Shown here piece by piece: positions 1-40,245 of a stretch of DNA of 40,245 nt. The first letter of the stretch is position 1, and each line of letters opens with the position of its first letter. Source of the DNA: a virus. Made by a program: the position numbers and the translations under genes. Under the pieces are notes generated by a model, which did not search any database, had not been told where the DNA came from, and was given only the letters and a program-made list of their open reading frames with translations. The stretch spans positions 1-40,245 of the IMG/VR virus record IMGVR_UViG_3300020421_000057; one strand, written 5' to 3'.

Positions 1-3000
1 CCAATGCACCTATAACAATGTCATATGTGCCTACTGTTGCACTACCGTTATTGCTTGTACCTGATACATTACTATAATTTCCTGCTACTCTGTTTACATC
101 GTCAGCACCAAAGTTGTTGTATGTTAATCTAGTATTACCGTTGCCACTTGCAATAGTATCAAATGATGCACTACCGGCCCCATTACTAATACCTGTAACA
201 TTTGCGTATGTACCAGGTGTTCTACTACCACTAAGTGCTGTTGTACTTGATAACACTAAGAATGCATTGGCATCATTGCCTAATGAAATAGTTTGTAATG
301 ATCCTGTAATACCTCTAATAGCATCTCTGTTTTTAGAAGTTTCAGGTATAATATCTCCATCAACTAATACTTTAAATTTGTGTTGGTCTTTAACATCTAT
401 GTTAAAACTAAATCCTGCACTTGAACCATCAGCAACGACAGTTTCTATTTTTCCACCTGTTGAGTTTTCAAATAAGTCACCTTTAACTCTATCAAACACA
501 ATAGTTGTATTACTTTGTCTTGCAAGACTGTTGTTACTGTTATACCCTGTGTATATAGCATTACTTGATAAAATATTAACATCTGCATTAACACTTTCAT
601 CTAATATTCTTACATTTGAAATACTTTCATCAAAGTATGGAGGTCTATCAAAGTCTGTTGTTGTACCTGATACAATATCTACAGGAGTTTTCTTAATGTC
701 GCTGTAATTTCTAATTTTACTGCTATACGGTTTTACTTCATTAAAGTAATCAACTGCTTTGTCGAAATTATCAACTTTAAATCCTTTAAATGGTATAAGG
801 TCTGTTTCTTCTTTTTCAACTTTAAGATATGTTGATTTAAATGCCCAATCAAGTTCACCTTGTTCTGCGTATGCATGTTTCATCATGCTAAAGAAGAACT
901 TGTTCCAATATGTATGACCAGAACCTACAAATACATTTTTATAAAGTGCAAATAGTATTTGTCTTATTTCACTACCTAATGTTTGTGTTTGAACATCTGT
1001 ATATACAGATGTTTTCCATCTTGCAGTTTCATCTTCTTTTGCAATTAACTTAAATGTATCTGTTGACTTGCTGTATTCGTATAATTCATATTTGCTTGTG
1101 TTGTTCTTTTGAACTTGTATAATACTTTTATCCAATACATTAGTTAAAAGGTCAAACTGTTTTGTGTCAGTAACTTTTCTTAGTGGTTTATAATCTTCAT
1201 TATAATATAATTGTGAATTATCTTGTCCACTTATTCTTAATTTTTCAAACCAATTAACAGTTTCTAAATAATTCATTGTAGTTGGAAGATTATCTCTCCA
1301 ATCTAAGAATGTACTATCCATTTTAACTTCTCTGAATATGTCATTCAACGAGTCAAACATTTGTTTTCTAGCATCTCGTAAATTCTTAAACATTGTTTGA
1401 TTTGGTCTAAAATTAGATCCAAAACGTTCTGCTATACTTAATCCTTTAGTAGGCACAACTTGATTTATTGCATTGTAACCTGCTAAACTGTCTATTAGTT
1501 TAACACTTAAATTCTCTGGTATATTTTCTTGTGGGTCACCTTCACCAATTAATCTCCAACTGCTATGTTTTTGACTTGCAATAGGATCTTTACGTTTAAA
1601 GTTTACACTTAAAATACTTTCGTCTGTTTTAATTAAACTGCCTAATGTGTTTACAATCATTCCGTCAGGAGAAACAATACCTGCAAAAGCAACTCTTTCT
1701 GCATAAGGATCTTCAAGCAATCTTTCTAGGTCTGCTGTACTTCTATCTCTGCCATACTTTTGTTTTGCTAAATCGGAAACATCCATAAGTCCACGTACCC
1801 AGTAATAGTAATATGTTACTGTTTTACCACTTCTTGCATCTACATGGTCTTCTTGTATAAATTCTAAGTTATTTTTAGGAGCACCTACACCACTATATGT
1901 ACTTGGTGGTTGTGTGCTTTCTATCCATTCAAAAATTTCAATTGTTGAATTAGGGAACATTTCACCCCAACCAATCGCTCTTTCAGTATTATTGTACCCA
2001 ATTTTTTCTATTCCGCCATCAACATATCTACTAATACCGTATGCACCTGAACCTTGTTCGTACCATTGATAGATACTGTTTAATGTCCACCACCATGTTT
2101 TACCTACTTGTTCTCTGCCCCATTCTGTTTTAGATGAATCATAAACAACTGGGTCTACTGTACTTCTATAGTTTATATCCTTGCCAATAAATCCTGGTAT
2201 AACACCTTTAAATGGATCATACAAGTCAATATCAAATTCTTTGTGTGCATTATTTTCATCGTATGTAAATATATCAGTAATTCGTTTTGTGTCAACTAAT
2301 GCTTCTTGTTTTCTAATAACACTATTTGCTTCTAAGTATGCCCAACCGTTTGCGTCATAATTATCAATCCAAACATTAGCCATGCTTTCAAAACCTGTTG
2401 GAGGTGTTGGGTATCTCAAACTCTTTAATACTAAACCATCAACAGTTAATCTTGTTTCTGGATTATTTAGAACTGGTGATGGATTACCTTGCAAGTCTAA
2501 CAATGTGTATTGATACATACCTGCATTACCACCTATAACATCACCAGCAGTTGTGTTAATCTCATGTGGACCTAAGAATCCAATTTGGTCACTACCTGCT
2601 TTACCATCATTAACTTTAGTTGCAACTGGTAGTTCATCTTTAATATAGTCACCTGGTAGAATACCTAGTAAATCTAGTAGTCCTGGATTCAATTCGTCTC
2701 CAAATCTAATACCGTCTATATCAGGTCCACCAATCTTAAGTATTGCTACACCGTCACCTTGGTCCAATACTTCTGCACCAATTAATGGGAAACCATCTGG
2801 TCCAAATATTGGGAAGTCATTGATTGTCTCTGCAAAGTGTTCTTCTGGTGGCAGTGGAGGATAAACACCTTCTGCTAATCCTAAGTCTTTTAATGCGTTA
2901 CCTTTTTCTGAACAGTCTGGAATAAATCTAGAAGTTAAATAAATTCTAGCACCACTACCAGGTCCCATTCTAACACCTGCTGTTCCTAATGTGTCAGATG

Positions 3001-6000
3001 ATTTGTCTGACGGAGTAATTCTTTTTATATCATATTCTAATGGTAGTCCACTGTCCAAGTCACTTGGGAATTCTTTGTACACACCTCTATCTAAACATGC
3101 AAAGTTTAACGGCTCACCGTTAGGTCCTGTTTGAGTAACCATAAACTTAGCAACTCTTTCTACAGGTTTAGCAATAGGGAACTTAGCATTTACTCTTGCA
3201 TGTGACCCTGCACCTTTAATAGTGATTGTTGGTGGATTTTCTGGACTATACATTCTTCCTGTGTTTAATAAAGGAATACTAATAATACCACCTTGTTCGT
3301 CATATTCTATGTTCTCATAATCAACTATTGCGCCACCACCTGGCTCATCTCTAGTTCCAATTATAATTTCTATAGGAATTTTCTTATTAGGATTTTTAGG
3401 ATCATTATATCCTACACCTGCATTATTAATTGTTAATTTTTCAATTGAAACAGAAGGTAATCTCACAACTGGAGTACCACCTACTACTCTCAAAATATCA
3501 CCTGGAGTATATCCAGTACCAGCAACACCACTTCTAGTTGCAACTTGATTTGAACGTTTCTTAGAATCTGCACTAATTGTATTTGTAACGAAGTTAGTTG
3601 TACTTGCAGGATTAATTACTGAGTATGCACTATTTTGGTCAGTTGCCTGATTTAATTGATTCCTAAATGTTACTGTAGTGCTAGGTATATTTGCCGCCGC
3701 TTGTTCTTGGTGAGAATTAAATTGTACCTGGTTAGTTTTTTGTGCTGAATAATCTAATACTTCTTTTAATATTCCGCCTGCACACCCATTTCTTATAACC
3801 ATAGGATCTGATGCTTTCTTTATAATACTCAAACATTTTTCTTTTGTATTTGGACTTGCACTGATGTTTACAATAACTTTATCGCATTGGCTTTCAATAG
3901 CATTCTTAACATTTGTTAATGTTGCATTTGCACCCAAGTCCATATTAATTGTACAATCGTCTATCTTAAATGAATCACCTTTACCTACGCCTAATGGCTC
4001 ACCACAAATTTTAACTCTTGATTTTGGCAAACACACAGGTATCTGAACAGGTGCAAATTTCTGCTGATATTTTCCATTCTTTTTAGCCAACGGTGCAAGT
4101 GAAATAAATTTAGTACCTGTTAATGCTTGTCCGCCGCCACTACTACCTGGTACTTGAGAACGTTGTGTGCCACGAACATTAGTTGGCGAACCGTTTTTGT
4201 ATCCAGCAGTAAATGTACTTGTTGATGCTGACGTTATTGTTCCATGTTGATAAAGTCCTGTTCCCATAGAGAATGAACCAACACCACCCAGGACACCAGT
4301 AGTTGAGTACCCAGCGGCTCCGCCTCCGTAGTTACCAAAGTTTGGTATACCCATTGGGGCATTAATTGGCAAGCCGGGCAAGTTGTAGTTTCCTGTTGTT
4401 GCTGTAACTTTTGGTGTTGTTGCAGTTGTTGGTGGCGTTGTTATAGGTGTTGTTTGCCCTTGGTCTTGTGGGTAACAAATATAATATCTATATGCAATAC
4501 TTGATGATTTATTCTTTTCAAGTTTAGCATGAATGTATCTACCATTGTCTGCATTGTATGGGAATGTTAATTTACCAGCAAATGTTAAGAAGCCTGAACT
4601 GTCAGGCCCATTATAATTTTGTAATCCACCGTAATGACTTCCAGAAGCAATACCAAATGCTTGTTTTAGTTCATTATTCTCTGTACTTGATAATTGTGAT
4701 AGTCCGTTACTGGCATTGGTACTTGCTATAACTCTTCCAGAACCTGGTTGAGTTGAACTGCTTTGATAAATGGTCAGTTTGTCTTTTGCACTATACATGT
4801 CAAACAATATTTTAATTGTATAATCAAATGTATTATTAGATGTGAACTTAAATGTTTTCCACTCTGTTACACCTGTACCTTTTGTATTACTAATCTTTGC
4901 ACAAACAGTTACCGCATCTGGAACTGGAGGCAATGGCTTAGGTGGAGGAGGTGGAGGACAAGGCTCATCATTTTGAGTTATATCATATATAGGTGTAAAG
5001 TCTGCTAGTGTGGCTCCAATTGGAGGACCACCAGCAGTTATAGTACCACTCATGTTTGGACCTAAATAAGTAGGTGCAGGTTTAGCCGGAGGTACTGGAG
5101 GCGTAATTGGATTTCTAGTTACAGGTGGAGTTCCACCAATAGTTGTTGGATTACCAGGTGTAACTGTTCCATTGGGACTTTTAACAGGACCGCTTGATAA
5201 CATGGTTGGATGATTAACCTGTGGACCCATCTGTCCTGGATATCCTATCGGTTTATATGTTTGATTTTGTGCCATCATACCTGGATATACTGCACCTCGT
5301 CCTGGTGGTGCTGTTATACCAAAATGATTATTGTATGATGCAGGGTTCTGCATATTTGTTGCAGTATTATTAATTGGTGGCGACCCAGCACTTCCTCCTT
5401 GAAGGAATTTCAGTTTGTGGCCATGCTTTGCAAACATTTTTTGTCTAAATATTGCAGATTGTTTCCGTCCCATTCCTGGAAAAGGTTTACCCATTGTACT
5501 CCATTGAACTGGAAAACCAGCATTAAAAGAACCAGCACTTAATACTACGTTTTCTTTTTGTGTTATTTGTCTATTAATTTCGTCTACAAGTTCATCTGTG
5601 TTAAGATAGTTGTATGCTCTAGTAACAACTTCTGCACCATCAAAAGTGTAAATACCTTTGTCTGTTTCTAACAATGTTGGGATTAAATCTACATTACCAT
5701 CTCCGTCAACATCTTGATAATTTAAAATACCACCACGTGTTTGTAATGCTTCACTTCCAAATAAATCATATTCTGCTTTTGTGATATAAGTGTTACCATC
5801 TCCTGGAGCATGTGGATTACCTACTGCAAAACCTTCTAACTCTAATGTTGTTGATGTTGGTACACTTTTAACTTCCCAAACTCTGTTATAATAGAATGGA
5901 TAAAAATTATCTATTGTAATTTGTTGTCCTAATATTGTTGCATTGCCAGTTGTATCGTGGTCATGTGCTTCACGTAATGTAACTGTAATTCCGTTGTCTA

Positions 6001-9000
6001 CTACATCTGCTTGTCCAAATACATCATCTGTAAATGTAAGTGTTGCACTATTTGAAATGTTTGCATTAGCACTTAATGTAATATTTGAAGCACTTGTAAT
6101 TTCTGAAATTGTTGTACCAGCAGTAACTCCTGTACCACTAACTAGCATACCTTCTTGAATACCGTTTAAAGAACCACTTAAAATAACATTTGGACTGTCT
6201 GTAACAGCACCGTTTACTGTTAATGCATTTGAATATGGAGCAGAATAAAAACCACTTACTAAGAATTTACCCGTACCACTTATGTTTGCATCGTCTGTGG
6301 GTTCAACTTGCCTTACAATATAACTGTCAGTAAATTTGCCTGCGTTGTTTACAAATACACTATCACCTGCAATAAGATTTCCTACAGTTGCACTTGTTGA
6401 TATTAACATACCATCATCTATACTTGCTGATAAATCTGCAGGAGCAATATTACCTGATATACTGGAATCATTAATTGTAAATGAAGTAACTGTTGTGTTT
6501 GCTACAACAAATTGTGCTTCTACTGGAGAAACATCTATGTTTGTATTAGCGGCTATGTTACTTGCTACACCAACTTTTTCACTTAGCACAACATAATTAA
6601 CTTTACCGTTTGCATGTAAATTTACACCATCTATAAAAATATTTGCTGTTGTTTCTACTGGCGAGAAGAATCTATCTCCTGCTAAATTAAAGTCTTTAGT
6701 GTAATCGCCTAATGCCGCATTTGACTGGTCATTAAGCCATAAATTATTTCCTGCAGAATCTTTTACTTCGTCAATATAAACTATTGTTGTATTAGATGTG
6801 ATGTTCGAAGTTTCAACTTGTACAGGTGTTCCTATATTAGCATAACCTGATAATGTGTTTGTAACATTACCATCACCGTGTATAACATTACTAATTATAA
6901 AACTGTTGTTGTTTAAATTACTTGATGTACTATCTGCAAATCTAACAAATCTACCATTGTCAATGTTAGACATTCTAGTTGTTGCATTTGAATCTTGTTC
7001 AATTGAAATTTGTACTATTCCACTGCCTAACACATTTGCTTGAGCACTAAAGTTTGCATTAGCACTATCAAATTGTGAACTATAAGGATATGCTTCTATG
7101 TTTGTAATCGTTCCACTGTTCTTAGGAGTAATAGTTGATATTTCTCTAAACACTGGAGCATTATATGATAAATTAGCAACTTCTACAGTTTCATTTTCTA
7201 CTCTTTGTTCGTCTACGTAGAGCATTAATTTTTTATTCATTGCCAATTCAGTTGTGTCAAACTGTTTTTCTCCTTCTGGAGATGTTACTAAGTTTGCTTG
7301 ATAATCTGAAATATTAGAACCTAATGAAGTATTACCTTTAAGTGCAATAACACCATCAAAATATCTTGTGTTATCATAATCACTTGTTGCTAATCCACCG
7401 CCTGAGTAACTACCACTAATGGTACTTGCTATTGTGAAACTTGTATCTGTTCTTGCTATAATGTCTGCATTGGCTAAATTAAATACACTAGGAGTTACAT
7501 TTGACATTGTAACTTTATCGCCAACACTAAACAATTGGTTTGCAGTAAATGTTACATTAGTTCCATCGGCTGTTGCTCCTGTGATATCAGCACTTATTTT
7601 ACTAATTAAATTTTTATCTTTATATAAGTTGTCTAAACTTACATCTGAGAATAAGTTTGAAACTTGTGCGCCAGCATCATACTCAACAAACATTCTAGAT
7701 ACATTTGCTTTTTCTAATTCGTAAACATCAAAGTCTATATGCTCACCTCTTGCAACGTGAATAATATTACCTACAGCAGGAATCTCTTTTTGTCTTCTAA
7801 CAGTATTATCAAATAATTTTTCTGCATCAAAAATATCCATTGCTTGATAGTCTACATCATATTTTGAAACATAACCTGCATTAGGTAATGGATCGTATTT
7901 GCTGTCTATTATACCTACATAACTTACACTTGATGCTTGAGTTAGAGGCCATAGACTTTTTTCTGCCATATCTGATGGTCTTACTACTAATCTTTCTGAA
8001 TCATCAACATCAATTAATATTGTGTTATCACTTTCATCATCAGGTGTAATTTCATATGTTCTAACTTGTTCAAGTTTTGCCGCTAAGGCATCATTGGCAA
8101 ACACTTTAATATTAAGTGTACTACCAGGCAAGTCACCTTGATATGTATCTGTAAAGTCAACAGTTGGTTTCTCTACAATTAAAATATTTGCTTGAGCATC
8201 TAATTGACCTCCAGGCAAAGCACCAACATCATGGAATATAATGTTATTTGTGTTTGCATCAACATTTGTTATTGTGTATCCAGTTGTTGAATCAGACTCT
8301 AATGCGTCTGATAGTAAACTGTTGTTTACATAAACTTCTATATGAGGGTAACTACCGTTTATAATATTTAGGTTGTCTGTTGCAATAGAACCTGCTAATG
8401 TATTTGTATTTGATGTACTAATAGGCTGGAAACTAAATGTTTCTGAAACATTTCCTGTTACTAATCCTCTGTCACTGATTACTGTTGTTCTACTACCGTT
8501 GTCAAATTCCCAATCATGAGAACCAGCGGAGCCTGTGGCATTACCTGTTGTAGTATTACCATCAACAGTAATAACAACATCACTGTATGTTGTGCTGTTT
8601 GCACTTTCAAAACTAAATCTTTGTCTTGGTTGATATCTCTTACCTTCAATATTTACATTTGCAATATTTCCAATTTGTGTATTAGAGTTACTTAATGTAA
8701 AGTCATTACCTTTAATAGTTAATTGATAATTTTCAACAAGGTTACCACTTCCGTCTACAGTTGTAATTAATGTAGTATTAGCAGTGATGTTTGCATTAAC
8801 ATCTGCAGTATTGTTAATTAAATTAGCAACTGCTTCTATGTTTGCAAGTCCTGTAAAGTCAACAAATGCATTAGCATTAGCCGATGGTGCAAAGTGGTCT
8901 GTTATAAACATACCATTTGTTAAAGCATTTCCGCCTGTAAATATACCGCCATGGTCAACATATTGCCCTGAAGCCGAACCACCTATCTCTACACTATTTG

Positions 9001-12000
9001 TAACAGCATATGGTTGTAAAAAGTTTGTTGTTACATTTGCTGTTAGCAACTGTGCCGCAATAACTGTAACAGCAGGATTAATTGTATAACCGTATCCTGG
9101 CTCATCTATTGTTACATCACTAATTGTTCCGTCTTGTGAAATATTAACTGTTGCTTTTGCAGTTGTACCTCCACCATATGTAAATGATCCTGGAATCTCT
9201 GCTGGTGGTGGTTCAATTTCTAATATTGGTTGTTGATAAAACAATGTTGTTCTATCTAAAACTTCAACTTCTTTTACTTTACTAACAATGTTTTCTGGGA
9301 AAGCAATCTGTATAAGTTGAGACTCACTGGTAATTTCATCTGTAGTAATTTTAACATCTAAACTTTGCTTGTTATCTGTATCACCAAAATCGCCAGCCTT
9401 TAATGCCCACTCATCATAAACTGCAACACTTCCTGGTACTAATACTCTATTACTATTAAGTAATGTTTCGATAGCATTCTTAGTACCTTTACTTTTAATC
9501 ATGCCACGATAAAAATCAAATTGATTATCGTTTATTAATTCAAATTCTCTTAAATATTTTTTCTCTGCATAACCATATTGTCTTCTGGTTAAGTCGTATA
9601 AATTCTTTTCTACAGGTACATGTCCAATTTCGGTGTACCTTCTCATGTCATCTGCTAACGTATCATAGTTTGGTTTTAATCCATTATTTGTAATGATATA
9701 ACCTTCGGCTGTTAGTGTACCGTTCCAATTTTTAGTTCTTGTACCTTTAAGTTTAACACGTTTTTGTCTTGCATTAAATACGTCATCAAAAATTGTATCT
9801 CCAAATGTTGTTCTGTTGTTAATCAACAATGAGTGTTCAATTTCATCTGTGTATAGTATTACACCATACAGTTGTTTGCCTGCAGGAGGACTAATTGTAA
9901 CTTCAGTATCTTCTCTTGTAATAATACATTCTGTAGGCAGTATTACTTTTCCTTCATCGTCTAAAATACTGAACTGCCCTTGGTCAGATTCTAATATTGG
10001 ACTAACTCTTCCTCTTAGTGGCTGGAATGTAACTTTACCTGCACCAGGACTTAAACTAATAGTATTACCTGATGCCCAATTACCTAATGTCCAGAATAAA
10101 AATTGTTTACCACTATATGTCCAATCATTTACATCACCTATGCTGTTGTCATATTGGTCAAAAACATAACCCATGTTCTTTTGTTGTCTGCCTATACTGA
10201 TAAGCAAATCAAACACATCTTCTAATTTATCGTATTCAGTTCCGTATTCTACTCTAGCAACCTCGCCTGTACCTTCTAAATAAAGTGTTGCTTTAGCACC
10301 GCCTATTTGTGGTAAACTGGCTAACCTTTCCCAAGTCTCTGTATTTGTTACTGGTATACCTTTATCTACTTGTGATTTTGCCCTAAAGAAATTAAAGCCA
10401 GACTTAACAATAGATCCTGAAGGATAATTTGTTGTGTTACTATAGTTTGTAAAGTCTGATGGCTCACCACCTACTTCTATTTGTGTTCTGGGTCCGTCTT
10501 TTAAACTAGGCTCAATATCAAAATGTTTTTTAATACTGTTGAATCCAAATACTTTATATTTTGCATCGTCAGTTAATTCAACTAGTACACCTGTGTAATC
10601 GTTAGTGGTAGAGTATGGTCCTGTGTGGACATCTACTTGTATATCTTCTTGTGGAAGTATTAAACTTGAACTATTACCTGTAGTGGTATAGTTGTCTAAG
10701 AACACAGTCATTGTATCTTTATCAATATAACCTGCTAACTTACTTCCTAATTTACTTGTTACAGTTTGGAAAGGTATAGCAAAATCTTCATTAGTATCCA
10801 GTCCTTGGAATCTCATATATGAATCTATAAACTGTGTATATCCAGTACTTGCTCTCAATTTATTATCTATATCTTTACTGCCATGTACAACACTATTTTT
10901 AATTTTAAATCTTCTAAAGTTTACATTTTCTAATAGTTGGTTGGTGTTCGCAGAACCACGAACTATTTTTTGTGGCTCTGCAAACACACTGGCAAACTTA
11001 CCAGGCTTGGTAAGATATAATGCTGAGGCAATCGCAAATGGATAGCCTTCAGAAATTTTCCATGAATTTTCAACTGGTGCAACATCACCAAATTTCCATG
11101 TGTTATTTGTTAAACTTGTATCTGAATTGAAAGTAATTGTTTCGGTACTTTTTAATGTATATGTTGCAGTACCATTATCTATTGCATTACTTGAACTGTA
11201 TAGTGGTGTTGATCCTTCATCATATGAGCCTACACCATGATTTGAAAATTGGTTAGGCATATAGAATGTAACACCTGGGTGCTCTACAAATGTGTGAACA
11301 TGATATCCATTTGTTGTAGATGCTCTTAGTGCCGAGTCAACTGTTAAGTATAATGGATAAAAGTATCCAACTTTTCCATGAGAATTACCACCTGCATTTT
11401 CTTCGCCGTATGCGGCAAATGGTCCTTCTGTTTGTAATGTACCTGCAAACTTGCCTCCAACTGTATATGGGAAAGCAGGTTTACTATCTGCATCTATTGT
11501 TGCTACATAATAATATGTACCACTTGGAAATTCTGGTGTTATACCAAAACGTCCGTTAAATTCATCTAAGTCAGCACCTGTACTGCTGTACTCATAATCT
11601 TCTATAAATTCACCTGTAGGAGTTCCACCTACTGTTGTTCTTATTCCTGTTTTTAAATTATAACCAGTTTCTAATCTTTTAATAGCACTGGTGTTGTCTA
11701 ATCTATCTGTATATCCATATGGCCCATATATTGGGTAGCCATCAAATGCCCAACCTACAATTGGTGCATGGCTATCAGTTGCCCATTCTGTCAGTCCAAC
11801 TACTTCTGGACCAGGACACTCATATCCATATACATTATTACTGTCTGGATATCCACCAGCAGTATCTCTGTCTACTTCATCTCTATATTTACTGTTGTAA
11901 TTAAAAGAAGTTGTTTGACTATGTTGTACACCTGTGTTACTATTAAATATCATAGCACCGTTTACTGCAACACCTATCGCTGTATTACTTGTTGTCGTTG

Positions 12001-15000
12001 CATTTGCGTATGCTGTACTGTTATTACTTCCTGCAACTGATATAATATTATAATTGCTAACTTTATCTAAATCTATAAATGCAGTATTGTTTGTACTAGG
12101 ATAAGTTCCTTGTGTATGGTTTACACCATTAGTAGAACTAACAATTATATTACTACCAATTTCTGTAACATTTAATCCGTTAATTGTTGTAATAAATGTA
12201 TTAGCACTTGCAGAACCTGTACCAGTAGTTGTTTCAACAAAGTCTATTGTTTTTGTTGTAGATGTTGTGCTAATAATATTAGCAGGTGCAATTAAGTTAC
12301 CATTTTCGTCAACAGGTATTTCATATTTTAATCCTACTCGTCTATATGGATTATTTGTTCTAAATCTATTGTTTACTAAGTTTTCTCTTGAACCACTTCT
12401 AATTTTACCATCTTCTAAATCTTTCCAAAGTTTTTTATTCTTACTTGTATAATCTGTGCCGTATGTTGAGTCCCAATAAGATGGTTTTTTAGTGAACCCT
12501 AACATTTCCCATGGATGAGTATGTGGTCTTTCTGTATCGTAACAACTTTCGTATATACCTCTCCAATATCCAGGTTTTTCAGTACCACTATTGTAGTTCC
12601 AAGTGAACAAATCACTTGCATCATAAAATTCGTTTGTAACAAAGTCTACATTATTTCTACTAACATATTGATTGAAATCGTTTCTTATTAAGTTGTGGAA
12701 ATCGTCTCTGCTTAAACCTGTGCTTCTAAATCTACCTGGTCTAATTGAATGCACATTTAAGTCAGGGTAACTGTCATTATCTCTATATGCTTGTAATGTA
12801 TTGTTGTAAACTCTTCTTTCATATTCTAATAAAATACTGTCAGTAATATCATTATCAGCAACTGTTCTACTTCCATCGTGTCCTACAATTACATTTAACG
12901 GTGTACTAAAACTGGTATCAGATATTAATTCTGGCTCGTACAAAGGCGTAATACCCATAGCACTTGGTGTTGGAGGAGTTTGTGTACTTTCTCTGTTTAA
13001 ATCAAACAGCCTAATTTTAATTATGTTTCCTAATGTTAGATTATATGTTGATAAAAATTCTAATGTTACAACACCATTAAGACTGTTAATGGTATAGTCT
13101 TTATCTACAAGCAACATTGTATCCACATTGTTTACTTGGTCATAAACATAAATTGTATTTTGTATATTGTTGCAATCTAAATAATTTGTTAATGTATATT
13201 TTTTTGTTGCAACATTATTAATTGTAATTCTTTCTTCGGTGTATTTGTCACCAAATGCCAACATATAACTGTAATCAAAAACCAACTTGCCTGGATTAAA
13301 TGCTATAACATTTTGTAAAACAAATTCTAACACTTCACTATCTGTCATAGTTGATGTGTCATTATTATCAATGTATCGTCTAATTTCTGATTTTAGTCTT
13401 GCTTTGTATTTTACATATTCATTAGCATTAAAATTTATTGCATCTATAATATTATATTTGTCGTTGCTGACTAGCCATGCCGCCATTTGCAAATCTTCAT
13501 CTGTTTGCACAACTCTTTTTGCAAATGTTTGGTCTTTTTCTAAATTATCAAAGTTACTTGTACCTAATGGATCACCACTAAATAATTCTTGTTCTTTTAC
13601 ATAATTTCTAAAATGTTCTAAGTATTCTGGTTGCGATATATTTTTTATATCTGAATTGTTAAAGTTACTGCTCCAACTCATAGGAATTTCAAAATGACCA
13701 AATCTATCGTCAGCAATAATCTCACCAGTGTTTGTCTGGGTTTCAATATCTATAACATCGTTTAGTTTTAAATTAAATGTTCCAAATGTAATTGCTGTTT
13801 GCACACTTTCAAAACTAAAAGTTTTATCACGTTTGTCGTTTATGTAAACTCTTATACTATTTTCTTGGTCAATTGGTTTTGCACTTATTTTCCAAAGTTT
13901 TCTTTCTGTATCTAAATCAGTTTGCGATACAATGTATTGGTCTTTTACTTTTTGACTTGCTGGTTTGTCATGTGTTTTCCATATTGTATCATATTCTACA
14001 TCGTTGTTAGGTAATGTTTTCTTATAATACACATATCCTTTAACAAATGAATCTTGTGTTGCACCGAAGGCTTTATAGGAAATTAAGTCATCATCTAAAT
14101 TGTTTAGAAAAACTAATTCACTAAAATTATTATAGTTTTTATATGAAAGTGCCATACCTAGCACTGAATCTTTTGTTGCACCTATAGTTGGATCTTCTTT
14201 ATATGAAAATACTTTATTACCTGCAAATGAACTATTCGGATAAACTGCTTCATTGTTTAAACTTTTCTTGTTTACATCATATGCATTAAACAGAATAGGA
14301 GTATTAACTTTTTCTTTCTTTTGTCCTTCTGCCCAAGAAATACCATTCCAATAGTATTCCACACCTTGTTTGTTAGCACCAAATTTTATACTTACAACAT
14401 CGCCTACACTTGCTGTATATGGAACAAAGTTACTGTCGCCATCAACTGCTCCTACAGGATTTGTACTTGCTGGTATTCGTTTTAAAAATACTCGTTCATC
14501 AAAACTTAATACTGTGCCAGCAGTTAATGTTGCAGTACCACTTAATACTAATGATGTTCCGCTTATACTTGCAACTGTGATGTTGTTTAAACTGTTTCCA
14601 GGCTCTGTAACTATTGCACCAACTTTAATATCATCGTTTGTTGCTGTCAATGTAACATTTGTAGAACTACTTACATTAGTATCTACTGTTGCTGTTGTTG
14701 AACTGTCTATTTGATATATGTGCTGACTTACATTACTTGGCTCTAATGGGAAAACCATTTTGTTTCCAGCTCTAAGTGTTACTGAGTCTACAACTGAATT
14801 AGTTGGTCTGCCTATAACATCAGTTTGTAAAGAATCATATGCAGAAATTTCTACAGCATCAATACCAGTACTACCAAAATTAAATAATTCTATATCTCTT
14901 TCAAACTCTAAGATTGGTCTAACAGCACGATTACTTTTTGGTGGTAATTGGTCTCCAGCATCTATAAAGTTTTGTCTATGATACCAAAAGTTAATTCTAC

Positions 15001-16072
15001 TCCACACATTATTGTCTTTTGCACCACGTTGCATAACAATATAATCTGGTACTGTTTGAGTGTTATCACTGTCAAACGGTTGTGTATCAAATGCACCCGC
15101 ACCGCCTATAACATATTGTAATGATGTTCCAATTGGAGATATGTATCCACTCCAAAGTTCTGTTCCTGTATCAGGATCAACTTGTGCCATGGATTGATAA
15201 CCTACTGCAGGTGTTCTACCACCCGGTGCATACTTGTCTCCATAATGCAATACATATCCGTCATAGTCTGTAAACTTGTTAGAGTCTGTGATTGTAGTGC
15301 CATCTGGATCTTCTAATCCAATAAGACCACCACTTAACATACTAGTACCAGTTGTACTAATTAATGTGTCAGTGTTAGTAATTAATGTATTATCATAAGG
15401 TATGTTTAATTCTGTAGCAAATGTTGTTGCAAAGTTTTGTTCTCTGTTAAACAGAATAATACTTTCGCCAACACCTTCTACAATCCAACGTTGGTCATCT
15501 TTGTATGATTCAGGTATTACATAATCTCCTGCAAAGGAAATAATCATACCATTTTTTAATTCTGTTCCGTCAGGTGTTGTATAACTTTTCTTTCCTAAAA
15601 TATCTTTTTCAACATTAATAGGTTTAGTAGATGTGCTAGTAATAATTTTTGGTGTAGGGCCCGTTGGACTCCAAAAATATTCTTGATAGTTTATAAATTT
15701 GTCTATGTTTATTGGTGGTAGAAAACTGTAAAAGTCTGTATCAAATAAAATATTTTGTTTGCTAGTATCTGAACCATAACTTTTTAAAATGTTTTTGAAG
15801 TCTTCAAAGAATACATTGTTTTCACTTCTACCTGTAATAGTATTTACAGAACTTACTACCGGTTCAAAACTATAAAAGTTTCTTCCGCTAGTAGGGTGGA
15901 CAACATATCTGTCTAATGGTTCGAATTGTTCAAATTCTCTTCTACCTATATAACCAGAAATTTGTTCAACATTTGCTTTGCTGAATAACTGTTCAACTGT
16001 ACTTTCGAAAAAGTTTTTAACAGCCGTTGTTTGCTGATTAGCCGGTAACTTTCTGTATTGTTTGTCAGCCAT
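1..16072 (-). CDS. Giant virion structural protein with YHYH-like domain, at least 5357 aa, C-terminus outside window
   Basis: One minus-strand frame starts at ATG 16072 and has no stop down to the left edge. I checked the same frame near the start, near position 5000 and at positions 2-130. The start lies 5 nt after the gp6 stop, so the genes are cotranscribed. Residues about 1434-1454 read HAPIVGWAFDGYPIYGPYGY, and YHVH follows near 1590, together resembling a YHYH domain, known from marine phage structural proteins. Ig-like sandwich repeats with the pattern GM-VSGTGVTAGTTI recur (about 457-527 and 3297-3337). A proline-rich linker (about 3632-3713, including CPPPPPPKPLPP) is followed by a cysteine-bearing segment (about 4009-4098). 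Position after gp6 suggests a baseplate-peripheral or fibre protein replacing T4 gp7/gp8/gp10; that role is inference. No transmembrane segment was noticed. Confidence 0.9.
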   Translation of the reverse strand, partial: MADKQYRKLPANQQTTAVKNFFESTVEQLFSKANVEQISGYIGRREFEQFEPLDRYVVHPTSGRNFYSFEPVVSSVNTITGRSENNVFFEDFKNILKSYGSDTSKQNILFDTDFYSFLPPINIDKFINYQEYFWSPTGPTPKIITSTSTKPINVEKDILGKKSYTTPDGTELKNGMIISFAGDYVIPESYKDDQRWIVEGVGESIILFNREQNFATTFATELNIPYDNTLITNTDTLISTTGTSMLSGGLIGLEDPDGTTITDSNKFTDYDGYVLHYGDKYAPGGRTPAVGYQSMAQVDPDTGTELWSGYISPIGTSLQYVIGGAGAFDTQPFDSDNTQTVPDYIVMQRGAKDNNVWSRINFWYHRQNFIDAGDQLPPKSNRAVRPILEFERDIELFNFGSTGIDAVEISAYDSLQTDVIGRPTNSVVDSVTLRAGNKMVFPLEPSNVSQHIYQIDSSTTATVDTNVSSSTNVTLTATNDDIKVGAIVTEPGNSLNNITVASISGTSLVLSGTATLTAGTVLSFDERVFLKRIPASTNPVGAVDGDSNFVPYTASVGDVVSIKFGANKQGVEYYWNGISWAEGQKKEKVNTPILFNAYDVNKKSLNNEAVYPNSSFAGNKVFSYKEDPTIGATKDSVLGMALSYKNYNNFSELVFLNNLDDDLISYKAFGATQDSFVKGYVYYKKTLPNNDVEYDTIWKTHDKPASQKVKDQYIVSQTDLDTERKLWKISAKPIDQENSIRVYINDKRDKTFSFESVQTAITFGTFNLKLNDVIDIETQTNTGEIIADDRFGHFEIPMSWSSNFNNSDIKNISQPEYLEHFRNYVKEQELFSGDPLGTSNFDNLEKDQTFAKRVVQTDEDLQMAAWLVSNDKYNIIDAINFNANEYVKYKARLKSEIRRYIDNNDTSTMTDSEVLEFVLQNVIAFNPGKLVFDYSYMLAFGDKYTEERITINNVATKKYTLTNYLDCNNIQNTIYVYDQVNNVDTMLLVDKDYTINSLNGVVTLEFLSTYNLTLGNIIKIRLFDLNRESTQTPPTPSAMGITPLYEPELISDTSFSTPLNVIVGHDGSRTVADNDITDSILLEYERRVYNNTLQAYRDNDSYPDLNVHSIRPGRFRSTGLSRDDFHNLIRNDFNQYVSRNNVDFVTNEFYDASDLFTWNYNSGTEKPGYWRGIYESCYDTERPHTHPWEMLGFTKKPSYWDSTYGTDYTSKNKKLWKDLEDGKIRSGSRENLVNNRFRTNNPYRRVGLKYEIPVDENGNLIAPANIISTTSTTKTIDFVETTTGTGSASANTFITTINGLNVTEIGSNIIVSSTNGVNHTQGTYPSTNNTAFIDLDKVSNYNIISVAGSNNSTAYANATTTSNTAIGVAVNGAMIFNSNTGVQHSQTTSFNYNSKYRDEVDRDTAGGYPDSNNVYGYECPGPEVVGLTEWATDSHAPIVGWAFDGYPIYGPYGYTDRLDNTSAIKRLETGYNLKTGIRTTVGGTPTGEFIEDYEYSSTGADLDEFNGRFGITPEFPSGTYYYVATIDADSKPAFPYTVGGKFAGTLQTEGPFAAYGEENAGGNSHGKVGYFYPLYLTVDSALRASTTNGYHVHTFVEHPGVTFYMPNQFSNHGVGSYDEGSTPLYSSSNAIDNGTATYTLKSTETITFNSDTSLTNNTWKFGDVAPVENSWKISEGYPFAIASALYLTKPGKFASVFAEPQKIVRGSANTNQLLENVNFRRFKIKNSVVHGSKDIDNKLRASTGYTQFIDSYMRFQGLDTNEDFAIPFQTVTSKLGSKLAGYIDKDTMTVFLDNYTTTGNSSSLILPQEDIQVDVHTGPYSTTNDYTGVLVELTDDAKYKVFGFNSIKKHFDIEPSLKDGPRTQIEVGGEPSDFTNYSNTTNYPSGSIVKSGFNFFRAKSQVDKGIPVTNTETWERLASLPQIGGAKATLYLEGTGEVARVEYGTEYDKLEDVFDLLISIGRQQKNMGYVFDQYDNSIGDVNDWTYSGKQFLFWTLGNWASGNTISLSPGAGKVTFQPLRGRVSPILESDQGQFSILDDEGKVILPTECIITREDTEVTISPPAGKQLYGVILYTDEIEHSLLINNRTTFGDTIFDDVFNARQKRVKLKGTRTKNWNGTLTAEGYIITNNGLKPNYDTLADDMRRYTEIGHVPVEKNLYDLTRRQYGYAEKKYLREFELINDNQFDFYRGMIKSKGTKNAIETLLNSNRVLVPGSVAVYDEWALKAGDFGDTDNKQSLDVKITTDEITSESQLIQIAFPENIVSKVKEVEVLDRTTLFYQQPILEIEPPPAEIPGSFTYGGGTTAKATVNISQDGTISDVTIDEPGYGYTINPAVTVIAAQLLTANVTTNFLQPYAVTNSVEIGGSASGQYVDHGGIFTGGNALTNGMFITDHFAPSANANAFVDFTGLANIEAVANLINNTADVNANITANTTLITTVDGSGNLVENYQLTIKGNDFTLSNSNTQIGNIANVNIEGKRYQPRQRFSFESANSTTYSDVVITVDGNTTTGNATGSAGSHDWEFDNGSRTTVISDRGLVTGNVSETFSFQPISTSNTNTLAGSIATDNLNIINGSYPHIEVYVNNSLLSDALESDSTTGYTITNVDANTNNIIFHDVGALPGGQLDAQANILIVEKPTVDFTDTYQGDLPGSTLNIKVFANDALAAKLEQVRTYEITPDDESDNTILIDVDDSERLVVRPSDMAEKSLWPLTQASSVSYVGIIDSKYDPLPNAGYVSKYDVDYQAMDIFDAEKLFDNTVRRQKEIPAVGNIIHVARGEHIDFDVYELEKANVSRMFVEYDAGAQVSNLFSDVSLDNLYKDKNLISKISADITGATADGTNVTFTANQLFSVGDKVTMSNVTPSVFNLANADIIARTDTSFTIASTISGSYSGGGLATSDYDNTRYFDGVIALKGNTSLGSNISDYQANLVTSPEGEKQFDTTELAMNKKLMLYVDEQRVENETVEVANLSYNAPVFREISTITPKNSGTITNIEAYPYSSQFDSANANFSAQANVLGSGIVQISIEQDSNATTRMSNIDNGRFVRFADSTSSNLNNNSFIISNVIHGDGNVTNTLSGYANIGTPVQVETSNITSNTTIVYIDEVKDSAGNNLWLNDQSNAALGDYTKDFNLAGDRFFSPVETTANIFIDGVNLHANGKVNYVVLSEKVGVASNIAANTNIDVSPVEAQFVVANTTVTSFTINDSSISGNIAPADLSASIDDGMLISTSATVGNLIAGDSVFVNNAGKFTDSYIVRQVEPTDDANISGTGKFLVSGFYSAPYSNALTVNGAVTDSPNVILSGSLNGIQEGMLVSGTGVTAGTTISEITSASNITLSANANISNSATLTFTDDVFGQADVVDNGITVTLREAHDHDTTGNATILGQQITIDNFYPFYYNRVWEVKSVPTSTTLELEGFAVGNPHAPGDGNTYITKAEYDLFGSEALQTRGGILNYQDVDGDGNVDLIPTLLETDKGIYTFDGAEVVTRAYNYLNTDELVDEINRQITQKENVVLSAGSFNAGFPVQWSTMGKPFPGMGRKQSAIFRQKMFAKHGHKLKFLQGGSAGSPPINNTATNMQNPASYNNHFGITAPPGRGAVYPGMMAQNQTYKPIGYPGQMGPQVNHPTMLSSGPVKSPNGTVTPGNPTTIGGTPPVTRNPITPPVPPAKPAPTYLGPNMSGTITAGGPPIGATLADFTPIYDITQNDEPCPPPPPPKPLPPVPDAVTVCAKISNTKGTGVTEWKTFKFTSNNTFDYTIKILFDMYSAKDKLTIYQSSSTQPGSGRVIASTNASNGLSQLSSTENNELKQAFGIASGSHYGGLQNYNGPDSSGFLTFAGKLTFPYNADNGRYIHAKLEKNKSSSIAYRYYICYPQDQGQTTPITTPPTTATTPKVTATTGNYNLPGLPINAPMGIPNFGNYGGGAAGYSTTGVLGGVGSFSMGTGLYQHGTITSASTSTFTAGYKNGSPTNVRGTQRSQVPGSSGGGQALTGTKFISLAPLAKKNGKYQQKFAPVQIPVCLPKSRVKICGEPLGVGKGDSFKIDDCTINMDLGANATLTNVKNAIESQCDKVIVNISASPNTKEKCLSIIKKASDPMVIRNGCAGGILKEVLDYSAQKTNQVQFNSHQEQAAANIPSTTVTFRNQLNQATDQNSAYSVINPASTTNFVTNTISADSKKRSNQVATRSGVAGTGYTPGDILRVVGGTPVVRLPSVSIEKLTINNAGVGYNDPKNPNKKIPIEIIIGTRDEPGGGAIVDYENIEYDEQGGIISIPLLNTGRMYSPENPPTITIKGAGSHARVNAKFPIAKPVERVAKFMVTQTGPNGEPLNFACLDRGVYKEFPSDLDSGLPLEYDIKRITPSDKSSDTLGTAGVRMGPGSGARIYLTSRFIPDCSEKGNALKDLGLAEGVYPPLPPEEHFAETINDFPIFGPDGFPLIGAEVLDQGDGVAILKIGGPDIDGIRFGDELNPGLLDLLGILPGDYIKDELPVATKVNDGKAGSDQIGFLGPHEINTTAGDVIGGNAGMYQYTLLDLQGNPSPVLNNPETRLTVDGLVLKSLRYPTPPTGFESMANVWIDNYDANGWAYLEANSVIRKQEALVDTKRITDIFTYDENNAHKEFDIDLYDPFKGVIPGFIGKDINYRSTVDPVVYDSSKTEWGREQVGKTWWWTLNSIYQWYEQGSGAYGISRYVDGGIEKIGYNNTERAIGWGEMFPNSTIEIFEWIESTQPPSTYSGVGAPKNNLEFIQEDHVDARSGKTVTYYYYWVRGLMDVSDLAKQKYGRDRSTADLERLLEDPYAERVAFAGIVSPDGMIVNTLGSLIKTDESILSVNFKRKDPIASQKHSSWRLIGEGDPQENIPENLSVKLIDSLAGYNAINQVVPTKGLSIAERFGSNFRPNQTMFKNLRDARKQMFDSLNDIFREVKMDSTFLDWRDNLPTTMNYLETVNWFEKLRISGQDNSQLYYNEDYKPLRKVTDTKQFDLLTNVLDKSIIQVQKNNTSKYELYEYSKSTDTFKLIAKEDETARWKTSVYTDVQTQTLGSEIRQILFALYKNVFVGSGHTYWNKFFFSMMKHAYAEQGELDWAFKSTYLKVEKEETDLIPFKGFKVDNFDKAVDYFNEVKPYSSKIRNYSDIKKTPVDIVSGTTTDFDRPPYFDESISNVRILDESVNADVNILSSNAIYTGYNSNNSLARQSNTTIVFDRVKGDLFENSTGGKIETVVADGSSAGFSFNIDVKDQHKFKVLVDGDIIPETSKNRDAIRGITGSLQTISLGNDANAFLVLSSTTALSGSRTPGTYANVTGISNGAGSASFDTIASGNGNTRLTYNNFGADDVNRVAGNYSNVSGTSNNGSATVGTYDIVIGAL

Positions 16073-16077
16073 ATTGA

Positions 16078-19000
16078 TTAATATCCACCGCCACCGCCAC
16101 CAGAGCCGCCTCCGTCTCCGCCGCTACCGGATCCACCTGAACCTGAACTGCTTGTTGATTGTGCTGATGAACCAATACTATCATTTGTTGCAGTAGTTCC
16201 AGTGTATGTTGTAGTTGTGGCTTGGTTAGTTACATAATTTCCTTTAAACTGTGTTATACCTTTAGGCATAAAAAATGTTTTTCCAAAAAACTTAATTTCT
16301 TCGTTTGTGCCGTCACCTACAAAGTTAGCCGCTTCAGCCGTGCTGTAAAGAGGATAATAACCATCTATTGCATACGGACCAATTTCTTCCGTGCTATTCT
16401 CATAAGTTGAGAAGTTACTTTGTGTTGCAGGTGCAGGTCTTAAATTATCTGCTGTTAGTTTATCAACAACATCTACATCTAAAACTGTTGCGGTGCTTAG
16501 GAATAATTCTTCTGAACTACACTTAACTTGGAATAAATCTCCAAAAACACCTTGACTGTTTTTAGGTACAATTACTATACTACCAATTGTATTACCAACT
16601 TGTTGATGTATGTAACTGCTTAATTCTGTAAAGTAAAAAGTATCACCAAAATCCCAATTTTCAACATTGAAATATCTATTTACTGCCGCTATTACTTTTG
16701 TTTTAATTTCGTTGTCGCTGATACTTGTGCCTGGTAATCTAACAACTTTAAATCTTGCTTGTAAACTTTGTTGTGCATCATTACCAAATAATAGTTTAAA
16801 CTTACCACTCTTAAATAAGAGTTGGTCACTTGCTGATTTGAACTCTTGCAAGTTTTCAAATTCTGCTTCTAATTCAGAACTACTAGGTGCAATAGGGAAA
16901 GTTGTGCCTGGCACATTAATGTATGACCTTATTTTATCGTAGTATGTTTGAGTTAAAATAAAGAACTCATGTACATTACTAATACTTGGGTCAATTCTCA
17001 TACTGTTGTCTGCAACGTGTTGCCATTTAAAAATAACACCGTCTTGTGCAGATTGCTGAGTATTCTGTGTAAAACTTCTACCTTCTTTTGCTCTATGTCT
17101 AGAACTTTCATAATGTTTTACAACATTTAAGTTTGTGCTACTATAAGTCATTAAATAAATTTTATTAGTATCTTGTGCATACACTTTTTTATTGTGTAAT
17201 TTTCCGTTTGTATTATCGAATGTGTTGATAATACTTGCAGTCTTAACTAGGAAATATTCATAGTCCGCTACTTCATATATAGTACCTGTGTTTGCACTTG
17301 CATCACCTGTAGAATTACCTGCTATTTTGCTGTATAAACTTCCATCAAAGTTTACACCGTCTTCTCTTCTTAAATCTAATATACCTGATTTAATAGGTTT
17401 GCTGTATGTATATCCATCGAAACTTTCAAAGTCTTCGTATAGAATAATATTTTTCTTATTAACAAAATCTTTAAATTGAATAGGATTATCAGGACTGTCG
17501 TCTCCTGTACTATTCTGTGGAGTTACTAAAACTTTTCTTGGGTCTGTGTATCCATCGCTAGACACAAAGTTACCAACAGCACTCCATTTAATTGGTTTTT
17601 CTAATCTAGTTTTATCATTTAGATATGTTACAGTAATTCTGTCTTTGCTTGTTAATCCTGTTCTATCTTTACCAAAAAACTTTTTGTTGTTGTAATTTCC
17701 AATTATAAGATTTCCTGTTTGTGTTGTTACATTTGCATCTGCTAAACTGACATGCTCTCCATATCCTACGTTTGCTGTATCATATGCAACTGCATTATAT
17801 GAAAATGCAACATTACCATTTCCTGTTGTGGATAAGATATTATATCCAAATGTTGTATTGTTAAACTCTATATTAATGTTTCCAGGTAATTGACTTATTA
17901 CACCTGAATTATTAGCAATAACTACATTAGTATTAGAAACGTCACTAGTATCAGGCGTTGTTCCTAATTCTATAACAATGTCGTTTACAAATGCATTGTC
18001 GGATCTGTCACCGTTTCTAAACAATCCAAAGTTAGATTGTAGTTTAACTTCAACATCATCAAATCCTGCGTCTCTGTTCCTTAAAGGAATGTTATCAAAT
18101 GTTCTACCTAGTTCTACAGAGTACCATGCATCGCCTATGCCGTCTGGGGTGGCAGTCGAGTCTATCCACTCAAAATTTTCTTCAAGTATTGGTTTATTAT
18201 TAAGTGTTGTTAATTCAATTGTATCAAACTTTGCTAAACCAGTACCACTGTCTATAATTCTGTTTGAGGAAACATCATAGAATCTTACGTCTTCGAAACT
18301 TTCGAAAACATATTCTGTTCCTCTTGTTGTTACATTATATCTGTAACTTAATGTGTCAATACTTTCATATTGAAATTTCAGCAACCAACTTTTATCTCTT
18401 CCGTTACCTGATGTATCTTCTGAGTTACCAATATCAAAATCGTTGCCTGCATTAAGGTTACTGTTTTGTATCACATAAAAATAATTGTTACTTGGATTAA
18501 ATCCTAAACCAAATGTTTTTTTAGTTTGTAATGCACTTTCTATTGCAGATTGTTCACTATCATAAAATGTTTTTCTAAGTGTTGTAATTAATTCTACACC
18601 TTCCCAATTCTCAGGTATCGCTTCACTTAATGTAATAGGTCCTACATTTGTTGTTAAGTTTCCGCCACGTCTACCGTTATCCACAATAGTTTTTATTTTT
18701 GCCCAAATGTACTCTGACCTTTTTTGCGGGTTTACAAATTTAATCATGTGACCAGGTTGTATTAATTGCAAATTAGGATCTGCAATATTAACATCTGCAA
18801 CTGTTCCATTTTGTGTAAATGTTTCAGTCATGTAACCTGTAACACTAGATGTTGTTCTAGGCAATGTATGCCACACAATATTATAATTTTCTAAATTAAA
18901 TTTGTTAGGCTGTCTTAGTTGCCAACTATCTCTAAAGGTGCTGTACACAAAGTCATTTAGTTTTAGATTTTTAAGAATCAATTGTACAGTTCTTCTAATT

Positions 19001-20523
19001 TGTTCTAAAGCAGTATTGTTTACGTCTATAACAAAGTTACTGCTTGTAAATACGTTGTCTAAGTATAATGCACCATCTTCTGCAATTACATCTGTAGTTT
19101 GGAATGTACTTGTAGGGTCTGTAATATCAATATATCTACTATGCCCTGCATGTGTTCTGTTAGTAACTTTAAGTTTAGCAATATTGGTATTCTTTGCTAA
19201 AGGCAATGTTTGATAATCTTGGTTTGTAATCATTCTATCTTGTGCATAGTATGATTGTGGTGCTCTTTCTTTAATACCTGCTAGTGTCTCTTCTGGCAAA
19301 CTGTTATTAACTGTATTTTGTAATTGTGCAGTCAAAGTCAATACATATTGTACACCTTTAGAATTTAAGTAAGGAATTCTAATTGCTGTTGTGCCTACAT
19401 CATCTGGTGACATTGTAAATCGTTCATTGTCACTTTCTCTGTAATACATTCTGTAATCACCAACTGGAACATTTGCAAAGTTACCATCTGCAAATTCTAA
19501 TTTTACACCACCAGTACCTAAATTAGATACTGCATAAAGTAAAGGTGTGTTTTTTGCTTTTACATTGTATTGTAAAGTTTGTCCAACTGTATTAGGTATT
19601 CTTTCCCATTTGTTTACAACTGTTTTTAAACTGTTTAGTTGTTGTAGCCAAACGTCCGTTTCATTTATTCCTGCAATATTAACTACTTCTGTTCTATTTT
19701 CAACAGGTACACTAAAATCAAAATCTCTTTGTCCCATTGTGCCTTGTTTGAACATCATAAAGAATCCATTGTTCTTACTAGACATTCCTAGTCCGTCATT
19801 TCTATAAATTAAACCATAGTTGTTTACAGGGTCAGGATGTTTTTCATAAAAGAATTTATTATCTTCAAAATCTGTGTTTACAAATTCAAATTTTCTTTTT
19901 TGTCCGTTTATTGTTGATTCAAACCCGAATACCAAAGGAGCAGTAGTAGGAGTATTAACTTCATACAAGTCTGTTACTATACCACCTAATGTTCCTGTCT
20001 TTACAGGTTTACTAAATCTGTTTACTTGTCCAAAGGCACTATTCATAATTGTTATGAACTGTTCATAACTGTCTGGATTGTTTGCGTCATTCCATGTGAT
20101 TGTTCTGTTATTAATTTGATTGCCTAGACTATCTGTTAAAGGTTCTGAAGTTGCAATACTTACAACTTTCATTAAACCACTTGCAGGAATATTTCTTTTA
20201 GGATTATAACCTAACATCCTTGCAAGTTTAAATACTGAATCTCTTCTTTCGGCAGTTTCTAAAAAGTTTTCCCTAGTGTTGATATCCATTCTGAAAGCAA
20301 TACTCTGTCCTAGGTATGCTAACAATTCTATAATCGCAATGAATTCTGAACTTTCAATATAGTCGTTGAAGTTTTCAGGAAAATTAGTTTGTATATACTC
20401 GACCATCGCAGTACGAATTGTATCAAAGTCGTATGCTTGTAAATCTACTTGTGTATAAGCCTGATAGGCTACGTCCCAATCTTCTGCCGCAAATAAATTG
20501 TTTTGTCTACTATTAACTGCCAT
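16078..20523 (-). CDS. 6: Baseplate wedge protein, gp6-like, oversized
   Basis: The first 110 or so residues, including the ESSEFIAIIELLAYLGQSIAFRMD segment (split here: ESSEFIAIIELL, then AYLGQSIAFRMD) and RRDSVFKLARMLGYNPKRN, are characteristic of T4-like gp6, the wedge subunit that forms the iris around the hub. At 1481 aa it is more than twice the size of T4 gp6 (about 660 aa). The extra length is mainly beta-rich, Asn/Thr-rich sequence in the middle (about residues 560-1180), probably surface domains. A gp6/J-like region returns near 1210-1330 (IKTKVIAAVNRYFNVENWDFGD). The last 25 residues are almost only Gly and Ser. It starts 1 nt after the gp25 stop and ends 5 nt before the giant gene. 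Role from family; the function of the added domains is unknown. Confidence 0.9.
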   Translation of the reverse strand: MAVNSRQNNLFAAEDWDVAYQAYTQVDLQAYDFDTIRTAMVEYIQTNFPENFNDYIESSEFIAIIELLAYLGQSIAFRMDINTRENFLETAERRDSVFKLARMLGYNPKRNIPASGLMKVVSIATSEPLTDSLGNQINNRTITWNDANNPDSYEQFITIMNSAFGQVNRFSKPVKTGTLGGIVTDLYEVNTPTTAPLVFGFESTINGQKRKFEFVNTDFEDNKFFYEKHPDPVNNYGLIYRNDGLGMSSKNNGFFMMFKQGTMGQRDFDFSVPVENRTEVVNIAGINETDVWLQQLNSLKTVVNKWERIPNTVGQTLQYNVKAKNTPLLYAVSNLGTGGVKLEFADGNFANVPVGDYRMYYRESDNERFTMSPDDVGTTAIRIPYLNSKGVQYVLTLTAQLQNTVNNSLPEETLAGIKERAPQSYYAQDRMITNQDYQTLPLAKNTNIAKLKVTNRTHAGHSRYIDITDPTSTFQTTDVIAEDGALYLDNVFTSSNFVIDVNNTALEQIRRTVQLILKNLKLNDFVYSTFRDSWQLRQPNKFNLENYNIVWHTLPRTTSSVTGYMTETFTQNGTVADVNIADPNLQLIQPGHMIKFVNPQKRSEYIWAKIKTIVDNGRRGGNLTTNVGPITLSEAIPENWEGVELITTLRKTFYDSEQSAIESALQTKKTFGLGFNPSNNYFYVIQNSNLNAGNDFDIGNSEDTSGNGRDKSWLLKFQYESIDTLSYRYNVTTRGTEYVFESFEDVRFYDVSSNRIIDSGTGLAKFDTIELTTLNNKPILEENFEWIDSTATPDGIGDAWYSVELGRTFDNIPLRNRDAGFDDVEVKLQSNFGLFRNGDRSDNAFVNDIVIELGTTPDTSDVSNTNVVIANNSGVISQLPGNINIEFNNTTFGYNILSTTGNGNVAFSYNAVAYDTANVGYGEHVSLADANVTTQTGNLIIGNYNNKKFFGKDRTGLTSKDRITVTYLNDKTRLEKPIKWSAVGNFVSSDGYTDPRKVLVTPQNSTGDDSPDNPIQFKDFVNKKNIILYEDFESFDGYTYSKPIKSGILDLRREDGVNFDGSLYSKIAGNSTGDASANTGTIYEVADYEYFLVKTASIINTFDNTNGKLHNKKVYAQDTNKIYLMTYSSTNLNVVKHYESSRHRAKEGRSFTQNTQQSAQDGVIFKWQHVADNSMRIDPSISNVHEFFILTQTYYDKIRSYINVPGTTFPIAPSSSELEAEFENLQEFKSASDQLLFKSGKFKLLFGNDAQQSLQARFKVVRLPGTSISDNEIKTKVIAAVNRYFNVENWDFGDTFYFTELSSYIHQQVGNTIGSIVIVPKNSQGVFGDLFQVKCSSEELFLSTATVLDVDVVDKLTADNLRPAPATQSNFSTYENSTEEIGPYAIDGYYPLYSTAEAANFVGDGTNEEIKFFGKTFFMPKGITQFKGNYVTNQATTTTYTGTTATNDSIGSSAQSTSSSGSGGSGSGGDGGGSGGGGGGY

Positions 20524-20524
20524 A

Positions 20525-20896
20525 TTAAATCTCTACGTCGCCACGAGCATATTCTACAAATAACTCGTCGTCGCCTAATCTTGGCAAAATTCTAAGTTGT
20601 ACAGCACACCTTATTGTGTGGTCTAAAACATCTGTTTTCACAGTCTGCAATTCAACCCTAGGATCTTTTTCAACAATTCTGATTACATCATCCTCAACTT
20701 CTTGTACAACTAGTTCATCTAATGGGTTCATTAGTATGTCAAAAATTCTTGTACCAAAGGTAGGACGCATTACACGTTCACCTTGTCTAGTATTGAGTTC
20801 ATTCAGTAAATCAGTTTTCACAAGTTCAGCATCTGTTAGTGTATAAGGTGCTCGAATCTTGTTTACTGTACTAAAGCCTTTGTAAATGTTTGCCAT
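20525..20896 (-). CDS. 25: Baseplate wedge subunit, gp25-like
   Basis: This 123-aa protein matches the compact GPW/gp25 family in length and pattern. The core reads LNTRQGERVMRPTFGTRIFD, with the R-PTFG signature, followed by an acidic helix and a beta-hairpin (LDHTIRCAVQLRILPRLGDD). In T4-like tails gp25 binds gp6 and gp53 in the wedge and is conserved in contractile systems, including type VI secretion. It is the first gene of the leftward operon with gp6 and the giant gene. There is no Shine-Dalgarno site: the late promoter box GATAAATA ends 5 nt before the ATG, so the transcript is predicted to begin at the start codon. Confidence 0.93.
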   Translation of the reverse strand: MANIYKGFSTVNKIRAPYTLTDAELVKTDLLNELNTRQGERVMRPTFGTRIFDILMNPLDELVVQEVEDDVIRIVEKDPRVELQTVKTDVLDHTIRCAVQLRILPRLGDDELFVEYARGDVEI

Positions 20897-20901
20897 ACCA
20901 A

Positions 20902-20934
20902 TATTTATCTGATACCATTAAAACTAGTTTTAAT
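20902..20934 (-). promoter_or_regulatory. Composite late promoter of the gp25 operon
   Basis: The minus strand carries GATAAATA at 20902-20909, a T4-type late box, exactly 7 bp downstream of the perfect 18-bp palindrome ATTAAAACTAGTTTTAAT at 20917-20934. With T4 geometry (box at -13 to -6) the start point falls on the A of the gp25 ATG. The same box-to-palindrome arrangement occurs upstream of three other structural genes in the window. Confidence 0.85.
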
Positions 20935-20944
20935 ACACCATTTT

Positions 20945-20973
20945 TTAACACATTCCTATATCGTAGATATAAG
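20945..20973 (+). promoter_or_regulatory. Sigma70-like promoter of the hydrolase cluster
   Basis: TTAACA at 20945-20950 and TATAAG at 20968-20973 are separated by 17 bp and lie about 57 bp before the first gene of the rightward cluster. The match is reasonable but not perfect, and AT-rich DNA gives chance matches. Confidence 0.5.
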
Positions 20974-21030
20974 TAACAATGGAGACGATGTTTCGCATTG
21001 TCAGTTATGAACCTTAACAAAGGATAGCAA

Positions 21031-21312
21031 ATGAAAAACGTATTAGAACGTTTCGACAAAATTGTTGATTTAGCATATAAAGTCAACAAAAAAATCTACG
21101 ATAACAATTATGTAGAATCTAGTGGGTATGGACCTAGATTTCGTAAGATGTTGCATAAAAACGGCAACAGAATTCATTCACTGGGCATATTTGATTACCA
21201 TACTAAGAAATATGTATTATTTGAGATGGTTAATATGGTAGGGCAAAAAAATAAAGTTCCTGAAGAGTTTGACCTCATGGAGAAGTTAATAAGGAATGGC
21301 GAACCGAACTAA
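21031..21312 (+). CDS. Hypothetical protein, 93 aa
   Basis: I do not recognise this family. It is a basic, charged, apparently soluble protein (MKNVLERFDKIVDLAYKVNK at the N-terminus) with a possible beta segment around SLGIFDYHTKKYVLFEMVNM. No signal peptide or membrane span is visible. An AAAGGA ribosome site lies 7-8 nt before the ATG, and a sigma70-like promoter lies upstream. Its last 17 nt overlap the start of the hydrolase gene, so the two are translated together. It is the first gene of a three-gene rightward insert flanked on both sides by leftward baseplate genes. Confidence 0.75.
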   Translation: MKNVLERFDKIVDLAYKVNKKIYDNNYVESSGYGPRFRKMLHKNGNRIHSLGIFDYHTKKYVLFEMVNMVGQKNKVPEEFDLMEKLIRNGEPN

Positions 21313-21919
21313 TGTTGTTTTCATTCATGGAAGTGGGCAAAGTAAATTAAGTTTTAATTTTTTAGAAATTTTTCTACCTGAACACAATCTTTTAAGTTTG
21401 GAATACGATGTGCAGGAAGATCCTGAAACTATAATCAAACGTTTCAAATTTATTATTGACCAAAATTTAAACAATGAATCTTTTTCTATAGTTGCACACA
21501 GTTATGGCTGTGTGCTATCAGCACGACTACTAGACATATATGATGTAGGTCATTTTATATCGTTAAGTTCTCCTTGGGGAGGTAGTAGAACTGCTAAATG
21601 GTTAGCAATGGTTTTTAGACAAAGCACATTATTTTCAACACTTACTCCAGGAAGTGCTTTTTTGACAGCCATTGCGGATAGTAAAAGCGATATTCCGATA
21701 ACTAATATAGTAACAGCAGGAACAGGTAGCGGTAATGCACTTGCCGGATTAGGAGGTTCTCCTAATGATGGACTGCTTACAATTGAAACACAGAAAAAAG
21801 TTCCTGTTGGATTTACAAATAAAGAAAACATAACGGTTGACTTATCACATAATGAAGTGTTATTATCTATGGAAATAGTCAACATTATAAAGGAAAGAAT
21901 TTTCAATGAGCACACTTAA
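21296..21919 (+). CDS. Alpha/beta hydrolase (lipase/esterase-like)
   Basis: The 207-aa protein has a nearly complete alpha/beta-hydrolase core. The oxyanion strand is VVFIHGSG (residues 7-14). The nucleophile elbow is AHSYG with Ser69, in which Ala replaces the usual first Gly. SLSSPWGG (89-96) follows, as in lipases of the PGAP1 type. NDGLL supplies the likely acid Asp158 and LSHNEVL the likely His185, so a Ser-Asp-His triad can be read in order. No signal peptide is present, so it should act in the cytoplasm or after lysis. Substrate is unknown. It overlaps the genes on both sides (17 and 14 nt). This is not a T4 core gene and looks like an acquired accessory function. Confidence 0.85.
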   Translation: MANRTNVVFIHGSGQSKLSFNFLEIFLPEHNLLSLEYDVQEDPETIIKRFKFIIDQNLNNESFSIVAHSYGCVLSARLLDIYDVGHFISLSSPWGGSRTAKWLAMVFRQSTLFSTLTPGSAFLTAIADSKSDIPITNIVTAGTGSGNALAGLGGSPNDGLLTIETQKKVPVGFTNKENITVDLSHNEVLLSMEIVNIIKERIFNEHT

Positions 21920-22121
21920 CGAATCAGACTACATCACTTTAAACGACACTGAAGAAGAAAAACTAAGACGTATGTTAATTGAATCAAAGCAAGAAAACAA
22001 TGCGTTAAGAGACCAAATAAAATTGTTAAAACGAAATATCAAAGATGAGCAAGATGGAAAATATCGTGCTTATGTAAAAATTTCTGATTTACAAAACGAA
22101 CTTAAACAGTTAAGTCATTAA
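21906..22121 (+). CDS. Small coiled-coil protein, 71 aa
   Basis: Almost the whole protein (about residues 14-70) is a charged helix with heptad-like Leu/Ile spacing, for example EEEKLRRMLIESKQENNALR and later KISDLQNELKQL, so a dimeric coiled coil is likely. No family is recognised. The start lies inside the end of the hydrolase gene (14-nt overlap). The stop overlaps the end of the convergent spike gene by 4 nt, leaving no room for a terminator between them. Confidence 0.7.
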   Translation: MSTLNESDYITLNDTEEEKLRRMLIESKQENNALRDQIKLLKRNIKDEQDGKYRAYVKISDLQNELKQLSH

Positions 22122-24799
22122 AAACTGAATGGGTTACCGGAATTCTTAGATATACTCTGTTGATTGGAACCTGCATCATAAAATTTAACTTTCTCTGTAT
22201 CATCTAAACTTGCAACACTTACAGGCATTTTAGCATTATCATCATATGGCATGAAACTAGGTTTTGGTCTGCCATAACCTTTTGTTGCTTCATAACTATC
22301 TAACTGTATTTGTGCCGCTTTAGGTCCCCAACCTGTACCCCTACCACCGGAATGATTTGGAGTATAATTATCTGCCATACCATATAAAGTACTTTCGTAT
22401 GTTCTTCTGTTTGCTAAGTTTTGTTTATAGCCTCTCTTGTTGCTAGAATAATTCATCATTTCAATTGGAACTCGTTGATAGTCTCCGTTAAGTATTGCAC
22501 TTTTGACACTACTGCTCATCCAATTTTCTTCTCCCATACTTTCTGCAAACATCACTGTTGCCAAGTATTGGTTTTTACTCATGCCACCCTGTGCTCCACT
22601 TAAACTAAGTGCTACCCATTTAGATGTATTACCTAAAGTATTTTTTAATAAATTGGTTGCAACACCTGTTACCATTTGTGTTTTTAAGTTGTGTAAGATA
22701 TAACCAGTTCCTGTTTGATAAGAACCTTTAGATCCCATTACTCTTGACAATCCAGCATTTGCAAGATCCTGTGTTAAACCGCCTTTAACTAAACTTGAAG
22801 CATCAGAAATACTAATGCTTGTTCCAGGCAAGTTACCTCCTGCTTGTGGATTCATTATTGATCCGCCGCCAAATATAGAAACGCCTGCACTTGCTTCTTG
22901 CGGACTTAATTTGTGTCCCATGCCAACCATTTTAACACCATTGTCTAATTCTATAGGCATACTGGTATTGCTAACAGCCGCGCCAATTGTTTGTGCTCCA
23001 ATTTTGCAACTATCAGATTTAAAAAAGTCTGCACCTTGACCAGTTGCTGGAGCCATTGCTGATATTTGGTCTGAGGGTTGATAGTTTGGTACACTATTAG
23101 GACCAACTTTTATTCCTTGTGCTTTGATGTCATCGCCAGCAACACCGTCATACCCTGTACCTACTTGTAGTTGTCCATTATCGTCAGTAAAGTTTGCAGG
23201 TGCTGTGTCAGTAGGAGCAGTAGCATTGGTAGGATTATTTTCACTTGCTCTACTATCTTTTGTAACTGTTGCTGGATCATCTGCAGGTCCACCACCATGT
23301 CCTATCCAAGGTTCTAAAGTTGTTACGTTTCCTAAAATAGACACTATGTTTCCGTTTACAGGTTCAGGTCTTTCTCCGTCTGTGGGTAAAGGATTTGTGT
23401 TCTCATCTACATCATTTTCTGTGTATTCAAATTCTGGGTTCTCATTTGATACATCTATATATGTTTGTGCTTGGATTTTTTCTACTTCTTCTGCCTGTTG
23501 AGCATCTGAAGCCGAGCCACCATCATTCAAGTGAACTGTTGATCCTATTACATTGTTTCTACCACCTGCTTCACTAGTAATTTCTCCACCACTTTTTATG
23601 TGCATATTACTACTAGATGAAAGCAATATTTCTTCTTGTGCATTGGTATGTATAGACTGTTCTGCAAAGTTGAACATTTGTCCTTTTGTACTGTGATGTA
23701 TAGAGGAGCCTTGTTCTCTAGTCATTACTTTATATCTATTTACAGTTAAACTTTCTATACTGTTACCTGACTGTATTTTAATATCGCCATATGGTCCCGA
23801 TGTTCCGTCCGGGCCTTCGTTCTCTTCCATTACACCTGCACTGATATTAACTGCTGTACCACCTTCTAAATTTAAAGTTCTGTCTGCTCGTATATTAACA
23901 TCATTTTTTGCTCTTATGTTTAAATCTTTGTCACTGTAAACATGAATACTTCCTGCTTCATCTAGTTCAACCCATGCTGTACCATCTCTATTAATAATGT
24001 ATATTAAACCATTTGTGTCGTCCATTAAAATTTGATTGCCTAATGCTGTACGCAATCTTATATGACGTTGATCCATATTATCATCCATTACAAATGAATG
24101 ACCGCCTCGTCTGTTTACACCATCTACTTTACCTGAGTCTAAATTTCTATTGTCAGGTCCAGGTGTTAATATTCCAAATACTTGTGAAGGACTTTCTCTT
24201 CTCGCACTAGAAGTTGTGAGACCTCTAATTGGATCTTTGATTAATCCTTGATTTAATATTGATTCTGTGATAATGTTATTAAGTGGTCTTTTTGATTTGT
24301 TACCGTGGTCTAAATTTTCATCACGTTTGTTTTTTTCTGCAACAGGCAAGTTCATATTTGTGCCGTAAGTTGGGCCTGCGGCATTACCTGGTACCATGTA
24401 TTGCATTTGATCCGGGAACATACATCCTATAATTACTGGCATTTTCTTTTTGCCATCTGCAAAACACATCAATACAAAGTTACCTGGATCTGGTGGTACC
24501 ATCCACATACCATAAGTTTTCATTGTGTCTTGATAGTCTGCTACATTTTCTCCAATTTTTGCTGAAGGTGTTGTGCCTGCAAATGGTGAACTCCAAAAAC
24601 AATTAAAATATCCTGCTGGGTCACTTCTATCTTTACTAAGCATAGGAACATATACAGTTATACGTCCACTATGTGTTGCGTCTTTGGGTCTTACAATTAC
24701 TTCACCCATGTAAACGCCAAAATCCAGTTCTGCACTCTCACGCATTTTATCGCGTGGATTCTTTTTGCTTTTTCTAAAACTGTTTGGTTTATATGCCAT
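22118..24799 (-). CDS. 5: Baseplate hub spike, gp5-like, with lysozyme-like C-terminal region
   Basis: Residues about 26-130 form an OB-fold of the gp5/VgrG type (GVYMGEVIVRPKDATHSGRI, then VPPDPGNFVLMCFADGKKKM and PVIIGCMFP). Residues about 250-430 are short beta repeats typical of the triple-stranded beta-helix spike (HVYSDKDLNIRAKNDVNIRA). Residues about 430-580 are an acidic Pro/Thr/Asn linker. The C-terminal third resembles a GH24 lysozyme: LDNGVKMVGMGHKL near 618-631, and AILNGDYQRVPIEMM with NLANRRTYESTLY near 795-806. The catalytic Thr position is Met624, and no Glu sits at the usual distance before Asp619, so activity is doubtful. In T4 the lysozyme lies between the OB-fold and the helix, not at the end. 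TAATG overlap with the upstream hub-like gene. Confidence 0.88.
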   Translation of the reverse strand: MAYKPNSFRKSKKNPRDKMRESAELDFGVYMGEVIVRPKDATHSGRITVYVPMLSKDRSDPAGYFNCFWSSPFAGTTPSAKIGENVADYQDTMKTYGMWMVPPDPGNFVLMCFADGKKKMPVIIGCMFPDQMQYMVPGNAAGPTYGTNMNLPVAEKNKRDENLDHGNKSKRPLNNIITESILNQGLIKDPIRGLTTSSARRESPSQVFGILTPGPDNRNLDSGKVDGVNRRGGHSFVMDDNMDQRHIRLRTALGNQILMDDTNGLIYIINRDGTAWVELDEAGSIHVYSDKDLNIRAKNDVNIRADRTLNLEGGTAVNISAGVMEENEGPDGTSGPYGDIKIQSGNSIESLTVNRYKVMTREQGSSIHHSTKGQMFNFAEQSIHTNAQEEILLSSSSNMHIKSGGEITSEAGGRNNVIGSTVHLNDGGSASDAQQAEEVEKIQAQTYIDVSNENPEFEYTENDVDENTNPLPTDGERPEPVNGNIVSILGNVTTLEPWIGHGGGPADDPATVTKDSRASENNPTNATAPTDTAPANFTDDNGQLQVGTGYDGVAGDDIKAQGIKVGPNSVPNYQPSDQISAMAPATGQGADFFKSDSCKIGAQTIGAAVSNTSMPIELDNGVKMVGMGHKLSPQEASAGVSIFGGGSIMNPQAGGNLPGTSISISDASSLVKGGLTQDLANAGLSRVMGSKGSYQTGTGYILHNLKTQMVTGVATNLLKNTLGNTSKWVALSLSGAQGGMSKNQYLATVMFAESMGEENWMSSSVKSAILNGDYQRVPIEMMNYSSNKRGYKQNLANRRTYESTLYGMADNYTPNHSGGRGTGWGPKAAQIQLDSYEATKGYGRPKPSFMPYDDNAKMPVSVASLDDTEKVKFYDAGSNQQSISKNSGNPFSF

Positions 24800-27534
24800 T
24801 AGAAGTCGTCCCCATCATCGGCTGGTACTGATTTTGGTTTTTGTTTTGAATCTCTTAATCCAGAAATTGTAAATGATGTTGATTTTCTAGTAATTATTTT
24901 TGTAACACCGCCCGGTGTTACTTCTGTGGTAGTTATTGAACCATCTGGATTTACTACTTCAGTTACATTTGTACCTTTTGCTACTGTTCTGTCTTTAGTT
25001 GCCTCATTGCCACTTTCAGTGTTTGTTCGATTGTTTTCTTCTTGATTCGCTATGTCTTGCTGAGCAAGTTTTTCAGTTTTCTTCTGTTCTTCTAGTTCAT
25101 CTCCGCCTTGCTGTGATATATCATCCATCAAGTGTGCAATACTGATAGGAGTTTGTTTGTGACCTTTTACATCACATGTAAACTGTCCTCCGTTAAATGT
25201 TGCAGTTACTCTAGAAATCATATATACTCCACTAATGAAAAAAGACGTTCCTTCTTCTGACATGTAGCCTGTGTTTTTATCTTCGTCGTCTACATGCGGG
25301 TCTCTAACTCTAGGAGTTTGCATTGTGAACAAAAAGTAATTATCGTCAAAGTCATATACAGCACCTTCCGGATTGGACGATACTGCTTTATCTTTTGCAG
25401 TTGTAATCTTTTTGCCTTTCCTTGCGTCTTCTATTGAATTAAAAGGTTCTCCTAAATACCATGGGTCACCTTTTAGACCCAAATCCATTACTTGTAATAT
25501 AGCCGCATCTTGTACATTGTTAAACATGTAGCCAAACAATGTTGCACTATTTGTACCATCACTTGTTGCTGAACCTTCAGTGGTAAGAGATTTTCCACTT
25601 TCAGTTTGCATTATTGGACTTGTATCTTGAGGGTCTCCAGATGCTGTGTTAGCCGCTTTTCTTAATTGTGTTAAAGTTTGGTTTTCACCAATTACTGCTG
25701 GCATGCCTCCTTTGTCTGTTAAAATATCTGAAGCATACAAAAATCCACTTGGTTCTGGTTTATATACTTTTCCACCTCCTCCAGTGTTTGTTTGACTGCC
25801 ACTTTCTGTTGGGGTAGTTTTTTCTGTATCTTGTGCGAGTGAATCTTTGAAACCCAAAGGATCTTTTCCGTTGTTGGCAAGATATAATGCTGTTTTGGCA
25901 AAATCCCCTCTTAGTTTTTCATCACTGTCAAATCTATCTAAATCTTCTTGTGTTGCTACACCTTTGTCTTTTAGTCTTTGGCGCAAATTAGGATCTTCTT
26001 TTAATGCTTTAGAAATGCCAGATACATCTTTTTGTTTTGCTTGTAATTGTGCCTTTTCTTCTTCACCAGTTAAATCTTTGTTGGCTTCTACATTTGCACT
26101 AGGACTGTTTGGGTTTGTAGACATGTCTCCCATTTTACCACCGCCTGGTGGTAACAATAACACCATCCCTGCATCAAACTTAATGTCCACATTCATTATT
26201 TGGTCATTTAATCCTGTGTACAAATAATGATATGCTTTAAGTAAATTTTTACTGGCATTCATTTCTTTGACACGATTTTTTATATCTTCTTTTTCAGGAG
26301 TTTGTTCTACTGCCGCAGTCGTTTGTAAAGGATTTGATGTGCTGTAAATTATTGGTTGGTATGTTACACGTTTTGCATACTTGCTTCTTGATTGGTCATA
26401 ATCCAAATATTCCATTTCTGCTTCTATTTTATACCAACTGGTATATGCTTTTGCCAGGTCATAATTATTAACACTAACATCAGGATCATCAGGTATCTTT
26501 TTTCTGTGAACGGAATCTAAAAAGTTTTTGTTCATTACTAAAAGTGTTGTAAAAAACCTGTTTATGTCTGTGCCTTCTTTGAAGTTGATTCTGTTGTTTG
26601 CAAATATTCTTCTATTAACATCAACACCGCCATCTAAACTGTCTGGGTCATCTTCTAATGATTTTTCGTAATCTTCTAATGTGGTTATACCCATTGCTTC
26701 AGCATTCATTAATCTGTTTACATCTTCTGCGGCTTTCATTGTAGCCTTGTCATATACCACTGTGTCATCACCTTTAAGTCCTTCCAGCAGTTGACTTAAA
26801 TCAAATTTTATTTCATCTTGTACATCGTGGTCTGTTAAATTTTCTTCTCTGAATCTATTAATATTATCTTCTAATTCTTGTGCCATTTCTGTAATGGTCG
26901 CACCACTCACAGATGTGTCCATAGGTATTAAAAAATGATTGTCTACTCTGGCTTCACTATTACCCACAGTACACATCACTTCATATTCACTGCCTTTGTC
27001 ATCTATTGCAATACTGATTTTTGCAATTTCCAGTTTGTAAATAAATGGTCCTGAAACATGTTTAGGTGCACCTTTTTGGTCTTCTTCTTCTAGAGATGCT
27101 TCGTAACCTTTAAAATTAATTTCTAAAAATATTGGAGCATTAGCATACATACCTGCTTCAATTCCTAAATGTACTTTTGCGGCTTGTAGTTGGTCTAACA
27201 AGTCTGCCGCACCAGGTTGTATTAATGTAAAGTTTGCCGCAGTTGCAAAATGATTGCCTTTGTCTTTAACAAAGTCTATTGTGAGTCCATCCATTTGCAC
27301 ACCAGTTACACCAGTTTGTGCAATAACAACAGTTTCTTCTGGCTTAGCCGCAACTGCACTATTCATGTAACCTCCGCCGTCGGAAGTTCTGTCTTTAATC
27401 ATGTATAGTTTGAGATTGTAAGAAGTGTTTACTGCTTCATCTAACACATTACCAAATACAGTATTCAAATACCTATCTGGTAACTTAGGTGCTGATTTAC
27501 TTTTCTCGTTTGCTTTATCGTTTGAATCTGCCAT
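24799..27534 (-). CDS. Baseplate hub-like structural protein, 911 aa (gp27-type role proposed)
   Basis: The N-terminal 220 residues are beta-rich (VVIAQTGVTGVQMDGLTIDF, then NFTLIQPGAADLLDQLQAAK) and end in a domain with IFLEINFKGYEASLEEEDQK. The C-terminal region (about 700-815) contains FFISGVYMISRVTATFNGGQ and FTCDVKGHKQTPIS, a pattern like the closing beta domain of gp27/gp44-type tail hubs. Between them (about 420-690) lies a long Lys/Asp/Gln-rich, partly disordered stretch, and the last 95 residues are polar. T4 gp27 is only about 390 aa. Placement directly before the gp5-like spike, with TAATG coupling, supports a hub partner. The exact T4 equivalent is inference; family membership as a virion protein is safer. 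Confidence 0.7.
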   Translation of the reverse strand: MADSNDKANEKSKSAPKLPDRYLNTVFGNVLDEAVNTSYNLKLYMIKDRTSDGGGYMNSAVAAKPEETVVIAQTGVTGVQMDGLTIDFVKDKGNHFATAANFTLIQPGAADLLDQLQAAKVHLGIEAGMYANAPIFLEINFKGYEASLEEEDQKGAPKHVSGPFIYKLEIAKISIAIDDKGSEYEVMCTVGNSEARVDNHFLIPMDTSVSGATITEMAQELEDNINRFREENLTDHDVQDEIKFDLSQLLEGLKGDDTVVYDKATMKAAEDVNRLMNAEAMGITTLEDYEKSLEDDPDSLDGGVDVNRRIFANNRINFKEGTDINRFFTTLLVMNKNFLDSVHRKKIPDDPDVSVNNYDLAKAYTSWYKIEAEMEYLDYDQSRSKYAKRVTYQPIIYSTSNPLQTTAAVEQTPEKEDIKNRVKEMNASKNLLKAYHYLYTGLNDQIMNVDIKFDAGMVLLLPPGGGKMGDMSTNPNSPSANVEANKDLTGEEEKAQLQAKQKDVSGISKALKEDPNLRQRLKDKGVATQEDLDRFDSDEKLRGDFAKTALYLANNGKDPLGFKDSLAQDTEKTTPTESGSQTNTGGGGKVYKPEPSGFLYASDILTDKGGMPAVIGENQTLTQLRKAANTASGDPQDTSPIMQTESGKSLTTEGSATSDGTNSATLFGYMFNNVQDAAILQVMDLGLKGDPWYLGEPFNSIEDARKGKKITTAKDKAVSSNPEGAVYDFDDNYFLFTMQTPRVRDPHVDDEDKNTGYMSEEGTSFFISGVYMISRVTATFNGGQFTCDVKGHKQTPISIAHLMDDISQQGGDELEEQKKTEKLAQQDIANQEENNRTNTESGNEATKDRTVAKGTNVTEVVNPDGSITTTEVTPGGVTKIITRKSTSFTISGLRDSKQKPKSVPADDGDDF

Positions 27535-27535
27535 A

Positions 27536-27835
27536 TTAACCCATTATACGTTGAATACTTTCACCACTAGGAAGAAAAATTGTTACGCCTGCTTTAAAAT
27601 CCTCTATAGGATCAATGAGAATATCTGGATTTCTCATAGCAAACAGCCACCACAGTCTTACTGTACCATATAATTCGTTAGCAAGTAACTCGGGTCGCCC
27701 TTCATATTGATGTTCTATTTCGTATAATTGGTCACCTCGGCTTTTAGGTACACTTGGCAACTGATTTATATCCAACACATTTCCTTTAGTTGGAGCATTT
27801 CTTAAAAAACTTTCTCTGCTGTGAAAACTAGCCAT
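27536..27835 (-). CDS. 53: Baseplate wedge protein, gp53-like, 99 aa
   Basis: The central part reads YEIEHQYEGRPELLANELYG, then RLWWLFAMRNPDILIDPIED and FKAGVTIFLPS. This is the compact LysM-like fold of phage tail protein X and of the short gp53 wedge proteins of marine T4-like phages. T4 gp53 is about twice as long. It is coupled to the tube-cap gene by a TAATG overlap and ends 1 nt before the hub-like gene. A wedge role follows from family and context, and the gp53 name is less certain than the structural role. Confidence 0.75.
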   Translation of the reverse strand: MASFHSRESFLRNAPTKGNVLDINQLPSVPKSRGDQLYEIEHQYEGRPELLANELYGTVRLWWLFAMRNPDILIDPIEDFKAGVTIFLPSGESIQRIMG

Positions 27836-28647
27836 TATATAAATCCTTTAGTGTAATCTTTACCACTTGAAAAAGCACCTAGGTCAAATGTTTTTCTAAG
27901 TTTCTTGTATGTGTACTGAGGCGCCATCTCAATCATTATATCTGTTTCTGTTGGCATGTATGTTGTTTTACCATTATAAGTTACTGGAATGTAATCTATA
28001 CCATCAGGAAGTTGCATGTTGTAACTTCTGATAATCACAGGAACTTTGTTAAAACCGTATTCACCCAAATATTCAAATATCAATACTGGAGGAGGAGTAC
28101 CAAATCTATTGTTTTGTACTGAACTGTCTCCATAAAAGCCTTTTGTCACTGTTCTTAAAAAATGAAATACTGCTAATAAGTATTGAGCCTCTTCTGTAGT
28201 GTTTGCAGTCCATTGTCCTTGTACTGGTAGTACAGGAGGTCTGCTGTTTATATATGTGTAAAACGGATAGTTTGTTCCGTGGAATGTTGCTTCGTTGTAT
28301 TCTACACTTGCTTGTAAGAAAATGTTTGGTGTGTATGGGAATACAATACCACCTCTTTCTTTTAATGGTTTTAGAATACTATTGCCAGGGTCTCCACCAT
28401 CTTTTTTACTCATGCCATAAGCAATATCTTCTCCACCTTTTTTAGGTCTGATTCTTGCTCTCCAATCCATTTTGGGAATGGTGCCGCTTGAACGTCCAGC
28501 ACTTTTAACATTACTGTTAGTCTTAGTACCACTTTGCCCATATGTATCTATAAGATTATTGGCTTTGTCTGTGGTCTTACCTTGGGCCCGAGCACTTTCA
28601 AAAGTACCTTTTTGTCCCAACTGCTGTTGTTCAAATTCTTCTGACAT
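27835..28647 (-). CDS. 48: Baseplate tail-tube cap, gp48-like
   Basis: Residues about 95-235 match gp48-like proteins of marine T4-like phages: FPYTPNIFLQASVEYNEATF, then PVLPVQGQWTANTTEEAQYL, HFLRTVTKGFYGDSS and FEYLGEYGFNKVPVIIRSYN. gp48 sits on the hub and nucleates tail-tube growth. The first 90 residues are Gln/Gly/Ser/Lys-rich and probably flexible. I start at ATG 28647 rather than the in-frame TTG at 28656: the GGAGA ribosome site at 28658-28662 is 10-11 nt from the ATG but only 1 nt from the TTG. It is the first gene of the second baseplate operon, behind a composite late promoter. Confidence 0.85.
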   Translation of the reverse strand: MSEEFEQQQLGQKGTFESARAQGKTTDKANNLIDTYGQSGTKTNSNVKSAGRSSGTIPKMDWRARIRPKKGGEDIAYGMSKKDGGDPGNSILKPLKERGGIVFPYTPNIFLQASVEYNEATFHGTNYPFYTYINSRPPVLPVQGQWTANTTEEAQYLLAVFHFLRTVTKGFYGDSSVQNNRFGTPPPVLIFEYLGEYGFNKVPVIIRSYNMQLPDGIDYIPVTYNGKTTYMPTETDIMIEMAPQYTYKKLRKTFDLGAFSSGKDYTKGFI

Positions 28648-28673
28648 TTTTATCAAATCTCCGTTTACAAGAC

Positions 28674-28706
28674 TATTTATCTGGATAAATAAAAACGTAC
28701 TTTAAT
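28674..28706 (-). promoter_or_regulatory. Composite late promoter of the gp48 operon (degenerate palindrome)
   Basis: On the minus strand GATAAATA (28674-28681) lies 7 bp downstream of ATTAAAGTACGTTTTTAT (28689-28706), which matches 13 of the 16 specified positions of the palindromic element seen at the other late promoters. The predicted start near 28668 gives a leader of about 21 nt containing the GGAGA ribosome site of the gp48-like gene. Confidence 0.7.
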
Positions 28707-28741
28707 TTTTTATTAAAGGTTACCAGAATTTTATTTTACAG

Positions 28742-28769
28742 TTGACTTTATACAGGATATGTGTATAAT
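28742..28769 (+). promoter_or_regulatory. Sigma70-like promoter of gp55
   Basis: TTGACT at 28742-28747, 16 bp, then a perfect TATAAT at 28764-28769. The start point should be near 28776, giving a leader of about 32 nt with GAGGAGA at 28797-28803. A 10-bp palindrome AACTATAGTT (28785-28794) sits in the leader and could be an operator. The layout is almost the same as at 34324. Confidence 0.85.
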
Positions 28770-28807
28770 ACAACAATATAAACGAACTATAGTTTTGAGG
28801 AGATTAC

Positions 28808-29677
28808 ATGACACAACCTAAAAAGGTTAATTATCTTAATAATAAAGATATTCTAAAACAAATACATTTCAGCAAAATGACATACTGCTATGTGCAGGAT
28901 GACAGATATTCTGATGTGGACTTGATTGTGGAATCAGTAAAAAAGATAAACAAAACCGCAATCAAACAAGCACAAATTAATAAAGCGGCTAAACTAAGCA
29001 CTTTAGCATATCAAACAGCAGTTGCAAAAGGCGACTGGACTAAGAAACCAAAGCAGAAAGAATTTACTGTTGATCCTAAAACAATGGCAGTTGATGAATT
29101 GGTCTTTAGAGTTATGACTTATGACCACATTCCAGATGAGCCAGGTAGGAAGAAAACAACAAAAACAGTTGCAGACACAAAAGCAAAAGTAAACTTTCCG
29201 CCTTTTAAACAATACATCTTAGACAGTAATGGTATTAATCCTAGGGAAGTTGTTAGAAGTCATTGGGTAGGTGGACTACACAATGGACATTTTTCAGTTG
29301 ACCATGGAAGAATTACAAATGAACTAGGTAAGATGTTTATGAAACTTGTTGAACGTTATAGTCAAAGAGGTAACTGGAGAGGTTACACTTATGTTGATGA
29401 AATGCGTGGACAAGCATTAGTACAGTTAGCACAAATTGGATTACAATTTAATGAAGCAAAGTCGGACAATCCATTTGCTTATTATACTGCAACTGTCAAT
29501 AACAGTTTTACAAGGGTACTGAATTTGGAAAAACGTAACCAAACAATTAGAGATGATATTTTAATTGAACAAGGTCACTTACCAAGTTACGGTAGGCAAA
29601 TTAAACATGAGGAAGAATTACGTGAACTTCGAGCAAATGCAGAGAACGAAGTTGACAAAACACCAAGTGGCGAATAA
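28808..29677 (+). CDS. 55: Late-transcription sigma factor, gp55-like
   Basis: Residues about 190-265 form a sigma region-2-like helix set: RGYTYVDEMRGQALVQLAQI, then SDNPFAYYTATVNNSFTRVL and NLEKRNQTIRDDILIEQG. This is the diagnostic block of T4-type gp55, which directs host RNA polymerase to ATAAATA late promoters. T4 gp55 is about 185 aa; here there is an additional Lys-rich N-terminal part of about 100 residues (around 75-125 is especially basic). No region 4 is seen, as expected for this family. A strong ribosome site (GAGGAGA, 4 nt spacing) and a sigma70-like promoter indicate early expression by the unmodified host enzyme. It heads the operon with gp47 and gp46. Confidence 0.92.
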   Translation: MTQPKKVNYLNNKDILKQIHFSKMTYCYVQDDRYSDVDLIVESVKKINKTAIKQAQINKAAKLSTLAYQTAVAKGDWTKKPKQKEFTVDPKTMAVDELVFRVMTYDHIPDEPGRKKTTKTVADTKAKVNFPPFKQYILDSNGINPREVVRSHWVGGLHNGHFSVDHGRITNELGKMFMKLVERYSQRGNWRGYTYVDEMRGQALVQLAQIGLQFNEAKSDNPFAYYTATVNNSFTRVLNLEKRNQTIRDDILIEQGHLPSYGRQIKHEEELRELRANAENEVDKTPSGE

Positions 29678-29680
29678 TAT

Positions 29681-30697
29681 ATGGCGAACCTCTTTGAGCG
29701 AGCCGCATGTTTTACAGATATACATTACGGCTTAAAACAAAATAGTAGACAACATTTAAAAGACTGTCATGATTACGTGGAATGGTTTATAGCAGAAGCC
29801 AAGGCACGTGATTGTGAGACATGTTTCTTTTTAGGTGACTGGCATCATCATAGAGCAAGTATTAATATTGCAACTATGAATTCTACGATACGAGACTTAA
29901 AATTATTAAATGAATCTTTTGAAAAGGTTTATATGATTTTAGGTAATCACGATTTATACTACAGAGAAAAACGTGACCTTAACAGTATTGAATTTGCTAG
30001 AGACTTACCTAACATTGTTATGATAGATGACCATTTTTGTGAAGATGGTGTTGCAATTATTCCTTGGCTTGTAGGAGATGAACACAAAAACCTAAACAAG
30101 TTAGACTGCAAATATATGTTCGGACATTTTGAATTACCTTACTTTAAAATGAATGCAATGGTCGAAATGCCAGACCATGGTGGCATAACTGCACAACATT
30201 TATCAAATCCTGAATATGTGTTTAGTGGTCACTTTCACAAAAGACAATATAAAGGCAACATACATTATATAGGTAATGCTTTCCCACACAATTACGCAGA
30301 CGTGGGAGATAATGAAAGAGGTGCTATGTTTTTAACATGGGACGAAGAACCGTTATATGTTAATTGGGATAAATGCCCAAAATATGTAATGATGGGTTTG
30401 AGACAATTATTAGAAGATCCAGGCAAATATTTAGATGAATGTACACATGCTAGAATAAAACTTGATGTTGGCATTAGTTATGAAGAAGCAAACTTTATTA
30501 GAGAAACATTTGCTGAACAATATAATGTTAGAGAACTACAACTTATTCCAATTAAGGAAGAAGAAGAAATTTATGAAGGCACTGAAATTGAATTTGAAAG
30601 TGTTGACCAAATTGTTATATCTCAATTGGACACAATAGAAAGTCCAACTGTTGAAAAAGAAAAATTAATTGAAATTTATAGGAACATTGTAATATAA
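29681..30697 (+). CDS. 47: Recombination nuclease subunit gp47, Mre11-like
   Basis: A calcineurin-like metallophosphoesterase with all main metal motifs in order: DIHYG (residues 12-16), GDWHHH (about 51-56), GNHD (about 88-91), GHFE (about 148) and GHFHK (about 183-187). The length of 338 aa equals T4 gp47 (about 339 aa). With gp46 it forms the Mre11-Rad50-type complex that resects DNA ends for recombination-dependent replication and degrades host DNA. It follows gp55 by 3 nt and its TAA overlaps the ATG of a mini-ORF (TAATG), which in turn overlaps gp46. Confidence 0.95.
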   Translation: MANLFERAACFTDIHYGLKQNSRQHLKDCHDYVEWFIAEAKARDCETCFFLGDWHHHRASINIATMNSTIRDLKLLNESFEKVYMILGNHDLYYREKRDLNSIEFARDLPNIVMIDDHFCEDGVAIIPWLVGDEHKNLNKLDCKYMFGHFELPYFKMNAMVEMPDHGGITAQHLSNPEYVFSGHFHKRQYKGNIHYIGNAFPHNYADVGDNERGAMFLTWDEEPLYVNWDKCPKYVMMGLRQLLEDPGKYLDECTHARIKLDVGISYEEANFIRETFAEQYNVRELQLIPIKEEEEIYEGTEIEFESVDQIVISQLDTIESPTVEKEKLIEIYRNIVI

Positions 30698-30771
30698 TGT
30701 TTGCCTTACAAAAATTAATTGCAAAGTTAATAGAAAAATTAGTGGACTATTTAAAGAATGCTAAAGATTAA
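30697..30771 (+). CDS. Mini-ORF linking gp47 and gp46, 24 aa
   Basis: ATG 30697 overlaps the gp47 stop (TAATG) and the frame ends at TAA 30769-30771, 14 nt inside gp46. The peptide starts MFALQKLIAKLIEKLVDYLK and would be a short amphipathic, lysine-rich helix. gp46 has only a weak ribosome site, so reading this ORF would carry ribosomes to the gp46 ATG at 30758. Whether the peptide itself has a job is unknown; it may be a coupling device only. Confidence 0.5.
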   Translation: MFALQKLIAKLIEKLVDYLKNAKD

Positions 30772-32560
30772 AAATGTAACAGCAAAGAACTTTATGAGTG
30801 TTGGTAACAATACTCAAGCAGTTGGCTTTGACACAGATTCGCTTACACTTGTACTAGGTCATAATTTAGACTTAGGTGGTGATGGTAGTAGAAACGGTAC
30901 AGGTAAAACTACTATAATAAATGCATTGAGTTTTGCATTGTATGGTGAAGCACTTACAAATATTCGCAAAGACAATCTCATAAACAAAACAAACGGCAAA
31001 GGCATGATGACTACTGTTGATTTTGAAATCAATGGTACTGAATATAGAATTGAAAGAGGAAGACGCCCTAATGTTCTTAAGTTTTATATCGATGGTATAG
31101 AACCAGGGGACAATGAACAACAAGGCGACATGCGTGAAACTCAAAAAGAAATTGAAAAAATTATTGGTTTCCCACATAACATGTTTAAGCATTTGATTGC
31201 ATTAAACACATACACAGAACCTTTTTTAAGTATGAAAACAAATGACCAACGAGATATGATTGAGCAGTTGTTGGGCATAACTGAAATAAGTCAAAAGGCA
31301 GATGTACTAAAAGAACTTTTGAAAGTCACCAGGGATAATATTAAAGAAGAAGAGATACGAATCAAAGCAGTTAAGAGTGCAAATGATAGAGTAGAAAAGA
31401 ATATTGCAGAAATAGAACTTCGTGGAAAAGCATGGAGTAAAAATAAAGAAGATAAAGTAAATGAATTACAAACTAGTTTAGATGCTTTAGAAGAAACTGA
31501 TATTACTATGGAACTTGAAAACCATAGAAAAGTTACAGACATAAATCAACAGTATCAAAAAGTACAAGGCTTAGAAAGTGAATTAAGTCAGTTAAAAACA
31601 AGTAGCACTAGAAGTGAAAAAACAATATCAACATTACAGTCTAATCTTGTAAAAGCAGACGAGGGTGTTTGCCCTGCATGTGGACAAGATACTGCCCATT
31701 TAGATACACATGAAGAATACACGAAAGAACTTAAAGAAGATTTAGCAAAAGAACAAACATACTTGAATGAGATTACATTAAAAGTAGATGACTTAGAAAA
31801 ACAAATAGAAGAGTTTGGTGAATTGCCTGAAACTCCTATTACATTCTATAGCAGTATGGAAGATGCATTACAACACATGCATAATGTAACAACATTAACA
31901 GAACAAATAGAAGAAAAAGTCAAGGAAGAAAATCCGTACACAGAACAAGTTGAACAATTAAAAGATACAGGTATGGAAGATATAAATTATGATTTAATAA
32001 ATGATTTGACATACTTGAAAGAACATCAAGAGTTTTTATACAAACTATTAACTAGCAAAGACAGTTTTATTAGAAAGAAAATTATTGACCAAAACTTACA
32101 ATACTTAAATTACAGATTAAGCCATTACTTAGACAAGTTAGGATTACCACATGATGTTAAATTTAACAGTGACTTAACTGTAGACATCACAGAATATGGT
32201 AGAGACTTAGACTTTGATAATTTAAGTAGAGGTGAACGTAACAGATTAATACTTGGTATGAGTTGGGCATTTAGAGACATATATGAAAGTCTTAATCAGC
32301 CAATGAATTTAATGTGCATAGACGAACTTGTAGACAGTGGCATGGACACAACTGGTGTTGAAAATGCCCTTGCAGTTCTTAAGAAAATGGGTCGAGAATC
32401 AAATAAAAATGTTTTCCTTATTTCACATAAAGAAGAACTACAGGGTAGAGTTAATAATGTACTATATGTAGTTAAAGAAGGAGGCTTTACGTCATATTCA
32501 AATGATATCGAAATACTAGACGAGGATTCAGATGTTTATAGATTTAAAGTTAAAACATGA
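30758..32560 (+). CDS. 46: Recombination ATPase subunit gp46, Rad50-like
   Basis: An SMC/Rad50-type ATPase of 600 aa (T4 gp46 is about 560). The Walker A motif lies in GSRNGTGKTT (about residues 44-53). Long charged coiled-coil arms (about 190-300 and 315-450) flank the zinc hook CPAC (about 305-308). The ABC signature is LSRGERNRLILGMSWAF (near 487-503), Walker B is MNLMCIDELVDSG (about 516-528), and the H-loop His lies in FLISHKEEL (near 551). It partners the Mre11-like gp47 just upstream in end resection. Its stop overlaps the next start by ATGA. Confidence 0.95.
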   Translation: MLKIKNVTAKNFMSVGNNTQAVGFDTDSLTLVLGHNLDLGGDGSRNGTGKTTIINALSFALYGEALTNIRKDNLINKTNGKGMMTTVDFEINGTEYRIERGRRPNVLKFYIDGIEPGDNEQQGDMRETQKEIEKIIGFPHNMFKHLIALNTYTEPFLSMKTNDQRDMIEQLLGITEISQKADVLKELLKVTRDNIKEEEIRIKAVKSANDRVEKNIAEIELRGKAWSKNKEDKVNELQTSLDALEETDITMELENHRKVTDINQQYQKVQGLESELSQLKTSSTRSEKTISTLQSNLVKADEGVCPACGQDTAHLDTHEEYTKELKEDLAKEQTYLNEITLKVDDLEKQIEEFGELPETPITFYSSMEDALQHMHNVTTLTEQIEEKVKEENPYTEQVEQLKDTGMEDINYDLINDLTYLKEHQEFLYKLLTSKDSFIRKKIIDQNLQYLNYRLSHYLDKLGLPHDVKFNSDLTVDITEYGRDLDFDNLSRGERNRLILGMSWAFRDIYESLNQPMNLMCIDELVDSGMDTTGVENALAVLKKMGRESNKNVFLISHKEELQGRVNNVLYVVKEGGFTSYSNDIEILDEDSDVYRFKVKT

Positions 32561-33342
32561 TTGTAGATTTACACTTTGGCAAGAACAAAGAGTTTACACT
32601 ATCATATAGATTGTATAACAACACAGTTAGTAAAAGATTTTTCGAACGATTACAACAACAAGAAAACGACTTATTAAGTAGAACTGAATTTTATAATTTT
32701 GGTGAAACTGTACAAGATGTTGATGACAAAATAAATTCAGTTGTGGAACAACTTGTAGAACTTAAAGTAATCAACAGTAGCGATGACCTTAATAAGTTAC
32801 ACGAAGACTTTGCACGTTACGAAAGTGAATACACAGGTTCGACTCAAAGACTTCTCTGGGACCTTAATATCCATATACACCACAAAGAAGATTTAGTTAA
32901 AGCGGCAGGTGAAAAAAGAATTAATATAACATGTATGGATAGTGGCGAACCGTTGTTAGACGAAGCCTACGGGCTTTTTACATTACAAAAAACGTATGGT
33001 GTAATGTATATGGGATATCCACATGTTGGCAAACACCTTACTGAATTGTTTATAGATAATGATATTGATATACCTGCAGAACAAATAGTACCAACAAACT
33101 TATTAGCAAACTATATGGTGTGCTATCTTGGTGAAGGAAGATTTGCACAACCCATACATGAAGATGTTTTTAAATTAAAACTATTAGACTTTTATAATAA
33201 AATTGCACACAAGATGCCTTATAAGTGGGGCGACAAAAGATTAGCAATAGGAAACATTCCGTTAGGAGAATTGCAAGACAAGAATGTAGACATTAGTCCA
33301 TTAGACAAATATAAATATGTTCACAGTTGGACATGTAGATGA
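32557..33342 (+). CDS. Conserved-looking hypothetical protein, 261 aa
   Basis: I do not recognise a family. The N-terminal half is charged and helical (KRFFERLQQQENDLLSR). The middle has IHIHHKEDLVKAAGEKRINI and the C-terminal half has aromatic-rich strands (LFTLQKTYGVMYMGYPHVGK). No signal peptide, membrane span or obvious catalytic motif is seen, although the His pair and the following Cys/Asp could bind metal. It is translationally coupled on both sides by ATGA overlaps (gp46 and the GIY-YIG gene), so it probably works with DNA metabolism. Confidence 0.8.
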   Translation: MIVDLHFGKNKEFTLSYRLYNNTVSKRFFERLQQQENDLLSRTEFYNFGETVQDVDDKINSVVEQLVELKVINSSDDLNKLHEDFARYESEYTGSTQRLLWDLNIHIHHKEDLVKAAGEKRINITCMDSGEPLLDEAYGLFTLQKTYGVMYMGYPHVGKHLTELFIDNDIDIPAEQIVPTNLLANYMVCYLGEGRFAQPIHEDVFKLKLLDFYNKIAHKMPYKWGDKRLAIGNIPLGELQDKNVDISPLDKYKYVHSWTCR

Positions 33343-33767
33343 AAGCAGATTGGACATATCAAGGAGAAAAGATAGATGCTATCCCGGATCAGTTTGAAGG
33401 GTTTGTTTACCTTATCACGAATACCACCAATAACAAAAAGTACGTCGGCAAAAAACTTGCAAAATTCAAAACAACAAAGCCGCCACTCAAAGGAAGAAAA
33501 AATAAAAGACGAGGTCACAAAGAAAGCGACTGGAAAACCTATTGGGGAAGTTCAGACTTACTCCAAGAAGATGTTGCAAAACTCGGAGAAGAAAAATTCA
33601 CCAGGGAAATCTTATACTTCTGTGAATCTAGAGGTGTAATGAGTTACTTAGAAGCAAAGGAACAATTTGATAGAGAAGTACTTTTAAAAGATGATTACTA
33701 CAATGGAATCATAAACTGTCGCATAGGTGGTTCACAATTATTGCGAGAGTCGTTGAAAGATAGATAA
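33339..33767 (+). CDS. SegE-like GIY-YIG endonuclease
   Basis: This 142-aa protein has a GIY-YIG-type core: GFVYLITNTTNNKKYVGKK (residues 21-39) with Y24 and Y35-V36-G37 in place of the strict GIY and YIG. It continues with WKTYWGSS (65-72), GEEKFTREIL (83-92) with a candidate catalytic Arg89, a Glu in SYLEAKEQF (102-110), and YYNGIINCRIGGS (120-132). This order is that of the SegE-type GIY-YIG domain of free-standing phage homing endonucleases. A very basic patch (50-61) would contact DNA. It overlaps the upstream gene by ATGA. The strongly structured non-coding stretch begins right after its stop. Confidence 0.8.
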   Translation: MKADWTYQGEKIDAIPDQFEGFVYLITNTTNNKKYVGKKLAKFKTTKPPLKGRKNKRRGHKESDWKTYWGSSDLLQEDVAKLGEEKFTREILYFCESRGVMSYLEAKEQFDREVLLKDDYYNGIINCRIGGSQLLRESLKDR

Positions 33768-34260
33768 CTATTTTTCGGTAACGGCAAATTTAGACACCCA
33801 GTCAAACTAACATAGGCAAACATAGGCACCACACCGCCCAACCGAGGCAAATGGAATCGGTATCCTTGAGACTCCTTGTAGGCGTCAGAACTGGATTGTG
33901 GTAGGCAAGATACAAACAACTTTATGGTATTAAAAGAATGCAGGCTCTGGGAAAAAGCAACCTGCAAGTCTAGTATAATGAACTCTTCAAATTATATTAG
34001 ACTCCCGTGAGATTCGAGACGGTAGTGTAAGGGGGCAAAATGCTCACTGGCTCCTAACAGCACCCGAGATAGAGATGGCGATTCATCACATGATGGTATT
34101 TTCAGGTTCTCCTTGCATAAGGAGAATCATGACTCAACATACATGATAGCAGTTAAAAATAATTTCCAACAAGTAATGAAGTGAATGAAATGAACGAAAA
34201 ACGCAGTTGGAAAAGGTACGAAGTACCTAAATAGTGTATAAGAATAAACACAATTCCCTT
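33768..34260 (+). ncRNA. Candidate structured RNA in a gene-free interval
   Basis: No plausible gene lies between 33768 and 34382. GC content in hand-counted lines is about 50-55% (33841-33900 and 34021-34080), against about 25% in a sampled gp46 line. Hairpins seen: ACCGA/TCGGT (33841-33845 with 33857-33861), TGCAGG/CCTGCA (33939-33944 with 33961-33966), a 13-bp stem (33967-33979 with 33991-34003, loop 11 nt), CCGT/ACGG (34005-34022), GGGCA/TGCTC (34033-34045), a 10-bp stem (34105-34114 with 34119-34128, loop GCAT), TTTCCAAC/GTTGGAAA (34163-34170 with 34206-34213) and AGGTAC/GTACCT (34214-34228). Three stems contain G-U pairs on the plus strand that would be C-A mismatches on the minus strand. 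AACATAGGCA is tandemly repeated at 33809-33828. The class is unknown; ends are approximate. Confidence 0.6.
34107..34126 (+). other. Perfect 8-bp hairpin hiding a ribosome site
   Basis: TTCTCCTT pairs with AAGGAGAA around a GCAT loop, extendable to 10 bp. The 3' arm contains AGGAG followed 4 nt later by ATG at 34129, which opens a five-codon frame (MTQHT, stop at 34146). An in-frame ATG at 34090 gives 18 codons. Translation is not shown; the hairpin may simply be part of the structured RNA. Confidence 0.45.
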
Positions 34261-34295
34261 AAGACTCTTATAAAACAATGACTTAAAATATTAAT

Positions 34296-34322
34296 TTTTT
34301 TACCATTTTTCTTGGTAAAAAA
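34296..34322. other. 9-bp inverted repeat upstream of the 34324 promoter
   Basis: TTTTTTACC (34296-34304) and GGTAAAAAA (34314-34322) form a perfect 9-bp stem with a 9-nt loop, ending 1 nt before the -35 element. No T-run follows the stem on either strand, so it is not a normal intrinsic terminator. An operator or 3'-end processing structure is possible. Confidence 0.5.
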
Positions 34323-34323
34323 C

Positions 34324-34351
34324 TTGACTTTACTCCAAAAAGACGTATAAT
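34324..34351 (+). promoter_or_regulatory. Sigma70-like promoter of the 34383-37558 cluster
   Basis: TTGACT at 34324-34329 and perfect TATAAT at 34346-34351 are 16 bp apart. It shares TTGACTTTA at the -35 side and GTATAATA at the -10 side with the gp55 promoter. The start point near 34358 gives a leader of about 25 nt with AAGGAG at 34371-34376. Confidence 0.85.
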
Positions 34352-34382
34352 AGTATGTATTGTTTAAGAAAAGGAGTAAACG

Positions 34383-34640
34383 ATGACATTGAACGAAATC
34401 AAACTTGCTATTAGAAATGGCAACTTCACAAACGAAGACCTAATTACTTTAGGTTCTTATATCCAAAATGTTAAAACTGAACAGGCTAAGGCTAGTATTT
34501 CAGTTGGTGACGAAGTTTTTGTAGTCCAAAAGACTAAAAAGACTAAAGGTATTGTTGAAAAAATCAATATCAAAAAGGCTATTGTAACACTTCCGCAAGG
34601 GCGTTACAATGTTCCATTGTCAATGCTGGAGGCTATATAA
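34383..34640 (+). CDS. Small protein with SH3/KOW-like C-terminus, 85 aa
   Basis: Residues 1-40 are helical (MTLNEIKLAIRNGNFTNEDL). Residues about 41-80 form a small beta-barrel-like segment: VGDEVFVVQKTKKTKGIVEK, then INIKKAIVTLPQGRYNVPL. That pattern, a VGD turn and a basic loop, is common in SH3- or KOW-type nucleic-acid or protein-binding folds, but I cannot assign a family. It has an excellent ribosome site (AAGGAG, 6 nt spacing) and a near-consensus sigma70-like promoter, so strong early expression is likely. Its TAA overlaps the next ATG (TAATG). Confidence 0.8.
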   Translation: MTLNEIKLAIRNGNFTNEDLITLGSYIQNVKTEQAKASISVGDEVFVVQKTKKTKGIVEKINIKKAIVTLPQGRYNVPLSMLEAI

Positions 34641-34840
34641 TGGCTGTTCATGGTGGACCTTATGACAGAGGTAGTGCTGACAGTTACTACGGCAGAGGAA
34701 AAGAACCTCACTATTATCCACACGGTACCTACAACGGTGAACGTGTAGAAGCAAACGATATGACTGCAAAAGAAATTGCAGAATATCACAAAGGCTTCGA
34801 TGATAATGAGGCTGATGGCAACTTCAAGGATTTTGGATGA
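34640..34840 (+). CDS. Small GGPYDRGSADSYYGR protein, 66 aa
   Basis: A short polar protein rich in Gly, Tyr, Asp and His. It starts MAVHGGPYDRGSADSYYGRG and continues with PHYYPHGTYNGERVEANDMT and a helix ending EYHKGFDDNEADG. The DRGSADSYYGR-PH-YP pattern looks like a short family widespread in marine phages and bacteria that faintly recalls ribosome-modulation-factor-like proteins; this is a weak resemblance and no function is claimed. TAATG overlap upstream, ATGA overlap downstream, so all three small genes are read together. Confidence 0.75.
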   Translation: MAVHGGPYDRGSADSYYGRGKEPHYYPHGTYNGERVEANDMTAKEIAEYHKGFDDNEADGNFKDFG

Positions 34841-35178
34841 TAGAAATTCTTCAAGAAACAACTGACTGGGGAAAATACAAGGTAAACAACGGAGTTTATC
34901 ATGTAAATTCCTCAGGCAAGTTAGTTGCCTTTCAGGCTAACATAGATGCTCCTATACAGGAGTTGAATGTTCCAAGCACTCAATTCAGTAAAGCAAGACG
35001 TAAGTTTAAAAAAATAGGCGAACGTCCTGACACACAAACTGAACAAAATAATAACATTAAAAAAGTAAAAGGTTCGACGGGTAAAGAATATATCATAGAC
35101 TTAGACAAAAAGACTTGCACTTGTCCTGGTTTTACTTATAGGGGAAATTGCAAACATGTCACAGAATACTGTTCGTAA
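34837..35178 (+). CDS. SWIM-type zinc-finger protein, 113 aa
   Basis: The C-terminus carries CTCPGFTYRGNCKHV: Cys94-x-Cys96-x8-Cys105-x-His107, the CxCx(n)CxH signature of SWIM zinc fingers, which bind DNA or protein partners. The SWIM strand before it (KGSTGKEYIIDLDKKTCTCP) also fits. The first 60 residues are a small domain of unknown kind (WGKYKVNNGVYHVNSSGKLV). The zinc finger ends 6 residues before the stop, so the domain is at the very end. The gene overlaps its upstream neighbour by ATGA and its last 23 nt contain the start of the large lipoprotein gene. Confidence 0.8.
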   Translation: MIEILQETTDWGKYKVNNGVYHVNSSGKLVAFQANIDAPIQELNVPSTQFSKARRKFKKIGERPDTQTEQNNNIKKVKGSTGKEYIIDLDKKTCTCPGFTYRGNCKHVTEYCS

Positions 35179-37558
35179 ACATTTTAAAAAAGTCATTGAC
35201 CTACCGTTCGTAGGTCTTGTTATATTAGCATTAACATCATGCGCCAGTGGCGGTGGTAGTTCAGGGTTAGGTGTAGTACCTACACAACAATCATATACAG
35301 CACCTTCACAAAGCAGTCAGTCAAATGACAAACGCAATAGTTTTGATACCTTTACTGCTGAATACAGTCCAACTGCAACAGGGTTTGCAGATCCAATTAC
35401 TGTGACATATAGTATGTTGGATTATACTGTAACAGGATTGCCTACTCCCACAGACAAATATTATATTGAAGATTATGGATTCTTAAATGTAAATGTTGAA
35501 GGCACACATCCTGGTTTTGCTAACGGACAAGAAACATCAGACCCAGGATCTTACAATCAATTTACTAGAGTATTAGAAGCAGACTTAAATGGTGATGAAC
35601 ATAAGGACATGTATGTTATCTCTTATATAGGAGATTGGAACACAAGAAGTTTTAATCCTGACAGTAAAATTTTTACTTTTTTAAATGATGGCACAGGACA
35701 CTTTATAATGCAAGATGATTCATTTTGTATTATGGGAACTAATTGTAATAGGAATACTGCTGTAACTACTGCACTGACTGTTGACTTAAATGGTGACGGT
35801 ATAGATGACTTTTTTGGTGGCGAAACATTACTGTTAAGTAATAATGGCAAACTAGAAGATAAAAGTTCTACCCTTCCTGCTAATGTATTTTTCAATGACG
35901 AAGTTGGCGGAGACATGGGTGCATTTGCACACGATGTTACAAATGGTGATGTTGACAATGACGGAGACCAAGATATTTTCTTTCCATTGTTTGCAAGGAA
36001 TTCAGGTACAGATTGGGGAAATGGTTACACAACAAACAACATTGAACCTTGGGTAATGTTAGTAAATGATGGCACAGGAAATTTTAGTGCAAACAGAAAC
36101 TTTCCAATTTACAATGATGAAAACTCTACTTGGGCAACCACTGCCGTTATTGCAGATTTTGACAATGATGGATTTGGTGATGTTGCAGTTGGGTGGCAGT
36201 ATGCTGGCAAATCACAAAACAATATAGCAAGTAGTCCGGAAAATAGTGCTGGTGCAGTATTTTATAATAACGGTAGTAATGACTGGCGTGATGATATAGT
36301 ACCTTTACCTGCAAACTATTATGGTGCTATAGGTGGTGCTATAGATATGGAAGCCTTTGACATAGATGGAGATGGCAATGTTGATATATTAATGGGTGTT
36401 ACGCCAACAAGCAATGATTCAAATTATTATGTTGGTAACATGATACAAGTTTTTAAAAACAATGGAAATAAAACTTGGTCTGATATAACATCTACTGCTA
36501 ATCCTAACACAAAATATGCTAACGGAAATCCTGCAAATGCTGATGTTTGGAATGGACAAATGTTTTTTACAAAAGTTGATTTTGATAAAGATGGTGATTT
36601 GGATCTCGTGTCGTCAGGCGTAAACAGTTATGTGCTATTAAACAATGACGGTGTATTTGAACTGTATGATAACTTTCCAGGATTTGAAAATGGACACTTA
36701 ACAGGATTATTTCCTATAGAAGTAGATGGCAAAGATTGGTATGATTTTGTAGGTTCAACTGTTACAACTACTGATACCACTAGTGATAATACATTCTGGT
36801 TGATGATGGATCCAGTAAATGTATTACAACAAATGGCTGACGAAATTGCAAACAAACCTAACCAATATGCTCAAACAGTTTTTGAAAACAAAAGTATTTT
36901 TAACACATTAAAAAATCAAACATTGTTTGATGACAATGTATTTTATACAGATAACAATTATGATAGTGTTTTAGGTTATAATAAAAACTTTGGAAATTAC
37001 GGATTATTATTTGGTAAAACAGAAGGCGGTGGTGTTGTATTTGTTGATACACAAATTAACAATTATCACATTGGCTTAGGTTTTATGAAAAGTGATATGT
37101 ATGTTGATAATCCAGGAAAATACTATGGTAAAGGTAATGCCAAACTAGATGTAGACACAATAAATTTATTTGCTGAAAGGTCATTTGCAATACACGATAA
37201 CTGGTTTTTACAAACAGGTTTTGCTTTTTATAGCACTACTGTAGACAGTTTTAAAGAACGAAATAGTAATTTTAATGCAGAAGTAAGTAAGTTTACAATG
37301 AACGATATTGAGTCATACACAGACTTCACAGGCAAATTTAATACCTCTAAAGGCACAACTTATGTTTCTTTAGGAGTTAGTACAATTCATAGTTTAGGCA
37401 ATAGTTCTATACATTTTAATGGTCTTAAAACTGAGTTTAGTAACAATGAAACTGTAGTAAGAGCAAGTCTAAGTCATGTTTATAATAACATTACTGCTTA
37501 TATAAAAGCAGATACTATAGATGATAACTTGCAATTTGGTATAAGTTTTAGATTATAA
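35156..37558 (+). CDS. Predicted lipoprotein with FG-GAP/VCBS repeats and barrel-like C-terminus, 800 aa
   Basis: Residues 1-29 look like a lipoprotein signal: a basic n-region, a hydrophobic core (LPFVGLVILAL) and the lipobox LTSC with Cys29, followed by a Gly/Ser stretch. Six Asp-rich calcium-loop motifs of FG-GAP/VCBS type follow: DLNGDEHKD (near 143), DLNGDGIDD (near 209), DVDNDGDQD (near 264), DFDNDGFGD (near 333), DIDGDGNVD (near 402) and DFDKDGDLD (near 475), suggesting a beta-propeller. From about residue 600 to the end, alternating amphipathic strands (GLLFGKTEGGGVVFVDTQI, then NNYHIGLGF) ending NLQFGISFRL resemble an outer-membrane autotransporter barrel. A ribosome site AGGGGA is 10 nt before the ATG. 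Such a protein would sit in the host envelope. Its role, for example surface change or superinfection exclusion, is inference. Confidence 0.85.
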   Translation: MSQNTVRKHFKKVIDLPFVGLVILALTSCASGGGSSGLGVVPTQQSYTAPSQSSQSNDKRNSFDTFTAEYSPTATGFADPITVTYSMLDYTVTGLPTPTDKYYIEDYGFLNVNVEGTHPGFANGQETSDPGSYNQFTRVLEADLNGDEHKDMYVISYIGDWNTRSFNPDSKIFTFLNDGTGHFIMQDDSFCIMGTNCNRNTAVTTALTVDLNGDGIDDFFGGETLLLSNNGKLEDKSSTLPANVFFNDEVGGDMGAFAHDVTNGDVDNDGDQDIFFPLFARNSGTDWGNGYTTNNIEPWVMLVNDGTGNFSANRNFPIYNDENSTWATTAVIADFDNDGFGDVAVGWQYAGKSQNNIASSPENSAGAVFYNNGSNDWRDDIVPLPANYYGAIGGAIDMEAFDIDGDGNVDILMGVTPTSNDSNYYVGNMIQVFKNNGNKTWSDITSTANPNTKYANGNPANADVWNGQMFFTKVDFDKDGDLDLVSSGVNSYVLLNNDGVFELYDNFPGFENGHLTGLFPIEVDGKDWYDFVGSTVTTTDTTSDNTFWLMMDPVNVLQQMADEIANKPNQYAQTVFENKSIFNTLKNQTLFDDNVFYTDNNYDSVLGYNKNFGNYGLLFGKTEGGGVVFVDTQINNYHIGLGFMKSDMYVDNPGKYYGKGNAKLDVDTINLFAERSFAIHDNWFLQTGFAFYSTTVDSFKERNSNFNAEVSKFTMNDIESYTDFTGKFNTSKGTTYVSLGVSTIHSLGNSSIHFNGLKTEFSNNETVVRASLSHVYNNITAYIKADTIDDNLQFGISFRL

Positions 37559-37783
37559 ACTTTCTGATTTATCACCGCTTTTTAGTTTGTTATAGCGGTT
37601 CACAGTCTTAATAAGAGTTTCACGTTCAATAGGAGATAGTTGCCATGCTTCTGTATAAGACACGGCACCCTCACTAAATATAGCCAACTCTGCTACTTGC
37701 TTTAGAATGCTTTTTTGGTCTTTGTCGAGTTTACCTAAGTAGCCTGCAATTTCTTCAGGCTCGGCTGACCCTAGGAACCCGTG
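37553..37783 (-). CDS. Frame -1 extension of the gp26-like gene (76 codons, no own start)
   Basis: After the slippery site the -1 frame is open from CAC 37783-37781 to TAA 37555-37553, adding 76 residues (HGFLGSAEPEEIAGYLGKL at the junction). There is no ATG anywhere in this frame, and upstream it closes with a TAA only a few codons before the slippery site. The C-terminal part, VSYTEAWQLSPIERETLIKT, resembles short helical gp51-type or tail-assembly-chaperone C-terminal pieces. The frameshifted product would be 366 aa (290 + 76). The final 3 codons overlap the end of the convergent lipoprotein gene by 6 nt in total. Confidence 0.75.
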   Translation of the reverse strand, partial: HGFLGSAEPEEIAGYLGKLDKDQKSILKQVAELAIFSEGAVSYTEAWQLSPIERETLIKTVNRYNKLKSGDKSESL

Positions 37784-38652
37784 AAAAAATTTACAGGGTC
37801 GAAGTTAATTGGTGCAATAAATTCGTTACCGCCTTCTACTGGGCATTCCTCATTTTCGCATTTAACCATCACTTCGTTTTTTACACCTTTGTCATTAATG
37901 TCGTTGACAAAAGTTTCAATTTCTTTTCCTGTAGTATTATCCGTGTTCTCTAAGAACTCTCTAATGATATGACCATCTGTAATAGTAACGTCTTTGCCTT
38001 CTTCATTTTGATAAACTATACTCTTGATACTGTCAACTAATAGTTCAAAGTTCAAGTCTGCTAATTTAACAAAACTTTCGTTGAATGCACTTAAACGTTC
38101 CATATCGTCAGTCATCTCTGAGATACTTTGCATACTTCTTGTACTTTGGAAACTGGCAACACCTGCTCTAATTGTACTAAAGTATGTAAAAGGTAATCCT
38201 TTAACAACTAGACCATTAGTCAATGTAAGTTCGTATTCCGAATCAAGTTCCTCCATGCCTTGCAATGATGCTTCAACACTGATTGTTACATCTGTGATTG
38301 TTTCACATTCTGGACATGTCGCTTGTACTTCAACGTCGTCCCCACCACTTGCACCTCTGATTGCAATTAACAATGCATCAACATCAGCACTAAACATTTT
38401 TTTAGGCTCTTTGATGTCTGGTACACATGACTTAATTAAACTTGCTACTGCTTCTCCATTTAACAATGCATCTGGATTTTTAAGCATTAGTTCGTCTTTT
38501 GTAGTCATTGGGAAAATAGCCAATTCGCCATTATCTGGAACAGTCATTATACCTTCTTTATAAAACCTACCGCCACTAGGAATAGTGGTGTATAGTTTAG
38601 GTGCTCTAAAGTAAGCACTTAACGGATTTTGACTTTGTATGTTCTCTGCCAT
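37771..38652 (-). CDS. 26: Baseplate hub / tail assembly protein, gp26-like
   Basis: The 293-aa product matches the T4 gp26-type baseplate assembly family of marine phages. Features are YTTIPSGGRFYKEG near the N-terminus, FPMTTKDELMLKNPDALLNG (47-66), IKSCVPDI (73-80), and a zinc-ribbon-like pair CPEC (113-116) with C-ENEE-C (265, 270). T4 gp26 is about 208 aa and lacks the ribbon insert as far as I recall. Start ATG 38652 has AGGAGA 5 nt upstream and a composite late promoter. It ends VNFFTGS-stop, and the FF codons form the slippery site for the -1 extension. Likely role: assembly chaperone or hub component for the tail, next to the tape-measure-like gene. Confidence 0.85.
   Translation of the reverse strand: MAENIQSQNPLSAYFRAPKLYTTIPSGGRFYKEGIMTVPDNGELAIFPMTTKDELMLKNPDALLNGEAVASLIKSCVPDIKEPKKMFSADVDALLIAIRGASGGDDVEVQATCPECETITDVTISVEASLQGMEELDSEYELTLTNGLVVKGLPFTYFSTIRAGVASFQSTRSMQSISEMTDDMERLSAFNESFVKLADLNFELLVDSIKSIVYQNEEGKDVTITDGHIIREFLENTDNTTGKEIETFVNDINDKGVKNEVMVKCENEECPVEGGNEFIAPINFDPVNFFTGS
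37783..37789 (-). promoter_or_regulatory. -1 ribosomal frameshift site U UUU UUC
   Basis: In the gp26-like frame the codons are AAT TTT TTC ACG. The last T of AAT plus TTT TTC is the canonical X XXY YYZ heptamer T TTT TTC, three codons before the stop TAG at 37773-37771. An A AAT TTT heptamer overlaps it upstream. A perfect 6-bp hairpin AGCCTG/CAGGCT (37741-37761) lies about 21 nt downstream, farther than usual for a stimulator. Confidence 0.75.
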
Positions 38653-38688
38653 TTAATCTCCTGATTATAATAGTATGAATTAAAACTG

Positions 38689-38721
38689 TATTTATTTATC
38701 ATATTTAAAACTAGTTTTAAT
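38689..38721 (-). promoter_or_regulatory. Composite late promoter of the gp26-like gene
   Basis: On the minus strand AATAAATA (38689-38696) lies exactly 7 bp downstream of ATTAAAACTAGTTTTAAA (38704-38721), whose inner 16 bp are a perfect palindrome. An overlapping GATAAATA (38693-38700) is a second possible box, with a 3-bp gap. The start near 38683 gives a leader of about 31 nt with AGGAGA before the ATG. Confidence 0.8.
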
Positions 38722-38739
38722 TTTTTGTGTAAAAAACCT

Positions 38740-38772
38740 ATTAAAACGTGTTTTAATAGTTTCTGATAAATA
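38740..38772 (+). promoter_or_regulatory. Composite late promoter of the tape-measure-like gene
   Basis: ATTAAAACGTGTTTTAAT (38740-38757; arms extend to 10 bp on each side of a GT centre) is followed after 7 bp by GATAAATA (38765-38772). The 19 bases GATAAATATTGGTATGGCA are identical to those at the gp25 start. The predicted start point is the A of the ATG at 38778. Confidence 0.85.
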
Positions 38773-38777
38773 TTGGT

Positions 38778-40245
38778 ATGGCAGTTTCGTTCAATATAGA
38801 AGGACAAAGTTACAGTTTTCCAGACTGGGCAAGTGAATCCACATCTAAACAAATGGTGGATATCCTTACGGAAATTGCAAAGGCTAACGGAGTAAGTGGT
38901 AAAGCATTAGCAGACTTGCAGAAAAGCAATCAAGAAATGCTTAAAGCCACTGAAAAGGCTCACAAGAAAGAAGAAAAATCTAGAGATGAACAACAGGCTT
39001 TAGATGAAGAACAAATAGATGCAATCCAAAAAGGATTCAAAGAAAATACCAATACTATAAAAGCCGAAGGCGACAAAGATAGAAAAGCCACAGTAGAAGC
39101 AGGCAAAAAAGGATCTGCTATAGGCAACGGTTTAATGAAGTTTGGAAGACAACTAGAGTCTGACGGAGAAGAACTTTTAGGATTTGTAGGCAAACTGGGT
39201 GATGTTGCATTAGGCGTAGGTACTGCTTTAACAGGAATAGTTGCTGGTGGTTTATCATTTGTAGCCAATAAGGCACTAGGTGTTGGAGACGAACTTAACA
39301 AACTGACCAAAGTTGGTGTAGGTTTTAACAGTACACTAGGTGGATTGGATACAAGTGCAACACAAGGTATTGCAAGACTGGGTGCATTAGGTTTAGGCTT
39401 TGAAGGAGCCGCACAACTTATTGCCGCCAATTCAAGAGTTGTTGCAACAGCAGGACTCAAACGATTTGAAAACACAATGAAATTTGCCGCTGATACTTCA
39501 GAAGAACTCGGTATGAGTTTCCAAGACAGTATGAACACATTTGGTGAAGCATTACAAAGACGTCAAAGATTATTAAATGTTGGTAGTATGGATCAAGGCA
39601 GATTAAACAAGCAGATTCAAACTACAACTAGATTCCAAACTGCTTATGCTACTGCATTAGGTGAAAGCACAGAAGAGATACAAGCATTTGTCGATGGATT
39701 GATTGCTAACAATGGAATGCTTACTGCAAGTTTCTTTAGATTTAACGACACAGTAAGAGGTGATTTAGTTGCAGGTGTTGAAGTATTTGCAAGTGGACTT
39801 GCCGCACTTGGAGGATCAGGTGGACAAGCACTAGCAGAAGCATTTACAGAACAAGCAACTATGGGTGCTATTGGTTTAAGTGATGCGGCTATTGGTATGG
39901 TACAAGCATTACCAAGTTTAGCAGGACCAATGAATGAATTTAGAGATGCTGTTCAGTCAGGAACACTTACTCAAAGTCAAGCAGACGATATGGTGCAGGG
40001 ACTTGTTAGTAATTTAGGTAATGTAAGTCAAGGCGAAAAAGATAGGATCTTCATGTTGGCGAGGATTGGTGACGAAAGTGCAAAACAAATGGCACAAGCA
40101 ATCACACAATTCGAACAAAGTGAAGACAAAATGAAAGAAGTCAATGAAATGCTTGGTACAGGATTTAATATGGATACTGTACAAAAAGGTACTAACGCAT
40201 TTAACAAAGTTGTAGCACAGGCAACATCAGGATTTAGTAGTGCAT
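38778..40245 (+). CDS. Tape-measure-like tail structural protein, partial (at least 489 aa)
   Basis: The frame opens at ATG 38778 and runs to the right edge without a stop. It begins MAVSFNIEGQSYSFPDWASE, then a charged coiled coil (about residues 25-110, Lys/Glu/Gln-rich), a hydrophobic Gly/Ala/Val stretch (about 128-165, VGKLGDVALGVGTALTGIVA), and then long alternating helical sequence rich in Ala, Gly, Gln and Thr. Coiled coil plus central hydrophobic segments plus great length fit a tape-measure protein, which sets tail length inside the tube. Its neighbour, a gp26-like gene with a frameshift site, strengthens this. Which T4 gene it equals (gp29 is the candidate) is inference. The mRNA is predicted leaderless. 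Confidence 0.75.
   Translation, partial: MAVSFNIEGQSYSFPDWASESTSKQMVDILTEIAKANGVSGKALADLQKSNQEMLKATEKAHKKEEKSRDEQQALDEEQIDAIQKGFKENTNTIKAEGDKDRKATVEAGKKGSAIGNGLMKFGRQLESDGEELLGFVGKLGDVALGVGTALTGIVAGGLSFVANKALGVGDELNKLTKVGVGFNSTLGGLDTSATQGIARLGALGLGFEGAAQLIAANSRVVATAGLKRFENTMKFAADTSEELGMSFQDSMNTFGEALQRRQRLLNVGSMDQGRLNKQIQTTTRFQTAYATALGESTEEIQAFVDGLIANNGMLTASFFRFNDTVRGDLVAGVEVFASGLAALGGSGGQALAEAFTEQATMGAIGLSDAAIGMVQALPSLAGPMNEFRDAVQSGTLTQSQADDMVQGLVSNLGNVSQGEKDRIFMLARIGDESAKQMAQAITQFEQSEDKMKEVNEMLGTGFNMDTVQKGTNAFNKVVAQATSGFSSA

Follow-up and report, generated by a model that had tools for sequence, protein, structure and literature searches.

Late transcription in phage T4 is the textbook example of a promoter made of one short box, with no upstream element. 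The available sections of a review of these promoters (PMC2988020) bear out what a preliminary description of the present locus had assumed, namely that they lack an upstream or -35 element, and they indicate that gp33 does not read DNA. T4 middle promoters carry MotA boxes of the form (a/t)(a/t)(a/t)TGCTTtA, centred at -30 and lying 12 +/- 1 bp from the sigma-70 -10 element with which they are paired, according to the accessible part of PMC2988021. In the jumbo phages CBB and GAP32, an ATAAATA late motif was predicted before structural genes, and the parts of that report at hand describe no palindrome with it (PMC5259590).

The locus presented here lies in a 40,245-nt stretch of viral DNA (IMG/VR record IMGVR_UViG_3300020421_000057), the whole of which is referred to as the window. 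It shares with T4 late promoters an ATAAATA-type box before virion genes (gp25, the baseplate hub and other virion genes) and an encoded gp55-family sigma factor, and the same late box with CBB and GAP32, which are related jumbo phages. It differs from both in that a subset of its late promoters has a palindrome centred near -30, an element of which no description was found in the open-access literature searched. A phage-specific element near -30 that replaces the -35 element, with a spacing fixed to about 1 bp, is also reminiscent of T4 middle promoters (PMC2988021). However, the MotA box is asymmetric and acts with a sigma-70 -10, whereas here a palindrome accompanies a gp55 box. The MotA C-domain model (PF09158) matched T4, the positive control, and had no match in a 340-kb relative (G001), three genome fragments (G003-G005) or six jumbo isolates.

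Direct reading and a pattern search of the window confirmed that ATTAAAACNNGTTTTAAT lies exactly 7 bp 5' of the late box NATAAATA at 20917, at 38704 (1 mismatch) and at 38740, and that the degenerate copy at 28689, with 3 mismatches, is likewise 7 bp from its box, as the preliminary description had claimed for all four sites. In the gp25 unit, on the minus strand, the palindrome ATTAAAACTAGTTTTAAT (20917-20934) precedes the box GATAAATA (20909-20902), which ends 5 nt 5' of the ATG of a gp25-like baseplate wedge gene of 123 aa (20525-20896; phrog_261 / phrog_43). The degenerate palindrome (28689-28706, minus strand) and its box (28674-28681, minus strand) stand 5' of a virion-protein operon with a structural gene (27835-28656, minus strand; phrog_12050), earlier labelled gp48, a name that was not confirmed. 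Opposite this operon lies the gene of the late sigma factor gp55 (28808-29677, plus strand; 289 aa; phrog_12791, phrog_234), faced by an ATAAATA (28685-28691, plus strand) that overlaps the proximal end of the degenerate palindrome, with the gp55 ATG 116 nt further. The gp55 gene adjoins those of gp47 and gp46.

The two remaining units are divergent, and their palindromes are about 36 bp apart. On the minus strand, the baseplate hub gene (37771-38652; phrog_150) is preceded by the palindrome TTTAAAACTAGTTTTAAT (38704-38721), which has 1 mismatch in 16 specified bases and is 7 bp from the box at 38696-38689. Because the sequence there is GATAAATAAATA, this is a double late box (38689-38699, core 38699-38689; gaps 5 and 9), in which a second box (38699-38693) overlaps the first, 4 bp closer to the palindrome. 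On the plus strand, the palindrome ATTAAAACGTGTTTTAAT (38740-38757) is 7 bp from GATAAATA (38765-38772), itself 5 nt 5' of the ATG of a long gene beginning MAVSFNIEGQ (38778-40245), of which only the start is present, the frame being open at the window end. "Tape-measure-like" was the earlier label of this gene; it matched no family, and a 1363-aa relative likewise had no PHROG match. No tRNA or Rfam match was found in the window.

Chance does not readily produce this arrangement. The exact 16-bp core, TTAAAACNNGTTTTAA, occurs three times in the window, each time with ATAAATA at the expected spacing, and neither the core alone nor the core with its box appeared in any of 400 dinucleotide shuffles of the window. 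With up to 3 mismatches, 8 sites were found against a shuffle mean of 1.72, a number reached by 1 of 100 shuffles, so the degenerate copy at 28689 is unconvincing by itself; it gains support because relatives keep a palindrome at this position. There, in promoters opposite gp55 that were collected via gp55 and not via the palindrome, the best match lay at gap 8 or 9 (the window spacing or one base shorter) in all 48 distinct promoters. ATAAATA itself is scarce in the window (7 found against 21.6 expected); five of these boxes fall within the four palindrome units, and those at 28685 and 33311 on the plus strand are without a palindrome of their own (5 and 7 mismatches at best).

In a scan of IMG/VR that allowed 0 to 30 bp between palindrome and box, the gap was 8 or 9 in 106 of 147 oriented matches (58 of 82 distinct). 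Because most loci were collected via the palindrome, and near-identical genomes are numerous among them, such counts overstate independence. A reversed-palindrome control gave 24 matches with scattered gaps and no spacing preference. Sites with exactly 2 mismatches had a box within 30 bp in 41 of 250 cases, only at gaps 5, 8 and 9. In the gp25 promoters collected, the palindrome was kept at gap 8 or 9 in 57 of 57, its arms near-invariant and its spacer and flanks variable. From one group of relatives to another the palindrome-box distance changes by 1 bp, and in G001-G009 all 24 close palindromes have a box 2-11 nt downstream. At the hub, gap 5 is common; of 13 such sequences, 8 also have a near-box at gap 9 and 5 do not. 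Some units keep degenerate copies alone (3-5 mismatches), and in front of a small MSRPKP gene the palindromes lie at irregular distances (2, 10, 11, 12), which would better suit a repressor or chance. From the sequences compared, the existence of the site, its conservation, its spacing and its confinement to the same units are evident.

Other arrangements were also encountered. Of the pairs at gap 13 (23 oriented, 9 distinct), most represent the same palindromes seen from their opposite face, next to a sigma-70-like promoter that points to gp55, and the class was taken as secondary. A box flanking the palindrome on its opposite side was seen in 70 pairs, 52 of which correspond to one gp22-like gene; as a real arrangement it was set aside, the 18 others being about as frequent as the matches of the reversed control (24). 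A pelagimyophage-like group has the same 16-mer 3' of a box, in the gp22 5'UTR. The exact element was found in no GTDB contig, and when phage records were queried with the promoter, 17 of them matched, each in part only.

The palindrome marks a recurring subset of late units in a group of uncultivated jumbo T4-like phages. The initial claim that it precedes every late promoter does not hold, given the two bare boxes of the window and the 340-kb relative, where the palindrome accompanies about 6 of 76 late-like boxes and is missing from the other 70 or so. The recurring carriers are gp25, the baseplate hub, the virion-protein operon, the long unassigned gene and a phrog_11259 gene, the small gene with irregular spacing being a further one; the site is found 5' of several non-homologous genes. 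The palindrome-box element is missing from ten cultured jumbo relatives and T4, in which three one-mismatch sites (one in RaK2, two in T4) are not near a box, and the GAP32 record has no TTAAAACNNGTTTTAA at 0-1 mismatch. No excess of symmetry, at any spacing, was detected in palindrome-less late promoters (122 from relatives, 139 from isolates).

From these features we infer protein binding, a dimeric state and activation. The palindrome is very probably a protein-binding promoter element, and if it is one, an activator or co-initiator would be somewhat likelier than a repressor. A two-fold symmetric, sequence-specific dimeric protein would bind the palindrome, whose centre would lie about 29-30 bp 5' of a start position deduced from T4 geometry, at the position that a -35 element or MotA box would otherwise occupy. 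Once bound, the protein would touch the late RNA polymerase at about -30 and raise initiation; the few units concerned, rich in tail and baseplate genes, would then be expressed as one regulon. We give about even chances to this reading, in which some gp55-dependent late promoters form a subclass with the palindrome as their second element. The symmetric site, the conserved distance and the phage's own gp55 fit the dimeric factor acting with the late polymerase that had been suggested at the outset, although not as a feature of every late promoter.

A repressor operator, on which a dimer would block the late polymerase early in infection or as feedback at an excess of tail parts, seems unlikely, but it is the rival with most in its favour. 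At about -37 to -22, the palindrome lies in DNA that the polymerase needs to occupy, the irregular distances at the MSRPKP gene are no obstacle to a blocker, and the pair of palindromes in the region where the hub and long-gene promoters diverge would suit joint control. Nevertheless, a blocker does not require a distance that, at the main units, varies by no more than 1 bp across many genomes. It is improbable that the late holoenzyme reads the site itself, by means of the additional domain in its long gp55 or of some other subunit bound to the polymerase, and with no separate regulator. Only aa 166-278 of gp55 match the T4-type family, leaving about 165 residues before this core, parts of which are predicted to be folded (residues 31-160, pLDDT block means 65-89); a Foldseek search with a model of mean pLDDT 58.4 found no PDB match at E <= 0.001. 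Yet the palindrome is missing from jumbo isolates whose gp55 is of the same long type, which makes gp55 alone an unlikely reader, most late boxes of G001 are bare, and a single sigma subunit is not expected to require two-fold symmetry.

The remaining rivals are more doubtful still. Although the palindrome is an AT-rich inverted repeat, and the pelagimyophage-like 16-mer does lie downstream of its box, an RNA hairpin, a terminator or a replication or recombination signal is very improbable, because the site keeps its distance and orientation relative to late boxes and would form an A/U-rich stem with a very short loop. AT-rich phages often have AT-rich palindromes and the copies are inherited together, but near-invariant arms around a variable spacer, a site shared by non-homologous genes and its absence from the 400 shuffles leave chance, or inherited functionless sequence, the least probable of all.

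A model of the gp33 co-activator (PF16805) had no above-cut-off match in G001, the fragments G003-G005 or the six jumbo isolates, with T4 and S-CAM22 positive, though a diverged gp33 could escape it; another factor may therefore find room on the upstream face of the polymerase. The gp45 clamp model (PF02916) matched T4 only, missing even S-CAM22, and is hence uninformative. Of the 447 ORFs that a simple caller gave for G001, 292 are 55-260 aa long; a screen for the binder covered 193 of these with Pfam and PHROGs, the other 99 having been dropped by eye as likely spurious or enzymes. It was read from the best 25 families per scan (of 36 and 42 Pfam and 43 and 128 PHROG families in the fuller sets), and among these matches no palindrome-binding protein was identified in the scanned ORFs. 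Some leads were noted, none of which we claim as the binder: an AbrB/MazE-like protein found in G001 only among 20 records (nine of the others being fragments, the window included); an AbrB-looking ORF of 79 aa, which has relatives at four further loci and none in the window; and a winged-helix-looking protein whose best 80 of 87 confirmed IMG/VR relatives reach far beyond the palindrome group. The family phrog_1994 matches G001 only, in a stop-containing frame.

Tentatively, these phages may have split their late transcription, with a dedicated dimeric activator, unrelated to MotA and bound to the -30 palindrome, acting with a gp33-less gp55 polymerase to set a tail and baseplate regulon apart from other late genes. 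If so, this would be a late-phase counterpart of MotA and would provide a sequence-specific upstream element for a T4-type late promoter. A conserved second element would imply that subsets of late genes can be programmed separately, apparently those for tail and baseplate, and that another factor could use the face of the polymerase usually occupied by sigma region 4 or gp33.

Three palindromes that are almost perfect, and a fourth that is degenerate, lie where the preliminary description had placed them, both on direct reading and by pattern search. As it also reported, 7 bp separate each of the four from a presumed late promoter box, 8 bp long, whose last seven bases are ATAAATA. The core is written here as TTAAAACNNGTTTTAA, and the gap is counted from the final A of the core up to ATAAATA, so that these 7 bp correspond to gap 9. 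In the window the core has a box at gap 9 three times; 400 dinucleotide shuffles gave no such pair. The promoter of the baseplate hub gene (phrog_150, 37771..38652, −) has a double box, giving both gap 5 and gap 9. The copy at 28689 has three mismatches and is overlapped by an opposite-strand ATAAATA; between the virion operon and gp55, two late boxes in opposing directions lie 4 bp apart (28674-28691), and TATTTAT is found at the equivalent place in several relatives.

The source record, a virus sequence of 40,245 bases from a T4-like phage, is apparently incomplete, as ORFs continue past each end of it. Relatives of gp55, gp47 and gp46 lie at 28808-32560, with baseplate and virion genes on the opposite strand. 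Virion genes facing gp55-gp47-gp46 in this way are common to several jumbo phages, the arrangement being less well kept in Phosso, Atu_ph07 and SCTP-2. The late sigma factor gene gp55 (28808-29677, +) has matches in 525 phage records, and the 56 covering at least 80% of it are jumbo phages (e.g. PA5oct, BF, GAP32, RaK2, 121Q, Atu_ph07 and Phosso; 39.7–47.3% identical); far closer relatives, up to 98%, are present in IMG/VR. About 165 residues precede the part matching T4-type gp55, an extension common to jumbo isolates, predicted to be partly folded and without a PDB match. Elsewhere, the window end cuts a single open frame (2-16072, −), at least 5,357 codons long, that adjoins the baseplate wedge genes; a gene with matches to GIY-YIG-type and homing-endonuclease families is followed by some 600 bp (33768-34382) in which no ORF reaches 60 codons and no tRNA or Rfam match was obtained; and a small SWIM zinc-finger protein (34837-35178, +) is encoded directly 5' of an 800-aa FG-GAP repeat protein (35156-37558, +), each apparently with relatives elsewhere in the group.

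Scanning IMG/VR for the palindrome, eight N and ATAAATA returned 16 stretches, and at least 118 when gaps of 0-30 were allowed. Among the matches listed, gaps 8 and 9 account for 51 and 55 of 147 oriented matches, or 28 and 30 of 82 with duplicates removed; the reversed palindrome, used as a control, turned up in 24 stretches whose gaps ranged between 7 and 28, most often 13 (7 cases). Since these loci had been fetched by the palindrome, two further tests were run to lessen the bias, on two- and one-mismatch sites in all loci then collected, and on loci fetched by gp55. Among 250 oriented sites with exactly two mismatches, 41 have a box within 30 bp, at gap 5 (3), 8 (25) or 9 (13) and at no other gap. 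A box accompanies 16 of 26 one-mismatch sites, at gaps 5 (3), 8 (6), 9 (4), 11 (1) and 13 (2). The gap differs among groups of relatives, being 9 in some and 8 in others. A looser pattern, built on the outer half-sites, matched 28 times and in 9 of 10 records, its reversal not at all; one or two of the 28 look like chance.

Of at least 599 loci fetched with the gp55 protein, the 80 nearest were used; two were too short, and the other 78 yielded 48 distinct promoters of the virion gene opposite gp55 (phrog_12050, 27835..28656, −). The box is present in all 48, and the best match within gaps 0-30 always falls at 8 or 9 (mismatches: 0 in 9, 1 in 8, 2 in 16, 3 in 11, 4 in 4). ATAAATA precedes this gene in seven of nine isolates, Phosso and Atu_ph07 lacking it. 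For gp25, 57 distinct promoters were gathered, chiefly from loci that the palindrome had fetched and restricted to those with ATAAATA 5-6 nt before the ATG; in every one the palindrome matches best at gap 8 or 9 (mismatches: 0 in 43, 1 in 1, 2 in 9, 4 in 3, 5 in 1), with nearly invariant arms and variable spacer and flanks. The four weakest come from one group (L129-L143) whose wedge protein is 42% identical, and ATTAAA and GTTAAT are still there, at gap 8.

Twenty records were searched whole at up to one mismatch. All nine IMG/VR relatives (five reached via gp55, four via palindrome hits) contain palindromes, and ATAAATA lies downstream of 24/24, at gaps 9 (16), 8 (1), 5 (5), 11 (1) and 2 (1), which do not amount to 24 independent cases because several genomes are near-identical. 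A second box, ATAAATA or ATAAGTA, stands at gap 9 in eight of 13 distinct gap-5 sequences and is missing from the other five. RaK2 alone among ten jumbo isolates has a site, with no ATAAATA near it, and this site is background because the reversed control matches four of the ten. S-CAM22 has no palindrome at this threshold, HTVC008M has none, and T4 and Pelagibacter phage Mosig each have two one-mismatch sites with no ATAAATA near. In 52 of the 70 stretches of another set of loci (L353-L422, e.g. L357:10698), the start of a gp22-like prohead core gene is preceded by the same 16-mer, which here stands 13-17 nt past an ATAAATA; Mosig, the nearest isolate, lacks it there.

The claim that a palindrome marks every late promoter fails. 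Two of seven ATAAATA boxes in the window lack it (28685, +; 33311, +), and most carry it because the window covers a cluster of carrier genes. In the relative G001 (339,794 bp), which by Pfam also has host-like metabolic genes (alternative oxidase, cytochrome c, SufE, glutaredoxin, ferritin), only 7 of 76 boxes with an ORF start within 80 nt have a match of up to three mismatches at any gap; six sit at genes carrying the site elsewhere, and the remaining one (gap 19) looks like chance. Across 157 distinct boxes of the window and eight relatives, a match with up to four mismatches stands at gap 9 in 24 cases, at gap 8 in 5 and at gap 5 in 3, against 0-4 for every other gap; PA5oct, 121Q and Vibrio phage 2.275 together supply 140 boxes, none of which has one at gap 5, 8 or 9. 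The recurrent carriers are gp25, the hub, phrog_12050, the long MAVSFNIEGQ gene (38778..40245, +, open at its end) and a phrog_11259 gene of about 205 aa, with a small MSRPKP gene, without a PHROG, at irregular spacing. Family matches identify gp25 and the hub alone as baseplate genes; phrog_12050 falls in the head and packaging class, though its operon includes a baseplate wedge and a tail-lysozyme match; 'tail/baseplate regulon' is therefore shorthand for the carrier set, a summary and not a proof.

ATG follows the box by 5 nt at gp25 (20896-20908) and the long gene (38766-38780). In T4 the late box precedes the start by roughly one helical turn (PMC2988020). On T4 geometry, the transcription start would coincide with the ATG and the palindrome would span about −37 to −22. 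These two window units thus apparently begin with leaderless late genes, an arrangement not confined to palindrome units: in G001 the ATG follows 16 boxes by 5 nt and 6 boxes by 6 nt. The 5-nt arrangement occurs twice in PA5oct and not in 121Q or Vibrio phage 2.275.

No description of such an element was found in the accessible portions of the open-access literature compared (PMC5780444, PMC5587285, PMC5259590, PMC2988020, PMC7029224, PMC3037559, PMC13282480, PMC2984593, PMC2988021, PMC9004378). On the T4 geometry the palindrome would occupy the same place as T4 MotA boxes, which are described as centred at −30, 12 ± 1 bp from −10 (PMC2988021). In T4, gp33 occupies that polymerase face without reading DNA (PMC2988020). 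A gp33 model matches T4 and S-CAM22, with no match above cut-off in G001, three fragments and six jumbo isolates (weak in Vibrio phage 2.275, E 0.014); the CBB authors likewise report none (PMC5259590). Partial Pfam and PHROG screens of G001 ORFs identified no palindrome-binding protein. On this inferred geometry, the fixed spacing favours a protein that, bound to the palindrome, would touch the late polymerase over a simple blocker; the main rival reading is a repressor on the palindrome.
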